Positions 1 to 64,000 of a DNA stretch of 64,000 bases are shown piece by piece. The translations under genes and the position numbers were made by a program. Position 1 is the stretch's first letter; each line of letters begins with the position of its first letter. Source of the DNA: Roseateles oligotrophus (lineage in GTDB: Bacteria > Pseudomonadota > Gammaproteobacteria > Burkholderiales > Burkholderiaceae_C); the NCBI RefSeq assembly GCF_014204525.1, contig NZ_JACHLP010000001.1, forward strand, positions 558,001 through 622,000, given 5' to 3'. Below the pieces are notes generated by a model. It was given only the letters and a program-made list of their open reading frames with translations, made no database searches and was not told the origin of the DNA.

Positions 1-447
1 GAGCGCAAAGTTGCCGCCAGTGAGACTGAGCTGCTGGGGCTGGTCGTAAAGGATTTCCCAGATCGAGAGCTGGAAGGCCACGCTCTTGACCGTGCTGTCA
101 ATGGCGCCGGCCACGGTGTAGAGCCGGCCCAGCAGATCGGCTTCCTGGCTGCTGAAGCCATGGACCGTGCCATTGGCCACCAAGGTGTAGTCGTAGCCGA
201 CGTTCCAGTAGAAGTTCTGGTAGATGTCGGTGCAAAAAGTGATCAGCGTTTCCTGACCGCGGCCGAAGTCCGCGCGGCCCGTGAATTGGCCCACGCCCAC
301 CCAGCCCGACATGCTGGTGTCCATGGCCTCATAGCCCTGGGTGAAGCCCGTCATCGTGACGGGGCTAGCGAACGCTGTGCCTATGCAGGCCAGCAGGCCG
401 AGGCTGGCGGCGAGGCGCAGGGGGCGGGCGGATGGCTTGGTTTTCAC
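1..447 (-). CDS. Exported PEP-CTERM/thioester-type protein, C-terminus beyond window
   Basis: The first 149 codons of a minus-strand gene run off the left edge. The start is a GTG at 447, chosen because it is followed at once by a signal peptide: a basic KTKPSARPLR stretch, a leucine/alanine-rich core and an AFA-S cleavage-like site near residue 28. The mature part has an FCTDIYQNFYW segment and, near the visible end, AFQLSIWEILYD. In PEP-CTERM proteins a pairing of FC-D with AFQLAIWEI-type motifs is common in a thioester-like domain. The PEP-CTERM anchor itself would lie outside the window, so the family call is inference. The other PEP-CTERM gene in this window, at 57.1-59.9 kb, shows that the host has exported proteins of this kind. 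Confidence 0.6.
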   Translation of the reverse strand, partial: MKTKPSARPLRLAASLGLLACIGTAFASPVTMTGFTQGYEAMDTSMSGWVGVGQFTGRADFGRGQETLITFCTDIYQNFYWNVGYDYTLVANGTVHGFSSQEADLLGRLYTVAGAIDSTVKSVAFQLSIWEILYDQPQQLSLTGGNFAL

Positions 448-581
448 GTTGCGGCTCCGAAGCTTGTCTAGCGGGTAGCCGCAGTGTGCGCAGATGCGGG
501 CCGGCCGTCTGTCCCTTGCGCAGGGACTGCGGGGCAGGAATACGGGCTTGGCGTGATATCTGCACGCCGGTCACCCGGATT

Positions 582-617
582 GCGCCCACGCCCTGGACGT
601 CGCGCTTGGCCATCAGC
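582..617 (-). repeat. 36-bp relic matching the DUF502 gene
   Basis: This 36-bp stretch matches 2075-2110, inside the DUF502 gene, at 34 of 36 positions and in the same orientation. Read on the minus strand both encode LMAKRD-x-QGVGA. No other part of the DUF502 protein can be traced here, and the reading frame around it is not gene-like. The gap from 448 to 630 holds nothing else recognisable. It is best read as a remnant of a duplicated or recombined DUF502 gene. Confidence 0.5.
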
Positions 618-630
618 GCCCCACCCAAAC

Positions 631-1179
631 TCAGTCCGCCGCCTGCGGCGCACTCAAGCTCTTGCTGTAAAAACCTGAGGCATCAAAACAGCAGACCCGC
701 TTCTTGCCGGCAGAGAGCATGTCGAGCGCGCCCGCCACCCGGCTGCTTCGGGTCTTGGCTTGCTTGGCGGACTCGAGCCAATGTATCCAGTCAAGGCGCG
801 CGAGCGTCGTCGTGCCCTCCCAGGCCGCCTGGGCCGCCGGGCATGCGGCAAGTGCCTCGCGCAGGTCGGCGGGCAGCTGCGGCTCCGGCTCTGGATCGGC
901 CGGAGCAATTTGAACGGTGACCACCGCCCCAGGCTCCACCTGGGCAAGCTCGCGCAGTGCCTGGCTCACCTTGAGCCAGTGGCTCAGCTGGCCATCCGGT
1001 TCAAGCGTGGCTTGAAAAGAGTGGCCGTTGAGGCGGCCATCGACCGAGGTCCTGCCACGCCTCGGCAAGATGTCGCTCGCGGCTTTGGGCAGCACAAGAA
1101 AAGCCCAGGACTCGTCCTTGCCCGGCTGCGCCGGACGGCATAGCCGGGCCTGGAATGTGAACGGGGCTGTTTTGCTCAT
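631..1179 (-). CDS. YdeI/OmdA-family protein with DUF1905 domain
   Basis: This 182-residue protein has a DUF1905-like beta domain (about residues 7-90, with a WAFLVLPKAAS segment and a DGRLNGHSF turn). After a proline/glutamate-rich linker comes the YdeI/OmdA helical segment (about 120-175, containing WIHWLESAKQAKTR and SAGKKRVCCF). Members of this family are loosely called bacteriocin-protection proteins, but their biochemical role is not established. The ATG at 1179 has an AAGGTG ribosome site a few bases upstream. It is monocistronic on the minus strand. Confidence 0.75.
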   Translation of the reverse strand: MSKTAPFTFQARLCRPAQPGKDESWAFLVLPKAASDILPRRGRTSVDGRLNGHSFQATLEPDGQLSHWLKVSQALRELAQVEPGAVVTVQIAPADPEPEPQLPADLREALAACPAAQAAWEGTTTLARLDWIHWLESAKQAKTRSSRVAGALDMLSAGKKRVCCFDASGFYSKSLSAPQAAD

Positions 1180-1244
1180 TTCAAGTCACCTTGCAGATCT
1201 TGCTTGTGCTACCGGGAAGCGCCGACTCCTAGGGCCTGTTAGCG

Positions 1245-1694
1245 CTAGGGCTGGACCGATCTGTACACATTAGGGCAATGCCGCTCCATGAAGCGAGCCG
1301 GGCTGGCCAGCTCGGTGAACCCGAACTGCTTGTACAAGCCATGCGCGTCCCGGGTGGCCAGCATGAAGCGCCGGAGTCCTTGCAGGTCCGGATGGGCGAA
1401 GACAAAGGCCATCAGCCGTTTGGACAGGCCCTGGCCTCGATGCGCTTCGAGGATGAACACATCCGCGAGATAGGCAAAGCTGGCCTTGTCGGTGACCACC
1501 CTGGCAAAACCCACTTGCTGGCCCCGATGAAAGACGGCAAAGCACAAGGAACCCTCGATGGCACGCTCCACCAACGCCCGCGGGATGCCCGGCGACCAGT
1601 AGCTCTGCGTCAGATAGGCGTGGATGGCGGCCACATCGAGGCGCTGCTTGTCCGCGCTGAGTTCATAGCCCTCATCGGTCGTGTTGGCTAGCAT
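1245..1694 (-). CDS. GNAT-family N-acetyltransferase
   Basis: This 149-residue single-domain acetyltransferase shows the GNAT core: a beta-strand ending in LADVFILEAHRGQGLSKRLM, where HRGQGL (about residues 85-90) is the acetyl-CoA pyrophosphate loop. It is followed by helix 3 and a C-terminal HGLYKQFGFTEL motif typical of the family. The substrate cannot be told from sequence. Length and architecture match small stand-alone GNAT enzymes of the YjdJ/ElaA-like group. No operon partner is evident. Confidence 0.85.
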   Translation of the reverse strand: MLANTTDEGYELSADKQRLDVAAIHAYLTQSYWSPGIPRALVERAIEGSLCFAVFHRGQQVGFARVVTDKASFAYLADVFILEAHRGQGLSKRLMAFVFAHPDLQGLRRFMLATRDAHGLYKQFGFTELASPARFMERHCPNVYRSVQP

Positions 1695-1764
1695 TTGGCG
1701 TGCTCAAGGTTTCTTGCGGTGAAGCCTGCCTCCGCAGGCCGGGGCTGACATCAACTCAGTTTAA

Positions 1765-2472
1765 TCATGCAGGCGGATGGGCCTGCGGCACCGTAGCCGC
1801 TTTCTTCCCCAGCACCTCGGCACTGGTTACCCCCAGCGAGAGGTAGAGGCTGCTCAAACCATCCACTCCCACATCGGCCGGCGTCACCCAGCGCTGCGGC
1901 AGATAGAGCAGGCCGCCGCCCACCGGCACCGGCGCGGTGGGTAGGATAACGGCCAGATAGGGCTGACCCTCCAGCAGCACCGGCTCGGGCGTGGACAGCA
2001 GGCCCAGCACCCGCGCGCCGCCCTCGCTGCCGGCCGGCTTGGGACCGCCGAAATGACACCACACCGGCGTCATCGCGCCCACGCCCTGGGCATCGCGCTT
2101 GGCCATCAGCTCCACCATGCGGCTCAGCAAGTCATAGACCGTGCTGATGACGGGAATACGGTTGATCAAACCCTCCAGCGCCTGCTTGACGCGGCGCTGC
2201 AGCTGCGTCTCCACCACCAGGCCCAGCAGATAGATCAGCAGCAGGGCCAGGCCCAGGCCCAGGGCATAGGCCAGGCCCTCGGATTCGGTGACCCGCAGAC
2301 CCAGGCTGCCCAGCACCGCGCCCACCGCACTGCCCGGTCCCAGAAAACGCGCCAGCAGCGAGATCACCCAGCCCACCAGCATCAGCGTGGCAAGCAGGGG
2401 CAGCACGGCCAGGGCACCGGTCAGCAGCGTGCGCAGCAAATGGGCTTGGGTGGACTTCACAAAAGGTTTCAT
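1765..2472 (-). CDS. DUF502 inner-membrane protein
   Basis: This 235-residue membrane protein has a first hydrophobic segment at about residues 15-42 and a second at about 68-90, followed by a soluble domain with the family signature IPVISTVYDLLSRMVELM and, later, a GGLLYLPQRWVTPADVG segment. This is the DUF502 layout, a family of unknown function common in Proteobacteria. The C-terminus (from about residue 205) is low in recognisable motifs. A 36-bp piece of this gene recurs at 582-617. The following gap, 2473-2671, contains no convincing gene. Confidence 0.85.
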   Translation of the reverse strand: MKPFVKSTQAHLLRTLLTGALAVLPLLATLMLVGWVISLLARFLGPGSAVGAVLGSLGLRVTESEGLAYALGLGLALLLIYLLGLVVETQLQRRVKQALEGLINRIPVISTVYDLLSRMVELMAKRDAQGVGAMTPVWCHFGGPKPAGSEGGARVLGLLSTPEPVLLEGQPYLAVILPTAPVPVGGGLLYLPQRWVTPADVGVDGLSSLYLSLGVTSAEVLGKKAATVPQAHPPA

Positions 2473-2671
2473 GGGCAGAGAATGCCGGACAAACCGGCGA
2501 TGCTAAGCGCTGGACTGCTCGCCTGTACCGAAGATCAATCTTGGAGGCGGCCAATGGCTAGCCCTGGTGCTTGAATGCTTGGGAGGGAAAATGGAAGACC
2601 CAGAACTTGCGGATGGGTTCAAGCAATCCAACGCCTGCCCCAAGGCCGCCGCAGCCATTCCCAGGCCCCGA

Positions 2672-2968
2672 TCACGCCCCCAGGACGGCACAGCGCTGAA
2701 CCGAGATCTGGGTGATGAAGGGCCCGGCCTGCTGCTTGAACAAGGCCAGGCTGGCGCCCTCATCGTGGGCCTTCAGCGCCTCTGCGCTTTCGTACAGCTC
2801 ATACAAGACCAGTGAACTCAGGGAGTCGCCGGGACTCAAGACCTCGAACTGCAGCGTGCCTGCTTCGTTGGCCAGGCTGCGCTGCCTGTGCTCGAGCAAG
2901 GCCTGCAAAAATGGCGTCTTGGACGCGGGTTCAAATTCAAGGCTGACGACGAGTGCAATTTTTTCCAT
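2672..2968 (-). CDS. Antibiotic-biosynthesis-monooxygenase-like protein
   Basis: This 98-residue protein begins at ATG 2968 (MEKIALVVSLEFEP). It has the ferredoxin-like alpha+beta pattern of the ABM superfamily of putative quinol monooxygenases: an N-terminal strand, a helix with FLQALLEHRQRSLANEAG, then FEVLSP and LVLYELYESAEALKAHDE. The DEG/LFKQQAGPFI C-terminal helix also fits. Such proteins act as dimers without cofactors on quinones or related compounds, but the substrate here is unknown. An in-frame start 15 codons upstream is possible but adds a basic stretch not seen in the family. Confidence 0.75.
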   Translation of the reverse strand: MEKIALVVSLEFEPASKTPFLQALLEHRQRSLANEAGTLQFEVLSPGDSLSSLVLYELYESAEALKAHDEGASLALFKQQAGPFITQISVQRCAVLGA

Positions 2969-3061
2969 ACGGCTTTTTAGCACGGTCTCGGCCGCCCCAC
3001 GGGCAGCGCCCAAGCGCCGCTCCGGCGCGGAGTCGCGTCCAGCCGCTGGGCAGCCAGGCGC

Positions 3062-3523
3062 TCATTTCTCCGGCGTCAAGGCCTGCGTGATCCTGGGCAT
3101 GTCCACATAGCGCTCAAAGGCAACAAGATTGCCCGCGACCTCGCGGTTGCTCATCAGCTCCTGCATGGCCAGTTGGCCCAGGAACTCGAAGGCTTTTTTC
3201 ATGGCGCCCGTGCCCTCGGCCTTGACCAGGGCACGCAGCTCGGTCGCGCAATTTTCGGCCAGCAGACGGCTGAACAGGGCTGCGGCGGTTTTGGAGGCCT
3301 GGTCGGCCGCCTCGGGCGTGGCGGCGGAGAGGTTCTTGATCTCGGGATGCGTGGCCATGGCCAGAAAGATCCAGCGGGCCAGATCCTTGCGATCCTTGCC
3401 ATTGGTGCTGTCGGCCAGGCAGGTGCTGGCCTGCTCCGTCAACGTGGCGGCCGAGGCCGGCACGCTGAACAAGGTGAGGGAGAGAACGGTGGCCAGGGCC
3501 AGGGGCTTGAGAATGAAATTCAT
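3062..3523 (-). CDS. Secreted protein of unknown function
   Basis: This 153-residue protein starts at ATG 3523 with a clear Sec signal peptide (MNFILKPLALATVLSLTLFS, cleavage near VPASA-A). The mature region is helical, with two cysteines (STCLADSTNG and AENCATEL) that could form a disulfide in the periplasm. A KAFEFLGQLAMQELMSN segment lies near the end. I do not recognise the family. A longer version from a TTG six codons upstream would spoil the signal peptide, so ATG is preferred. Upstream is a CT-rich run rather than a good ribosome site. Confidence 0.65.
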   Translation of the reverse strand: MNFILKPLALATVLSLTLFSVPASAATLTEQASTCLADSTNGKDRKDLARWIFLAMATHPEIKNLSAATPEAADQASKTAAALFSRLLAENCATELRALVKAEGTGAMKKAFEFLGQLAMQELMSNREVAGNLVAFERYVDMPRITQALTPEK

Positions 3524-3663
3524 AGAGAGAGAGGGGGGCAAAAACGTCTGGGCTTCAGAATAGCGGCAAATCCCAGAGCTGCCGGGCCCCGGCCTTGGCG
3601 ATGAATGCGCCCATCGCCCAGTTTCGCCAGCCCTTCTCCATCAACACATAACTCGATCCCCAC

Positions 3664-4233
3664 ATGCCATCCTGCATCGCCCTGCTCCGTGGCATCAATG
3701 TCGGCAAAGCCAAGCGCATCGCCATGGCCGATCTGCGCGGCCTGCTGGAGGGTCTGGGCCACGGCCAGGTCAAGACCTTGCTGAACAGCGGCAATGTCGT
3801 CTTCGAGGCTAACTTCAAAAAAGGCCGGAGCGAGGCCCAGGAGCTGAGCCGCATCGCCTCCGAAATCTGCGCCGCCGTGCAAGCCCATGCCGGCTTCCAT
3901 GCCGAAGTCATCGTCATCAGCGGCCAGACCTTGCGCGAGGCCATGCAGGCCAACCCTTTTCCGGCCGCTGTGGCGCAGGCCTCGCAGTTCCTGCTGGCCT
4001 TCGCGCCTGACACGGACGGCCTCGCGGCCCTGGCCCCGCTGCAGGCCCAGGACTGGTCGCCCGACCAATTCGCACTGGGCCAGCAGGCGGCCTATCTCTG
4101 GTGCAGCGGCGGGATTCTGGAGAGCCGCCTGGCCAAGGAGCTCTTGCGTCAAGGCCTTTGCACCAGCCGCAATTGGGCCACGCTGGGCAAGCTGCTGGAG
4201 CTGCTCAATCCAGCAAAGGCAGCACCAGGCTGA
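3664..4233 (+). CDS. DUF1697 family protein
   Basis: This 189-residue protein shows the DUF1697 signature near the N-terminus: ALLRGINVGKAKRIAMADLR, then a LLNSGNVVFEA strand, and near the C-terminus TSRNWATLGKLLEL. The molecular role of the family is unknown. It is transcribed away from the secreted protein at 3062-3523. Its last 29 bases overlap, tail to tail, the end of the histidine kinase gene on the other strand. Confidence 0.85.
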   Translation: MPSCIALLRGINVGKAKRIAMADLRGLLEGLGHGQVKTLLNSGNVVFEANFKKGRSEAQELSRIASEICAAVQAHAGFHAEVIVISGQTLREAMQANPFPAAVAQASQFLLAFAPDTDGLAALAPLQAQDWSPDQFALGQQAAYLWCSGGILESRLAKELLRQGLCTSRNWATLGKLLELLNPAKAAPG

Positions 4234-5626
4234 CCTGCAGGCCACCGCCCTCACGCCTGGCCAGGGCGATGCGCCCGCCGTGCGCCTCGACGATCTCGCG
4301 GGCCAGGGCCAGGCCCAGGCCGGTGCCGCCGCCGCTGCGCTTGGTGGAATAAAAAGGCAGCAAGGCCTGGGCCAGCACGGCCTCGCTCATGCCGGGGCCG
4401 CGGTCCGACACGATCAGGCGCAGCTGCTGCGAATGCTGACGGCTGGGGCATTCCACCCGCAGGCTCACGACGTCCGCCGGCCCTCCTGCTTCATGGGCGT
4501 TCTTGATCAGATTGATCAAGGCCTGCTCGATCTGGCCCGCGTCAAAGCAGGCGCTGCGGCTGGGCAGCTCGCCCTCCAGCACATAACTCTGGTGCGCCGC
4601 CAGGCCGTCCAGAAATGCCGGCCAGTCCACCGGCGCCAGCAGGGGCTGGGGCAGCTTGGCGAACTGGGCATAGGCCGACAGGAACTGGTGCAGATGGGCG
4701 GCCCGGCTGCCAATGCTCTGCAAGACCTGGGGCAGCCGCTCCGGCTGGCCGCGCCGCAGCAGCTCGCTGCCGCTGTGCGCCATCGAGGAGATCGGCGCCA
4801 GCGAGTTGTTCAGCTCGTGGCTGATGACGCGTATCACCCGCTTCCAGCTGGCCACCTCCTGGCGCGACAGCTCGTGCGTCATGCGGCGCAGCAGCAGCAG
4901 GCGGTGCGGCCGACCCTGCAGGATGATGGCGCGCTGCGACAGGTGGTAGCGCTCCTCCATGCCGCCCTCTTCCACCGAAAAGAGCTGGTCCTGCCGGCCG
5001 ACCAGGGCGCTGCGCATGGCCTCGGGCGCGTCGACCAGCAGCTCCTGCAGAGAGCCGCCGCCCAGGCTGCGGCCGCCGGCCAGCAGGGCGCGGGCGGCGA
5101 TATTGGCATAGGCGATGCGGCCCTGCTCGTCGCAGAGCAGCAGGGCCAGGGGCGTGTTCTGCACCACCGTGTCCAGCAGCAATTCGCGCTGGGCCAGTTG
5201 CTGGCGTTGCTCGCGCAAGGCCAGGCCTAACTCATTATGCAAACGCAGCAGCGTGCCCAGCTCGCCGCGCGCCTCGGGGCCGCTGGTGGCCAGCGAGAGG
5301 CTGAAGTCGCCATCCCGGTAGCTCAGCACCGCGCCCTCCAGCGCGCGCAAGAGCCGCAACAACGGCGCCATCACCCGCAAGGCCAGCGCCAGCAACAGGG
5401 GCAGGACCAGGGCCAGGCTCAGGGCCAGGGAGGCCAGGCTCCAGGGCGCGGGCGGGCCCCAGGTCCAGCCCCAGTGCCGCTGCAGCCAGGCCAGCACCGG
5501 CGGCAGCGGCCACACGACGATGGCGGCATGCGCGGCCAGGGCCAGCACGGCCGTCAACATCAGCAGCAGGAACAGACGCTGGCGCAGGCTGAGGCTGAAC
5601 AGATCAGGCAGCTGGGTCCAGGCCAT
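4205..5626 (-). CDS. NtrY-like sensor histidine kinase of the efflux operon
   Basis: This 473-residue membrane histidine kinase has two transmembrane segments (about 17-40 and 63-88), a HAMP-like linker, a PAS-like domain (about 145-235), a phosphoacceptor helix VISHELNNSLAPIS (His270) and a catalytic domain with NLIKNAHEAGG (N box), DRGPGMS (G1), FYSTKRSGG and GTGLGLAL (G2). The HELNNSLAPI form is typical of NtrY/NtrB kinases that partner sigma-54 regulators, which matches the upstream gene. Its start overlaps the response regulator stop by 23 bases, implying coupled translation. The short periplasmic loop (about residues 40-62) leaves little room for a large sensor domain, so the signal may be sensed in or near the membrane. 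Confidence 0.9.
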   Translation of the reverse strand: MAWTQLPDLFSLSLRQRLFLLLMLTAVLALAAHAAIVVWPLPPVLAWLQRHWGWTWGPPAPWSLASLALSLALVLPLLLALALRVMAPLLRLLRALEGAVLSYRDGDFSLSLATSGPEARGELGTLLRLHNELGLALREQRQQLAQRELLLDTVVQNTPLALLLCDEQGRIAYANIAARALLAGGRSLGGGSLQELLVDAPEAMRSALVGRQDQLFSVEEGGMEERYHLSQRAIILQGRPHRLLLLRRMTHELSRQEVASWKRVIRVISHELNNSLAPISSMAHSGSELLRRGQPERLPQVLQSIGSRAAHLHQFLSAYAQFAKLPQPLLAPVDWPAFLDGLAAHQSYVLEGELPSRSACFDAGQIEQALINLIKNAHEAGGPADVVSLRVECPSRQHSQQLRLIVSDRGPGMSEAVLAQALLPFYSTKRSGGGTGLGLALAREIVEAHGGRIALARREGGGLQVSLVLPLLD

Positions 5627-6965
5627 CGCTCAATCCATAACGCTCCATCCGCCGGTACAAAGCCTGGCGCGACAGGCCCAGCTGCTGGGCCGCGCGGCTG
5701 ACCACCCCGCCCTGCTGGCTCAGCGCCGCCAGCACGGCCGCGCGGCTGGGCTCGTCCAGATTGCGCGTTATCGACGCAGCCGCCGGCACCTCAAGGCCCA
5801 GGTGCTGAGGCGTGATCGCCAAGCCCTCGCCCGCCAGCAGGGCGGCGCGGGCCATCACATTCTTGAGTTCGCGCACATTGCCGGGCCAGGCGTGGGCCTG
5901 CAAGGCCTCGCTGGCGGCGTCGGAGAGTTGCGCGCCCGATCCCGCCAGGAAATGCCGGGCCAGGGCCAGGATGTCCTCGCGCCGCTGGGCCAGGGCCGGC
6001 AGGCGCAGCTCGAAGACATTGAGGCGGTAGTACAGGTCTTCGCGGAACGTGCCCTGGGCCACCATGGCTTTCAGGTCGGCATTGGTGGCGCTGATGATGC
6101 GCAGATTGGACTCGCGCGTGCGGCTAGAGCCCAGGCGCTCGAAGCGCCCCGTCTCCAGCACCCGCAAGAGCTTGACCTGACCGGCCAGAGGCAAGGTGCC
6201 AATTTCGTCCAGGAAGAGCGTGCCGCCATGCGCCGCCTCGAAGCGCCCTTCGCGCGCCTTGTGCGCGCCGGTGAAGGCGCCGCTCTCGGCGCCGAAGAGT
6301 TCGGCCTCGATCAGCTCGGCCGGCAGCGCGCCGCAGTTCAGCGCGACGAAGGGGCCGCCGCGGCGGGCCGAGTTGGCATGCACGATGGCCGCCACCTTTT
6401 CCTTGCCGCTGCCATTGGGGCCGCTGACCAGCACCGGCAGCTCGGTGCGCGCCACCTGGGCCGCCAGCTCCAGCGTGGCCAGCATGGCGTCGGATGCAAA
6501 CACCAGGCCGTGCAGATCGATGCGCTCGGCCAGGGCCGCGCGTCTGGCCTCGCGCTGCTGCCGCTGGTTTTGCAAGTCACGATTGCTCTGCGCCAGCTCC
6601 AGCAGGTTCTCCACCGTGGCCAGCAGCTTGCGGTCGTCCCAGGGCTTGGCCAGATAGTCGGCCGCACCGGCCTTGACCAGGGCCACGGCGCTCTCCAGCC
6701 TGGTCCAGGCGGTGAGCAGAATCACCGGCAGATCGGGGCAGCGCGCGCGCAGGGCGCGGAACAAGGCCACGCCCTCCTCGCCCGAGGTGGTGTCGGCCGT
6801 GAAGTTCATGTCCTGGATCACCAGGTCCACAGGCTCGCGGGCCAGCAAGGCCAGGCCGGCGGCCGGGCTGGCGGCGTAGTGGCTGCTGATGTCCTGCAAG
6901 GACAGCAGCAGGCTCAGGGCCTCGCCCACGCCGGGGTTGTCGTCAATGATCAGAACGCTGCGCAT
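5604..6965 (-). CDS. Sigma-54-dependent response regulator (NtrC family)
   Basis: This 453-residue protein has three parts. The receiver domain (1-120) has acidic pocket D8/D9, likely phospho-acceptor D52 in IQDMNF and K107 in AKPW. The AAA+ domain (about 160-390) has Walker A GPNGSGKE, the sigma-54 contact loop GAFTGA, Walker B LFLDEIG and REDLYYRLNVFELRLP. The C-terminal Fis-type helix-turn-helix contains SRAAQQLGLSRQALYRRMERY. It should activate a sigma-54 promoter when phosphorylated by the kinase encoded next. The obvious target is its own operon: a TGGCAC-N5-TTGCA promoter with upstream GGACAGTG half-sites lies at 12997-13132. Walker A has PN where ES/EP is usual, but the GxxGxGK core is intact. 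Confidence 0.92.
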   Translation of the reverse strand: MRSVLIIDDNPGVGEALSLLLSLQDISSHYAASPAAGLALLAREPVDLVIQDMNFTADTTSGEEGVALFRALRARCPDLPVILLTAWTRLESAVALVKAGAADYLAKPWDDRKLLATVENLLELAQSNRDLQNQRQQREARRAALAERIDLHGLVFASDAMLATLELAAQVARTELPVLVSGPNGSGKEKVAAIVHANSARRGGPFVALNCGALPAELIEAELFGAESGAFTGAHKAREGRFEAAHGGTLFLDEIGTLPLAGQVKLLRVLETGRFERLGSSRTRESNLRIISATNADLKAMVAQGTFREDLYYRLNVFELRLPALAQRREDILALARHFLAGSGAQLSDAASEALQAHAWPGNVRELKNVMARAALLAGEGLAITPQHLGLEVPAAASITRNLDEPSRAAVLAALSQQGGVVSRAAQQLGLSRQALYRRMERYGLSDGLDPAA

Positions 6966-6986
6966 GGGCGAGGAGGATAACGTCGT

Positions 6987-8207
6987 TTACATGCGCAAAG
7001 CGGCCACCGGCGGCAGGGCCGCCGCCCGACGTGCGGGGGCCAGCACGGCCAGCTGGCCCAGCAGGATCAGCAGCGCAGCGCCTATGGGCAGATAGCTCCA
7101 GGGCAGGCGCGGCATCTCATAGCTCTGCATCAGAAGCAGGCTCAGGGCATAGGCCCCCAACATGCCCAGGGCGATGCCCAGCAGGGAGAGCAGCAGATTC
7201 TCGGTCTGGAAGTAGCGCAGGATCTGGCCCCGGGTCGCGCCCAGGGCGCGGCGCGTGCCTATCATGCGGCTGCGCTGCTGCACCCAGAAGCTGGCCAGGC
7301 CGACGATGCCAAAGGCCGTCACCACCAGCAGGGCCACGCAAACCCCCGCCAGCAGGCCCACCATGGCCTTGTCGGGGGCAAAGTAGGCCTCGCGCATCTC
7401 GCTCAGGGTTTGCTTGCGGTTGATGATGCGGCGGCCATCCACCTGCTCTATCGTGCCTACCGCTTGTTTCAGCAGTTCGCTGCGCCGGGCCGGGTCCACC
7501 CGCAGCAGATAGCTGCCGCTGGCAAAGCTGGGCCGCACCGGAATCAGGAAAGCGGCCTGCTCCTTCAGCGCCGTGCCGCTCTTGGGATGGGGCGGCTGCA
7601 AGCGCTCCACCACGCCCACAACGGTCTGCGGCTTGTCGCCAAAGATGTAAATGGCCTTGCCCAGGGCCGACTGGCCGGGGAACAGCTTTTGCGCCAGGGC
7701 CCGGTTGATGATGGCGGCGGGCACGGCCATCTCAGGGTCGTGCTCCACCTTGGACTGCAGCTGGTATTCCTGCGGCAGAAAGTCCCGCCCTTCCAGCAGG
7801 CGCAAGCCCATCACCTCCAGGGCCGTCTCGCCGACGATATAGGTCGCCGCCTCTTCCTTGGCGACGGCCTCGCCGGGCTGGGTGCTGACGCCGCTATAGC
7901 TGCTGTTATTGCCGTAAGGCACCTGATTGACCAGCGCGGCCCCGCGCACGCCGGGCAGGGCCCGCAGGGCTTGCAGATCGCGCACGCTGGTGGCGTCCGC
8001 GTCCTCGCTGCGCGTGATGCCAGCGACATCCAGCGCCAGCAACTCGGCCTCGACCAGGCCGCTTTGCTGCTGGAGAGAATCCATGCGCTGCGAGATCAGG
8101 TGCAAGGCATTGCTGACGATGGCGCAGCTCAGCGCAATCTCCAGCACGATCAGGGCGGCCGCCGTCTTGTGGCGGCGCAGGGTGGAAAGAATAGGCATCA
8201 AGTCCAT
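6987..8207 (-). CDS. MacB-like ABC transporter permease (second)
   Basis: This 406-residue permease has one N-terminal membrane helix (about 18-40), a roughly 230-residue periplasmic domain of the MacB_PCD type and a C-terminal FtsX-like block of three helices (about 283-400) containing SRMIGTRRALGATRGQI, the cytoplasmic coupling motif. This four-helix layout is that of type VII ABC exporters, which act as mechanotransmitters rather than classical pumps. The ATPase is a separate gene (10915-11631). With the neighbouring 8232-9551 permease, which is only distantly similar, it probably forms a heterodimer. The gap to the response regulator start is 21 bases. Confidence 0.88.
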   Translation of the reverse strand: MDLMPILSTLRRHKTAAALIVLEIALSCAIVSNALHLISQRMDSLQQQSGLVEAELLALDVAGITRSEDADATSVRDLQALRALPGVRGAALVNQVPYGNNSSYSGVSTQPGEAVAKEEAATYIVGETALEVMGLRLLEGRDFLPQEYQLQSKVEHDPEMAVPAAIINRALAQKLFPGQSALGKAIYIFGDKPQTVVGVVERLQPPHPKSGTALKEQAAFLIPVRPSFASGSYLLRVDPARRSELLKQAVGTIEQVDGRRIINRKQTLSEMREAYFAPDKAMVGLLAGVCVALLVVTAFGIVGLASFWVQQRSRMIGTRRALGATRGQILRYFQTENLLLSLLGIALGMLGAYALSLLLMQSYEMPRLPWSYLPIGAALLILLGQLAVLAPARRAAALPPVAALRM

Positions 8208-8231
8208 GATGGGTCGGTCTCCCTGGGAGTT

Positions 8232-9551
8232 TTATTGGGTCTTCAATTGCAGGGCCGGCGTCACGCCGGCGGCGCGCCAGGCCGGTAGCAGCCCCGCGGC
8301 CACGCTGGCCAGCAAGGACAGCAGCAGACTCAGGCCCAGCATGGACAGATCCATCTGCGCCAGGGCGGCATAGCTATTCGGACTCAAGCGCACCAGCCAG
8401 AGCCCACCCCAGGCCAGCAGCACGCCCAAGGCGCCGCCGGCCATGCCCAGCGCAGCGGCCTCGACCAGGAACTGCGCAAAGATGTCCTTGCGGGTGGCGC
8501 CCAGGGCGCGCCGCACCCCGATCTCGCCCGAGCGCCGCAGGGCCGTGGCCAGCAGCAGGCCCACGGTATTGGTCAGGCAGACCAGCAAAAAGCCGAATGC
8601 CAGCCAGACCTGCAGCTTCACGTCCGCGGGCAAGACCTCCTGCTGCACCAGCCAGTCCATCACAGGCCTGGCCCGCGCATTGGGCGGGCGCTGGAAGCGG
8701 CCCGCCTCCAGCTGGGCCTTGGAATACTGCTGCAGATAGTCGCGATAGCCCGCCACATCGGCCGGGCTAGCCAGCTCCACCCAGTACTGCAACCAGGCGC
8801 AGGGCGCGTTGAGGGCGCGCCGGTCGGCCGGGTTGGCCTCGCCCCAGCAATTCATATTGCCCGAGCTGCCAAAGCGCAGCTGCATGGCGGTCTGAAAAGG
8901 CAGGAATAGCTCGGCCCCCTGGCTGTACTTGCCCTGGGTCAGGTCGAAGTAATGCGGCACCGGCCGCCAGGGCTTGAGCACGCCAATCACCCGCAGCGGC
9001 ACGCCCTTGGCCGTGATCGTGCGGCCCCGGCTGTCGCCGCCACCAAACAGGCGTTCATTGAGCTGGGCGGAAATCACCACCACTCTGGCGGCCTCGGCGT
9101 CGGCCTGGGCGTCCCAGCCCGCACCGTAGGCAAAAGGCGCTTCGAACATGGTGAAAAAATCGGCCGAGGCAAAGCGAGAGGGGGCGAAGAAGGGCTTGAT
9201 CTTGGTGTCCTCCGCCTGCAGCGGGACGTACCCCCCCGTCATCAGCACCTGACGCTGGCCGCGCTTCTCACGCAACAAGGTTTCGGCGTCATAACGGGTC
9301 AGCTGCAGGGTCGGTTCGGCGCCGGGTTTGTAGTCGCCGCCGCGGTTCTCGGCGTCCAGCTGCACATTCAGCATGCGGGCGCTCTTGCTCGGGATCGGGT
9401 CGGCCGAGAGCACGTGGTAGACGCTCAGCGTGGTCATGCAAGCGCCTATGCCCAGGCCCAGGGCCAGCACCATCAGCACGCTCAGGCCGGGGCTGCGCCG
9501 GAAGCTGCGGCGGGCCAGATCGAGGTAGTAGGCAAACATCGAGGCAAACAT
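8232..9551 (-). CDS. MacB-like ABC transporter permease (first)
   Basis: This 439-residue inner-membrane permease has a helix at about 20-45 with the family's FRRSPGLSVLMVLALGLGIG, a large periplasmic region with two cysteines (MNCWGEANPADRRALNAPC) and a three-helix FtsX block with GEIGVRRALGATRKDI. The ATG at 9551 shares one base with the TolC-like gene stop (TGATG), so translation is coupled. The paired cysteines are absent from the second permease and may give this subunit a disulfide in the periplasmic lobe. Its role is inferred from its place in an operon with fusion protein, ATPase and outer-membrane channel. Confidence 0.88.
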   Translation of the reverse strand: MFASMFAYYLDLARRSFRRSPGLSVLMVLALGLGIGACMTTLSVYHVLSADPIPSKSARMLNVQLDAENRGGDYKPGAEPTLQLTRYDAETLLREKRGQRQVLMTGGYVPLQAEDTKIKPFFAPSRFASADFFTMFEAPFAYGAGWDAQADAEAARVVVISAQLNERLFGGGDSRGRTITAKGVPLRVIGVLKPWRPVPHYFDLTQGKYSQGAELFLPFQTAMQLRFGSSGNMNCWGEANPADRRALNAPCAWLQYWVELASPADVAGYRDYLQQYSKAQLEAGRFQRPPNARARPVMDWLVQQEVLPADVKLQVWLAFGFLLVCLTNTVGLLLATALRRSGEIGVRRALGATRKDIFAQFLVEAAALGMAGGALGVLLAWGGLWLVRLSPNSYAALAQMDLSMLGLSLLLSLLASVAAGLLPAWRAAGVTPALQLKTQ

Positions 9552-10915
9552 CAGGAATTCCCCTGCAAAAGAAGATTGACGGCGGCCAGCTCCGCCTCAC
9601 CCAGCTGGCCAGCCGCCTGCTGCAGCAGCAAGGTGGACAGGACGTGGCGGTGGCGCGCCTGCTGATAAGCCTGTTGCGCGGCCGACTGGCTTTGGATGGC
9701 CAGCAAGAGATCGGTCATCGTGCGCGTGCCCAGGGCCTGGCCGGCGCGGGTGGCGGCCAGACCCTGGCTGGCCGCGGCCACGGCGCGGGCCGTGCTCTGC
9801 AGCTGGGCCCGGCTGGTCTGGCGCGCCTGGTACTGGGCTTGGGTCTCGCGCACCAGGGCGCGGCGGGCGGCCTCCAGCTCCTCGCGGGCGGCATCGCGCT
9901 GGTAGAGCGCCTGGCGCTTTTGCGACTCGGTGGCGCCGCCGGCAAACAGCGGTATCGTCAAACGCAGGGCCAGGGTATGGGCCCAGCGCCCTTCATTGCC
10001 GTCGCTGGCCTGACCGGGCCGATTGTCGTAACGCGCGCTGTCCAGCCCCATGCTGAGCGTGGGCAGGTGGGCGGCGCGGGCCGCGGCCACCCGCTGCTCG
10101 CCAGCAGCCAGGCCCAGGGCGAAGGCCTGCAGCCCGGGGTTGTGCTGCAGGGCCTGCTCGACCCAGGCCTGGACGCCTTCGTCGCCGCCGGGCTCGGCAG
10201 CCAGCTTGAGTTCGACGGCCAGCGGGGCCAGGGCGGCAGCATCGCCGCCCTCCCCGCTGACCTGGCGCAGCGCCTGCCGCGCATCGGCCAAGGCCTCCTG
10301 CGCTTCCAGGCCATTGCCCTGGGCCAGGGCGTGGTAGGTGCGCGCCTGGTCCACGTCCACCTGGGCCGACAGGCCGGCCTCGAAGCGGCTTTGCGCCTGC
10401 CTGACCTGCTCGGCGAAAGCGGCCTCGTTGGCCTGGACGGTGTGCAAGCTGGCCTGCGCCATCAGCACGGCGAAATAGGCCGTGGCGACGCGGGCGCACA
10501 AGGCCTGCTCGGCCGCAAGCAGGCGCGCCTGCTGGGCCGACAACTGCGTCTGCGCCGCATCCCAGCTGCGCAGCTGGCCCAGGTCCAGCAAGACCTGGCT
10601 CAGCCGGCTGCTGAGCTCGCTGCGGCGGCTGCCATCGCTGGCCAGACGGCTTTGCGTGGCCTCGGCCTTCCACTGCGGCAGCAGGCCGGCACGGGCTTGT
10701 ACGACCTGCTCCTGCTGCACGCCGCGCGCGGCCAGCACCTGGCCCAGCACCGGATCGCTGCCACGGGCGCGGGCGTAGACCTGCAGCAAGTCCTCGGCCT
10801 GGCTGCTGCGCGGCCAGGCCAGGGCCAGGCCGGCGGCACAGCCCAGCAGGGCCAGCAGCAGCCCCCCGTAGCGACGCGGCCGGTACGTGGGCCCGGATGA
10901 TTGGGGCCTGGGCAT
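9551..10915 (-). CDS. TolC-family outer-membrane efflux channel
   Basis: This 454-residue precursor has a basic N-terminus followed by a hydrophobic signal segment ([19 protein letters not shown]) and cleavage near SSQA-E. The mature protein is rich in long alanine/glutamine coiled-coil helices in two repeats, the TolC pattern. One repeat contains [10 protein letters not shown] and [20 protein letters not shown], and the C-terminal repeat contains [20 protein letters not shown]. It would form the trimeric outer-membrane duct of the tripartite exporter. The ATG overlaps the ATPase stop by one base (TGATG), and the same overlap links it to the next permease, so all three proteins should be made in step. 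Confidence 0.88.
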
Positions 10916-11631
10916 CACGCCGCCTCCAGTTTGAGGCCGGGCAGCTTGAGGCCGGGCAGCTCGGCGGCGATGTCCACCACTTGGCCGTCGATCACATGCA
11001 CATTGCGCTGAGCGCGGGCGGCCAGCTGCGGATCGTGGGTCACCATCACGATGGTGGCGCCCTCGCGGTGCAGCTCCTCCAGCAGGTCCATCACGCTGCG
11101 GGCCATCTGGCTGTCGAGATTGCCGGTGGGCTCGTCCGCCAACAGCAGTTTGGGGCTGCCGGCCAGGGCGCGGGCAATCGCCACGCGCTGCTGCTGGCCG
11201 CCCGACAACTCGGCCGGATAGTGCTTGGCGCGGGCCGACAGGCCGACCCGGGCCAGGGCCTCGGTGGCGCGCTTTTTGCGCTCGGCCGCCGGCATACCGC
11301 GATACCTGAGCGGCACCTCGATATTGTCCAGCACGCACAGATCGGGGATTAGATTGAAGGCCTGGAAGATGAAGCCGATTTTCTCGTTGCGTATGCGCGA
11401 ACGGCGGTCATCGTCCATCTGGCTGACGTCCACCCCGTCCAGCCAATAGCTGCCGCCGCTAAAGGCCTCCAGCAGGCCGGCGATGGTCAGAAAAGTGGTC
11501 TTGCCCGAGCCCGAGGGGCCGGTGACGGCGACGAACTCGCCCGCCCCCACCGTCAGATTGAAGTCGCGCAAGGCATAGGTTTCCACCATCTCGGTGCGGT
11601 AGACCTTGGCCAGCGATGTCATCTTCAGCAT
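10915..11631 (-). CDS. MacB/LolD-type ABC transporter ATPase
   Basis: This 238-residue ATPase carries Walker A GPSGSGKT, the Q-loop FQAFNLIP, signature LSGGQQQRVAIARAL, Walker B LLLADEPTGNLD and switch histidine VMVTHDPQ. The DEPTGNLD and FQ-FNL motifs place it in the LolD/MacB/FtsE group that drives type VII exporters. Start ATG 11631 (MLKMTSLAKVY) is favoured over one 14 codons upstream because it begins the conserved domain. The C-terminus ends in a small duplicated LPGLKLPGLKL motif. It is the energy subunit for the two permeases downstream. Confidence 0.92.
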   Translation of the reverse strand: MLKMTSLAKVYRTEMVETYALRDFNLTVGAGEFVAVTGPSGSGKTTFLTIAGLLEAFSGGSYWLDGVDVSQMDDDRRSRIRNEKIGFIFQAFNLIPDLCVLDNIEVPLRYRGMPAAERKKRATEALARVGLSARAKHYPAELSGGQQQRVAIARALAGSPKLLLADEPTGNLDSQMARSVMDLLEELHREGATIVMVTHDPQLAARAQRNVHVIDGQVVDIAAELPGLKLPGLKLEAA

Positions 11632-11662
11632 GTCTTCACTCCTTGTGTTTGTTTGACTAGAT

Positions 11663-12943
11663 TCAATTCGCAATCGTCACGCGCTCGGCGCCGCGGAAGG
11701 CGTCCGCCCCCGACACCACCACCTGCTCGCCGGGCTTGAGCCCCTCCAGCACCTCGACCTTGGCCAGACCTTGCGCCCCCAGGCGGATGGCGCGTTTGAC
11801 CGCCTGGCCGTCCTGCAGCACATAGGCGCTGTGGCCGCCGCCTTCCTCGATGAAGCTGCCGCGCGCCAGGGTCAGCACGCCTTCGCGGCGGTCCAGCAGC
11901 ACCCGCACCGACAGGCGCTGGTTCTGGCGCAGCTGCTCCGGCAGCGCGCCATCAAAGCGCAGCCGGGCCGCCACCTCGTTGTTCACCACCTCGGGCGAGA
12001 TGGAGCTGACCTTGCCGGCCCACTGCTTGCCGTTACCCGTGATCTCACCGGGCATGCCGGCCTGCAGCTCGCGGGCAAAGCTCTCGGCCACCTGCATCTG
12101 CACCTCCAGGGCGGACAGGTCGATGACGGAGAGCAGCTTGCCGTCCTTGGCCACGCTCATGCGCTCGCTGACGAAGAGCTGGCCGACCTGGCCGTCCACC
12201 GGCGAGCGCAGCCGCAACTCGTCCAGCTGGCGCTCCAGGTCCTTGACCAGCAGTTGCTGGCGCTCCAGGGCCTGGCGCTTGGCCTGCAACTCGAAGCGGG
12301 TGGCGTCCAGTTGCAGGCCCTGCAAGGACTGGGCCTGCTTCAAGACCACCTCGGCGCGGGCCAGGGCATCGCCGGCCTGGTCCATCTGCGATTTGGCCGT
12401 GGCGCCGGCCGCAAAGGCCTGGGCCTGGCGGGCCAGATCGTTCTGCGCCGATTTGTAGGCGATGGCGGCCGTGTCCAGCGCGCTCTGCGCCTGGGCCTGG
12501 CTTTGCCGCACGGCGGCCTCGGCGCGCAAGGCCTCGCTCTTCAAGCCATCGGCATTGGAGCGCTCCTGGGCCAGCCGGGCCTGCAGATCCGGGCTGGCCA
12601 GGGTCAGCAAGACCTGACCCTTTTTGACGGAATCGCCGGCCTGCACGGCCAGGCTCACCGTGCCGGCATTGGCCGCATACAGCGTGGGGCTGACGGCCGC
12701 CACCACCTTGCCCTCGCCCGCCACATCGCGGGTCAAGCTGCCCCGCTCCACCGTGGCCAGGGTCAGGCGCTCGCGCTTGAAGCTCTCGGCGGCGCCGAGC
12801 TGCTGGCGCAACGAGGGCGCGGCCCAGGCCAGCAAGGCCAGCAAGGCCAGGGTGGCCAGGGCGGCCCCCAGCCCGGCCCATTTCTTCAGGCGCCGCGGGG
12901 CGGCTTGCAGAACCTGGTCTTGTGCGGAAGTGTCTCGAATCAT
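11663..12943 (-). CDS. HlyD/MacA-type membrane fusion protein
   Basis: This 426-residue periplasmic adaptor is the first gene of the efflux operon. Residues about 24-46 form the single membrane anchor. They are followed by the lipoyl-like half motif (GTVSLAVQAGDSVKKGQVLL), a long alanine-rich coiled-coil hairpin (about 115-230), the second lipoyl half (LRSPVDGQVGQLFV) and beta-barrel and membrane-proximal domains ending VVSGADAFRGAERVTIAN. It bridges the inner-membrane permeases to the TolC-like channel. ATG 12943 is the only start that leaves the anchor at the N-terminus. Reading frames continuing upstream are GC-driven and run through the sigma-54 promoter at 12997-13012. Confidence 0.9.
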   Translation of the reverse strand: MIRDTSAQDQVLQAAPRRLKKWAGLGAALATLALLALLAWAAPSLRQQLGAAESFKRERLTLATVERGSLTRDVAGEGKVVAAVSPTLYAANAGTVSLAVQAGDSVKKGQVLLTLASPDLQARLAQERSNADGLKSEALRAEAAVRQSQAQAQSALDTAAIAYKSAQNDLARQAQAFAAGATAKSQMDQAGDALARAEVVLKQAQSLQGLQLDATRFELQAKRQALERQQLLVKDLERQLDELRLRSPVDGQVGQLFVSERMSVAKDGKLLSVIDLSALEVQMQVAESFARELQAGMPGEITGNGKQWAGKVSSISPEVVNNEVAARLRFDGALPEQLRQNQRLSVRVLLDRREGVLTLARGSFIEEGGGHSAYVLQDGQAVKRAIRLGAQGLAKVEVLEGLKPGEQVVVSGADAFRGAERVTIAN

Positions 12944-12996
12944 GGATTTGAAGGGTTTGCTGGCCAAGCCGCTGAACGCGGGACTGCCCCCTTCTT

Positions 12997-13012
12997 TGCA
13001 AGCCGCGTGCCA
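12997..13012 (-). promoter_or_regulatory. Sigma-54 (-24/-12) promoter of the efflux operon
   Basis: On the minus strand the sequence TGGCACGCGGCTTGCA fits the sigma-54 consensus TGGCAC-N5-TTGCA with the invariant GG and GC ten bases apart. Transcription would start about 12 bases past the GC, near 12986, leaving a leader of about 43 bases before the HlyD-like ATG at 12943. The operon encodes its own sigma-54 activator (5604-6965), which strongly supports the call. Confidence 0.88.
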
Positions 13013-13078
13013 GCTTGTGTTCGAGCCGCTTTCCCAGGCGGGACAAGCACTTGGCGCCGGCGGCCGGCGCGGCGCCGG

Positions 13079-13132
13079 TGTCCGCGGACAGTGCTGGACA
13101 GTGCCGCGGCCCGCGCCGGACAGTGGCGGACA
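13079..13132 (-). promoter_or_regulatory. Probable enhancer sites for the sigma-54 activator
   Basis: Four GGACA half-sites begin at 13086, 13096, 13118 and 13128 (plus strand). Three read GGACAGTG. They form two pairs, each with 10-bp spacing, and the pairs are 32 bp (about three helical turns) apart. The first also lies in the perfect palindrome TGTCCGCGGACA (13079-13090). They sit about 70-135 bp upstream of the -24/-12 element, the usual range for activator binding. Confidence 0.7.
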
Positions 13133-13143
13133 GGCCGCCGCCC

Positions 13144-13914
13144 TCAGCCGCCCTCGGCCCGGGCCAGCAGATCGAAGGCCAGCAGCAGCTCGTCCGCCAC
13201 CGCCAGCAGGCCGGCGCCGACCGAGAAAGGCTGCAGGCCAAAATCCGTCTGCCGCAAGACCAGGGCGCCGCGCAGGCGCAGCCGGTCCGGCTCCAGCCCG
13301 GCCTCCACGGCCAGCCATTGGCGACGGCTTTGGCCATGCAGCTCGATCTCCACCTCCAACGCCAGCTTGGGCGCCTCGCCCACCAGGCGCAGGGCGCGCA
13401 AGCGCACCCAGGGGTAGGCCTGGGCCTGCAGGCCCGCCAGCATATTGGCCCGGGTCGCCGCCACCGCCTCGGCCGAGAGCGTGCTGGCCCAGCCCGGGCC
13501 CAGGGCCGCACGCAGGGCCGGTTCGTCCAGCTGCAACTCGTCCAGGCGCAACAAAAACTCGGCCTGGCCGGGCGCCAAGGCCTGGGCGCCGCCCTGCAAG
13601 GCCGCCGCAGGCAGCCAGATCCGGCCCTGCAGGCGCGGCGCACTCAAGACATGGTTATGCCCCAGGCCGGCCGCCCGGCCGGCGCGGAACACATGGATGT
13701 GCAGGTGAGATGCGGCCGCGTCCAGGCGGTACAGATGGCTGCCCGCCTGCCCGGCCTTCAGCTCGGCATAACGCTTATTCAACACTGATACCGGATCAGC
13801 CTCGCGGGCTTCGGCCACCGGCGGCCTGGGCGCCGGGCTGCTGCATGCCGCCAGGCTCAGCAAGGCCAGCAGCAACAGGGCACGGAAAGCATGGGGGTGG
13901 AAACGATGCAGCAT
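13144..13914 (-). CDS. YceI-like lipoprotein
   Basis: This 256-residue precursor starts at ATG 13914. It has a lipoprotein signal (LLLALLSLAACSS, lipobox cysteine near residue 24) and, after a proline-rich linker, a YceI-type lipocalin-like domain. That domain shows SHLHIHVFRAGRAAGLGHNH, strands with QAEFLLRLDELQLDEP, and a final FGLQPFSVGAGLLAVADELLLAFDL. YceI proteins bind isoprenoid or other lipids in a beta-barrel. The serine after the lipobox cysteine suggests outer-membrane sorting. It reads toward the efflux operon and stops about 10 bp before the enhancer sites, so it could be read into that operon or be separate. Confidence 0.7.
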   Translation of the reverse strand: MLHRFHPHAFRALLLLALLSLAACSSPAPRPPVAEAREADPVSVLNKRYAELKAGQAGSHLYRLDAAASHLHIHVFRAGRAAGLGHNHVLSAPRLQGRIWLPAAALQGGAQALAPGQAEFLLRLDELQLDEPALRAALGPGWASTLSAEAVAATRANMLAGLQAQAYPWVRLRALRLVGEAPKLALEVEIELHGQSRRQWLAVEAGLEPDRLRLRGALVLRQTDFGLQPFSVGAGLLAVADELLLAFDLLARAEGG

Positions 13915-14016
13915 GAGAACGGCCGAAAAAGTGGCTCGATTCTGACAGCGCGGACCTGCCCGCATCGACTAGCATGGCGACAAGCCCGCAAAGCCTGATA
14001 CCCAAGGGGATACCGC

Positions 14017-14565
14017 ATGGCCTCCACCGCATTCCGCCCGGCCCTGGACCTGATGGCCCAATACGCCAGCTACCACCGCGACCAGCGCAATATCGCCACC
14101 CATTTCGTCGGCATCCCGCTGATCGTGTTTGCCCTCGGCGTGCTGCTGTCCCGGCTGAGCCTGAGCCTGCCGGGGGGCTGGACCTTCACCCCCGCCGGCC
14201 TGACCTGGATCGCCAGCACGCTCTGGTATCTGACCCGCGGCAACTGGGTGTTAGGCCTGACGACCAGCCTGCTCAACGGCCTGCTCTTCGCCCTGGCCGA
14301 GCCCCTGGCCGCCGGCAGCGCCGGCGCCTGGCTGGCCTGGGGCCTAGGGCTTTTTGCGCTGGGCTGGGTGCTCCAGTTCATCGGCCATTACTACGAGGGC
14401 AAGAAACCCGCTTTTGTCGACGATCTGGTGGGCCTGCTGGTGGGCCCGATGTTCGTCGTCGGCGAGGCCTTGTTCGCCCTGGGCTGGGGGCGTGAGCTGC
14501 TGGGCGAGATCGAGCGCCGCGTCGGCCCCACCCATCTGCGCGACCTGGCGCGGCCGCTGGCCTGA
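14017..14565 (+). CDS. DUF962/Mpo1-like membrane protein
   Basis: This 182-residue protein has the Mpo1/YGL010w layout: an N-terminal YHRDQRNIATHFVGIP histidine motif, four hydrophobic helices, and WVLQFIGHYYEGKKPAF with a second histidine cluster. In yeast, Mpo1 is an iron-dependent dioxygenase that shortens 2-hydroxy fatty acids, and these histidines are the likely metal ligands. The bacterial substrate is unknown. Its stop shares one base with the start of the next gene (TGATG), so the two are translationally coupled. Confidence 0.8.
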   Translation: MASTAFRPALDLMAQYASYHRDQRNIATHFVGIPLIVFALGVLLSRLSLSLPGGWTFTPAGLTWIASTLWYLTRGNWVLGLTTSLLNGLLFALAEPLAAGSAGAWLAWGLGLFALGWVLQFIGHYYEGKKPAFVDDLVGLLVGPMFVVGEALFALGWGRELLGEIERRVGPTHLRDLARPLA

Positions 14566-15605
14566 TGCAAGCCCGGCCCCGCGCCCTGGTCATGGGCGCC
14601 GGCAGCATAGGCTGTTATCTCGGCGGCCTGCTGCTTGCGGCCGGCTGGCAGGTGGACTTTGTCGGGCGGCCGCGCGTGCTGCAGGCCTTGCGCGAACAAG
14701 GCCTGACCTTGAGCGGCCTGGGCCAGGCCAGCCAGCATCTGCCGGCCACGGCGCTGCAACAGCATCTGCACCAAGCCGGCCCGCCCGCCGGCCTGCAGCC
14801 CGACCTCACCCTGCTGTGCGTGAAGAGCGGGGCCACGGCCGAGACCGCCGCCCTTTTGCAAGCCACCCTGCCCGCGGGCAGCCTGGTCCTGTCCATGCAG
14901 AACGGCGTGGGCAATACGGCGCTGGCGCAGGCCCTGGCCCCCGCGCTGGACTGGCGTGCCGGCATGGTGCCCTTCAATGTGGCCGAGCTCTCGCCCGGGC
15001 AATTCCATCGCGGCACGGCGGGGGTCTTGCGGCTGCAGGGCCGCGCCGACGAAGCCGCCCTGCAAGCCTTGCAAAAAGCCTGGCAAGGCCAGGGCCTGAG
15101 CCTGCAACTGCTGCCCACGGCGGCCGCCATGCAGGCCGTGCAATGGGGCAAGCTGCTGCTGAATCTGAACAACCCTGTCAATGCCTTGTCGGGCCTGCCC
15201 CTGCGTGCCGAGCTGTTGCAGCGGGGCTATCGCCGCTGTTTCGCGGCCTTGCAGGAAGAGGCCCTGGAGCTGCTGGCCGCCGCTGGCATCAAACCGGCGC
15301 CGATGACACCCCTGCCCCCGCGCTACCTGCCGCAGGTCTTACGCCTGCCCTCGCCGCTATTCCGCCTGCTGGCGGCCCGCATGCTCAAGATCGACGCCCA
15401 TGCGCGCTCCAGCATGGCCGACGATCTGCACCTGGGCCGGCCGACCGAGATCGATGCCTTGTGCGGCGAGCTGGTCCGCCTGGCGGACAAGCTGGGCCGC
15501 GCCGCGCCGCTGAACCGCCGCATGGTCGCGCTGGTGCAGGCCTGGCCCGAGCGGCAAGGGCGCAGCTACGCGCCCGGGGAATTGCTGTCGGCCTTACAGG
15601 CCTGA
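14565..15605 (+). CDS. Ketopantoate reductase family protein (PanE/ApbA-like)
   Basis: This 346-residue NAD(P)H-dependent reductase shows the Rossmann fingerprint GAGSIGCYLGGLL at the N-terminus, a LLCVKSGATAETAALL strand, the QNGVGN motif and the C-terminal helical domain with WGKLLLNLNNPVNALSGL (catalytic lysine and asparagine of 2-dehydropantoate 2-reductases) and SSMADDLHLGRPTEIDAL. Many genomes carry several paralogues, and the gene context here is not a pantothenate operon. The substrate is therefore uncertain. Confidence 0.85.
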   Translation: MQARPRALVMGAGSIGCYLGGLLLAAGWQVDFVGRPRVLQALREQGLTLSGLGQASQHLPATALQQHLHQAGPPAGLQPDLTLLCVKSGATAETAALLQATLPAGSLVLSMQNGVGNTALAQALAPALDWRAGMVPFNVAELSPGQFHRGTAGVLRLQGRADEAALQALQKAWQGQGLSLQLLPTAAAMQAVQWGKLLLNLNNPVNALSGLPLRAELLQRGYRRCFAALQEEALELLAAAGIKPAPMTPLPPRYLPQVLRLPSPLFRLLAARMLKIDAHARSSMADDLHLGRPTEIDALCGELVRLADKLGRAAPLNRRMVALVQAWPERQGRSYAPGELLSALQA

Positions 15606-15616
15606 CTCACAGGCTC

Positions 15617-16204
15617 TCAGGCCCAGTCCTGCAAGGCCTGATCCACCCCGCCCTTGCGCGAGGGGCCGGCGGGCCGGCGCAGCGGCGTGCCCAGCGCGAT
15701 CCAGCCCAGCAAGGTCTCGCCGGGGTCACAAAAAGCGGCTTGGATGCCGGGGTCGCGCACCTTGGCGCCGGACAGCATCTTGCCGCCATAACCCAGCAGA
15801 TGCGCGGCAGTCAGAAAATTGCTGAGCGCCCCGCCCACGCAAGCCCATTGTTCATGGGCCGGCACCTGGGGGTGGCCCAGATCGATGCGGGCCAGCACGG
15901 CCACGCTAACGGGCGGGCGCAGGGCGCGCTCGGCGTCCAGCGCGGCGGCGGCCTCGTCCTTGCCGGCCGCGCGCGCGGCCGCGGCAAACAGCTGGGCCAT
16001 GCGCTCACGCGCCGCGCCCTGGACGATCTTGAAACGAAAAGGCAGCAGCTCGCCGTGGTCGGGTGCGCGCAGAGCGGCCTGGGCCATCAAGGCCAATTCG
16101 TCCCGGCCGGGGCCGGGCTCTTGCAAGTGCTTGGGGCCGACGGAGTAACGGCTTAGCAGCGCCTGCAGGGCGGCCTGGCCGCTTGCTTTATCAGTCATGT
16201 CCAT
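15617..16204 (-). CDS. Nitroreductase-family oxidoreductase (YdjA-like)
   Basis: This 195-residue FMN-dependent nitroreductase-fold protein begins with LLSRYSVGPKHL, where most relatives have RRSxR. It continues with the YdjA-like APDHGELLPFRF segment and, near the C-terminus, GGALSNFLTAAHLLGYGGKMLSG and LLGWIALGTP. YdjA is a small dimeric oxidoreductase of unknown physiological substrate. This is the last gene of the block that includes the selenocysteine genes, 6 bases after the DsrE-like gene. It converges on the ketopantoate-reductase-like gene with an 11-bp gap. Confidence 0.8.
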   Translation of the reverse strand: MDMTDKASGQAALQALLSRYSVGPKHLQEPGPGRDELALMAQAALRAPDHGELLPFRFKIVQGAARERMAQLFAAAARAAGKDEAAAALDAERALRPPVSVAVLARIDLGHPQVPAHEQWACVGGALSNFLTAAHLLGYGGKMLSGAKVRDPGIQAAFCDPGETLLGWIALGTPLRRPAGPSRKGGVDQALQDWA

Positions 16205-16210
16205 GTCTCT

Positions 16211-16612
16211 TCAAAATACCAAGCCGCGCCAGGCCGGATCGGCCACCCGCGCCATGTATTGCACCGCGCCGCCATGGCCCGAGCATTCGGGGATCAGCCC
16301 CGCGCGGCTCAGGCCTTGGGCATGCAGGGCATCGGTACAGGCCAGCAGGCGGGCGCCATGCGCCACGGCCTCCTGCATGGCCTGGTAGACCGTCTTGTCC
16401 ACCCGCTCCGAAGCGCGCAGGCCGGCGGCCACGCCGGGCTGCAGCAGCAGCACCGAGCGGGCGGTGAAATAAATCTCCACCTCCAGGTCCATGGCCGCCG
16501 CCGCCGCGGCGTGGAAGAAAGGCGTGACCAGGCGCTCGGGCGCGCTCGGTTCGGCCGCCCACAGCAACAGGGCGATGCCCCTCACGTCTGTGGTTTGATT
16601 TGATTCAGCCAT
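16211..16612 (-). CDS. DsrE-family protein
   Basis: This 133-residue protein fits the DsrE/TusD-like fold: an N-terminal strand GIALLLWAAEPS, an alanine-rich helix, a EVEIYFTARSVLLL strand, and ARLLACTDALHAQGL, in which the cysteine matches the sulfur-carrying cysteine of DsrE/TusD proteins. A second cysteine lies in ECSGHGGAVQYM. Relatives accept and pass on persulfide sulfur. It starts inside the end of the GcvH-like gene (31-base overlap), so the two are probably translated together. Confidence 0.7.
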   Translation of the reverse strand: MAESNQTTDVRGIALLLWAAEPSAPERLVTPFFHAAAAAAMDLEVEIYFTARSVLLLQPGVAAGLRASERVDKTVYQAMQEAVAHGARLLACTDALHAQGLSRAGLIPECSGHGGAVQYMARVADPAWRGLVF

Positions 16613-17019
16613 GCGTATTGCTCCATGGGCTGGCGTGCCGCCTCACCGCTCAGCAAGGCGGCCTGCTCGCCCACCCAATCGCTGGCCTGCAAGTCCAGCA
16701 ACCAGCCCTCGCCATAAGGGTCTTGCCAGATCAGCTCCGGCTGTTCTTCCAAGGCCTTGTTGACCTGCAGCACCGTGCCCGACAGCGGTGTCTTGACCGA
16801 CACAATCGATTTGGCCAGCTCCACCACCGCCATCGCCCGGCCCTGCGCCAGCTCCGTGCCCACGGACTTGGGCCGGCACATATAAATCTCCCCCGAAGCC
16901 TTCAGCCCCAGGGCCGTGATGCCCAGGCGGAACACGCCGCCCGGCAACGGCCTGGCCCAGGTCTGCTGCTCGACCAGATAGTGCAAATCGTCGGGGATGA
17001 GGAGACCGTGGATCAGCAT
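16582..17019 (-). CDS. GcvH-like lipoyl-carrier protein
   Basis: This 145-residue protein aligns with the glycine cleavage H protein: PDDLHYLVEQQTWAR, LGITALGLKASGEIYMC, VVELAKSIVSVKTPLSGTV and NKALEEQPELIWQDPYGEGW. The lysine of ELAKS lies where H proteins carry lipoate (ESVKA). No gcvT or gcvP is nearby. Stand-alone H-like proteins (LbpA) carry sulfur intermediates in the sHdr pathway, but no Hdr genes are seen here. Its position after selB and tRNA-Sec, overlapping a DsrE-like gene, makes a sulfur- or selenium-linked carrier role a reasonable guess, not a demonstrated one. The start is ATG 17019, and no strong ribosome site precedes it. Confidence 0.8.
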   Translation of the reverse strand: MLIHGLLIPDDLHYLVEQQTWARPLPGGVFRLGITALGLKASGEIYMCRPKSVGTELAQGRAMAVVELAKSIVSVKTPLSGTVLQVNKALEEQPELIWQDPYGEGWLLDLQASDWVGEQAALLSGEAARQPMEQYAWLNQIKPQT

Positions 17020-17039
17020 GATGAGGTTTGGCGTATCTG

Positions 17040-17162
17040 CACAAGCCTGGGAGCGCCGTAGCGAGCGGGCTCAGGCGGGTTCGAGGAGCGCAGCCGTACT
17101 CCTGTACGGCGAGCACCGCAGGGCCCGCATGGGGCCGCGCAGTAGGCGAGCACAGGTTTGTG
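17040..17162 (-). repeat. Intergenic GTAC-core hairpin element, copy C (after tRNA-Sec)
   Basis: This element of about 123 bp starts at the CCA end of the tRNA-Sec gene. Its outer arms CACAAACCTG and CAGGCTTGTG pair with one mismatch, then extend weakly. Its centre has CCGTAC-AGGA-GTACGG. The core shares blocks with copies A (30536-30647) and B (45587-45726): GAGCACCG, GCCGCGCAGTA or ACCGCGCAGTA, GGAGCGCAG and the GTAC..GTAC apex. The outer arms differ among copies. Confidence 0.7.
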
Positions 17163-17256
17163 GCGGAGGGGAATGGGAGTCGAACCCACCCAGCGACGCA
17201 TGGCGCCACCCACCGGGTTTGAAGCCCGGCCGACCCACCAGGATCGTTTCCCCTCC
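17161..17256 (-). tRNA. selC: tRNA-Sec (anticodon TCA)
   Basis: The 96-base gene folds as a selenocysteine tRNA. It has an 8-bp acceptor stem starting GGAGGGGA, the anticodon loop CTTCAAA with TCA flanked by a GCCGGG/CCCGGT stem, a long variable arm with GGCGCC, a T-arm GGGTTCGACTCCC and an encoded CCA. It reads the UGA of the formate dehydrogenase alpha gene upstream in the same block. It lies 19 bases past the selB stop and is probably processed from the same transcript. Confidence 0.96.
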
Positions 17257-17275
17257 CAAAAACACGGGGCCGCCC

Positions 17276-19264
17276 TCATGCGGGCCGGCCTTCTTCATCA
17301 CCATCATTCTCGCCGCTGAACAGCAGGCTGTCGGGTCGCAGCTTGTGGCTATCGCCCACCCGGCGGCTCAGGCCCACGCGGTCGAAATACTCCAGGATCT
17401 GGATCGCCCGCTTGCGGCCCAGGCCGCTCGCGTCGCGAAAGGCCGCCGCCTTCAATTCCTGACCCTCGGCGCCCACGGACTGGCGCGCCAAGGCCGCCAG
17501 CCGCGTCATCACCGGGGCCGCATAGTACAGGTCTTTCACCACCTGATGCAGCAGGCCGCTTTGCGCCAGGCGTGCCAGGCTGGTGCGCATCAAGGGCTCG
17601 GGCGTCTGGCAGTCGCGAGCCAGATCGCGTGCCCAGGCGCCTTCAAAGCCGGCCTTGTCCAGCCAGGGGGCGATTCTCTGCGCCACCCGCTCGTCGGCCG
17701 CATTCAGCTGCAAGCCATGCGCGGGCAGATGGGCCATGGCCCCGCGCTGCTGCAGCTTGCCTTCGGCCAGCAGGCCTTGCACGAGGGCCCGCCACAGAGG
17801 CTCGGGCAGGCGGGGCGCGGCCAGGCGGCGCCAGCGCGCCACGTCGGGGCCCAATTCATCGGGAGACTGCGCGTGATAAGCCGCCAGCACGGCCAAGGCG
17901 TGCTGGGCCAAGCTCGCGGCCGCGGCCTCGCCCAGCAGCCAGGGGCCGCCGGCCTCATCGGCCGCCGACTTGGCGCGCAAGACCGTGGCCGGCAGTTGCA
18001 GGGCCAGGTCTTGCCTGGCGGCCTCCGAGAGCCCCTGGGCCGTGGCCCAGGCGCCCCAGTTCAGGCCCAGGGTCGCTTGCGCCAGCAGCGCTTGCAATCG
18101 GTCCTTCACCAAGGGCAGTTGCAAGGCCGCCAGCTCGGCCAGGCGCTGCGGCGTACGCCGATAGCGCGCCGGCGCAGCCGGGTCCAGAACCCGGCCACCA
18201 GCCAGTGTGCGGCTGGCCGCGGCATCGCGCAGCACCACGCGGTCGCCGGCCCAGGCGGCCACGGGCTCGCGCAAGACCAGTTGCACCCAGCCCCAGGCGC
18301 CGGGCGCCAGGCTGTCTGAGGAACTGGCAGCCTCGCTGTGCAGAATAGCCACCGTACCCATCACCGTGGCCGAGCCCAGATGCACATGCACGGGCGTGCC
18401 ACTGCGCAAGGCCTTGCTCTCGGCTGGCCAGAGCCGCAGGCGCACGTCCAGGCGCTCGCTGCTCAAGGCCAGCTCGGGGGCGGCCAAGACCTGGCCGCGC
18501 GCGACATCCTGCTTGTCCAGCCCCACCAGGCCCAGGGCGCAGCGCTGGCCGGCCTGGGCTTGCTGCACCTGTTGATTCTGCGCATGCAGGCTGCGCACCC
18601 GTGCCCGCTTGGGCGCCTGGCCGGCGGCGGGCGGCAGCAGCAATAACTCATCACCCAGGCTGACCTGGCCCGCATGGATGCTGCCGGTGGCCACCGTGCC
18701 CACGCCGTCCAGGCTGAAGGCCCGGTCCACCGCCAGGCGGAAGCCCCTTCCCTCGGGCCGGGCCGCCGGGGCCAGCGCCAGCAGATGGGCGCGCAAGGCC
18801 TCCACACCCAGGCCGGCAGGGGCGGCCACCTCAAATTGGGCGGCTTGCTCAAAACCGCTGCCCGCCAACAGCTCGGCGATCTCGGCCCGCAGCGCTTGCA
18901 GGCGGGCGGCGTCGGCACGGTCGCATTTGGTGATCACCAGCGTCAGCCCGTCCAGGCCCAGCAGGGAGAGCACGGCCAGATGCTCGCGGGTCTGCGGCAT
19001 CACGCCGTCGTCGGCCGCCACCAGCAGCAAGGCATGGTCCATGCCGGTGGCGCCGGCCAGCATGGTGTGGACCAGGCGCTCGTGGCCGGGCACGTCGACA
19101 AAGCCGATGCGCCCACCCCGGCCGTCGTCCATGAAGGCATAGCCCAGCTCGATGCTGATGCCGCGCTTTTTTTCCTCGGGCAGGCGGTCGGTGTCGACAC
19201 CGGTCAGGGCGCGCACCAGGGTGGTCTTGCCATGGTCGATATGGCCGGCGGTTCCGATGATCAA
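17276..19264 (-). CDS. selB: Selenocysteine-specific elongation factor SelB
   Basis: This 662-residue translation factor has an N-terminal GTPase ([36 protein letters not shown]), two EF-Tu-like beta domains, and a C-terminal winged-helix array (from about residue 400). The last repeats contain [13 protein letters not shown] and [24 protein letters not shown]. SelB brings Sec-tRNA to the ribosome at UGA codons marked by a SECIS hairpin, which the winged helices bind. The ATG overlaps the selA stop by four bases (ATGA). Confidence 0.97.
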
Positions 19265-20682
19265 GCCAGGGCCTCCTGCAGCTGCGGCAGCTGGGCCAGC
19301 AGCTGCGCCTCCTGGCGCTCGTCCAGGCAGCGCAGGTCCAGCCAGAGCCGGTCTTGCTGCACCCGGCCCAACACCGGCAAGGGCAGGCCGCGCAAGGCCG
19401 TGGCCAGCCCATCCAGAGCCGTGCCCAGGCCTTTTTTCGCCGTGCCCGCCGGGGCAATGAGCAGGCCCGCCGAGGGCAGGGACTCCACCGGCAGCGAGCC
19501 CGAGCCGATCTGGCCCAGCATCTCGCTGGTGGCCACGGCATAGCGCGGGCTCAGGGCCTGAGCCAGCGGGGCTTGCAGGCGCGCGGCCTGGGCTTGAATA
19601 TCGGCCAGCGGCCGGGTCAGCATGCGCAGCGTGGGCAGATCGCGGGTCAGGCGCTCGGGCTGCAGATACAGGCGCAGCGTGGCCTCCAGCGCGGCCAGCG
19701 GCAGCTTGGACATGCGCAGGGCCCGCTTCATCGGGAATTTGCGTATGCGCTGAACCAAGGCCTTATCACCCACGATCAGGCCGGCTTGCGGGCCGCCCAG
19801 CAACTTGTCACCGCTGAAGGTCACGACGTCGCAGCCGGCCTTGAGCATCTCCTGCGGCAGGGGCTCGCGCGGCAGGCCCCACTGCGCCAGATCGACCAGG
19901 GAGCCGCTGCCCAGGTCCGTCACCAGGGGTAGGCCGTGGGCATGGGCGATGGGGGCCAGGCTGGCCTCGTCCACCGCCGAGCTGAAGCCCTGCACACGGT
20001 AATTGCTGGTGTGGACCTTCATCAGCATGGCGGTGTTGGGGCCGATGGCGCGCTCATAGTCGGCGGCGTGGGTACGGTTGGTCGTGCCCACCTCCACCAG
20101 ACGGGCGCCGGCGGCGGCCATCACATCGGGCATGCGGAAGGCGCCGCCTATCTCGACCAGTTCGCCGCGCGAGACGATGACCTCGCGCCCGCCGCCCAGT
20201 GCGGCGATGGACAGCAGCACGGCGGCGGCGTTGTTGTTGACCACCGTCGCGGCCTCGGCGCCGGTGATCTCGCACAGCAGGGCTTCGACCATGCTGTCGC
20301 GGTCACCACGGCCGCCGCTGCTCAGATCGAACTCGAGGTTATTCGGCGCTGCCATCATGGCCATCACATGCTGCAAGGCCTCGTCGGCCAGCAGGGCGCG
20401 GCCCAGATTGGTGTGCAAGACCGTGCCGCTGAGATTGATGACGGCCCGCATGCGCGGCGCCAGCCGGGCCTCGACCCGCTGGCGCAGCGCCGCGCACAAA
20501 GCGCCCTCCTCCAGCGCGGCCCTGGCCAGGCCGCCTTGCCGGGCCTGGGCACGCAGCTCGTCCAGCAAGGCGCGCGCCTCCTGGGTCAGCAGGCTGCGGC
20601 CATGGGCCTGACAAGGCTCGGCCAGCAGCGGGCTGTTCAGCAGGCGGTCCAGCGAGGGCAGATCCTTGGGCTGGGCCTGCAT
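19261..20682 (-). CDS. selA: L-seryl-tRNA(Sec) selenium transferase SelA
   Basis: This 473-residue PLP enzyme converts Ser-tRNA(Sec) to Sec-tRNA(Sec) using selenophosphate. The N-terminal tRNA-binding part ([11 protein letters not shown]) is followed by [34 protein letters not shown] and the PLP-lysine segment [24 protein letters not shown]-type residues ([20 protein letters not shown]) follow. The length matches E. coli SelA (463). Its start shares a base with the fdhE stop (TGATG). Selenophosphate synthase (selD) is not in the window. Confidence 0.97.
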
Positions 20683-21704
20683 CAGTGCTGCGCCTCCGAG
20701 TCACCCGGCTCGCCCGAGTCACCAAAGAGCAGCTGCAGATTGACGCCGTGGCGGATCAGGCCCGCTTCGGACACCAGCAGGTCCAGGCTTAGCGAGGCCA
20801 GATCATCGGCATGGGGCTCGACCTGCTGGTCTTTCTCCATATGCACGATCTTGAGGTAATGGCCGCAGGCTTCGCAGCACTCCACCTGCACACCGCTTGA
20901 ATGCGGCGGCATGCTGCCGTCTTCGTTCAACAGGCTCTGGAAGCTGATGCCCTGGGTGCTTTGGCAATGCGTGCATTTGACCCGCACATAGTGCCATTGG
21001 GCGGCGCAGAGACTGCAGGACAGATAGCGGAAGCCCGAACCCTCGGCGCCGATGCGGGTGATGGAGGCCACCGGGCGCGAGGCGCAGCAGGGGCAGATCA
21101 AGGGGTCGTCGATGCGGCCGAAGGGTGCAAGCAATGGGCTGTGCTGGCTGTTCTGCTCGCGTTCGAAGCGCGCCTGCAGCTGGCTCAGCAAGCGCGCCCA
21201 ATGCACTTGCAGGCCGGCTGCGATCAGGGGGGCGCTGGCCAGGTCCAGACCCGTCATCACGCCGTTCAGCAGGCGGCTGGCTTGCAGCTCCAGATACTGG
21301 TCATCGGCGTCGGCCAGTTGCAGCACCGCGGTGCGTGCCGGGCCGGCGGCGATGCGGGCTGCCAATAGCCGCATCAGCTCGCGCAGCTCCTGCAACCAGG
21401 CCGGGTCGCGGGCCCAGCTGGCCGCGGGCAAGAGGGGCAGGCCGGCCTTGGCGGCGGCCTCGATCTGGGGCTGCTCGGGCAGGCTCAGGGCCAGCGGGCG
21501 GCTGAATACCTCATGCTGGGCCTGGGCCAGCTCGGCCGCAAACAAGAGGTAGTCGCCCATGGCATGGCCCGGCGCCAGCTGGCGCAGGCGCAGGGCGCGC
21601 TCGGCAAACAGACCGGGCTGGGGCAGCAGCAGAAAGGGGATCTGCTCGCCGGCACGCACCGCGATTTCTTCGGGGGACATCAACTTGGCAGTGCTTGCAC
21701 TCAT
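20682..21704 (-). CDS. fdhE: Formate dehydrogenase accessory protein FdhE
   Basis: This 340-residue protein has a helical N-terminal half and a C-terminal rubredoxin-like half with four CxxC pairs: CPCC, CSLC, CTHC and CEACGHYLKIV. FdhE binds iron through these cysteines and is needed for activity of respiratory formate dehydrogenases. ATG 21704 is preferred over the GTG directly before it because it gives better spacing to the GGAAG ribosome site. A hairpin with a T-run (21714-21743) lies between it and the gamma subunit gene, so its expression may be lower than that of the structural genes. Confidence 0.92.
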   Translation of the reverse strand: MSASTAKLMSPEEIAVRAGEQIPFLLLPQPGLFAERALRLRQLAPGHAMGDYLLFAAELAQAQHEVFSRPLALSLPEQPQIEAAAKAGLPLLPAASWARDPAWLQELRELMRLLAARIAAGPARTAVLQLADADDQYLELQASRLLNGVMTGLDLASAPLIAAGLQVHWARLLSQLQARFEREQNSQHSPLLAPFGRIDDPLICPCCASRPVASITRIGAEGSGFRYLSCSLCAAQWHYVRVKCTHCQSTQGISFQSLLNEDGSMPPHSSGVQVECCEACGHYLKIVHMEKDQQVEPHADDLASLSLDLLVSEAGLIRHGVNLQLLFGDSGEPGDSEAQH

Positions 21705-21713
21705 CACGCTTCC

Positions 21714-21743
21714 AAAAAAGACAGGGCGGGCCCAAGCCCGCCC
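21714..21743 (-). terminator. Intrinsic terminator/attenuator between fdhI and fdhE
   Basis: GGGCGGGC pairs perfectly with GCCCGCCC across a 4-base loop (21724-21743). On the minus strand it is followed three bases later by a run of six T. It sits after the structural genes of formate dehydrogenase and before fdhE-selA-selB. It would let only part of the transcription pass. The plus strand also has a T-run, so it may act in both directions. Confidence 0.65.
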
Positions 21744-21764
21744 CTTTTTAACATGGCCGGGGGC

Positions 21765-22388
21765 TTACTTGCCCTTGCTCATTTCCTCGTACCACAGTGC
21801 ATGGTTCTGCTTGGCCCAGCCCGCGCTGACCGTGCCCCGGGTCATGGCGCGCACCGTGCCCTTGACCCAGATGGCGGCGTAGACATGCATGATGACGCCC
21901 AGAATCAAGGCCACGGCCGAGGCCGAGTGCAGCAGCACGGCGATGCGGCGCAGGGTGATGGGGAAGCTGTTCGCAAACCAGGGCTGCCAGAACATCACCC
22001 CGGTCACCAGCAACACGGCCAGGCAGATGGACATCAACCAGAACACGCCCTTCTGGCCGGCGTTGTACTTGCCCACCGGCGGCATCTTGCTCTTGTCGCC
22101 TTTCAGCATGTCCAGGCTGTGCTTCTGCCATTCCTTGTCGGCGGCGTTGAGGGTGTTCTCGCGCCAGAGCTTGAAGAACAGGCCCAGAAAGGACAGGAAC
22201 ATCGCCACGCCCAGAAAGGGGTGGAGGATGCGGGCCCAGACCCCGCCACCCAGCAGCGCGCTCAGAAAGAACAGGCTGGGGTGGAAGAAGGCCAGGCCCG
22301 AGACCCCGGCCAGGATGAAGAGCAAGGCAATCGCCCAGTGGTTCAGGCGGTCGCGGTCGGAGTAACGTTGTATGTAGCGGGTACTCAT
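21765..22388 (-). CDS. fdoI: Formate dehydrogenase gamma subunit, cytochrome b556
   Basis: This 207-residue membrane subunit has four hydrophobic helices. Histidines that can hold two b-type hemes occur in DRLNHWAIALL, RILHPFLGVAM and LLHSASAVALILGVIMHVYAA, the last typical of FdnI/FdoI. It takes electrons from the iron-sulfur subunit to quinone. RYSDRDRLNHW at the N-terminus is the family signature. The gene follows the beta subunit by 15 bases. Confidence 0.94.
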   Translation of the reverse strand: MSTRYIQRYSDRDRLNHWAIALLFILAGVSGLAFFHPSLFFLSALLGGGVWARILHPFLGVAMFLSFLGLFFKLWRENTLNAADKEWQKHSLDMLKGDKSKMPPVGKYNAGQKGVFWLMSICLAVLLVTGVMFWQPWFANSFPITLRRIAVLLHSASAVALILGVIMHVYAAIWVKGTVRAMTRGTVSAGWAKQNHALWYEEMSKGK

Positions 22389-22403
22389 GATGCTTGCCTC
22401 CTT

Positions 22404-23294
22404 TTAGACCTTGGACTTTTCGTCGCCGGCCTCGCCTTCGGCCTTCTCTTCGATCGGCCCCACCGTCATGTAATGGAAGAAGCCGGCCACCACCGCGCCC
22501 GCCATGGCGGCCACGGCCAGCGGTTTGGCCAGGCCCTTCCAGACCGAGACAAAGGGGCTGATCTTGGGGTCGGCCGGCAGGCCGTGGTAGAGCTCGGGCT
22601 TGTCGCCATGCTGGAGCACATACATCACATGGGTGCCGCCCACGCCCGCCGGGTTGTAGACCGAGGCCTGGGCAAAGCCGCGCTCCTTCAGGTCGACGAT
22701 GCGCTCGGCGCCATAGTCCAGCATGTCCTCCTTGGCGCCGAAGCGGATGGCGCCGGTGGGGCAGGCCTTGACGCAGGCCGGCTCCAGACCCACGCCGACG
22801 CGGTCGGAGCACAGCGAGCACTTATAGGCCTTGCTATCGGTCTTGGAGATGCGCGGCACATCGAAGGGGCAGCCGGTGACGCAGTTGCCACAGCCCACGC
22901 AATGCTCGGAGATGAAGTCCACAATGCCATTGGCGTATTTGACGATGGCGCCGGGGGCCGGACAGCTTTTCAGACAGCCCGGGTCCTCGCAGTGCATGCA
23001 GCCGTCCTTGCGAATCAGCCACTCCAGCCGGTCGGCCTCGACCTCCACCTCGGAGAAACGCATCACCGTCCAGGACTGGGCGGAGAGGTCGCGCGGGTTG
23101 TCGTAGGTGCCGACGTTGTCGCCCACCTCATCGCGCAGATCGTTCCACTGCATGCAGGCCACCTGACAGGCCTTGCAGCCTATGCAGGCGGAGACGTCGA
23201 TGAGTTTGGCGACCTCGATGGTCTTACGCGCCTGCGGGCTGGGCGTGGTGGTGGCCGAGCGCTTGGCGATGTCTAAAGATTGAAGTGAAGACAT
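22404..23294 (-). CDS. fdoH: Formate dehydrogenase beta subunit, iron-sulfur protein
   Basis: This 296-residue protein carries four [4Fe-4S] cysteine clusters: [37 protein letters not shown] and [21 protein letters not shown]. One C-terminal transmembrane helix (about 253-275, [19 protein letters not shown]) anchors it to the membrane, as in FdnH/FdoH. It relays electrons from the molybdopterin subunit to cytochrome b. It starts 2 bases after the alpha subunit stop codon. Confidence 0.96.
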
Positions 23295-23296
23295 GG

Positions 23297-26200
23297 TCAG
23301 GCTTTCTCGATATTGACGGTGAAGCTCTTGAACTCCGGCGTCTGGGTATTGGCGTCACCCACAAAAGGCGTCAGCGTGTTCACCAGATAGCCGGGCTTGG
23401 CCACACCCACAAAGCCCCAGTGATTGGGCAGACCCACCGTGTGCACCTTCTGCCCCGCCACCTCCAGCATGGGGATGCGCTTGCTCACCACCGCCTTGGC
23501 CTTGATGAAGCCGCGGTTGCTGCTGACCTTGACCCAGGCCCCGTTTTCAATGCCCTTCTCCTTGGCCAGTTGCTCGCCGATCTCGACGAATTGCTGGGGC
23601 TGGATCACGGCATTGCTTTCGCAGTTCTTGGTCCAGTAGTGGAAGTGCTCGGTCAGGCGGTAGCTGGTCGCCACATAGGGGAAGTCCGCGGGCTTGCCAA
23701 AGGCCTCCAGATCGCCCTTGAAGACCCGGGCGGCCGGATTGGCCCGCGCCTTGTCGTTCTTGGGGTGCATGGGGTTGTTGGGCAGGGGCGACTCGAAGGG
23801 CTCGTAATGCTCGGGCAGCGGGCCGTCGACCAGGCCGCTGGGCGCGAACAAGCGGGCCACACCCTCGGCCGTCATGATGAAGGGCCGCACGGCGTTCTCG
23901 TCGTTAGGGTTGGCGTCGGGCCGGATGTCCGGCACGTCCGAACCCGCCCAGCGCTCGCCATTCCAGGCCACCAGCTTGCGATGGGGGTTCCAGGGCTTGC
24001 CGCTGGGGTCGCAGGAGGCCGTGTTGTACAGCACCCGGCGGTTGGCCGGCCAGGCCCAGGCCCAGTTCAGCGTCTGGCCGATGCCGTAAGGATCGCTGTT
24101 ATCGCGCCGCGCCATCTGGTTGCCGGCCTGGCTCCAGCTGCCGGCAAAGATCCAGCAGCCGCTGGCGGTGGAGCCATCGTCGCGCAAGAGGCCGAAGCCG
24201 GACAGCTGCTCGCCCGCCTTGGCCAAGACCTTGCTCGGATCCTTGGGGTCGAGCACGTCGGCCAGCGCCCGTCCATTGGCCTCCTTGGCCAATTCCTCGG
24301 CCGAGGGGTTGTGCGGGATCAGATAGGGCCAGGTCAGATTGAGCATGGCGTCAGGGAAGGCGCCGCCGTCCTTCTGATAGGCCTTCTTCATGCGCAGGAA
24401 CAGCTCGGCGATGATTTCCGGATCGCCCCTGGCCTCGCCCGGAGGCTCGGCGCCCTTCCAGTGCCACTGCAGCCAGCGGCCGGAGTTGGTGATGGAGCCG
24501 TCCTCCTCGGCAAAGCAGGTGCTGGGGAAGCGGAACACCGTGGTCTGGATCTCCTCGCTCTTGACCTCGTTGTGCTCGCCGTAGTTCTTCCAGAACTCCG
24601 AGGTCTCGGTCACCAGCGGGTCGATGACGACCAGGTATTTGAGCTTGGACAGGCCGGCGACGATCTTCTTCTTGTTGGGGAAGGAGGCGACCGGGTTGAA
24701 GCCCTGGCAGATATAGCCGTTGAGCTTGCCCTGGCCCATCATCTCGAAGGCCTGCAGCACATCGTAGGCCTTGTCCCATTTGGGCAGGTAGTGGTAGGCC
24801 CAGTCGTTCTCGGCCGTGGCCGCCTTGCCCCACCAGCTCTTCTGCAGGCTGACGAAGAACTTGGGGTAGTTCTGCCAGAAGCTCATCTGCCCGGGGCGCA
24901 GGGGCTTGAGCGCGCGCGGCTTGTAATAGCTGGCCAGGTCCTGCTCGCTCTCACGCGGCAGGCTCATATAGCCCGGCAGCGAGGTCGAGAGCAGGCCCAG
25001 GTCCGTCAGGCCCTGGATATTGGAGTGGCCACGCAAGGCATTCATGCCGCCGCCGGCCAGGCCCATATTGCCCAGCAGCAGCTGCATGATGGCGCCGGTG
25101 CGGATGATTTGCGAACCCTGGCTGTGCTGAGTCCAGCCCAGGGCGTACAGAATCGTCATCGCCTTGGCCGGCTTGGCGGTCTCGGCAATCATCTCGCAGC
25201 ACTTGAGGAATTTGTCCTTGGGCGTGCCGGTGATATTGCTGACCACCTCGGGCGTGTAGCGCGAGTAATGCTGCTTCATCACATTGATGACGCAGCGCGG
25301 ATGGGCCAGGGTCTCATCGACCTTGGCATACCCATCCTCGCCCAGCTCGTAAGCCCAGCTCGAGTTGTCGTACTTGCGCTTGCTTTCGTCGTAACCAGAG
25401 AACAGCCCATCCTCGAAGCCGAAGGCCTCGCCCACGATGAAGCTGGCATTGGTGTACTTGAGGACGTACTCCTGCTGGATCTTGTTGTTAGACAAGAGGT
25501 AGTGGATGACGCCGCCCAGGAAGGCGATGTCCGAGCCGGCCCGGATGGGGGCGTAGTAATCGCTCATCGCAGCGGAGCGCGTGAAGCGCGGATCCACCAC
25601 CAGCAGCTTGGCCTTGTTCTTGTGCTTGGCCTCGACCACCCACTTGAATCCGACCGGATGCGCCTCGGCGGCATTGCCGCCCATGATCAGCACCAGGTCC
25701 GCGTTCTTGATGTCCACCCAATGGTTGGTCATCGCACCGCGCCCAAACGTCGGGGCCAGACTGGCCACCGTCGGGGCGTGTCAAACGCGCGCCTGGTTGT
25801 CGAATACCAGCATCCCCATCGAACGCATCGCCTTGTGGGTGATGTAGCCCGATTCATTGGAGGATGCCGAGGCACAGAGCATGCCCGTCGTGAGCCAGCG
25901 GTTGACGGTCTTGCCGTCGGCGTTCTGCGCCTGGAAATTGGCGTCGCGGTCGGCCTTCATCAGGCCGACCAGACGGTCCATGGCCTCGTCCCAGCCGACG
26001 CGCTTCCACTCCTTGCTGCCGGGCTCGCGGATCTCGGGCCACTTCAGGCGGTTCTTGCTGTGCACAAAGTCCAGCAGGCCGGCGCCCTTGGGGCAGAGGC
26101 TGCCGCGGTTGACCGGGTGATCGGGGTCACCCTCGATGTGCATGATGTCGCTGACGACGTTCTTGGCCTTGTCGCCCATGCTGTACATCAGGATGCCACA

Positions 26201-26368
26201 GCCCACCGAGCAGTAAGGGCAGGTGTTGCGGGTTTCGGTGGCGCGGGAGAGCTTGAAGTTGCGCGCCTCGGCCAAGGCCGCCGTGGGCGAGAAGCCCAGC
26301 GCCACCAGGCTGGAGCCTATCAGCCCCGCCCCGCTCACCCGGAAGAAATGCCTCCGGTTCATGTCCAT
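23297..26368 (-). CDS. fdoG: Selenocysteine formate dehydrogenase alpha subunit
   Basis: The gene reads through an in-frame TGA at 25783-25781, giving a 1023-residue protein with selenocysteine at position 196, the same position as in E. coli FdnG. The local sequence [19 protein letters not shown] matches the FdnG active site. ATG 26368 has a GGAG ribosome site 8 bases away and starts a Tat signal ([13 protein letters not shown], twin arginine at residues 5-6). The [4Fe-4S] motif [13 protein letters not shown] follows. It oxidises periplasmic formate using bis-MGD molybdenum or tungsten. Without Sec decoding the gene appears as two adjacent frames, which is an artefact and not a broken gene. 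Confidence 0.96.
25740..25783 (-). promoter_or_regulatory. UGA selenocysteine codon and bacterial SECIS hairpin
   Basis: On the minus strand the UGA (25783-25781) is followed by a hairpin. Its apical part is GGCCAGUCUGGCC (25766-25754), a 5-bp stem closing a short GUC-containing loop, set about 16 bases past the UGA. The loop resembles the AGUC/GGUCU apical region that SelB recognises in E. coli fdnG and fdhF. Flanking GACG/CGUC-like pairs extend the lower stem. Confidence 0.8.
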
Positions 26369-26591
26369 GTCTTGGTCTCCTGAGGGATGGATCCCGTTCT
26401 TGAGTTGAGAGGCCGGCACGCGACACACATCTTGATTTCGGCACAAGAATTGACCTTTGTCTATTCCCTGTGACCCGCGGAATTATCTAGGCGTCGCTGG
26501 GCGTCGACACAGGGCTCGGTGTCGTTTTTGCGCTCCGCGCATGCAGGCCGGCGTCAGCTTGCTGAAAGCCAGACACCCTTCCCGAGGCGGA

Positions 26592-27434
26592 TCAAAGCGT
26601 GGCGTCGAAACGCTCGAAACCGCTGTAGACGATGAAGTGCCGGCCTCGGGCGCGGCCAATCAGGCACAGGCCCAGTTGCAGGGCCAGGTCCAGGCCCATC
26701 TGGGTGATGCCGTTGCGCGAGACGATGATGGGCACGCCCATCCAGGCGGCCTTCAGCACCATCTCGCTGCTGATGCGGCCGGTGGTGTAGAGCACCGGTG
26801 CGTGCAGGCCGCCGGCGTGCGTCATCCACAGCCAGCCGGCAATGCTGTCGAGGGCGTTGTGCCGCCCCACATCCTCCACCATCACCAGCAGGCGCTCGCC
26901 CTCGAACAGGGCGCAACCATGCACCGAGCCGGCTTGCTTGTAGACGCTGTCCTGCGCGCGCATCTGCTCCAGCTGGGCGCACAGCGCACTCCTGCTCAAG
27001 CGCGCCTGCGCGGGCGGGGGCAGGGCCAGCTCCTCCAGGCCGGCCATCATGTCGCCGAACATGGTGCCTTGGCCGCAGCCGGTGGTGAGCGTGCGCTTGG
27101 CGCTTTGCTGGGCCCAGGCCTGGGACAGGCCCGCATGGCTGCGCACCGCGGCCGCGCCGACTTCCCAGTCGACGGTGATGGACTCGATCTCCTGCGCCGC
27201 GCGGATCAAGCCCTGGTTGCGCAGCCAGCCCAGCACCAGCAGCTCGGGCGCCAGGCCCAGAGTCATCAAGGTGATCAGCTCGCGCTTGTCGACAAAGACC
27301 GTCAGCGGCCGCTCGCAGGGGATGTGCAGGCGGCGGCGCTGGCCCAGCTCGTCCTGCACCTCGATCTCGCGCGTCAAATCCACCCACGCCTGGGTCAGGC
27401 GCGGCAGGCCGGGCTTGCTGGGCGGGTGAGGCAT
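26592..27434 (-). CDS. fdhD: Formate dehydrogenase sulfurtransferase FdhD
   Basis: This 280-residue protein with start ATG 27434 shows FdhD hallmarks: RPLTVFVDKRELITLMTLG near the N-terminus, the flexible-loop cysteine in TTGCGQGTMF, VHGCALFEGE, VEDVGRHNALDSIAG and ILYTTGRISSEM-like VLYTTGRISSEMVLKAA. FdhD passes sulfur from a cysteine desulfurase to the molybdenum cofactor of formate dehydrogenase. The loop has CGQG where E. coli has CxxC, so only the first cysteine is kept. It lies 28 bases after apbC and about 220 bases before the alpha subunit gene. Confidence 0.93.
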   Translation of the reverse strand: MPHPPSKPGLPRLTQAWVDLTREIEVQDELGQRRRLHIPCERPLTVFVDKRELITLMTLGLAPELLVLGWLRNQGLIRAAQEIESITVDWEVGAAAVRSHAGLSQAWAQQSAKRTLTTGCGQGTMFGDMMAGLEELALPPPAQARLSRSALCAQLEQMRAQDSVYKQAGSVHGCALFEGERLLVMVEDVGRHNALDSIAGWLWMTHAGGLHAPVLYTTGRISSEMVLKAAWMGVPIIVSRNGITQMGLDLALQLGLCLIGRARGRHFIVYSGFERFDATL

Positions 27435-27462
27435 GACAGGCGCCGGCCCTGGATGGGCGCGC

Positions 27463-28557
27463 TCAGCTGTTCTTGGAGATGGCGATGGTCGGGAACTTGG
27501 CCGAATAGTCCTTGGCCTGCCCCGCGATCTTGACGGCCACCTTGCGCGCCAGGGCCTTGTAGAGGCCGGCGATCTCGCTGCCGGGCTCGGCCACCACGCT
27601 GGGCCGGCCGGCATCGGCCTGCTCGCGGATGGACAGGGCCAGGGGCAGGCCGGCCAGATAGTCCAGCTGGTACTGCTCGGCCATGCGGCGGCCGCCGTCG
27701 GCGCCGAAGATGTGTTCGGCATGGCCGCAATTCGTGCAGATGTGCACCGCCATGTTTTCGACCACGCCCAGGATGGGCACGCCCACCTTCTCGAACATCT
27801 TCAGCCCCTTCTTGGCATCGATCAGGGCGATGTCCTGCGGGGTGGTGACGATGACGGCGCCGGTGACGGGCACGCGCTGCGACAGCGTCAGCTGGATGTC
27901 GCCGGTGCCGGGCGGCATGTCGACGACCAGATAGTCCAGCTCCTGCCAGCGGGTCTGGCGCAGGAGCTGCTCCAGGGCCTGGGTGGCCATGGGGCCGCGC
28001 CAGATCATGGCCTGGTCCTGCTCGACCAGAAAGCCAATCGACATCACCTGCAGGCCATGGGCCAGCAAGGGCTCCATGGTCTGGCCGTCGCTGCTCTCGG
28101 GCTTGCCGCTGACGCCCAGCATCAGCGGCAGGCTGGGGCCGTAGATATCGGCATCCAGAATGCCGACGCGGGCGCCCTCGGCCGCCAGGGCCAGGGCCAG
28201 ATTGGCCGCCGTCGTGCTCTTGCCCACGCCGCCCTTGCCCGAGGCCACGGCGATGATGTTCTTCACCCCCGGCAGCAATTGCACGCCACGCTGCACCGCG
28301 TGCGCGGTGATCTTGCTGTGCAGATGCACCGACACATTGCCCACGCCGGCGACCGTGCGCGCGGCGGCCACCAGCTGACGGCGCAGCTCAGCGTGCTGGC
28401 TGGCGGCGGGGTAGCCCAGCTCAATCTCGAAGGAGACATCGTCGCCATCGATGCGCAGATGCTTCAGCTGCTTGCCGCGGACAAAGTCCTGGGCGGTATT
28501 GGGATCGACAACGGTTTGCAGCGCTTGCAGCAGCGCGGCTTCTTGAATGGAGGACAT
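27463..28557 (-). CDS. apbC: Iron-sulfur cluster carrier protein ApbC/Mrp
   Basis: This 364-residue P-loop ATPase has an N-terminal MIP18/DUF59 domain (about residues 5-85), the deviant Walker A SGKGGVGKST (106-115), ILDADIYGPSLPLMLG, VVDMPPGTGDIQLTL and the cluster-binding CTNC motif (about residue 275). It assembles and hands on [4Fe-4S] clusters. Placed just before fdhD and the formate dehydrogenase genes, it may help load their many clusters, though apbC is often found in unrelated contexts. Confidence 0.94.
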   Translation of the reverse strand: MSSIQEAALLQALQTVVDPNTAQDFVRGKQLKHLRIDGDDVSFEIELGYPAASQHAELRRQLVAAARTVAGVGNVSVHLHSKITAHAVQRGVQLLPGVKNIIAVASGKGGVGKSTTAANLALALAAEGARVGILDADIYGPSLPLMLGVSGKPESSDGQTMEPLLAHGLQVMSIGFLVEQDQAMIWRGPMATQALEQLLRQTRWQELDYLVVDMPPGTGDIQLTLSQRVPVTGAVIVTTPQDIALIDAKKGLKMFEKVGVPILGVVENMAVHICTNCGHAEHIFGADGGRRMAEQYQLDYLAGLPLALSIREQADAGRPSVVAEPGSEIAGLYKALARKVAVKIAGQAKDYSAKFPTIAISKNS

Positions 28558-28682
28558 GGGCGCTCGGATTGGTTGCTTGGGGCCATGCGTTCACAGCCTG
28601 GCTGGGCCCCTGGGCGCGCAGTCTAGCCCAGCGCCCGGGGGCCGCGGCTGTTTGGGGCTATTGCCCGGCGGGTCAAGACGGG

Positions 28683-30374
28683 TCAAGGCGGGCAAGCGGC
28701 CGGATTGCGGGCAGGCAGATAGGCCCACATCACCTCCAGCTGAGGGCCTCGGTTGGCGATGCGGGTCCAGTGCAGCTTGACAAAACCGCGCGCCTCGGCG
28801 CGGTCGATCAAGGCCTGCACGGCGGGCAGCAAGGGTTGGGCCAGATCGCGGCCGTCGACCAGCACCAGGGCGCCGCAGTCGTCCAGCATATGCGGCTTGA
28901 TCCAGGGTGATTTCTGCGGATCGGCATCGAGATAGACCAGCGGCTGGAAGCGCGAACGCACCGACACATTGCCGGCCAGCCAGGTCTCGCCCACCACCAC
29001 CCGCAAAGGCGTCTTGGCATGCTGCAGCCAGACGGCGTCGAGCTGGCGCGCCAGCCTGGCCGCCGGGAAATTGGAGCGCGCACCGCGGCCGCCCATATCG
29101 GCCAGCCAACCTGCGCCAAACGCCATGCCCAGCGCCAGCACCAGCTCGGCCACGACGCCCACCCACAGCACGCTGCGCAGCAGCAGGGCCCCGCTGAGCC
29201 CCGGCTTGCTGGGCAGCCACAGCAAGGCCAGCACACCGGCCATGACGAAGTAGGTGGCGGCCCAGGCCGAACCCAGGCGTATGCCGAAAGCCCCCAGCAG
29301 CGTGGTCAGCAGCATGGGGCCCAGGCCCATGAACAGCACGAAACGCCACTCGGGACTGGTGCTCGGGCAGGCATCCAGTTCCGCCGGCTGGGCCTGCAGC
29401 TGAGCCTGCAATTGAGCTTTGTGCAGCGCCCGCTTCAGCAGCAGCAACAAAGCACCCAGGCCCAGCAGCAGGGGCAGGACCCGGCCCAGCTGAACCACCC
29501 AGAAATTGGCCAGGCGGGCCCAGTGGCCCAGATTGTCGTGGTCGTTCTTGCCCTGCATGGCCTTGCCCGCATAGCCCAGGCCCGGCGAGCCCTCCTGCAA
29601 CAACCAGCTGATATGGGGCGAGACCAGCAGCGCGCACACGGCCAGGGCCAGGGCCACACCGACCCAGGCCCGCCAGTGCCACATGCGGCGGTCCTGCGCC
29701 AGCCACAGGCCGATCACGGCCAGCCAGACCAAGGCGCTGTACTTGGACAGCAGGCACAGGGCCGCGGCCACCCCCACCAGGGCCCAGCGCCACCAGGGTT
29801 GCTGCTGGCCGGCGCCGCCCTGGGCACGCACGGCGCCCAGCGTCAGCCATAACAGCAGGCCCACCGGCATCAGCTGCAAGGTGTTGTGATTGGCCATGAT
29901 GCCGTGGATGCCGTGGTAGACCAGCAGGCTGCTGAGCACCACGGAGGCAAAGGCACGCACCGGCGTCGTCACCATCAGGGCGATGCGCCAGATGAAGAAC
30001 TGCATCAGCACCACGCTGAGCTGGGCGGCAAAGAAAGTCACCCACATCTTGCGGCCCAGCAGCTCGGTCCAGCCGTGCACCCACCAGGTCGGAAAGGGCG
30101 GATGCTTGTAATAGCCCCATTCCAGCGACTGCATCCAGACCAGTTGCTCGGTATTGTCCCAAGGCGGGGCGCGATGGCTCAGGGTCGCCAGCGCCGTCCA
30201 CAAGATCAGATGGAAGGCCAGAAAGGCCAGCGTGAGCCATTGCATCTGCGCCGCATCGCGGGTATCCAGGCGCCAAAAACGCAGCAACCTTGTACTGGAA
30301 CCCGACTGGTCGGCGCCAACAGGCCGCGACTCGGCCTGAGGCCCGGACACCGCGAGCTCTTTATTCCCATCCAT
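28683..30374 (-). CDS. ArnT-like membrane glycosyltransferase (GT39/GT83)
   Basis: This 563-residue polytopic protein has about ten hydrophobic helices in its first 420 residues and a soluble C-terminal part. The first periplasmic loop carries APPWDNTEQLVWMQSLEWGY, with the acidic pair expected in dolichyl-phosphate-mannose/ArnT-type transferases, followed by YKHPPFPTWW, where HPPFP is the PMT_2 signature. These enzymes move a sugar from a polyprenyl-phosphate carrier to lipid A or a protein. The acceptor is unknown here. No aminoarabinose genes flank it. Confidence 0.82.
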   Translation of the reverse strand: MDGNKELAVSGPQAESRPVGADQSGSSTRLLRFWRLDTRDAAQMQWLTLAFLAFHLILWTALATLSHRAPPWDNTEQLVWMQSLEWGYYKHPPFPTWWVHGWTELLGRKMWVTFFAAQLSVVLMQFFIWRIALMVTTPVRAFASVVLSSLLVYHGIHGIMANHNTLQLMPVGLLLWLTLGAVRAQGGAGQQQPWWRWALVGVAAALCLLSKYSALVWLAVIGLWLAQDRRMWHWRAWVGVALALAVCALLVSPHISWLLQEGSPGLGYAGKAMQGKNDHDNLGHWARLANFWVVQLGRVLPLLLGLGALLLLLKRALHKAQLQAQLQAQPAELDACPSTSPEWRFVLFMGLGPMLLTTLLGAFGIRLGSAWAATYFVMAGVLALLWLPSKPGLSGALLLRSVLWVGVVAELVLALGMAFGAGWLADMGGRGARSNFPAARLARQLDAVWLQHAKTPLRVVVGETWLAGNVSVRSRFQPLVYLDADPQKSPWIKPHMLDDCGALVLVDGRDLAQPLLPAVQALIDRAEARGFVKLHWTRIANRGPQLEVMWAYLPARNPAACPP

Positions 30375-30535
30375 CGGATTCCCTCAGCGGGTCTCGAAAA
30401 GCGCTTGGCCCCGACCCGACATCGCATCGACCGCCGCGCCCCTGGCGCGGAACAAGGCCGCCATCATAAATTCACAAAGGTTTACAAACCACCACCGGAT
30501 TGAAGGAGGCTGTGCGGTAAGACAGACAGGACTTG

Positions 30536-30647
30536 GAGCGGCTAACAAAACTCAGCGCAGCGGTCCTGGCTAGGCGCGCCGTCGAAGACAGTACACCGGG
30601 TACGGCGAGACGGCGTAACAACGCCAGGAGAGTTTTGTTGGCCGCTC
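30536..30647 (-). repeat. Intergenic GTAC-core hairpin element, copy A (after kinase gene)
   Basis: The 112-bp element begins at the first base after the TAA stop of the kinase gene. Outer arms of 18 bases, GAGCGGCCAACAAAACTC and its inverse GAGTTTTGTTAGCCGCTC, pair with one mismatch. Inside lie TCCTGGC/GCCAGGA, GCCGTC/GACGGC and an apex GTAC-CCGGT-GTAC. The core shares AGCGGTC, GGCTAGGCG and GTAC..GTACG with copy B (45587-45726) and the apex with copy C (17040-17162). Confidence 0.75.
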
Positions 30648-33101
30648 TTAGCTGGACTGCTTGAAGGCCATCACTGCCTGGTTGCGCAGGGTGCGCAACA
30701 GGGACAGCTCTTTCTCGCCCAGATCGATCTCGCCGGCCAGGGGCTTGTCGGCATAGATCAGGGCGAAGGGCTGGCCCTTCAAAGCCATGGGCAGCAGCAA
30801 AAAGCTCTGGGCAGCGAGCGCGCCCTGGTACCAGGCGGGCAGGCGCTCGGCGATCTTGTCGGCACCGGCATCGCTGATCAAGGTGTCGGCCCCGCGCTGG
30901 CACACGGCCTCGAAGAGATTGGCCTGCGCGCCGGGCGGCGTGCGCAGGGCGATGCGGAAGGCCGGCACCACGCTCTCCACCTCGGCCCCCAGGCCGAAAC
31001 GGCCGGTCAGGGTCTCGGTCCTGGGGTCGCGCAGGCAGAAGATCACCCGGCGGAAGCCCAGCGCCCGGTAAATGGTCTCCAGAATCATGCGCAGGACTTC
31101 GTTGAGCTTGAAGTTCTCCACCATCACATTGGTGATGTCCTGAATGCCGGCGGCCAGGGTTTCGACCGCCAGTTCGCGGTTCAGGCGCTGGCTGCTGCCG
31201 GGCTCGTCGGGCGTCAGCACCTGGGTGGCTTGCAGTTGCAGGGCCGTCAGGGAGTCATCCGGCGTCGGGGTCAGCGGCGCCAGCAGGCGCAGGGCCGGGG
31301 AATTCTTGGGCAGGACCAGCCCCAAGGCCTCGGTCATCTGGGCCAGGCGCTGGCGGGCCTGGTCGGCGGCCAGGTCGAAGGCCTCGGCCGTTAGCCCCAA
31401 GCTGCGCGCATAGCGCTGGGCCATGGCATGCACCCTGGCATGGGCCTGGGCCGGCTCGGTGCGCAGAATCACATCGGCCACATCATTGGCCGCATGGGCC
31501 AGCCAGCGCTGGCGCTCGCCGGGGTGCTGGACCAGGCGGTGCGGCGGCTCGCCCTCGGGCCGCTGCATGCTGGCCTGCAAGGTCTCGGGCAAGCCCCATT
31601 GCCGGGCCACGCCCAGGCCCAGCTGCTCATAACTCATGCCCAGCACCCGCGCCGAGGCCACCCACTCGGGGATGGGCGCGGGCGCGGGCTTGCCGGCCAG
31701 GCTGAGGCGCTCGACCCGGGTCATGCGGCGGATCTGGCCGGCCTCCTCGGGGAAGTAGAACTCGGTCAGCGCACGCCCCAGGTTATGGAACATGGCGCAG
31801 AGAAAGGCCTCCTCGTTCTCGCGCGGGCTCAGGCAAAGCTCGCGCGCCAGCGAGGCCGCCATCAGCGAGCGCAGAAACTCCTCGCGCAGCTGCTGGGCAT
31901 GGGCCTTGTTCTCCATGCGCTCCAGCAGGATCAGCGAGAGCGCCAGATTGCGGATGCCGGCAAAGCCCACCAGGGCCACGGCGCGCGAGATGGTGGTGAT
32001 GCCGCCGCCACCGCCGCCCTGCCGGTACTGCACCGTGTTGACCAGGCGCAGCAGCTTTTGCGTCAGGGCCACGTCCTTGAGGATTTCATTCGACAGGCTG
32101 GCCAGGCTTTCGCTCTCCGACAGGGTCAGGCGCTGGATGCGGCTGACCGCATCCGACATGGCCGGGAAGTCGCTCTTGTGCTGCATGCGGCGCAGCAGAA
32201 AGTCCAGGGCCGCGCCCTCGCCCGTCGCGCCCAGGGGCTCGGTCTGGGGCGGTTGCAGCCACTCGGCCAGGGCATCGTGCATGGCCAGGGCGCTGGGCCA
32301 GCGCTGGGCCGGTTCGCGCGCCAGCCCGCGCTGGGCGATGGCGCGCAAGGCATCGTCCACATCGGCGGCCAGGCCGCGCGGCACCTGCAGCTCCTGCTCG
32401 ATGACGCGCTGCACGGCACGCCAGGGATCGGGCTCGTAATTGAGGCGCTGGCCGCTGAGCATCTCGACCAGCACGACGGCGGCGGCAAACACATCCATCT
32501 GCGCGCTGGGGGGCTGGCCCTGCGCCGCCTCGGGCGAGAGATAGCCGGGCGTGCCGACGATGCGCTCCGGCTGGCTGCCGCTGCTTGGCTTGTTGGCGCC
32601 GTCCAGGCGGGCAGCGATGCCGAAGTCCATCACCCGCGCCCGCCCCTTGGCGTCGATCAGGATATTGCTGGGCTTGAGGTCGCGGTGCACGACGCCGGCC
32701 GCATGGGCGGCCTGCAAGCCGTCCAGCACATCCATGCAGAGCTCGACGGCGGCGCGGGCCGGCAGCTGGCGTTCGCGCCTCAGCTTCTCCACCAGGGTGC
32801 CGCCGGGCACGTACTCGAAGACCATATAGAACTGGCCATCCTGCGTATCGGCCTCGAACACCGGCACGATGAAGGGATGGGTCAGGCGGCTGACGGCGCG
32901 CGCCTCATGCAGCCATTCATCCACCCGGCTGGGCTCGGCGCCGGGGCGCAAGACCTTGAGGGCGACGTCGCGGTCCAGCCGCGGGTCATGAGCCAGCCAG
33001 ACGGTGGCTTGCGCGCCCTCGCCCAGGCGCTTGAGCAGGCGAAAACGCCCCAGCTGCGGCAAGGCCAGCGCGCTCAGGGCCGGACGTTCATCCTCTTGCA
33101 T
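30648..33101 (-). CDS. Serine/threonine kinase-HDOD-GAF signalling protein
   Basis: This 817-residue protein has three parts. The protein kinase (about 18-275) is intact: G-loop LGEGAQATVW, Lys49 in VALK, Glu66, HRD 139-141 with Asn146, DFG 159-161 and GTPGYLSPE. Next is an HDOD domain (about 305-510; LTLSESESLASLSNEILKD, LVGFAGIRNLALSLILLERM and FLCAMFHNLGRALTEFYFP). The C-terminus is a GAF-like domain (about 650-810; VMVENFKLNEVLRMILETI, DLGEKELSLLRTLRNQAVMA). HDOD domains relate to signalling proteins but lack HD catalytic residues. It follows the pseudokinase-HDOD gene by 51 bases, so both are probably co-transcribed and may act together. Confidence 0.88.
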   Translation of the reverse strand: MQEDERPALSALALPQLGRFRLLKRLGEGAQATVWLAHDPRLDRDVALKVLRPGAEPSRVDEWLHEARAVSRLTHPFIVPVFEADTQDGQFYMVFEYVPGGTLVEKLRRERQLPARAAVELCMDVLDGLQAAHAAGVVHRDLKPSNILIDAKGRARVMDFGIAARLDGANKPSSGSQPERIVGTPGYLSPEAAQGQPPSAQMDVFAAAVVLVEMLSGQRLNYEPDPWRAVQRVIEQELQVPRGLAADVDDALRAIAQRGLAREPAQRWPSALAMHDALAEWLQPPQTEPLGATGEGAALDFLLRRMQHKSDFPAMSDAVSRIQRLTLSESESLASLSNEILKDVALTQKLLRLVNTVQYRQGGGGGGITTISRAVALVGFAGIRNLALSLILLERMENKAHAQQLREEFLRSLMAASLARELCLSPRENEEAFLCAMFHNLGRALTEFYFPEEAGQIRRMTRVERLSLAGKPAPAPIPEWVASARVLGMSYEQLGLGVARQWGLPETLQASMQRPEGEPPHRLVQHPGERQRWLAHAANDVADVILRTEPAQAHARVHAMAQRYARSLGLTAEAFDLAADQARQRLAQMTEALGLVLPKNSPALRLLAPLTPTPDDSLTALQLQATQVLTPDEPGSSQRLNRELAVETLAAGIQDITNVMVENFKLNEVLRMILETIYRALGFRRVIFCLRDPRTETLTGRFGLGAEVESVVPAFRIALRTPPGAQANLFEAVCQRGADTLISDAGADKIAERLPAWYQGALAAQSFLLLPMALKGQPFALIYADKPLAGEIDLGEKELSLLRTLRNQAVMAFKQSS

Positions 33102-33152
33102 AGGACCTTCTTCTTTGAAACAGGGCCTGCGGGGGTGGCGGCAAGTCTGCGC

Positions 33153-35099
33153 TCAGCGCGCGCCCCCTGGATCATTTTTTGGCACCGTCCCTGCACTCAT
33201 GCTGGGCAGGCGCGAACGCAAGGCCGAGGGCTTGGGCAGGGCCTGCGGATCGGGCCGCAAGGCTCTGGCCTCCAATTCATCCAGACTTTCGGCGGGCGTG
33301 GCGGGCGGGTGGGCCGCGGCCTCCTCCTGGGCTTGGGCGGCGGCCGGATTGAGGGCCAGATGGACCTCGCGCAGCCCCAGGCCCAGGGCCCGTGCATAAC
33401 GCCGGGTCGCCACTTCGATGGCCTGTTGCTGGCGCCTGGGGTCCGGGATCTGCAAGGCGTCCACCAGCTCATTGGCCAGGCTACAGCTCAGGCGCAGCAG
33501 GTCGGAATCGGTCTCGGAATGCCGCACCGGCGCCTCGGGCGACTGGCGGCGGATCATATGGATCAGCTCGTCGCCCAGATTCCAGTGCCGGGCCACGGCC
33601 ACGCCCAGGCTGTCCAGATCGCAACCCAGCACGGCAAAGGCCGCCGCCTGCTCGCTCAGGCTGGCCGGATGCGGGTGCTCGGCCGTGGGCTCGGGCGGCA
33701 GCATCAGCTGGCGGATCTGCTGGGCGTCATCCGGGAAGTGGTATTGCAAGAGCAGGCGGCCGAGGTTCTGCATCACGGTGATCAGATAGACCACCTCGCC
33801 GTCATAACCCGCCGGCCGCAGGGCCTGGGCGATGCGCCCGGCCTGCTGGACCCGGCCCATCAGGCTTTTGAGCATGGCGGCCTGGATCTCGCTCAGCGGC
33901 CCGGGCCAGGGCTTGAGCGCACGGGCGGCTTGCTGCAGACCCTCCAGGCCCAGCATGGCGATGGCGCGCTGCATATTCAGCACCGTGCCATCGACGGCGG
34001 CGCCGTTCTGCTTCAGCGAATGATTGACCCGGCGCAGCAGCTCCAGGCTCAGGGCCATGTCCTGCAAGGCCAGCGTGGACAGGGCGCTGGCATGCTGGCG
34101 CTCCATCGCCGAGGACTGGCCCACCCGCAGCAAGGCGGTGGAGCTGCTGGGCAGATGGCCGATGCGTTGCAGCTTGTCCAGCAGCAAGGCAATCGGGCCG
34201 CCCTGGTCCTGGGCCACCGAGGTGCGCCAGCCGTCGAGCGCCCGGTAGAAGCTGCGCGCCATGTGGTAGCGCTGGCGGGCCTGGCGGTCGGTGGCGCGGT
34301 TGCAGATGGCGCGCAAGGCCTCGGGAATGGGATGGGGCGTCTCCCAGCTCATGCGCACCAGCTCGCGACCCAGCGGCTGCATCTGCTGCACGGTCAGCTG
34401 CAGATCGCTCTGCTCCAGCACATGGCGGCCGCCGAGGATGCGATGCAGCATCAAGCCCACGCACAGCACATCTTCCTGCGCCGATTCGCGCACCGCGCGA
34501 CGCGCCACCGCATTGAAGTCCACGTTAGCTGGGAACACCTCCTGCGCCACCTCCAGGCCCATCACCCGGACCTGGTTGCCCGGGCTGATGAGCAGGCTGG
34601 CGCATTGCACATCGCGGTGGGCATGGCCGGCCTCATGGGCAAAGGCCAGACCCTCCAGATACTGGCAGATCCAGTCCGCCGCATCCACCGGCAGGGGCGC
34701 GGCCTGGCGGGCCAGGCGCTCGTCCAGGGTCTCGCCCAGCGCACGGTCGTAGGCGACGAAGGGCCATTGCTCCACCTGCCCCACCTCGATCACCGGGGCC
34801 AGATTGGGATGCTGGACCCGCGCCACCGCATTGGCCATGCGCAGCCAATGCGCCAGCGCGGCCGGGCTATTGGGCGCCATGCGCGGCAGGCACAGGATCA
34901 GCTCCTGGCCCAGCCTCTCATCGAACACCAACCACACCATGCAGCGCCCGCTCTTGCTGAGCAGGGCACGCAGCTCGAAACGCCCAAAGCGACGCAGCGC
35001 CGCGGGCTTGGTGGCCGCAGGTGCAGAGTCGGCAGGCGCTGGCGTGCTGGGAGTGGCGGGCATGTAGGGGCGAGCTTGTACAAATGCTTGTGCAGCCAT
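33153..35099 (-). CDS. Pseudokinase-HDOD protein
   Basis: This 648-residue paralogue of the next gene has a kinase-like domain (about 38-310) and an HDOD domain (about 335-560). Kinase catalytic residues are missing: the VAIK lysine is Cys70 in ELILCLP, the G-loop is LLSKSGRCMVW, the catalytic-loop asparagine is Ser168 in HRDVQCAS, and DFG is GLE at 181-183. Only the HRD aspartate remains. It is therefore probably a scaffold or allosteric partner for the active kinase encoded downstream. ATG 35099 has a GGGG ribosome site; a start 12 codons later is possible. Confidence 0.85.
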   Translation of the reverse strand: MAAQAFVQARPYMPATPSTPAPADSAPAATKPAALRRFGRFELRALLSKSGRCMVWLVFDERLGQELILCLPRMAPNSPAALAHWLRMANAVARVQHPNLAPVIEVGQVEQWPFVAYDRALGETLDERLARQAAPLPVDAADWICQYLEGLAFAHEAGHAHRDVQCASLLISPGNQVRVMGLEVAQEVFPANVDFNAVARRAVRESAQEDVLCVGLMLHRILGGRHVLEQSDLQLTVQQMQPLGRELVRMSWETPHPIPEALRAICNRATDRQARQRYHMARSFYRALDGWRTSVAQDQGGPIALLLDKLQRIGHLPSSSTALLRVGQSSAMERQHASALSTLALQDMALSLELLRRVNHSLKQNGAAVDGTVLNMQRAIAMLGLEGLQQAARALKPWPGPLSEIQAAMLKSLMGRVQQAGRIAQALRPAGYDGEVVYLITVMQNLGRLLLQYHFPDDAQQIRQLMLPPEPTAEHPHPASLSEQAAAFAVLGCDLDSLGVAVARHWNLGDELIHMIRRQSPEAPVRHSETDSDLLRLSCSLANELVDALQIPDPRRQQQAIEVATRRYARALGLGLREVHLALNPAAAQAQEEAAAHPPATPAESLDELEARALRPDPQALPKPSALRSRLPSMSAGTVPKNDPGGAR

Positions 35100-35340
35100 T
35101 GGACCCCATGCCCGCCGTCCTGAAGGCCGGAGCTGCACTCGAATCCACCGCCTTATCCGCCGCCCGCCGCGGACCGGCCCACGCTCCACCACTCGCACGG
35201 CCCGGCCTGCCTGCGCACAGCCGAGCCCGGGGTTTTCCCCTGAATTTGCGCTCGGCCGCAGCGCGGGTCAGCTATGGGTCAGACAGGACCAACACACTGG
35301 CCCGGAGCCAAGCAGTCTCAACAAACCCGAGGAACAAGAC

Positions 35341-35649
35341 ATGACAGACCCCGTGGTGGCCCGCATACGGGCCAATCCCAAGTACCAGGAGCTCAAGGCC
35401 AAGCGCAACCGCTTCGGCTGGACGCTCACCGTCGCCATGCTGGTGGTGTACTTCGGCTACATCTCCCTGATCGCCTTCAACAAGGAATTCCTGTCGCAAA
35501 AGATAGGCGCCGGCGTGACCTCGCTGGGCATTCCCATCGGCATGGGGGTGATCCTCTTCACCGTCCTGATCACCGGCCTGTATGTGCGCCGCGCAAACAA
35601 TGAATTCGACCGCCTGACGCGTGAGATTCTCGAGAAGGAAGTCAAATGA
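35341..35649 (+). CDS. DUF485 membrane protein
   Basis: This 102-residue protein with two hydrophobic helices (about 25-45 and 60-82) begins with [19 protein letters not shown], the DUF485 signature (YjcH family). It always travels with ActP-type solute:cation symporters, and its stop overlaps the actP start here by four bases. A GAGGA ribosome site lies 7 bases upstream of the ATG. The 240-bp divergent region before it separates this operon from the kinase operon. Confidence 0.9.
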
Positions 35650-37373
35650 GTCAGTGGGGCAAAACCATCATCCTGAGCGCCCTGGTCGGCTTCGCCACCG
35701 CAGCCTTCGCGGCCGGCGGCGATGTGGGCCAGGCCGCCAAGCAGGCCACCAACTGGACGGCCATCACCATGTTCGCCGTCTTTGTGGCCGGCACCTTGTG
35801 GATCACCAAATGGGCGGCCGCCAAGACCCGCTCGGCGGCCGATTTCTACACCGGCGGCGGCGGCATCACCGGCTTCCAGAACGGCCTGGCCATCGCCGGC
35901 GACTATATGTCGGCAGCCTCCTTCCTGGGCATCTCGGCCGCCGTCATGGCCAGCGGTTATGACGGCCTGATCTTCTCCATCGGCTTCCTGGTCGGCTGGC
36001 CCATCATCACCTTTCTGATGGCCGAACGCCTGCGCAACCTCGGCAAGTTCACCTTTGCCGACGTGGCCGGCTACCGCTTCAAGCAGACGCCCATCCGCGC
36101 CTTCGCGGCCTCGGGCACCCTGGTGGTCGTGACCTTCTACCTGATCGCCCAGATGGTGGGTGCGGGCCAGCTGATCAAGCTGCTGTTCGGCCTGGAGTAC
36201 TGGATGGCCGTCGTCATCGTCGGTGCGCTGATGATGATTTACGTGCTCTTCGGCGGCATGACGGCCACCACCTGGGTGCAGATCATCAAGGCCGTGCTGC
36301 TGCTCTCGGGCGTGACCTTTATGGCCTTTATGGTGATGTCCAAGTTCGGCTTCAGCTTCGAGGCCTTGTTCGCCAAGGGCGTGGAGGTCAAGACCGCCAT
36401 CGCCGCCAACTCGGGCAAGACGGCCGAGGAAGCCGCCAAGATCGGCGGCTCCATCATGAACCCCGGCGGCTTCGTCAAAGACCCCATCTCGGCCATCAGC
36501 TTCGGCATGGCCCTGATGTTCGGCACCGCCGGCCTGCCCCACATCCTGATGCGCTTCTTCACCGTGCCCGACGCCAAGGAGGCGCGCAAATCGGTGTTCT
36601 GGGCCACCACCTGGATCGGCTACTTCTACATCCTGATCTTCATCATCGGCTTCGGCGCCATCACCCTGGTGCTGACCAATCCTGAATATGCCGATGTGGC
36701 CAAGGGCGTGATCCTGGGCGGTGCCGGCACGGCCAATATGGCGGCCGTGCTGGTGGCCAAGTCGGTGGGCGGCAATGTGTTCTACGGCTTCATCTCGGCC
36801 GTGGCCTTCGCCACCATCCTGGCCGTGGTGGCGGGCCTGACGCTGTCGGGCGCCTCGGCCGTCTCGCACGACCTCTATGCCACGGTGTTCAAGCACGGCA
36901 AGGCCGACAGCGCCAAGGAGCTGCTGGTCTCGCGCGCCACCACCCTGGCCCTGGGCGTCATCGCCGTAGCCCTGGGCATTGCCTTCGAGAAGCAGAACAT
37001 CGCCTTCATGGTCTCGCTGGCCTTCGCCATCGCCGCCTCGGCCAACTTCCCCGTGCTCTTCATGAGCGTGTTGTGGAAGGACTGCACGACCAAGGGCGCG
37101 GTGATCGGCGGCTTCCTGGGCCTCATCTCCTCGGTGGGCCTGACCATCGTCTCGCCCTCGGTGTGGGAAGCCACGCTGGGCAACCCCAAGGGCTCGGCCT
37201 GGTTCCCCTACAGCTCGCCGGCGCTGTTCTCCATGACCATCGCCTTCGTCAGCATCTGGCTGTTCAGCATGCTGGACCGCAGCCCGCAGGCAGCGCAGGA
37301 ACGGGCGGACTTTGAGGCGCAGCAAGTGCGGTCGGAGACCGGCCTGGGCGCGGCGGGTGCGTCGGGGCATTAA
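35646..37373 (+). CDS. actP: Cation/acetate symporter ActP
   Basis: This 575-residue sodium:solute symporter family protein has a hydrophobic start, about 13 helices and the SSSF motifs [30 protein letters not shown]-like [13 protein letters not shown] and [20 protein letters not shown]. These match ActP of E. coli, which takes up acetate and other short-chain monocarboxylates. The soluble C-terminus beyond residue 545 is short and low-complexity. Two genes downstream, on the other strand, encode a DUF294 protein and an exonuclease often seen beside actP. Confidence 0.93.
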
Positions 37374-37392
37374 GCTGAAGTGACTCTCTCCG

Positions 37393-37418
37393 AAACCGGG
37401 CCTGGCCCGGTTTTTTTT
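37393..37418 (+). terminator. Intrinsic terminator of DUF485-actP
   Basis: ACCGGGCC pairs with GGCCCGGT over a TG loop and is followed by a run of eight T, 20 bases after the actP stop codon. It is a strong factor-independent terminator. Confidence 0.9.
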
Positions 37419-37429
37419 GGCCGGTGTGA

Positions 37430-37700
37430 CACTGACAGCGCTGATCATTGGCTGCGTCACCCTCTGCCAAGGCCCAGCCGGGAGTTCGCCCCGGCAGGCG
37501 ACCTCCTTTCTTGGGCGCCCAAGAAAGGAGGCAAAGAAACCGCCCCGAATGCCTGGCCCCTTCGGGGTCCGCTGCGGCACTCGCCTTTGCCGGGCCGCGC
37601 CCAACTCACTGCGCTACGCTCCGTTCAAACAAGGGGCGCGAGTCAGTTGTTGATGGCGCTGCGCGCCGCCCGCCAAAGTCAAGCACCGCAGCCCAGGCAA
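37430..37700. repeat. Repeat-like intergenic region with 30-bp perfect palindrome
   Basis: The 345 bases between the actP terminator and the exonuclease stop hold no convincing gene. At 37502-37531 is a perfect 30-bp palindrome: arms CCTCCTTTCTTGGGC and GCCCAAGAAAGGAGG, no loop. It is followed by GCAAAGAAACCGCC and further short inverted repeats (CCCCTTCGGGG). This AAGAAAGGAGGCAAAGAAA type of sequence is, to my knowledge, a dispersed intergenic repeat in many beta- and gammaproteobacteria. There it often gives rise to spurious short gene calls with FLGRPRKE-type translations. Confidence 0.55.
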
Positions 37701-37763
37701 CACGGGGAACCCGAAAACCACACGGCTCGCTGCGCGTCGCCTGGGTCGAATACCAAGCCCGAT

Positions 37764-38396
37764 TCAATCCGCCAGCAAACTGCGCAGCTTCAAAAACGCC
37801 AGCGCCGCCATGACGGCATCGTTCAGCGCATTGTGGGCGGGGCGCTGGGGCAGGCCCAGGTCCTGCATCAGCGTGTCCAGGCGCAGATCGATCGCAGCGC
37901 CCTGTTGATAGGGCGGCAGCTGGCGCTGCTTCCAGTCGTAGTACAGGGACGAGATCTCGATCTTGGGCTGGGGCAGGCGCAGGCCCAGCATCGGAAAGAT
38001 GGCCCGGTTGATCAGGGCCACATCGAATTCGAGGTAATAGCCCACCAGGGGGCGCGGGCCGATGAAGTGCAGCAGCCGGCGCATGGCCGTGTCGATGTCC
38101 AGGCCCTGAGCCAGGTCCTGCTCGCGCAGGCCGTGGATCTTGACGGCAGCGGCCGTGAGGTTCTTCTTCTCGGGCTTGACCAGCAGCTCCAGGCGCTGGC
38201 TGCTCAGCACCCGATTGCCCTGGATGCGCACGGCGCCGATGGCGATGATCTCGTCGCGCTGCGCGTCCAGGCCCGTGGTCTCGCAGTCCAGCGAGACCCA
38301 TTCATCCGCCGGCGTCGGCCCGAACATGGGGGCGAACTCGGGCAGGCCCAGGTGGTAGAGCAGCCAGCGCTGCTTCAATGCCGCCCACACACTCAT
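37764..38396 (-). CDS. DnaQ-like 3'-5' exonuclease
   Basis: This 210-residue DEDDh exonuclease has DCETTGLD (Exo I), GYYLEFDVALINRA (Exo II) and HNALNDAVMAALAFL (Exo III with the catalytic histidine). A 30-residue leader with ALKQRWLLYHLGLPEF precedes the domain. It resembles the epsilon proofreading family but is not fused to a polymerase. Its ATG overlaps the DUF294-protein stop by four bases (ATGA). This pair next to actP is common, which suggests a link to acetate metabolism or signalling, but no mechanism is known to me. Confidence 0.9.
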   Translation of the reverse strand: MSVWAALKQRWLLYHLGLPEFAPMFGPTPADEWVSLDCETTGLDAQRDEIIAIGAVRIQGNRVLSSQRLELLVKPEKKNLTAAAVKIHGLREQDLAQGLDIDTAMRRLLHFIGPRPLVGYYLEFDVALINRAIFPMLGLRLPQPKIEISSLYYDWKQRQLPPYQQGAAIDLRLDTLMQDLGLPQRPAHNALNDAVMAALAFLKLRSLLAD

Positions 38397-40237
38397 ACCA
38401 TGTCCAGCCGGAAGCGCAGGAAGAGCAGGGTGCGCAGGCGCTTGACCACGCCCAGCGCCTCCTTGAGCAGATGGCGATCCAGGCTGGAGAGCTGCTCCAG
38501 ATCAATACCGCCCGGCGCCAGGCCTTGCTCCAGCCGGGCCAGGCCGGTCTTGAGCTTGAGGCCCATGAAGAAGTGCAGGCTGTCGATCAGCTGATCCGCC
38601 AGATCGGGCGGCAGATGGCCTTGCTCCGCCAAGGCCTGGATGCGTGCCACCGTGCCCACGGCCTTGACCCGGTGGGCCAGGGCCAGACTGCGGATGCCAT
38701 GCACCAACGGGAAGCTGCCGACCTTCTTCAAGTCCAGCAGGGGGCCGCCGCCCTCGCCCAGGGCCAGCAGCTTGTTCCACCAGCCCTGGCCCTGGTCGAA
38801 GGCGTTGATGGCAGAGCAAAAGCGCGCCATCACGGCGTCGTTGTCCAGCACCTGCTTGAAGACCTCGGCCCGCAGCGCCTCCAGCAGCACGGCGTCGCCG
38901 GCCACGGCGTGGGCGTCGATGAAGATGGCCAGATTCATCAGGCTGTCGGGCGTGGGCATCAGCAGCCAGCGCCGCAGCTGCTGGGCAAATTCATCGGCGC
39001 CATGGCGCCACGCCGGCCGGCTGAGCATGATGCCGCCCGGGCATTCGGGGTAGCCGAAGTCGCTCAGGGCCTGCGAGAAGCGCTGGCAGATCTGGGCCAG
39101 CTCGGCGGGCGGCGCATAGCCCTCGCGCAGGACCAGGCCATTGTCCTGGTCGGTCTTGAGCAATTGCTCGCCGCGGCCCTCGCTGCCCATCACGAACAAG
39201 CAGCTATTGGCGCGCAAATCGGCCGGGGCGATCAGCTGCCAGGCACGCTCGAACAGCTGGGCATTGAGCTCCTGCACCAGGCGGGCGATCTGGCCGACCT
39301 TGGTGCCGCCGCGCTGCAGCAGGGCGATCAAGGCGTCGATCTGGCGGGCCGCGGCCTGCAGCTCGTCCAGGCCCTGAGCCTCCTGGATCTGGCGCGTGAT
39401 CAGATAGGAGTGGTTGCTCAGAAAGCTCAGCAGCTCCAGCTGGTCCAGCACGCCGAGGATGGCGCCCTCGGGCTCGCGGCCCTGGCGCACCAGCACCCGG
39501 CGCACCTTGTGGCGGGTCATGACGATCAGGGCGTCGAACAGCGAATCCTGTGCCGACACGCAGACCAGTTGCTCGCTGGCCAGCTCGCCCACGGCCAGTT
39601 GGTCCAGCGGCCGGCCATCCAGAATGGCCCGCTGCAGATCGCTGCTGCTGAACAGGCCCAGCCGGGGCGGCGTGCTGCGCGCGTCCTGCACCAGCACATG
39701 GTCGCAGCGCTGCTCGGCAAAGCAGCGCACGACGCTGACGATGTCGGCATCCGCCGCCACGCGGTGGACGGCGCGCAGACCGGCCTGCCCCACCTGGGCC
39801 AGGCCCAGGGACTGCAGCTCGTGCTGGCTGCCGCGCGCCGCCAGGGCGCTGATCTTCTTGGACAGGTCGGCAAACAACAGGGCGCTGAAGGTGGCATTGC
39901 TGGCGATCAGCTCGGTCACCGTGCTGCGGGCCAGCTGGTAGGCCAGCACCTCCTGGGCTGCGACAAAGCGGCCGCTGGCCTTGCCGGCCACCAGGGCGCG
40001 GCCGTCGAAGCTATCCTCGGGCCCGTAGGTGGCGATATGCTCCTCGCCGCCCTCGCCTTCGAACTGCTGGACAAAGCCCTTGATCAGGATGAAGAGATAT
40101 TCGGGCGCCGCGCCCGGCGCCAGCAAGACCTCGCCGGGGCGGAAGTAGGCGATGTCCAGCCCGTCCCGCACGCGCTGGCGCTCATCCAGGCTCAGGCAGT
40201 CAAAGGGCGAGCTATTGAAGTTGAAGGCGTAGGGCAC
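38393..40237 (-). CDS. cNMP-binding/CBS/DUF294 putative nucleotidyltransferase
   Basis: This 614-residue protein has a cyclic-nucleotide-binding-like domain (about 10-130; GLDIAYFRPGEVLLAPGAAP), two CBS domains (about 145-270) and a DUF294 nucleotidyltransferase domain. The last contains the polymerase-beta-like motif GSEGRGEQLLKTDQDNGLVL (about 350-370), in which the two aspartates are the expected metal ligands. A helical C-terminal DUF294_C domain ends the protein. The layout is that of regulatory nucleotidyltransferases similar to GlnD. The substrate is unknown. Co-translation with the exonuclease and proximity to actP suggest a shared role. Confidence 0.88.
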   Translation of the reverse strand: MPYAFNFNSSPFDCLSLDERQRVRDGLDIAYFRPGEVLLAPGAAPEYLFILIKGFVQQFEGEGGEEHIATYGPEDSFDGRALVAGKASGRFVAAQEVLAYQLARSTVTELIASNATFSALLFADLSKKISALAARGSQHELQSLGLAQVGQAGLRAVHRVAADADIVSVVRCFAEQRCDHVLVQDARSTPPRLGLFSSSDLQRAILDGRPLDQLAVGELASEQLVCVSAQDSLFDALIVMTRHKVRRVLVRQGREPEGAILGVLDQLELLSFLSNHSYLITRQIQEAQGLDELQAAARQIDALIALLQRGGTKVGQIARLVQELNAQLFERAWQLIAPADLRANSCLFVMGSEGRGEQLLKTDQDNGLVLREGYAPPAELAQICQRFSQALSDFGYPECPGGIMLSRPAWRHGADEFAQQLRRWLLMPTPDSLMNLAIFIDAHAVAGDAVLLEALRAEVFKQVLDNDAVMARFCSAINAFDQGQGWWNKLLALGEGGGPLLDLKKVGSFPLVHGIRSLALAHRVKAVGTVARIQALAEQGHLPPDLADQLIDSLHFFMGLKLKTGLARLEQGLAPGGIDLEQLSSLDRHLLKEALGVVKRLRTLLFLRFRLDMV

Positions 40238-40297
40238 GGTGGGCGGCGAAGTCTGGGGCCGATCTGAGCACGCCTGGCTGACACCAGGCTTTTTCTC

Positions 40298-43200
40298 TCA
40301 GCTACTCAGACTCGCCCAAACCTTCTCCAGCCGCTTGACGCTGACCGGCTGGGGCGTGCGCAGCTCCTGGGCGAAGAGGCTGACGCGCAACTCCTCCAGC
40401 TGCCAGCGGAAGTCCACCAGGCGGCCATCCACCCTGCCCTTCAACTCGATGACGCGGCGCAGATAGCGCTGCTCCAGCGGGCGCAGCTCGGCCAGCAGCT
40501 TGGCGTCGCGGGCCGGGTCGGCGCGCAGCTTGTCCAGCCGCGCCGTGATGGCCTTCAGGTAACGCGGCAGATGCTGGAGCTGGGCCCAGGGCGTGGCGCT
40601 GACGAAGTTCTTGGGCAGCAAGCGCTGCAATTGGGCCGTGATGTCCTCGGCCACCTCCTTGGCGGCGCGGGCGTCCTTGAGCTTGCGCGTGGCCGCCGTG
40701 TAGTCTTGCAAGACCACGCCGGTCTGGCGCGCCACTTCCTGGGCGATCAGGTTCAGGCGCGAGCGCCCTTCTTCCAAGCGCGCCTTGAACTCGAACTCGT
40801 TTTTGGGCAGGGGCTCGGCCAGGAAGGCGCGCTCCAGGGCCAGGCCGATGATCTGCTCGCGCAATTCCTCGGCCGTGCCCAGGCTCATGTACAGCACCGA
40901 CATCTTTTGCAGATCGGGGATGTTTTTTTCCAGGAACTTGAGCGGTTCCTTGAGCTGCAAGGCCAGCAAGCGGCGCAGGCCCAGCAGATGCTTGGCCGCC
41001 GCGATTTCGGGCTCGTCAAAGACCTCGATCTCCACATGCGTGCCCCGATCTATCAGGGCCGGGAAGCCGACCAAGGCCTGGGCGCCGCGCTTGACCTCCA
41101 TCAGCTCAGGTAACTCGCCAAAGCTCCAGGCCGTGTAGGTCTTGCTGGCCTCCTGGGCCGGCTTGGGCGCTGGCGCCACCTCGGCCCGGATGCCGCCCTT
41201 GGCGACAGGCGGCAGCGGCGCGGGTGCAGCCGCGGCCGGCAGCTTGAGCGCCGCCAGGGCCTGGAAGGCCGAGCGCGCCTGGCCGCCCAGCTCGGCCTTC
41301 AAGGCCGCCAGATTGCGGCCCTGGCCCAGTTGGCGGCCATGCTCGTCCACCACGCGGAAGTTCATGAATAGATGGGGCTGCAATTGCTCCAGCTTGAAGT
41401 CATTGCGCTGCACGGCGATCTGGCTGCGCTCCTTGACCGCCTTCAGCAAGACCTCGACCAAAGTACCTTGGGCAAAAGCATGGGTGGCGACGAACTCGGC
41501 GATGAAATCCGGCAACGGCACCAGGCGTGAGCGCGGGCGCTGGTGCAAGCTCTTCAGCAAGGCCATCAGCTTGGCCTCCAGCATGCCGGGCACCAGCCAT
41601 TCGGCGCGCTCCTCGCTGACCTGGTTGAGGGCATAGATGGGCACGGTGACGGTGACGCCATCCCGCGCATCGCCGGGCTGGTGCAGGTACTCGGTCGCGC
41701 AATCCACCCCGCCCAGGCGCAAGATCTTGGGAAAGGCGCTGCTGGTGACGCCGGCGGCCTCGTGGCGCATCAGCTCGTCCTGGCTGAGGTGCAGCAGCTT
41801 GGGTTCTAACTTGGATGCTTGGCGGTACCAGCGCTCCAACGTCGCGCCCGAGCACACCTCGGCCGGCAACTGGCTGTCGTAATAGGCGTAGATCAGCTCA
41901 TCATCGACCAGCACGTCCTGGCGGCGCGATTTGTGCTCCAGCTCCTCGACCTTGCGGATCTGGCGTGTGTTGTGGGCCAGGAAAGGCAGGCGGCTGTCCC
42001 ACTCGCCGTTGACCAGGGCCTCGCGGATGAAAATCTCACGCGCGGCCCGGGCATCCACATTGCCGAAGTTCACCCGGCGGTTGTTGTAGATGACGATGCC
42101 GTACAGCGTCGCCCGCTCCAACGCGATCACCTCGGCCGCCTTCTTCTCCCAATGCGGCTCCAGCAGCTGGGTCTTGATCAGATGGCCGGCGATGCCGGGC
42201 AGCCACTGAGGCTCGATGTTAGCGATGCCACGGCCGAACAAGCGGGTGGTGTCCACCAGCTCGGCGGCCACGATCCAGCGGCCCGGCTTCTTGCTCAGGT
42301 GGGCGCCGGGGTGGCGCCAGAACTTGATGCCGCGCGCCCCCAGATACCAGTCGTCCTCATCGCTCTTGCAGCCCAGATTGCCCAGCAAGCCGGCCAGCAT
42401 GCTGAGGTGCAATTGCTCGTAGATGGCGGGGCTGCCGTTGATGCGCCAGCCCTGCTCGGCCACCACGGTGTGCAGCTGGGAGTAGATGTCCTTCCACTCG
42501 CGCACGCGGCGCGGGCTGATGAAGTTTTCGCGCAGCAAGGCCTCATACCGTCTATTTGACAGCTTATGTTCGCCGTGCCCGCCCTTGGCTTCTTCTATCC
42601 ACTTCCACAGCTTCAAGTAGCCCATGAACTCCGACTTCTCGTCGTCGAACTTCTTGTGCCGCTCGTCCGCCGCCTGTTGCTGCTCCATGGGCCGGTCGCG
42701 CACATCCTGGCCGCTGAGGGCGCTGGCGATGATGAGCACCTCGCTCAAGGCTTCGCGCGAGCGGGCTTCCAGAATCATCCGGCCCACGCGCGGGTCCAGG
42801 GGCAGGCGCGACAGCTCCTTGCCCAGCGGGGTCAACTCGTTCAAGTCGTCCACCGCGCCCAGTTCCTGCAGCAGCTGATAGCCATCGGCAATCGCCTTGC
42901 GCGGCGGCGCCTCGATGAAGGGGAAGCTGTCCACCTGGCCCAGGCCCAGGGACTTCATGCGCAGAATCACGCCGGCCAGGGACGAACGCAGGATTTCGGG
43001 GTCGGTGAAGCGCGGCCGGGCGAGATAGTCCTTTTCGTCGTAAAGCCGTATGCAGATGCCGTTACTTACCCGACCGCAGCGGCCGGCGCGCTGGTTGGCC
43101 GAGCTTTGGCTGACCGGCTCGATCTGCAGCTGCTCGACCTTGTTGCGGTAGCTGTAACGCTTGACCCGGGCGGTGCCGGGGTCGATGACGTAACGGATGC

Positions 43201-44173
43201 CCGGGACGGTCAGCGAGGTTTCGGCCACATTGGTGGCCAAGACGATGCGGCGCTGGCCATGGGGCTCGAAGACGCGATCCTGCTCCTGCTGGGACAGGCG
43301 GGCGAACAGGGGCAGCACGTCCACACCGGGCGGGTGGTGCTTGCGCAAGGCCTCGGCCGCCTCACGGATCTCGCGCTCGCCGGGCAGGAAGACCAAGACA
43401 TCGCCGCCGCCCTCGCGCCACAACTCATCGACGGCGTCGGTGATGGCGTTGTTGAGGTCGTACTCGCGTGACTCCTCAAACGGACGGTAGCGCTGTTCCA
43501 CCGGGAAGGTGCGGCCCGAGACCATCAGCACCGGCGCCGGACCTTTGCTGGACTCGAAATGCTTGGCAAAGCGCTCGGCATCGATGGTGGCCGAGGTGAC
43601 GATCAGCTTCAGGTCGGGCCGGCGCGGCAGCAACTCACGCAGATAGCCCAAGAGGAAGTCGATGTTCAGCGAACGCTCATGGGCCTCGTCGATGATCAGC
43701 GTGTCGTAGGCGCGCAGCAGCGGGTCGGTCTGAGTTTCGGCCAGCAAGATGCCGTCCGTCATCAGCTTGACGCTGGCGCCCGGCTGCAAGCGGTCCTGGA
43801 AGCGCACCTTGTAGCCGACGATCTCACCCAGCGGCGTCTTCAACTCCTCGGCAATGCGCTTGGCCACGCTGCTGGCGGCGATGCGGCGCGGCTGGGTGTG
43901 GCCGATCAGCTTGCCGGTATTGGCGCGGCCGCGGCCCAGGGCCAGGGCGATCTTGGGCAGCTGGGTGGTCTTGCCCGAGCCGGTCTCGCCGCAGACGATG
44001 ATGACCTGGTGCTCGGCCAGCGCCCGCGCGATGTCCTCGCGCCGGCTGGAGACCGGCAGCAATTCGGGGAAGGTGATGGGGGGCAGCGGGTTGGCGCTCT
44101 GGATCCGGGCATCTTGCTGGGGCCTGGGTCGGCGCGCTGCGGGCGGCTTGGGAGTGGGGGTCTGATCGTTCAC
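40298..44173 (-). CDS. hrpA: ATP-dependent RNA helicase HrpA
   Basis: This 1291-residue protein, close to the 1300 of E. coli HrpA, has Walker A GETGSGKTTQ (about 62-71), DEAH box IIDEAHERS, SATIDAERF, the motif QRAGRCGRVSNG, then OB-fold and the long DUF3418 C-terminal domain (with RGAQALVGFPALIDRG and ALEQRYLRRV-type residues). The start is GTG 44173, because the frame continues upstream only into unrelated sequence. The leader to argA on the other strand is only 72 bp. HrpA resolves stalled or colliding ribosomes and cuts fimbrial mRNA in E. coli. Confidence 0.93.
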   Translation of the reverse strand: MNDQTPTPKPPAARRPRPQQDARIQSANPLPPITFPELLPVSSRREDIARALAEHQVIIVCGETGSGKTTQLPKIALALGRGRANTGKLIGHTQPRRIAASSVAKRIAEELKTPLGEIVGYKVRFQDRLQPGASVKLMTDGILLAETQTDPLLRAYDTLIIDEAHERSLNIDFLLGYLRELLPRRPDLKLIVTSATIDAERFAKHFESSKGPAPVLMVSGRTFPVEQRYRPFEESREYDLNNAITDAVDELWREGGGDVLVFLPGEREIREAAEALRKHHPPGVDVLPLFARLSQQEQDRVFEPHGQRRIVLATNVAETSLTVPGIRYVIDPGTARVKRYSYRNKVEQLQIEPVSQSSANQRAGRCGRVSNGICIRLYDEKDYLARPRFTDPEILRSSLAGVILRMKSLGLGQVDSFPFIEAPPRKAIADGYQLLQELGAVDDLNELTPLGKELSRLPLDPRVGRMILEARSREALSEVLIIASALSGQDVRDRPMEQQQAADERHKKFDDEKSEFMGYLKLWKWIEEAKGGHGEHKLSNRRYEALLRENFISPRRVREWKDIYSQLHTVVAEQGWRINGSPAIYEQLHLSMLAGLLGNLGCKSDEDDWYLGARGIKFWRHPGAHLSKKPGRWIVAAELVDTTRLFGRGIANIEPQWLPGIAGHLIKTQLLEPHWEKKAAEVIALERATLYGIVIYNNRRVNFGNVDARAAREIFIREALVNGEWDSRLPFLAHNTRQIRKVEELEHKSRRQDVLVDDELIYAYYDSQLPAEVCSGATLERWYRQASKLEPKLLHLSQDELMRHEAAGVTSSAFPKILRLGGVDCATEYLHQPGDARDGVTVTVPIYALNQVSEERAEWLVPGMLEAKLMALLKSLHQRPRSRLVPLPDFIAEFVATHAFAQGTLVEVLLKAVKERSQIAVQRNDFKLEQLQPHLFMNFRVVDEHGRQLGQGRNLAALKAELGGQARSAFQALAALKLPAAAAPAPLPPVAKGGIRAEVAPAPKPAQEASKTYTAWSFGELPELMEVKRGAQALVGFPALIDRGTHVEIEVFDEPEIAAAKHLLGLRRLLALQLKEPLKFLEKNIPDLQKMSVLYMSLGTAEELREQIIGLALERAFLAEPLPKNEFEFKARLEEGRSRLNLIAQEVARQTGVVLQDYTAATRKLKDARAAKEVAEDITAQLQRLLPKNFVSATPWAQLQHLPRYLKAITARLDKLRADPARDAKLLAELRPLEQRYLRRVIELKGRVDGRLVDFRWQLEELRVSLFAQELRTPQPVSVKRLEKVWASLSS

Positions 44174-44245
44174 GAGGCGCGGATTATCCGTGCTCCGCAG
44201 ACGAAAGCTGAAGGAAGCACCGAATCCCTGCGGCACAATCCCGGC

Positions 44246-45586
44246 ATGAGCCTGGTTTTCCCCCACACCTTCGTCCCCTGGTTTCGCGCCGTCGCCCCCT
44301 ATATCCACGCCTACCGAGGTGAGACCTTTGTGGTCGGCATGACCGGTGAGCTGGTGGCGGCGGGCAAACTCAATGCCTTCGTCCAAGACCTCGCCATCCT
44401 GCATGCCATGGGCATCAAGATCGTGCTGGTCCATGGTTTCCGCCCCCAGGTGAACGAGCAATTGGTGGCCAAGGGACACCCGGCCCGCTACAGCCAGGGC
44501 ATGCGCATCACCGATGCCGTGACCCTGGACTGCGCGCAAGAGGCCGCCGGCCAGCTGCGCTTCGAGATCGAGGCCGCCTTCTCCCAAGGCCTGCCCAACA
44601 CCCCCATGGCCAATGCCGCAGTGCGGGTGGTGTCAGGTAACTTCCTGACCGCGCGGCCCGTGGGCATCGTCGACGGCGTGGACTTCCAGCACAGCGGCGT
44701 GGTGCGCAAGGTCGACGCCACGGCCATCCAGAAGGCGATCGACATCGGCGCCATCGTGCTGCTGTCGCCCTTTGGCTTCTCGCCCACCGGCGAGGCCTTC
44801 AATCTGAGCATGGAAGACGTGGCCACCAGCACCGCCATCGCCCTGCAGGCCGACAAGCTCTTGTTCGTCTGCGAGGTGGCGGGCGTGCCCGAGAACCCCA
44901 AGGACCCGAACAGCCCCATCGACACCGAGCTGGCCGTCATCGACGCCCAGCGCCTGCTGGCCGCTAGCCCCAAGCCCACCTCGCCGCTGGACGTAGGCTT
45001 TTATCTGCAGCACTGCGTGCGCGCCTGTCTGGGTGGGGTGGAGCGCTCCCACATCCTGCCGCTGGCGGTGGACGGCGCCTTGCTGCAAGAGGTCTACACC
45101 CACGACGGCATCGGCACCATGGTGGTGGACGAGAAGCTGGAAAGCCTGCGCGAGGCCAGCTCGGACGATGTGGCCGGCATCATCAATCTGATCGAGCCCT
45201 TCGAGCGCGACGGCACCCTGGTCAAGCGCGACCGCACCGAGATCGAACGCGATGTCGAGCTCTACACCGTCATCGAGCATGACGGCGTGATCTTCGGCTG
45301 CGCCGCCCTCTACCCCTATGTCGAGGCCAAGACGGCCGAGATGGCGGCGCTGACCATCTCGCCCGCCGTGCAAGGCCAGGGTGACGGCGACCGCATCCTG
45401 AAGCGGGTGGAGCAGCGCGCCAAGGCCCAGGGCCTGGCCAGCATCTTTGTGCTAACCACCCGCACCATGCACTGGTTCATCAAGCGCGGTTTTGTGCAGG
45501 TGGACCCGGAATGGCTGCCCGAAGAGCGCAAGCGCAAATACAACTGGGACCGCCGCTCCCAGGTGCTGGTCAAGAAGCTCGCCTGA
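44246..45586 (+). CDS. argA: Amino-acid N-acetyltransferase ArgA
   Basis: This 446-residue enzyme has an N-terminal amino acid kinase-like domain (about 1-290; LVHGFRPQVNEQL, VVSGNFLTARPVG, LLSPFGFSPTGEAFNLSMED), which senses arginine and is not catalytic. The C-terminal GNAT domain (about 300-446; MAALTISPAVQGQGDGDRIL) makes N-acetylglutamate from acetyl-CoA, the first step of arginine synthesis. Length and order match the E. coli type (443). ATG 44246 is the start, divergent from hrpA. Copy B of the hairpin element begins at the base after its stop. Confidence 0.95.
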   Translation: MSLVFPHTFVPWFRAVAPYIHAYRGETFVVGMTGELVAAGKLNAFVQDLAILHAMGIKIVLVHGFRPQVNEQLVAKGHPARYSQGMRITDAVTLDCAQEAAGQLRFEIEAAFSQGLPNTPMANAAVRVVSGNFLTARPVGIVDGVDFQHSGVVRKVDATAIQKAIDIGAIVLLSPFGFSPTGEAFNLSMEDVATSTAIALQADKLLFVCEVAGVPENPKDPNSPIDTELAVIDAQRLLAASPKPTSPLDVGFYLQHCVRACLGGVERSHILPLAVDGALLQEVYTHDGIGTMVVDEKLESLREASSDDVAGIINLIEPFERDGTLVKRDRTEIERDVELYTVIEHDGVIFGCAALYPYVEAKTAEMAALTISPAVQGQGDGDRILKRVEQRAKAQGLASIFVLTTRTMHWFIKRGFVQVDPEWLPEERKRKYNWDRRSQVLVKKLA

Positions 45587-45726
45587 GAGGGTGAGAACTT
45601 TTTACTGCGCGGTCGCCATGCGTCGTTGGACGGTGCTCGGAATCCTCACGTACAGGGAGTACGTTCCGGTTCCTGCGCTCCGTCCGCCTAGCCTGACGAC
45701 CGCTCGCGACAAAAGTTCTCACCCTC
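45587..45726 (+). repeat. Intergenic GTAC-core hairpin element, copy B (after argA)
   Basis: The 140-bp element starts at the base after the argA TGA. Outer arms GAGGGTGAGAACTTTT and AAAAGTTCTCACCCTC are a perfect 16-bp inverted pair. The apex ACGTAC-AGGGA-GTACGT is perfect, flanked by CGGAA/TTCCG, with partial pairing GGTCG..GGACGG/CCGTCC..CGACC. On the minus strand it shares AGCGGTC and GGCTAGGCG with copy A and GAGCACCG, GCATGG and CCGCGCAGTA with copy C. The outer arms share nothing with the other copies. Confidence 0.75.
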
Positions 45727-45818
45727 TGAGCATTCTTGCCCCGCCCTGCCCGCGGTTTTTGGCCGGGCGCTACAGTGCGCCCAAGCATTTTTCTCACCTG
45801 TTCTGAAGAGGTATCGCC

Positions 45819-46091
45819 ATGGCTCGCACCGTGCAATGTGTTCATCTGAAAAAAGAGGGCGAAGGCCTGGACTTCGCGCCCTACCCCGGCGATCTGGGCA
45901 AGCGCATCTACCAAGAGGTCAGCAAGGAAGCCTGGGCCCTGTGGCTCAAGCACCAGACCATGCTGGTGAATGAAAACCGCCTGAATCTGGCTGATCTGCG
46001 CGCCCGCCAATACCTGGCCCGCCAGATGGAGCAATTCTTCTTCGGCACGGGTGCCGAAGCGGTGGCGGGTTATGTCCCGCCATCGGCCTGA
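45819..46091 (+). CDS. yggX: YggX-family Fe(2+)-trafficking/oxidative damage protein
   Basis: This 90-residue protein has the YggX signature [20 protein letters not shown] at the N-terminus with its conserved cysteine (residue 7), then [21 protein letters not shown] and [20 protein letters not shown]. YggX protects iron-sulfur enzymes from oxidation and is thought to handle ferrous iron. An unusual hairpin after its stop repeats part of its coding sequence (46105-46167). Confidence 0.93.
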
Positions 46092-46104
46092 ACGCCGTGA
46101 CGGC

Positions 46105-46167
46105 GAAGAATGGTGGGGCCCACTCATTGGCGCGCTGCGCAGGTGATGAGGGCACCAACCATTCTTC
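46105..46167. repeat. Hairpin after yggX with inverted GAAGAATGGT arms
   Basis: GAAGAATGGT (46105-46114) pairs perfectly with ACCATTCTTC (46158-46167). An inner CTCAT/ATGAG pair lies between. The right arm lies in a 15-base direct repeat, ATTCTTCTTCGGCAC (46161-46175), of the yggX coding sequence at 46035-46049. It has no terminator T-run. The architecture recalls the GTAC-core elements but the core is different. Confidence 0.5.
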
Positions 46168-46230
46168 TTCGGCACTTGGATAGGAGCGCAAACAGGCTGG
46201 GCAGCGCGGGCTCCGACCCTCGCACGATCA

Positions 46231-46249
46231 AACAAGAATAATTCTTGTT
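46231..46249. promoter_or_regulatory. Fur-box-like operator
   Basis: AACAAGAATAATTCTTGTT is a perfect 9-1-9 palindrome 44 bp before the start of the iron-binding protein gene. The classical Fur box is also 9-1-9 (GATAATGATAATCATTATC). The A/T-rich centre and the iron-related gene downstream make Fur the likely regulator. Confidence 0.7.
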
Positions 46250-46293
46250 CCATGTAAACTTTCGGCACCTCACTTTCTAGGTACGGAGTCATC

Positions 46294-47340
46294 ATGCGTT
46301 TGTCCAAATTCGTAAAGCCCCTGCTTTCCCTGGCCGTGTTGAGTGCTTTTGCCGCGCCGGCACTGGCACAGGAACAAGTGCTGAATCTATATTCGGCCCG
46401 CCACTATCAAACCGATGAGGCGCTGTACGCCAATTTCACCAAGGCCACCGGCATCAAAATCAACCGGGTCGATACCGACGATGCCGGCCTGCTGGCCCGC
46501 TTGAAAAGCGAGGGCGCAGCCAGCCCCGCCGATGTGGTTTTGCTGGTAGATGCCGCACGCCTTTGGCAGGCCGACGAAGACGGCCTGTTCCAACCCGTCA
46601 AATCCACCGTGCTGGAGCAACGAATCCCCGCCCATTTGCGCGCCAAGCCCAGTGACAAAGGCACGGAATGGTTTGGCTTGTCGACGCGTGCGCGCGTGAT
46701 CGTTTACAACAAGCAAAACGTCCAGAAACAGGACGTGCAGAACTACGAGGATTTGGGCGAGGCCAAGAATAAGGGCCGGGTTTGCACCCGCTCGGGTTCG
46801 CACCCCTACAACCTCTCGCTATTTGGCTCGATGTATGAGCATCTGGGCGCCGCCGCCACCGAAACCTGGCTGAAGGGCGTGGTCGCGAATATGGCCCGCG
46901 CCCCCAAGGGCGGCGATACCGACCAAATCAAGGCGGTCGCCAGCGGTGAATGCGGCGTGGCCATCACCAACACTTACTATCTGGCCCGGCTGATGCGTTC
47001 GGACAAGCCGGATGACCGCGCGGTGGTGGAAAAAATTGGCGTGGTTTTCCCTAATCAACAAAGCTGGGGCACCCACATCAATATCGCCGGTGGCGCAGTG
47101 GCCAAGCACGCCAAAAATCGCGACAACGCCGTCAAATTCCTCGAGTATTTGAGCAGCGACGAAGCCCAGGGCTATTTCGCCAACGGCAATAACGAATGGC
47201 CCGTCGTGGCCGGCCTGCGCCCCGCCAATCCGGCCCTGACCGCACTCGGTAACTTCAAGAGTGAAACCATCCCGGTGGCCGCGATTGGCCCGAATCTGCC
47301 CAAGGTGCAACAGTTGCTGGATCGGGTCGGCTACAAGTGA
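46294..47340 (+). CDS. Fe(3+) ABC transporter periplasmic binding protein
   Basis: This 348-residue precursor has a signal peptide (MRLSKFVKPLLSLAVLSAFA, cleavage after ALA). The mature part matches FbpA/FutA-type ferric iron binding proteins: NLYSARHYQTDEALYANF, VDTDDAGLLARLKSEG, and a C-terminal lobe with GVAITNTYYLARLM, whose adjacent tyrosines are the usual iron ligands. The gene stands alone, with no permease or ATPase gene beside it in the window, so those partners must be elsewhere. A Fur-like palindrome lies just upstream. A stem-loop without a T-run (47355-47391) follows. Confidence 0.9.
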   Translation: MRLSKFVKPLLSLAVLSAFAAPALAQEQVLNLYSARHYQTDEALYANFTKATGIKINRVDTDDAGLLARLKSEGAASPADVVLLVDAARLWQADEDGLFQPVKSTVLEQRIPAHLRAKPSDKGTEWFGLSTRARVIVYNKQNVQKQDVQNYEDLGEAKNKGRVCTRSGSHPYNLSLFGSMYEHLGAAATETWLKGVVANMARAPKGGDTDQIKAVASGECGVAITNTYYLARLMRSDKPDDRAVVEKIGVVFPNQQSWGTHINIAGGAVAKHAKNRDNAVKFLEYLSSDEAQGYFANGNNEWPVVAGLRPANPALTALGNFKSETIPVAAIGPNLPKVQQLLDRVGYK

Positions 47341-47354
47341 TTTGAAAGCAGCCG

Positions 47355-47391
47355 GGGCGGCAGTATCTACTCGGGAGATACCCACCCGCCC
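47355..47391 (+). terminator. Stem-loop after iron-binding protein gene
   Basis: GGGCGG (47355-47360) pairs with CCGCCC (47386-47391), and GTATCT pairs with GAGATAC inside it. A run of T is absent, so this is a stabilising 3' hairpin or a weak terminator. Confidence 0.4.
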
Positions 47392-47481
47392 TGACTTCCG
47401 GCATATGCAAACGCCGACAAAAAGACAACAAAAGGGGCGCCGGTAAAACTCTGGATCTGGCTGTTTCTTTTCACCCATGCC

Positions 47482-47487
47482 TATAAT
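47482..47487 (+). promoter_or_regulatory. Sigma-70 -10 hexamer before the H-NS-like gene
   Basis: A perfect TATAAT lies 53 bp before the H-NS-like ATG. The -35 region at the right distance (around GGCTGT) is poor, so the promoter may need an activator or be weak. The leader would be about 40 bases long, ending in a GAGGA ribosome site. Confidence 0.5.
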
Positions 47488-47534
47488 GGGCCCGTCCAGG
47501 TTTTGCCTCACCCCTATTTCGCGAGGATTTGCAT

Positions 47535-47831
47535 ATGTCTTCTCTCAAAGACCTTTTGGCCCAACGGGCCGCGCTTGACGAACAAATTTCGCAAACCAAG
47601 GAGCGCGAGCGCGCCGAAGCGATTGCGAAGGTCAAGTCTCTGATGTCGGACTATGGTTTGACGGCCGCAGATCTGAGCACCCGCACACCCAAGGCAGCCA
47701 AGGTTTCCAAAGTAGCGGTCAAGTACCGCAACCAAGCCACCGGCGAAACCTGGAGCGGCCGCGGCCTGCAACCCAAATGGCTGAAAGCCGCCATTGCAGC
47801 CGGCGCTAATCTGGCTGATTTCCACGTCTGA
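47535..47831 (+). CDS. H-NS-like nucleoid-associated protein
   Basis: This 98-residue protein has an N-terminal coiled-coil (LKDLLAQRAALDEQISQTKE), a flexible TPKAAKVSK linker and a C-terminal H-NS DNA-binding domain, VKYRNQATGETWSGRGLQPK followed by WLKAAIAAG. The GxGLQPKW element is typical of the Burkholderia/Ralstonia H-NS group. It binds A/T-rich DNA and silences transferred genes. ATG 47535 is chosen over a TTG two codons earlier because GAGGA stands 7 bases before it. A clear terminator follows. Confidence 0.9.
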   Translation: MSSLKDLLAQRAALDEQISQTKERERAEAIAKVKSLMSDYGLTAADLSTRTPKAAKVSKVAVKYRNQATGETWSGRGLQPKWLKAAIAAGANLADFHV

Positions 47832-47875
47832 ACATACAGATCCCGCCATGGGTTTAAGCTCCCCAGGCCAACCTC

Positions 47876-47904
47876 AAAAAGCCACCCGCTGCGGTGGCTT
47901 TTTT
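47876..47904 (+). terminator. Intrinsic terminator of the H-NS-like gene
   Basis: AAAAAGCCACC pairs with GGTGGCTTTTT over the 6-base loop CGCTGC, ending in a T-run. It lies about 45 bases after the stop codon. Confidence 0.92.
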
Positions 47905-48093
47905 GCGTCTACCGCAATATGGGCATGCACCCAAGGTTTTCCCACCCACCCGAATCGAGGGGGCCACGGCTTCGATAGGCGCGGAGCCAACTGCTAGGAT
48001 TCCCGCGGGTCCAACAGTTTGACAATATTCACGAGGCGGTTTTCGCGCTGATTGTCGGGTCTGGAAACCTCCCACTGGACCATTGATAAGCCC

Positions 48094-51000
48094 ATGCTCG
48101 CCCCTTTTTGCAGCCCTGCGCCGCAACAAATATTCGTGGATGATTTGGACAACATTGCCAGCGCGCCCGCGAACACGCCCCAGCCGCTCCGCCGGCCCTG
48201 GTTGCTGGAATTCGCGCAGACGCCTTTGCTGGCCCTGGCCTACCTGCTCTGCGCCTGGCCGTTCCTGAGCAGCCCTGCAGCGGCGACCGCCCCTGCCTTG
48301 ATCTGGCCGCCGGCCGCGCTCGCCTTGCTGGCTTTTTTCTGGCGCGGCAAGCGCGCATTACCGGGCTTGCTGCTGGGCATAGCCGGCCTGCTGCTGGTGC
48401 AAGAACCCAACAACCCGCAGGGCCCCAGCTGGATCTGGGGCGTGCAAAAAATGCTTGAACTGGTCGGGCCGGCCGCCGCCGCCCTGTGGCTGCGGCGCTG
48501 GGACTTCCACCCTACGCTGACCCGGCGTCGCGACCTGCTGCTGTTCTGCGCCGCGGCCTTGCTGCTGGGCCCGGCCCTCAGCGGCTTGCTGCCCCTGCTG
48601 CTCGGCCCCATGGACCACTCCCCCGGCCTGGCCTGGGCCCTGGGCAGCGCCAGCCATGCCTTCAGCGTGCTGAGCCTGGCACCCGCCTGGCTTGCCCTGC
48701 TTGAGCTCTGGCAAGGCAAGACGCCGGGGCAACAAGGTCTTGCCCAGACCCACTGGGCAGAACTGCCGCTGCAGCTGCTGCTGAGCCTGGCCTTGCTGGC
48801 CAGCGCCACCCCTTTTTTCGCAAGCCAGAACGGCGCCGCCTCAAGCCGGGCCGCCTGGATATTCCTGCCTCATGGGCTGCTCGCGGCCATGAGCCTGGGC
48901 CGGGGCCGCGCCCTGCCCACCTTGGCCGCTCTGGCCTTCAATGCCCTGGTCTTGCTGGCCAGCGCCCAGGGCTTGGGGCCACTGGGCGCGGGGACCGACG
49001 GCCCATCCGCAGCGCTGATCTGGGGCTATCTGGCCAGCCTGGCCGCCATCCCCTTGCTGGCCGGCACGCTGAAGGCGCAGCTGCATGAACGCCAGCAGGA
49101 TTGGCAGCGCGTCCTGGCCAATGCCGATCTGGCGCAGGCCGAATGGCGCTTGGGGCCGCAGGGCGCCAGCCTGGTCAGCGCCTCGGCCCTGTGGCTGCGC
49201 GAGCTGGGGCCGCTGTCGGCGGCCAGCGCGCCCATCGGCCATTGGCTGGCGGCCGCCCACCCGCTGGACCGCGAACGGGTGCGCCAAGCCCTGGAAAGCC
49301 TGCTGCCCGCCGTGGGCAAGGAAAGCTGCCGCGAGACGGTTCGGCTGCTGGGCAAGAACGGGGAATGGCGGCATTTCGAGCTGCGCGCCCTGGTGCAGGA
49401 GCGCAGCTTCCATGCCGGCCGGCCGGGCCGTGCACTCTATCTGCAGTGCACGCTGGCCGACATCTCCTGGCGCCACACGGCGGAGGAGCGGCAGCGCATG
49501 AGCATCAGCCTGTTCCAGCACATCCACGAGGGCTTGATGCTGACCGACCTGGACAACCAAGTGCTGGACGTCAACCCCAGCTATTGCGAGATGCTGGGCG
49601 CGCCGCGCGAGGCCTTGATCGGCCAGGCGGCCACCCCGCTCAGTGCGGCCACCTTGCGCCGCTCCGGCCTGGACCCGGCGCAGATGCTGGCGGCCCTGGC
49701 CAGCCAGGGCTTCTGGCAATGCCGGGTGCATACCGAACGCGCCGATGGCAGCCCCTGCCAGCTGCAGCTGACCGTCTCCACCGTCCCCGAACCCGATGGC
49801 CCGCTGCGCTACCGGGTCGTGACCGTCACCGACCTCACCACCACCTTGCTGCAGCAGGAGTTGCTGGAACGCCAGTCCCGCTTTGACGCCCTGACCCATC
49901 TGCCCAATCAGGAGGAGTTCATGCGCCGCCTGCATGCCGGCCTGCAACAGGCCGAGCGAGAAGGCTTTCGCCTCAGCATCTGCCGCGTCGACCTGGACCA
50001 GTTCAAGCGCATCAACAGCCAGCGCGGCAGCGATGTGGCCGACGCCTTGCTGCAGCAAGTCGGCCTGCGCCTGAAGAACGCCTTGCGCAGCGCCCCGCAA
50101 TGGGCCGATACCGTTGCCCGCCTGAGCGGCGATGAATTTGCCCTGCTCTTGCGCGGCAGCAGTCAGGAGGAAACCCAGCTGGCCCTGGAGCGCCTGCTCA
50201 AGCTGCTGTCCCTGCCCTACCGCCTGGAGTCCGCCACGGCCGGCGCCGAAGCCCAGGTACTCAGCATCACCGCCAGCATTGGCGCCACCGTCTACCCGCA
50301 GGACAACTCCGACGCCGAAACCCTGATGCGCCACGCCGGCCATGCGCTCTACCGGGTCAAGCACAGCGGCCGCAACGCCTTCCAGCTGTTCGACACCGCC
50401 AAGCGCCTGCGCGATGAGGCCAGCCTGATCGCGCTGGCCCGGGTGCAGCAGGCCCTGGACGCCAACGAACTGCAACTCTTCTACCAACCCAAGATCGATA
50501 TGCACAGCGGCGAGGTGCTGGGCATGGAGGCCTTGCTGCGCTGGCAGCACCCGGAGCGCGGCCTGCTCTCGCCCCTGCACTTCCTGCCCCTGATCGAATC
50601 CACCGGCCTGGCGGTACAGGTAGGGGATTGGGTGATTGAACAAGCGCTGAAGCAATGCGCCCAGTGGCTGTTGGATGGCCTGCCCCTGCAAGTCAGCGTC
50701 AATGTGACGGCACGCCAGTTGCAAATGCCGGACTTCTCCCAGCGCCTGCTGGAGCTGATTCGCCGCCACCCCGAGCCCGTCGCCAGCCACCTCTGCCTGG
50801 AGGTGCTGGAATCGGCCGCCCTGGCCGATGTGGACGCCACCCACGCCCTGATCCAGCGCTGCCGCAGCTTTGGCGTCAGCTTCGCGCTGGACGACTTCGG
50901 CACCGGCTACTCCACCCTCACCTATCTGAAGCGCCTGCCCGTCGATGCCCTCAAGATCGACCGCTCCTTTGTGCAGAATATGCTGCTGGACCCGCAGGAC

Positions 51001-51237
51001 AGCGCCCTGGTGGAGGGCGTCATCGGCCTGGCCCGCAACTTTGGCTGCAGCGTGGTGGCCGAGGGGGTGGAATCGGCCGCCCACGCCCAGGCCCTGCTGG
51101 CCATGGGCTGCCAGCTGGGCCAGGGCAATGGCATCGCGCCTGCCATGCCCGCGACCGACGTGCCGGACTGGGTGCAAGGCTTCGCCCAAGCCGGATGGCG
51201 CACCCGCATCGGCGGCGGCGCTGCCGGCGTGCCTTAG
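48094..51237 (+). CDS. MASE1-PAS-GGDEF-EAL cyclic-di-GMP signalling protein
   Basis: This 1047-residue membrane protein has about eight helices in residues 30-330 of the MASE1 type (WPPAALALLAFFWRG, FLPHGLLAAMSLGRG), then two PAS-like segments (about 345-470 and 475-595). The GGDEF domain has SGDEF in place of GGDEF. The EAL domain keeps GMEALLRWQHPE, the SVNVTA asparagine, the EVLESA glutamate, LDDFGTGYSTL, LKIDRSFV, AEGVES and GQGNGI. The EAL half therefore looks catalytic, while the GGDEF half may be active or regulatory, since some SGDEF enzymes are active. ATG 48094 was chosen; a TTG 14 codons earlier is possible. The stop is 10 bases before dnaG. Confidence 0.88.
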   Translation: MLAPFCSPAPQQIFVDDLDNIASAPANTPQPLRRPWLLEFAQTPLLALAYLLCAWPFLSSPAAATAPALIWPPAALALLAFFWRGKRALPGLLLGIAGLLLVQEPNNPQGPSWIWGVQKMLELVGPAAAALWLRRWDFHPTLTRRRDLLLFCAAALLLGPALSGLLPLLLGPMDHSPGLAWALGSASHAFSVLSLAPAWLALLELWQGKTPGQQGLAQTHWAELPLQLLLSLALLASATPFFASQNGAASSRAAWIFLPHGLLAAMSLGRGRALPTLAALAFNALVLLASAQGLGPLGAGTDGPSAALIWGYLASLAAIPLLAGTLKAQLHERQQDWQRVLANADLAQAEWRLGPQGASLVSASALWLRELGPLSAASAPIGHWLAAAHPLDRERVRQALESLLPAVGKESCRETVRLLGKNGEWRHFELRALVQERSFHAGRPGRALYLQCTLADISWRHTAEERQRMSISLFQHIHEGLMLTDLDNQVLDVNPSYCEMLGAPREALIGQAATPLSAATLRRSGLDPAQMLAALASQGFWQCRVHTERADGSPCQLQLTVSTVPEPDGPLRYRVVTVTDLTTTLLQQELLERQSRFDALTHLPNQEEFMRRLHAGLQQAEREGFRLSICRVDLDQFKRINSQRGSDVADALLQQVGLRLKNALRSAPQWADTVARLSGDEFALLLRGSSQEETQLALERLLKLLSLPYRLESATAGAEAQVLSITASIGATVYPQDNSDAETLMRHAGHALYRVKHSGRNAFQLFDTAKRLRDEASLIALARVQQALDANELQLFYQPKIDMHSGEVLGMEALLRWQHPERGLLSPLHFLPLIESTGLAVQVGDWVIEQALKQCAQWLLDGLPLQVSVNVTARQLQMPDFSQRLLELIRRHPEPVASHLCLEVLESAALADVDATHALIQRCRSFGVSFALDDFGTGYSTLTYLKRLPVDALKIDRSFVQNMLLDPQDSALVEGVIGLARNFGCSVVAEGVESAAHAQALLAMGCQLGQGNGIAPAMPATDVPDWVQGFAQAGWRTRIGGGAAGVP

Positions 51238-51247
51238 ACTCCCCGGG

Positions 51248-53212
51248 GTGATCCCACCCGGCTTTATCCAAGATTTAATCTCCCGCGTCGACATCGTCGA
51301 AGTCGTGGGCCGCCATGTCGAGCTCAAGAAGGCCGGCATCAACCACAAGGGCCTGTGCCCCTTCCACGGCGAGAAGTCCCCCAGCTTCATCGTCAGCCCC
51401 ACGCGCCAGACCTACCACTGCTTCGGCTGCGGTGTACACGGCAATGCCCTGGGCTTTTTGATGGAGTACAGCGGCCTGGGCTTTGTCGAGGCGGTGCAAG
51501 ACCTGGCCCAGCAGGTCGGCATGACCGTGCCCGAGGACGAGCGCTCGGCCGAGGAGCGCGAGCGCGCCGCCCAGCAGAAAAAACGCCAGGCAACGCTGAG
51601 CGATGTGCTGCTCAAGGCCAGCGACCACTACCGCCTGCAGCTGAAAAAATCGCCCCGCGCCATCGACTACCTGAAGAAGCGCGGCCTGACCGGCCAGATC
51701 GCCGCCCAGTTCGCCCTGGGCTACGCGCCCGAGGGCTGGCGCAGCCTGGCCAGCGCCTTCCCCTCCTACGAAGACCCCCTGCTGGCCGAAACCGGCATGG
51801 TGATCGTGCAGAACGCGGAAGGGCCCGAGGCCGAGCAGAAACGCTACGACCGCTTCCGCGACCGCATCATGTTCCCGATCCGCAATGTGCAGGGCGAGAC
51901 CATAGGTTTCGGCGGCCGGGTGCTGGACAAGGGCGAACCCAAATACCTCAACTCGCCCGAGACCCCGGTATTCAGCAAGGGCCGCGAGCTCTACGGATTG
52001 TTTGAAGCCAGGGTAGGCCTGCGCCAGCGCGGCTATGCCCTGGTGGTAGAGGGTTATATGGACGTGGTGGCGCTGGCGCAGAGCGGCTTCCACAATGCCG
52101 TCGCCACCCTGGGCACGGCCTGCACGGCCGAGCATGTGCAAAAGCTGTTCCGCTTCACCGAGTCCGTGGTGTTCAGCTTCGACGGCGACGCCGCCGGCCG
52201 CCGCGCCGCCGGCCGGGCCCTGGAAGCCGCCCTGCCCCATGCCAGCGATGTGCGCAGCGTCAAATTTCTCTTCCTGCCGGCCGAACACGATCCCGACAGC
52301 TATGTACGCGAATTCGGCGCCGAGGCTTTCGAGCGTTATGTCAACGAGGCCGTGCCGCTGTCACGCCAGCTGATGGAGTCCGCCGCCGAGGGCTGCGATC
52401 TGGGCAGTGCCGAGGGCCGTGCCCGCATGCTGGCCAATGCCAAGCCCCTGTGGCAAGCCCTGCCCACGGGCCTGCTCAAACGCCAGCTGCTGGGCGAGCT
52501 GGCGCGGCGCACCCAGCTGCCGGACCAGGAGTTGATGTCGCTCTGGCAGCTGGGCACCCCTGCACCGGCAGCACGCGGCGGCCCGGCCCACGAGACTTTC
52601 GACGCCTTTGATGGCCACGAGCCCTTTTTCGACCACGGCGAGCCCCCCGCCCATCCGGAGGAGCCGGTTGCCAGCGGCCCACCCAAGAGCTGGAAGAAAA
52701 AAGAATGGAAGAAGGACTGGAAGCCCAGTGGCAACTGGAAGCGCCGCGGCGAGCCCGAGGATGAAACCCTGGGCACGCCGCGCCACCAACCCGCCGCCAA
52801 GGCCGACCACGCCGTGCGCATGCTCTTGCTCAACAGCGCCTGGTGGGTGCAGCTGAGCCCCGAGGATCAGCTGCTCTTGCATGAACTGCCCGGCGTCCAC
52901 GGCGAGATGATTGCCTGGCTGGAACGCCATCTGATCAACCACGGTGCCGGCGCCTGGTCGGCCCTGGAGGCCGCCCTGGCCGAGGACGAGTTGCTGGACC
53001 GGGCCCGCCACCTGAGCCGGGACTTGCACAGCGAACCCGAGCCGGAGTTCGAGGACTTCCAGGCCGTCATCAAGGCCTTGCGCCTGCTTCAGCTCAAGAC
53101 CGAATCCCAGCGCCTGGCCGCCTCCAATCCGCAAGGCCCGGCGTTTGAGCGCTTCAAGCAAGTGCTGGAGCAGATCCGGGCTTTGGAGGCTGTCAGCAAC
53201 AGTCCGGGCTGA
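51248..53212 (+). CDS. dnaG: DNA primase DnaG
   Basis: This 654-residue primase has a GTG start at 51248, with IPPGFIQDLISRVDIVEVVG as its N-terminus. The zinc ribbon has ligands Cys37, His40, Cys58 and Cys61 (CPFH and CFGC). The Toprim domain carries VEGYMDVVAL and SFDGDAAGRRA, and a C-terminal helicase-binding domain follows a charged lysine/proline linker. It makes RNA primers at the replication fork. Placement before rpoD is the usual macromolecular synthesis operon order, but no rpsU lies before it here. Confidence 0.95.
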   Translation: MIPPGFIQDLISRVDIVEVVGRHVELKKAGINHKGLCPFHGEKSPSFIVSPTRQTYHCFGCGVHGNALGFLMEYSGLGFVEAVQDLAQQVGMTVPEDERSAEERERAAQQKKRQATLSDVLLKASDHYRLQLKKSPRAIDYLKKRGLTGQIAAQFALGYAPEGWRSLASAFPSYEDPLLAETGMVIVQNAEGPEAEQKRYDRFRDRIMFPIRNVQGETIGFGGRVLDKGEPKYLNSPETPVFSKGRELYGLFEARVGLRQRGYALVVEGYMDVVALAQSGFHNAVATLGTACTAEHVQKLFRFTESVVFSFDGDAAGRRAAGRALEAALPHASDVRSVKFLFLPAEHDPDSYVREFGAEAFERYVNEAVPLSRQLMESAAEGCDLGSAEGRARMLANAKPLWQALPTGLLKRQLLGELARRTQLPDQELMSLWQLGTPAPAARGGPAHETFDAFDGHEPFFDHGEPPAHPEEPVASGPPKSWKKKEWKKDWKPSGNWKRRGEPEDETLGTPRHQPAAKADHAVRMLLLNSAWWVQLSPEDQLLLHELPGVHGEMIAWLERHLINHGAGAWSALEAALAEDELLDRARHLSRDLHSEPEPEFEDFQAVIKALRLLQLKTESQRLAASNPQGPAFERFKQVLEQIRALEAVSNSPG

Positions 53213-53219
53213 ATCGGTT

Positions 53220-53248
53220 TTGACCGAGGTCGGCGTTTCGCTGATAAT
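53220..53248 (+). promoter_or_regulatory. Sigma-70 promoter upstream of rpoD
   Basis: TTGACC and GATAAT are separated by exactly 17 bp. The start site would be near 53255, giving a leader of about 340 bases before the rpoD ATG, which contains several inverted repeats. Confidence 0.75.
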
Positions 53249-53423
53249 CAACGCTTTTCGCGCGCGGCAAAAGTGACCGCAGCGATTTGCCGGACCCGGC
53301 CACCCAGCGAAACTGGGCACCCATCGCGGTATCAAGGCCACTTTTATCCGCCAAGCGCTGCCGACAGTCAAAGGTACACGCTAATTTGCACGCGCCACGC
53401 CATGGCCTATCTTTGAAGATCAA

Positions 53424-53498
53424 AGGTGGCCGCGGCGCATGAAAGCCACCTGGGTCGAGCTCCGCCTTGAAAAGCGCAGTGAACGACCCCAGGTGGCT
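53424..53498 (+). promoter_or_regulatory. Mutually exclusive hairpins in the rpoD leader
   Basis: Three short segments could compete for pairing: AGGTGGC (53424-53430), GCCACCT (53445-53451) and a second AGGTGGC (53491-53497). The middle one can pair with the first or, more strongly, with the last through AGCCACCTGGG..CCCCAGGTGGCT (53444-53498). This gives the layout of a switch. Whether it responds to a ligand, temperature or a protein cannot be told. Confidence 0.5.
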
Positions 53499-53516
53499 AC
53501 TGCATTGTTTAATCGG

Positions 53517-53545
53517 GTTTTTGCAAAAATATTTTTTGCAAAAAC
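53517..53545. promoter_or_regulatory. AT-rich perfect inverted repeat before rpoD
   Basis: GTTTTTGCAAAAA and TTTTTGCAAAAAC form a 13-bp perfect inverted repeat with a 3-base spacer, 52 bp before the rpoD ATG. It is very A/T-rich against the surrounding DNA and ends in an A-run, not a clean terminator. It could be an operator, or in RNA a hairpin. Confidence 0.45.
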
Positions 53546-53596
53546 GCTCTGAATTCAATTCCTGGCCCCGCCCGCCCCATCCACCCGAGGATTTGC

Positions 53597-55834
<2,238 letters not shown>

Positions 55835-56059
55835 TTGGTCAGATAGGAGCCGCTGAAGCGGCTGTGGCCGTGCAGCGGACGCAACTGAGTTTGCGCCGCA
55901 GGCACAAACTCAGGACCTATCTGGACAATCTTTGATTGGTCAGATAGGAGCCGCTGAAGCGGCTGTGGCCGCGCAGCGGACGCAACTGAGTTTGCGCCGC
56001 AGGCACAAACTCCGGACCTATCTGGACGAGCCGTGATTCACGGTCTGAATTGACCCTCA

Positions 56060-56087
56060 GGGGCTGGCGCGATCCAGCCCCTTTTTT
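56060..56087 (+). terminator. Intrinsic terminator downstream of rpoD
   Basis: GGGGCTGG pairs with CCAGCCCC across a 6-base loop CGCGAT, followed by six T. It lies after the tandem duplication, about 225 bases past the rpoD stop. Confidence 0.92.
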
Positions 56088-56182
56088 ATGGCCAATTCGC
56101 GGTAACAAAGTGTGAACTGCTCGACTAAACTGCGCGGAACTTCCACGCAACGATCCAGCGAGCGCGCTGCGCCGCCCAAGCC

Positions 56183-57151
56183 ATGGCCCAAATCCGGGAA
56201 CGCACTGTCTTGTTCGCCGACCTGCGCGGCAGCACTGCGATTTTCGAATCCCTGGGCAATGCCGAGGCCACGGCCCTGGTGACGCAAACCGTCAGCCTGA
56301 TCGGCCAGGCCGTCGGCGAATGCCATGGTCATCTGATCAAGACCCTGGGCGATGGCTTGATGGCCGTGTTCGACAGCCCCAGGGACGGCGTGCGCTCCGC
56401 CGTCCGCATGCACGAGTTGCTCGAACGGGTGGTGGCCCGCGGCAAGCTGCAAGGTGGCTCCCCCAGCTTGCGTGCTCTGCGCATGCAGGTTGCGCTGGCG
56501 CGCGGCGAAGTGGTAGAGATGAATGGCGACTGCTTTGGCGACGCCGTCAACGTCGCCGCCCGCCTGCTGGACCATGCCGGCGACAACGAAACCCTGATCA
56601 CCGCCGAAGTCTTGCTAGGCCTGCCCGGCATGCAGAAGGCGAAATTCCGCAGCCTGGACCGCATCGCGGTACGCGGCCGCAGCGAACCGGTGCACGTCCA
56701 TGTGCTGGACCAGCCCGCCCAAAGCGGCGATATGGCCGCCACCCAGTTCGGCGAGGTCGTCCATGCCGTCGAGCCCGACGGCATACGCCTGCAATGGATG
56801 GAGCTGGACCGGGTCTTTGACATCGACAATATGCCCATCGTGCTGGGCCGCAGCGTGCAAGCCACCTACTGCATCACCGACGGCCGGGTCTCGCGCTCGC
56901 ATGCCCGCATCGACTGGCATGGCGGCAGCTTCTCCGTCACCGACCTCAGCTACAACGGCACTTTTGTGCGCTTCGGGCTTGACGGCGAAATCGTCAGTCT
57001 CAAGCGCGGCAGCTGCACCCTGCACGGCAGCGGCGTGATCGGCCTGGGCAGCCCACCCATCGATGCCAGCTCCCCGGTCGTGCGCTTCGAAGTGCTGCAC
57101 TTTGCCGACACCGAGCCACAGACCATGGGCTCGCTACGCTGCCGGCTTTGA
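56183..57151 (+). CDS. Class III nucleotide cyclase-FHA fusion protein
   Basis: This 322-residue protein has an N-terminal class III cyclase domain (about 5-175), with the metal-binding aspartates in FADLRGST (Asp13) and KTLGDGLMAVF (Asp57), an adenine-type lysine (Lys53), and DAVNVAARL holding the conserved Asn and Arg. All catalytic residues are present, so it is probably an active cAMP-forming enzyme. The C-terminal FHA domain (about 205-305; VLGRSVQATYCITDGRVSRS, DLSYNGTFV) binds phosphothreonine. This ties it to the Ser/Thr kinase signalling seen elsewhere in the window. Its end overlaps the PEP-CTERM gene end by 18 bases on the other strand. Confidence 0.88.
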   Translation: MAQIRERTVLFADLRGSTAIFESLGNAEATALVTQTVSLIGQAVGECHGHLIKTLGDGLMAVFDSPRDGVRSAVRMHELLERVVARGKLQGGSPSLRALRMQVALARGEVVEMNGDCFGDAVNVAARLLDHAGDNETLITAEVLLGLPGMQKAKFRSLDRIAVRGRSEPVHVHVLDQPAQSGDMAATQFGEVVHAVEPDGIRLQWMELDRVFDIDNMPIVLGRSVQATYCITDGRVSRSHARIDWHGGSFSVTDLSYNGTFVRFGLDGEIVSLKRGSCTLHGSGVIGLGSPPIDASSPVVRFEVLHFADTEPQTMGSLRCRL

Positions 57152-59860
57152 ACGACGCAGGCCCAGGCAGGCCAGGCCGGCCAGCAACAAGACCCAGGTC
57201 TGCGGCTCGGGCACGGCCTGGGCCGTGAAGACAGCGCCGCCATCGGCCGTGAAGCTGAAGCCGCTGATCGTGTAATGCTCGGCCTGGGCAGAGAAACTGG
57301 CCGTGGCAAACAGTGTGTGGGACAGCTCACCGTCCACCCCGCCCGCGCTGCGTGAATGAAAGAAATTGTCGATGTCGAAGCCACCACTGGCCTGGAAGGC
57401 ATTCGGGTCGGTGGCGCCCAGGAAACGGAACTCGACCTTGAGGGCGCTCAGGTCCAGCCGTGAGCCCTCGCCAAACACCAGCAGATCGGTCTTGAAGCCA
57501 TGGCTGGCATCGCCCTCCACCTCCATGATCAGGCGACTGCCAGCCTCGGCCGTGAAAGCACCATTGATCAGCATGGTGCCCGGTGAATTGCCGGGGCTGA
57601 AAAGCCCAAAATTGTGGACGGCGCCGTTGATCACGCCATTGCCGCCCAGAAAGCCGTTCGTGCCGATGTAAATATCGGCTGCCGTCAGCGTGCTGTTATT
57701 GATGACCAGAGTGCCGGTGCCGCCATCGACCGTGCCCGTGCTCGTCTTGTTGCGACCGACGCCCACCCAGCCGGCCGCGATGCTGGAGCCCTCGCTGACC
57801 AGCAAGGTGCCGTCCGATCCGCTCAGGCGGCCGACAAAGATGCGGCCATCGCCTACATCCACACTGCTGCCGCCCTTGACCCGCATCAGGGCGCTGCCGT
57901 CGTGGGCGACGCTGAGGGCCGCCAGGCCTGCTGCGGCCTGGATGTGGATCTGCGAGCCCCCCGACAGCGTCAGGCTGCCATCGCCCGTGGGCCCATTGGC
58001 CGTGCCGCCCAGATTCAGGCTGGCGCCCCGGTCCCCCAGATTGCTGAGCGTCAGCACGCTGCCATTGCCGATATTGGCCACCCCCACGCCGCCCGAGCGG
58101 CCGATGGACAAATACGCCCCCGACTGAAAGTTGCCGCTCTGCTGGCCCGAGAAACTCAGGCTGGCGTGATCGACGTTCAACACCCCCAGGCCGCCCGAAC
58201 GGCCCACATTCATGCCAATGGCCGAGACTTGCGCCTGGTCCGCCACGGTGAGTCGGCCGCTGCTCTGCGGCCCATGGCCCACGCCGATATAGGTGTCGGA
58301 GCCGCTCAGCCTGATTTCCGAACCCACCCCCGACACCAGGGCGATGCCCTGCCCGCCATTGCTGGTGTCGCTGCTGCCGCCGATGAACAAGCTGGTGCTG
58401 CGGCTGTCGGCCACGGTGGAAACCGCTTGGCCCTCCAGCAGCAGCTTGCCGCCCGCCAGGATGTTGAGCGTGCCCGCACCCTCGCGGCCCACGCGCATCA
58501 GCGGGTTGAAGGCCTCGCCCGGGCCGCCGCCGGCCAGCACCGAGGCGGCGCTGAGCGACACCACCGAGCCCACGCCGCTGATATCGAGCCGGCCCGAGGA
58601 TGCCGCCTCCCGCCCCAGGGACAGCTGGGGCCCGGCGCTCAAGGCCTCGGTGGCGCGCAACTCGATGCGAGCGCCGTTCTGCACCCGCACCGTCCCCGTG
58701 CCGTTGCGGCCTATGTCCAGGCGTGCGTTGGTGGCCACACCGTTGGCGGCCGCGCTGGCCGTGCCGGTGATGCTCAGCAAGCTATCGGTGCCATCCAGGT
58801 TCAGCTCACCGAAAGCGCCGTCACGGCCCACCGCCACATACCAGACGCCCCGCACCTGGCCGCCATCACTGAGGCTCATATTGGCCGTGCCCAGGCGCTG
58901 GCCGACCTGCAAGACGCCCGCATCGCCGACAAAATCGATGGCGGACTGGGCACCGCTGACCGTCATATCGCTGCGCCCGCCGTTGCTGCTCAGATTGACG
59001 GCGTTATAGCGTCCAGCAGGCCCGGCAATCTCCAGCCGACCGCCCCGGCTGATGGCCACCGTGGCCCAGGCATTCCGATGGGAGGCGGTGGCGAAATTGG
59101 CGCCCGTATTTTCCAGGCTGCCGCCCGTGACACGCCAGATCGAACCCGGCCCATCAATCAGCACCGAGGCAAAGCTGCGCTCGCTGCCCAAGGGGCTGCT
59201 GCCGCCCGGGGCTACGCCAAGCGAGGCGCTGTCGGTGCTCAGCAAGCCGCCGTCCAGTACCTGGACCCGGCCCTGGGTCGTGCCGCCCGGCGTGCCAAAG
59301 GTGAAGGTCTCGATGGGTGGCCGGAAGACGGCCAGGCCGCCCACGACAAAAGCACGCAGAAAGCTGGCGTTAGAACCGGCGCCTGTGATGGTCAGGCTGG
59401 CGTCGGAACCCGCCGCATTGCCGACGAAGTTGTTGCACCAGTGATTGCCCAGCAAGCAGGCCGCCGCATTGGCGCGGCCGTTCAGCGTGGCGCCACCCGA
59501 GACGGTCAATTGCCCGCTGCCCCAGGCGCCCAGATCCAGGCGATTGCTATTGCCATCGGCGGTCAGCGTGACCCGGGTGCCCGCACCATCAAACACGCCC
59601 GTACCCGAACCCAGGTTGTCACCAAAGCGGATCGACGCTGCCAAAAACTGCGAGCCCGCCGTGACCGAAAAACTGCCTGGTGCACCGCCGCCCACGGTAA
59701 GCGTGTTGGCACCGATATCGGTATCTCCGGGGCCGATCGCCAACACGCCGGGGTAGGTGTAGTTAGAACCGCTGCTGGTGATCAGCGCCTGGGCCGACGT
59801 GGCCGCCAACGCCAGCAGGTGCACCGCCGCAGCAGTGATGGAGAGTGCAGCTTGTCGCAT
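57134..59860 (-). CDS. PEP-CTERM autotransporter-like repeat protein
   Basis: This 908-residue exported protein begins with a signal peptide (ITAAAVHLLALAATSAQALI). The mature region is low-complexity, Gly/Ser/Asn/Val-rich, and built of imperfect beta-helix-like repeats resembling GxGxxxVxxxSxLxx-GG (for example SLTLSGGSQIHIQAA and VGRNGTGTVRVQNGARI). A C-terminal region with EGDASHGFKTDLLVFGEGSR precedes the PEP-CTERM anchor VPEPQTWVLLLAGLACLGLR. Such proteins are cut and sorted by exosortase and linked to extracellular polysaccharide or biofilm. No exosortase gene is in the window. Confidence 0.85.
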   Translation of the reverse strand: MRQAALSITAAAVHLLALAATSAQALITSSGSNYTYPGVLAIGPGDTDIGANTLTVGGGAPGSFSVTAGSQFLAASIRFGDNLGSGTGVFDGAGTRVTLTADGNSNRLDLGAWGSGQLTVSGGATLNGRANAAACLLGNHWCNNFVGNAAGSDASLTITGAGSNASFLRAFVVGGLAVFRPPIETFTFGTPGGTTQGRVQVLDGGLLSTDSASLGVAPGGSSPLGSERSFASVLIDGPGSIWRVTGGSLENTGANFATASHRNAWATVAISRGGRLEIAGPAGRYNAVNLSSNGGRSDMTVSGAQSAIDFVGDAGVLQVGQRLGTANMSLSDGGQVRGVWYVAVGRDGAFGELNLDGTDSLLSITGTASAAANGVATNARLDIGRNGTGTVRVQNGARIELRATEALSAGPQLSLGREAASSGRLDISGVGSVVSLSAASVLAGGGPGEAFNPLMRVGREGAGTLNILAGGKLLLEGQAVSTVADSRSTSLFIGGSSDTSNGGQGIALVSGVGSEIRLSGSDTYIGVGHGPQSSGRLTVADQAQVSAIGMNVGRSGGLGVLNVDHASLSFSGQQSGNFQSGAYLSIGRSGGVGVANIGNGSVLTLSNLGDRGASLNLGGTANGPTGDGSLTLSGGSQIHIQAAAGLAALSVAHDGSALMRVKGGSSVDVGDGRIFVGRLSGSDGTLLVSEGSSIAAGWVGVGRNKTSTGTVDGGTGTLVINNSTLTAADIYIGTNGFLGGNGVINGAVHNFGLFSPGNSPGTMLINGAFTAEAGSRLIMEVEGDASHGFKTDLLVFGEGSRLDLSALKVEFRFLGATDPNAFQASGGFDIDNFFHSRSAGGVDGELSHTLFATASFSAQAEHYTISGFSFTADGGAVFTAQAVPEPQTWVLLLAGLACLGLRRSKPAA

Positions 59861-59953
59861 CTAGGCCTCCGGGGTTGATGGCGGCAGCTTATGCCGGGGC
59901 GCGCAGAAGACATCCTCAAGATTGGCGATCACAAGAGCTTGCGACAATGGCGC

Positions 59954-61048
59954 ATGAGCAAACCCCAAGCCGAAGCCCCTTACACCCATGGCAGCGCCAG
60001 CAAGACGGCGCTGCTGTTCTGCAATCTGGGCACGCCCGATGCCCCCACCGCGCCGGCCCTGCGCCGCTACCTGGCCCAGTTCCTGAGCGATCCGCGGGTG
60101 GTGGAGATACCCCGCATCGTCTGGGGGGCGATTCTGCACGGCATCATCCTGCGGGTACGACCGGCCAAATCGGCGGCCAAATACGCCGGTATCTGGACCC
60201 GCGAGGGCTCGCCGCTCAAGGTCTGGACCGAGAAGCAGGCCAAGCTCCTGCAAGGCCAGCTGGGTGAACGTGGCCACAAGATCAGCGTGCGCTACGCCAT
60301 GCGCTACGGCCAACCCGCCATCGCCAGCACCTTGAGTGCGCTGCGCGCCGAGGGCGTGACTCGGGTGTTGGTCTTGCCGGCCTACCCTCAATACTCGGGC
60401 GCCACCACCGCCAGCGTGGTGGATGATGTGGCGCGCTGGGCGCTCAAGACCCGCCACCTGCCCGAGCTGCGCTTCGTTACGCACTATCACGATGAGCCGC
60501 TCTACATCGCCGCCCTGGCCGACAGTGTGCGGCGGCACTGGGCGGCCCACGGCCGGCCCGAAAAGCTAGTGATGAGTTTCCACGGCATGCCGGCGCGCAG
60601 CCTGGCGCTGGGCGACCCCTACCACTGCGAATGTCTGAAGACCGGCCGCCTGCTGGCCGAGAGCCTGGGCTTGAGCAAGACCGAGTACGAAATCACCTTC
60701 CAGAGCCGCTTCGGCAAGGCCAAGTGGCTGGAGCCTTATACCGAACCCACGCTGAAGAAGCTGGCCGCAGACGGCCTGCGCCACGTCGCGGTGATCTGCC
60801 CCGGCTTCAGCGCCGACTGCCTGGAGACGCTGGAGGAAATCAATCTGGAGGCCCGTGAGGCCTTTCTCCACGCCGGAGGCCAGCGCTTCGACTACATCCC
60901 CTGCCTCAACGACGACCCGGCCGGTATGCGCGCCCTGAGCGCCCTGGCCGAGCGCCATCTGCAGGGCTGGCCCACGCAAGAAACGACGGATGCCGGCGCT
61001 CTGCAGCGCCAGCGCGAGCGGGCCCTGGCGCAGGGCGCCAAGGTCTGA
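59954..61048 (+). CDS. hemH: Ferrochelatase HemH
   Basis: This 364-residue enzyme has LLFCNLGTPDAPTAPALRRY at the N-terminus, the conserved catalytic histidine in VMSFHGMP, YHCEC, and the ISRFG-like FQSRFGKAKWLEPYTEPTL and CPGFSADCLETLEEI glutamate motif. It inserts ferrous iron into protoporphyrin IX, the last step of heme synthesis. ATG 59954 begins the gene; in-frame codons upstream lack a good start. Its stop is 4 bases from the TctA-like gene stop on the other strand. The cytochrome b subunit in this window is one client of its product. Confidence 0.95.
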   Translation: MSKPQAEAPYTHGSASKTALLFCNLGTPDAPTAPALRRYLAQFLSDPRVVEIPRIVWGAILHGIILRVRPAKSAAKYAGIWTREGSPLKVWTEKQAKLLQGQLGERGHKISVRYAMRYGQPAIASTLSALRAEGVTRVLVLPAYPQYSGATTASVVDDVARWALKTRHLPELRFVTHYHDEPLYIAALADSVRRHWAAHGRPEKLVMSFHGMPARSLALGDPYHCECLKTGRLLAESLGLSKTEYEITFQSRFGKAKWLEPYTEPTLKKLAADGLRHVAVICPGFSADCLETLEEINLEAREAFLHAGGQRFDYIPCLNDDPAGMRALSALAERHLQGWPTQETTDAGALQRQRERALAQGAKV

Positions 61049-61051
61049 GCT

Positions 61052-62548
61052 TCAGCCGCCGCGCGCCTTTTTGCGCCAGGCCGCCAGGCGCGGCAACAGC
61101 AGCAGGGCCGCCAGCACCACAAGCAGCGCCACCGACAGCGGCCGGTCCAGGAACACGCCCCAATGGCCTTCGCCGATGGACAAGGCGTTGCGCAATTGCG
61201 CTTCGGCCAAGGGGCCCAGAATCATGCCCACCACGACCGGCGCGGTCGGGAAGCGGTAACGCCGCATCACCACGCCCAGCACGCCGATGGCGTAGAGCAG
61301 GAAGAGGTCGAAGGCGCTCTGCCGCATGCCGTAAACACCCACGGTGGCAAAGATCAGGATGCCGGCGTAGAGCGGCGCCTTGGGCAGCTTGAGCAATTTG
61401 ACCCACAGCCCCACCAGGGGCAGGTTGAGGATCAAGAGCATCACATTGCCGATATAGAGCGAGGCGATCAAGGCCCAGACCAGGGCGCCGTTCGTATCAA
61501 ACAGCTGCGGGCCGGGCTGAATGCCGTAGTTCTGGAAGGCGCCCAGCAGGATGGCCGCCGTGTTGCTGGTCGGGATGCCCAGGGTCAGCAACGGGATCAG
61601 GGTGGCGGTGATGGCGGCGTTATTGGCCGCCTCGGGCCCGGCCACGCCTTCGATGGCACCGGTGGTGCCGAAGGCCTGCTTGTCCTTGGCCAGCTTCTTC
61701 TCGGTGGCATAGCTCAGAAAGGTCGGGATCTCGCTGCCGCCGGCCGGAATGCAGCCGAAGGGGAAGCCGATGAAGGTGCCGCGCAGCCAGGAAGGCCAGG
61801 AGCGCCGCCACTCGCTCTTGCTCATATGCACCGAGCTCATGCGATTGTGCGTCTCCACCTCCTTGCCCTGGTAGAGCACGGCGTACAGCGCCTCGGCCAC
61901 GGCGAACAGGCCCACGGCGATCAGCACCACCTCCACGCCGTCCATCAGCTCCGGCACATCGCCGGTGTAGCGGGCCTGGCCGGAAATCTGGTCGATGCCC
62001 ACCAGGCCCAGGGCCAGGCCCAGGCCTAACGCCGTCAGCCCGCGCACCATGCTCTGGCCCAGCACCGCGCTGACGGTGATGAAGGCCAGCAGCATCAGCA
62101 AGAAGTACTCGGGCGGACCCAGCTTGACTGCATGCTCGGCCACCAGGGGCGCGAACAGCGTCACCAGCACGGTGGCGATGGTGCCGGCCACAAAGGAGCC
62201 GATGGCCGCCGTCGCCAAGGCCGCACCCGCACGGCCGCTCTTGGCCATCTTGTTGCCCTCCAGCGCCGTCACCATGGAGCCGGCCTCGCCGGGGGTGTTG
62301 AGCAGGATGGAGGTGGTGGAGCCGCCGTACATGGCGCCGTAATAGATGCCGGCGAAGAAAATCATCGAGGCGGTCGGGTCCACCTTCAAGGTAATGGGCA
62401 AGAGCATGGCCACGGCCGTGGCCGGGCCTATGCCGGGCAGCACACCCACCGCCGTGCCTATGGTGCAGCCCACCAGGGCCCACAGCAGATTGACGGGCGT
62501 GCCCGCCGTGGCGAAACCCTGCAACAACTGGTTCCAAACGTCCAACAT
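61052..62548 (-). CDS. tctA: Tripartite tricarboxylate transporter permease TctA
   Basis: This 498-residue protein has about twelve helices and the TctA signature [10 protein letters not shown]-like [18 protein letters not shown]. Further motifs are [46 protein letters not shown] and [19 protein letters not shown]. It is the large membrane subunit of the TTT system that imports citrate and other carboxylates using an ion gradient. ATG 62548 overlaps the tctB stop by one base (TGATG); the alternative ATG at 62557 lies inside tctB. It converges on hemH. Confidence 0.92.
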
Positions 62549-63084
62549 CAAATCCATCCCGTATTGCTGAGGCCAGGCAGATTGATGGCCAGCAATTGAG
62601 TAAAGCCCCAGAACACCGGTGCCGAAATCGCCATGCCCACCAAGGCGTCCTGCAACCAGATGCGCGGGCGCAGGTCCTGCCGGCCCTCGGCCGAGCGGAA
62701 GCCGCGTATGGCCAGCACATAGCACAGGGCGCAGCTGAGGATGAAACCCAGGCTGGTGATCAGCCAGGCATTGAGCAGCAAGCCGGCCGAGACCCAGGCA
62801 AAGCCCAGCCAGTGGCCGCGGGGCGCACCATCGTCGTCGCCCATTTCACGGAAGCCCCCTTGCAAGGCCTCCTTCAGCAGCCAGAGCGAGCACAGGCCCA
62901 GCAGGCCCGCCACCACCCAGGGCAGGAAGTTAGGGGCCACACCGCCGTAGCCGGCGAAGTCGGAGATGGTCCGCGCGCCCGCCCCCAGGCCCAGGGCCAG
63001 GGCCAGCACCGCGAGGCTCACGCCCACCTGCCAGCGCGGCTCGCGCTGCGAGCCGGGCTCGGCCATTTGCTGCTCTTCTGCCAC
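62548..63084 (-). CDS. tctB: Tripartite tricarboxylate transporter small subunit TctB
   Basis: This 178-residue protein has four predicted membrane helices (about 20-38, 50-72, 92-125 and 145-166) and a short hydrophilic N-terminus. It fits the small TctB subunit by length, topology and place between a TctC-like and a TctA-like gene. Its sequence is poorly conserved within the family, so gene order carries weight. Its start is 1 base after the tctC stop. Confidence 0.85.
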
Positions 63085-63085
63085 C

Positions 63086-64000
63086 TCAGATCATCCCGCT
63101 CTTGACCATCACGGCGCGCAGGCTGGCGAACTCGTCGTCCACGAACTTCTCGAAGGCCGGACCGGTCAACACGGCGCTGGTCCAGTTGTTCTTGGTCAGG
63201 GCCTCGGTCCAGGTACGGCTCTTGGTGGCGGCCACGACCAGATCGGTCAAGGCCTTGCGCTGGGCCGGCGTGATGCCGGGCGCGCCGTAAACGCCGCGCC
63301 AGTTGCCGATCACCACATCAATGCCCAACTGCTTGAGCGTGGGCACATTGACGCCGGGCAAACGGGTCTCGGCCGTGATGGCCAGGGGCCGCATCTTGCC
63401 GCTTTCGATATAGGGTGCGAACTCGCTATAGCCGCTGCCGCCGATGGTGACATTGCCGCCCAGGATGGCGGCCGTGGCCTCACCGCCGCCGCGGAAGGCG
63501 ACGTAATTGATCTTGCTGGGGTCCACGCCGACGGCGCGGGCCAGCATGGCCGCGGCAATATGCTCGGTGGAGCCGCGCGAACCGCCGCCCCATTTGACGC
63601 TGCCGGGGTCTTTCTTGAGCTGGGCCACCACCTCGTCCATGGTCTTGAAGGGCGAGTTGGCGGGCAGCACGAAGACGTTGTACTCGCTGGTCAGACGCGC
63701 GATGGGCGTGGCCTTGTCCAGCGACACCGGCGGGCGGCCGGTGATCAAACCGCCCAGCATCACCGCCCCCATCACCATCAAGGCGTTCGGGTCGCCCTTG
63801 CTGGCGTTGACGAACTGGGCCAGGCCGATGGCGCCGGCCGCACCGCCCTTGTTGTCGTAACTGACCGTGGCCGCCAGACCGGCATCCTGCAGGGCCTTGC
63901 CCAGGGCGCGGCCGGTGGTGTCCCAGCCGCCGCCCGGGTTGGCGGGCAACATCATCTTGAGATTGAGGCCGGAGGCACGGGCCGCCAGCGGCAGGCCGCC
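63086..64000 (-). CDS. tctC: Tripartite tricarboxylate transporter substrate-binding protein TctC, N-terminus beyond window
   Basis: 305 codons are visible; the signal peptide and start lie beyond the right edge. Motifs of the Bug/TctC family are seen: PANPGGGWDTTGRALGKAL near the start of the mature protein, VSYDNKGGAAGAIGLAQFV, LTSEYNVFVLPANSP and the final VDDEFASLRAVMVKSG. It captures a carboxylate in the periplasm and delivers it to TctAB. It is the first gene seen of the tctCBA operon (spacing 1 base, then TGATG overlap). Confidence 0.92.
   Translation of the reverse strand, partial: GGLPLAARASGLNLKMMLPANPGGGWDTTGRALGKALQDAGLAATVSYDNKGGAAGAIGLAQFVNASKGDPNALMVMGAVMLGGLITGRPPVSLDKATPIARLTSEYNVFVLPANSPFKTMDEVVAQLKKDPGSVKWGGGSRGSTEHIAAAMLARAVGVDPSKINYVAFRGGGEATAAILGGNVTIGGSGYSEFAPYIESGKMRPLAITAETRLPGVNVPTLKQLGIDVVIGNWRGVYGAPGITPAQRKALTDLVVAATKSRTWTEALTKNNWTSAVLTGPAFEKFVDDEFASLRAVMVKSGMI

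Follow-up and report, generated by a model that had tools for sequence, protein, structure and literature searches.

In Roseateles oligotrophus, three intergenic hairpins in a stretch of 64,000 nucleotides (contig NZ_JACHLP010000001.1, positions 558,001 to 622,000; hereafter, the window) begin where a gene ends, and the locus raises the question of how their outer arms came to lie exactly there. The sequence-only reading described a family with a shared core and unrelated arms, and suggested either a mobile or RNA-mediated element taking its arm from the insertion site or a 3′-end structure evolved for processing. We regard the hairpins as probably non-autonomous palindromic transposons, MITE-like and about 110–150 bp long, moved in trans and either targeted to stop codons or kept at them.

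The hairpins and their families

The three sequences are confirmed at their positions (Table 1), and all fold far better than shuffled versions of themselves (z of −5.2, −5.9, and −7.7, with 0 of 200 shuffles equal). The position at the gene end is exact: the arm of copy 3 begins at 45587, after a TGA, and that of copy 2 ends at 30647, beside a TAA. The arm of copy 1 overlaps the final two bases of the CCA of tRNASec. The outer arms of the three window copies have, as first read, no relation to each other. Copies 1 and 3 clearly have a core in common. For copy 2 the resemblance is looser: it has the GGCTAGGCG block and a GTAC-loop-GTAC apex like the other two, but no full-length alignment of copy 2 with them was obtained. 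Copy 1 is present in the closest relative (G004) and absent 3′ of tRNASec in G008, G010, and G015.

Table 1. Hairpins of the window and adjoining features (positions counted from the first nucleotide of the window)
Feature	Position	Strand	Remarks
Copy 1, family C hairpin	17040..17162	−	on CCA end of tRNASec
tRNASec, TCA anticodon	17161..17256	−	
Copy 2, family B element, 112 bp	30536..30647	− (sense strand = minus)	arms GAGCGGC(T/C)AACAAAAC
TAA stop of minus-strand gene	30648..30650	−	at 5′ junction of copy 2
Gene ending on copy 2, 817 aa	30648..33101	−	protein kinase, HDOD, and GAF domains
Gene upstream of copy 3, 675 aa	43559..45586	+	AA_kinase and GNAT acetyltransferase domains
TGA stop of gene upstream of copy 3	45584..45586	+	left copy of 3-bp target
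Copy 3, family A element, 140-bp palindrome	45587..45726	+	arms GAGGGTGAGAAC / GTTCTCACCCTC
Part of copy 3 matching sX9 (Rfam RF02228)	45648..45724	+	41.2 bits; gathering score 44
TGA beyond copy 3	45727..45729	+	read as right copy of 3-bp target; the clean filled/empty pair is another A copy

A search for further copies finds many. Family A, which includes copy 3, occurs at 23 places in its own genome (22 with both ends and one cut by a contig end), and family B, which includes copy 2, at about a dozen. Those A copies with both ends in one piece are 90%–99% identical to copy 3. Such identity is hardly expected of ordinary intrinsic terminators, alike by chance; these would also appear as G+C-rich hairpins behind genes, but copies 2 and 3 have no T run beyond their sense 3′ ends, and the four compared A/B sites are empty in the closest relative, so that we give this explanation practically no credence.

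Each subfamily has its own arms, whose sequences vary yet remain complementary. At unrelated genes, A copies carry identical arms or close variants, and B copies likewise have arms in common; the arms therefore do not originate in the insertion site, and they behave as family-specific terminal inverted repeats. The elements are thus short, non-coding, multi-copy, and bounded by terminal inverted repeats, as MITEs are.

The 3′ half of family A matches sX9. Under the covariance model of that family, 8 of the 38 places listed for the genome lie above the gathering score; these are eight A copies (>44 bits), with copy 3 below them, copy 1 at 18.7 bits, and copy 2 unlisted. The model has 76 positions, about half of the element, and is filed as an sRNA, whereas here the sequence belongs to a mobile palindrome flanked by target duplications. 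Among bacterial sRNAs, sX9 is counted as one of the 20 most prevalent (PMC9029176).

Empty sites and target duplication

Comparison with the closest relative was possible at four A/B sites, and the relative lacks the element at each of them, with no trace of the arm. At one A site, the 3-bp TGA is duplicated (empty, AATCTGACACC; filled, AATCTGA[element]TGACACG); at the remaining A/B empty sites, the divergence of G004 is too great for duplication to be proved. At the polymorphic ycbX–rlmL site of E. coli, TCTTA (about 5 bp) is duplicated. In Xanthomonas elements with the arms of B, the flanking triplets are identical in 10 of 18 (shuffle mean 4.5, p 0.001); TAA/TAA and TTA/TTA are both seen, and never crossed. 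Duplication at filled sites and a single copy at empty sites are again as in MITEs, with a poor fit for the A copy L013, which has TAA on the left and TGA on the right where G004 has TAA. Simple duplication without later change does not predict such flanks, and the triplets are unequal in several other copies as well.

The mobility suggested by the sequence-only reading is thus borne out, by the many copies, the empty sites, and the target duplications, and its borrowed arm is not. Copying of the outer arm from the gene end at every insertion would fit the arms that begin at the stop in many copies, the stop codons that in some taxa lie inside the paired arm (e.g., L291), and the outer arms that differ among the copies at three E. 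coli sites. The arms that A and B copies share at unrelated genes and the empty sites without arm sequence contradict it for these families and make it very improbable all the same.

Stop codons at the 5′ junction

In family A of the genome, 19 of 23 copies (19/22 without the copy cut by the contig end) have a 5′ arm that begins on the stop codon of the sense gene. In sister species, a stop codon is at the 5′ junction in 46 of 56 A copies (60 fetched, four dropped by score). The own B elements, with three fragments left out, have it in 10/12 (9/12 under a 100-codon limit), and the B copies of relatives in 7/15 (22 fetched, seven dropped by score). For L025 and L036, the reading frames behind the stops may be spurious. 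An antisense stop at the opposite junction is found in 0/23 own A, 3/56 sister A, 1/12 own B, and 0/15 relatives' B copies. As a control, 3.7%–5.4% of 1342 noncoding TGA triplets pass the same stop test. In 400 kb of a relative, the tolerated TGA triplets are stops in 14.6% of cases and the tolerated TAA triplets in 19.5%, and in the window the figures are 20.7% and 16.7%, respectively; a share of about 15%–20% is expected if all tolerated TGA and TAA are equally used (binomial p, 1e-13 for own A, 3e-29 for sister A, and 4e-6 for own B). The gene-end rule is real and extends beyond the window.

With one exception, the stops used in the genome are TGA for A and TAA for B, a split left unexplained by a plain T-N-A target. 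The sense orientation and the TGA strand amount to one fact and are not independent. Within the host genus, orientation is almost fixed, which is not so in X. hortorum, Klebsiella, and Yersinia or for the E. coli ycbX–rlmL copy. A wider sample from Burkholderiales, Xanthomonadales, and other taxa shows a weaker form of the rule: among the matches listed, with boundaries set by arm extension (poor in some copies), 32 of 79 have the end of a sense gene no more than 8 nt from the 5′ arm, and 7 of 79 have that of an antisense gene equally close to the 3′ arm (p 7e-5). No stop-codon rule for sX9-like repeats is described in the titles and abstracts found in the open-licence literature.

The rule could arise by selective retention, a possible but doubtful reading: the element would insert at many T-N-A sites in either direction, and sense copies behind stops would be kept because the hairpin serves as a 3′-end protector, a terminator, or a processing site. 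The hairpins are very stable, and between copy 1 and its G004 orthologue the apex has changed on both sides with pairing kept. In other bacteria, REP elements are likewise found mostly downstream of genes, where they are considered to act as RNA elements (PMC3733652), and sX9 is reported as upregulated in Xanthomonas under copper stress (PMC10924375). Against retention, the A copies nearest the consensus, taken as the younger by this proxy for age, are at stops as often (9/10) as the other aligned ones (9/11), and the A and B window copies lack a following T run. In 73 distinct A sequences, A-C cells (141) outnumber G-U cells (59), opposite to the pattern expected under selection on the sense RNA (two fixed U-G pairs were left out, and the fold of copy 3 was used, the RNAalifold consensus being poor). 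The substitution count gives no support for selection on the sense RNA, and the role in RNA processing that the sequence-only reading had offered as its second possibility stays putative.

Integration might instead be actively aimed at stops in the sense direction, A reading TGA and B reading TAA, with a new 3′ untranslated hairpin as the result; this is a tentative reading. The cue could be the transcript, or the gene end free of ribosomes; to our knowledge, no transposon is known to choose its target in this way.

Mobilization and meaning

The MITE-like transposons proposed here would form one wide superfamily, with the Rfam sX9 sequence included. Insertion is into a short target, which becomes duplicated; in the host genus, this target is mostly the stop codon, and the element lies in the sense direction. 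The arms would be acted on in trans by a DDE-type transposase encoded elsewhere, and insertion would either be aimed at gene ends or survive there. The arm begins at the stop codon because the stop codon is the target, and since the target is duplicated the gene retains its stop (in a few copies, the stop is supplied by the element's own end). The hairpin would then join the 3′ untranslated region of the gene. By their location on stop codons in the same direction, the elements can spread at gene ends without damage to proteins.

No autonomous element with A/B ends was found in the genome by scans with two patterns, which returned the elements and a few single matches. Two single matches (GCGCGGCAAACAAAA) lie close to contig ends, on C2 and C9, and an autonomous element may be broken by such ends. 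Among the matches listed for four Xanthomonas genomes with one pattern, no transposase gene lies between A/B-type ends. The two long inverted pairs of X. hortorum (1.6–1.7 kb) were rejected as autonomous partner: they are IS5-type and IS110-type insertion sequences inside a 445-bp relative. The split B copy L008 holds an insert of ∼800 bp in whose open frames no transposase was recognized by eye.

Mobility by a single-strand HUH/Y1 tyrosine transposase, as in IS200/IS605 and REP/RAYT, would cut one strand 3′ of CTGA, so that the orientation to TGA would be fixed and the right-hand TGA would belong to the element. The nearly fixed orientation, the TGA or TAA found at both ends, depending on the subfamily, in the host genus, and L013 (CTAA on the left, TGA on the right) agree with it, and Y1_Tnp matches occur in 18 of the 18 genus genomes searched. 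Nevertheless, none of the 30 Y1 loci examined (more Y1 matches exist) has an A, B, C, or D element in the surrounding 1.7–3.3 kb, and the inverted repeats of the single Y1 gene of the genome are unrelated. The Xanthomonas TAA/TAA and TTA/TTA flanks and the repeat of about 5 bp in E. coli are duplications, and we judge such mobilization improbable.

Among known systems, the bacterial MITEs (Correia/NEMIS, ERIC/IRU, RUP, YPAL) are alike in being short, palindromic, non-autonomous, and mostly intergenic, with terminal inverted repeats and target duplications (PMC2229807). Most of these end in 5′-TA, whereas the present elements end in GAG...CTC in the host genus and their site is mostly a stop codon. 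The TA termini and TA target of ERIC/IRU are thus absent: the flanks of A and B are TGA or TAA, and TCTTA in E. coli. REP elements (GTAG and CGTC families; RAYT transposases) are likewise palindromes mainly downstream of genes, but they are 20–40 bp long and mostly have GTAG/CGTC tags, the GTAG ones often being RAYT-linked; the elements here are 112–140 bp, with GAG...CTC ends in A and B. The GAG ends and T-N-A duplication resemble those of some IS5 subgroups, which have 3-bp T-N-A targets; membership in that family would be putative. The hairpins may also resemble integron attC sites (R′/R″ boxes, IntI recombination).

If the reading as stop-codon transposons is true, sX9, which ranks with the most frequently annotated sRNA families of bacteria, would be placed in a mobile element and its copy number explained. 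The families would be a natural case of insertion that spares proteins by landing on stop codons, and, if the aiming is active, the transposase would offer a means of appending sequence to gene ends. The finding makes testable how palindromic repeats end up behind genes in many bacteria.

Window hairpins and their families

The three hairpins first picked out from the sequence alone are confirmed at their positions (see table), with folding far superior to that of shuffled sequence. Their placement exactly at gene ends also holds: in copies 2 and 3, the 5′ arm begins right after the stop codon (with Pfam domains present in the genes ending there), and copy 1 extends into the CCA terminus of tRNA-Sec. 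With tRNA-Sec nearby, a SECIS_3 element (84.6 bits) points to a selenoprotein locus. Between the apex of copy 1 and its orthologue in the closest relative, G004 (L409), there is a block of differences with the pairing kept, as might result from exchange of the whole tip in one piece.

Positions of the hairpins and of associated features (L, sequence stretches; G000, own genome; C, contigs)
Feature	Sequence	Position	Strand
Copy 1 (family C)	window	17040–17162	
Apex of copy 1	window	17092–17112	
Copy 2 (family B)	window	30536–30647	
Copy 3 (family A)	window	45587–45726	
SECIS_3 element	window	25728–25786	minus
Family D elements	L040, L041, L042, L043	around 1480–1585	
Split B element	L008	688–1500	
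Y1 transposase match	L204	1397–2234	
GCGCGGCAAACAAAA match	G000:C2	678318–678332	
GCGCGGCAAACAAAA match	G000:C9	184754–184768	

Families A and B are repeats, as own-genome searches with copies 3 and 2 show. Copy 3 gives 24 forward rows for 23 places (one copy is split in two, another truncated where a contig ends); the remaining rows are the same 23 places read backwards through the palindrome. The 23 rows obtained with copy 2 correspond to 12 B elements (some split over two rows), three fragments (L034, L035, and L038), and five family D places, four of which were fetched. As a DNA query, copy 1 gives a single match, and C-like copies are found elsewhere in relatives. Family A carries the arms GAGGGTGAGAAC, with minor variations, and family B carries GAGCGGCTAACAAAAC. 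In family D (the stretches in the table and L247, L251, L257, and L263), a B-like core occurs with different arms, AGGACTTACGCAAAAC or similar; arms and core give the impression of interchangeable modules. The B element of L008 is split by ∼800 bp, and the insert looks rich in inverted repeats, with no transposase seen by eye.

Stop codons at the 5′ junction

In the window and beyond, the arm start was measured against stop codons, counting a coding-like frame whose stop overlaps the 5′ junction, with element ends set by profile. Such a stop occurs in most own A (19/23, or 19/22 without the contig-truncated copy, which is one of the misses), sister-species A (46/56, from the best rows of the list, with 60 fetched and 4 dropped for low score), and own B copies (10/12), and in 7/15 of the relatives' B (22 scored, 7 dropped). 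The stop of an antisense gene falls at the opposite junction in none of the own A, three sister A, one own B, and none of the relatives' B. Noncoding TGA pass the same test in 3.7%–5.4%, and, in 400 kb of a relative, stops account for 14.6% (TGA) and 19.5% (TAA) of the tolerated sites. The excess of stop codons is far beyond chance. The stop precedes the junction by 7 to 20 nt in six of the A copies; in five copies of A and two of B, the frame enters the element and terminates within the arm. By eye, the C-termini of the genes are mostly natural-looking (L025 and L036 are doubtful). The own stops are TGA (18) or TAA (1) in family A and always TAA (10/10) in family B. Since A occupies TGA in a fixed strand direction, its sense orientation and the strand of the TGA amount to a single fact. 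REPs are known behind genes, where they often provide a TAG stop, according to PMC3733652.

An exact core pattern, with one genome per species, matches at least 117 stretches; the 80 listed include Xanthomonas, Acidovorax, Herbaspirillum, Curvibacter, Dyella, Rhodanobacter, Thiobacillus, Methylocaldum, Pseudomonas, and others. Among these listed matches, 79 of 82 places were given boundaries (rough for part of them), and the end of a sense gene lies ≤8 nt from the 5′ arm in 32/79 and ≤30 nt upstream of it in 44/79; for antisense gene ends at the 3′ arm, the values are 7/79 and 13/79.

Filled and empty sites

The mobility proposed earlier is borne out by empty sites and by target duplications in filled/empty pairs. 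Within the 400 kb of the closest relative against which the flanks of 29 own sites were set, five sites are represented: the three of family A and the one of family B are empty, and the C site is filled. At a clean A site, AATCTGACACC in the relative corresponds to AATCTGA before and TGACACG after the element in the own genome. Among 5,426 E. coli genomes, 4,151 carry ≥80% of the 551-bp ycbX–rlmL stretch, and the filled form differs from two fetched empty forms by an element of 141 bp, flanked by TCTTA on each side (one extra base can be assigned to either). At ucpA–cysP (≥80% of the query in 1,377/5,426 genomes), the empty form has TCTTA and the filled form TCTTG on the left and TCTTA on the right. 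An intermediate form (L158, 418 bp), 13 bp longer than the empty one, contains a right-arm-like remnant, possibly left by imprecise loss.

In Xanthomonas hortorum (genome of L293), the B arm has 66 places, of which 20 were fetched; two being one-armed, 18 were kept. The flanking triplets are identical in 10/18, as TAA/TAA or TTA/TTA, with no TAA–TTA combination; stops are present at both element ends, and orientation is without clear preference. There, a nested palindrome of ∼445 bp (L390, L391, L392, and L393) has the same ends as family B, and two copies are broken by IS elements, of IS5 type (L388) and IS110 type (L389).

Transposition, modules, and classification

The T-N-A duplication and the GAG ends suggest a candidate DDE transposase, presumably of the IS5 kind. 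Searching the own genome for the ends of A and B returns the elements plus a few single matches, two near contig ends; these two, identical, could mark a repeated element lost from the assembly. All 18 searched genomes of the genus contain Y1 transposases, and none of the 30 Y1 loci examined has an A–D element. The own genome has a single Y1 match, set between inverted repeats of the AATGGGGTCAGAGTG type, which resemble the GGGGWSAS repeats that PMC3733652 describes for TIRYTs.

Part of the element is already in Rfam as sX9, which exceeds the cut-off in 3 of 185 genomes drawn from the class (the own genome among them) and is, as modelled, therefore patchy. In the titles and abstracts searched, we found no description of a mobile palindrome on stop codons with a duplicated stop. 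Family A arms vary widely among sister species with complementarity mostly kept and, in pair counts over 73 distinct A sequences, both-side changes are numerous in the arms. Outside two fixed U–G pairs, A–C cells (141) exceed G–U cells (59), so that these counts give no support to selection on a sense RNA. In Xanthomonas, B arms are found together with an A-kind core; arms and core thus behave as separate modules. The elements are filed under the MITE kind, the non-autonomous transposons.
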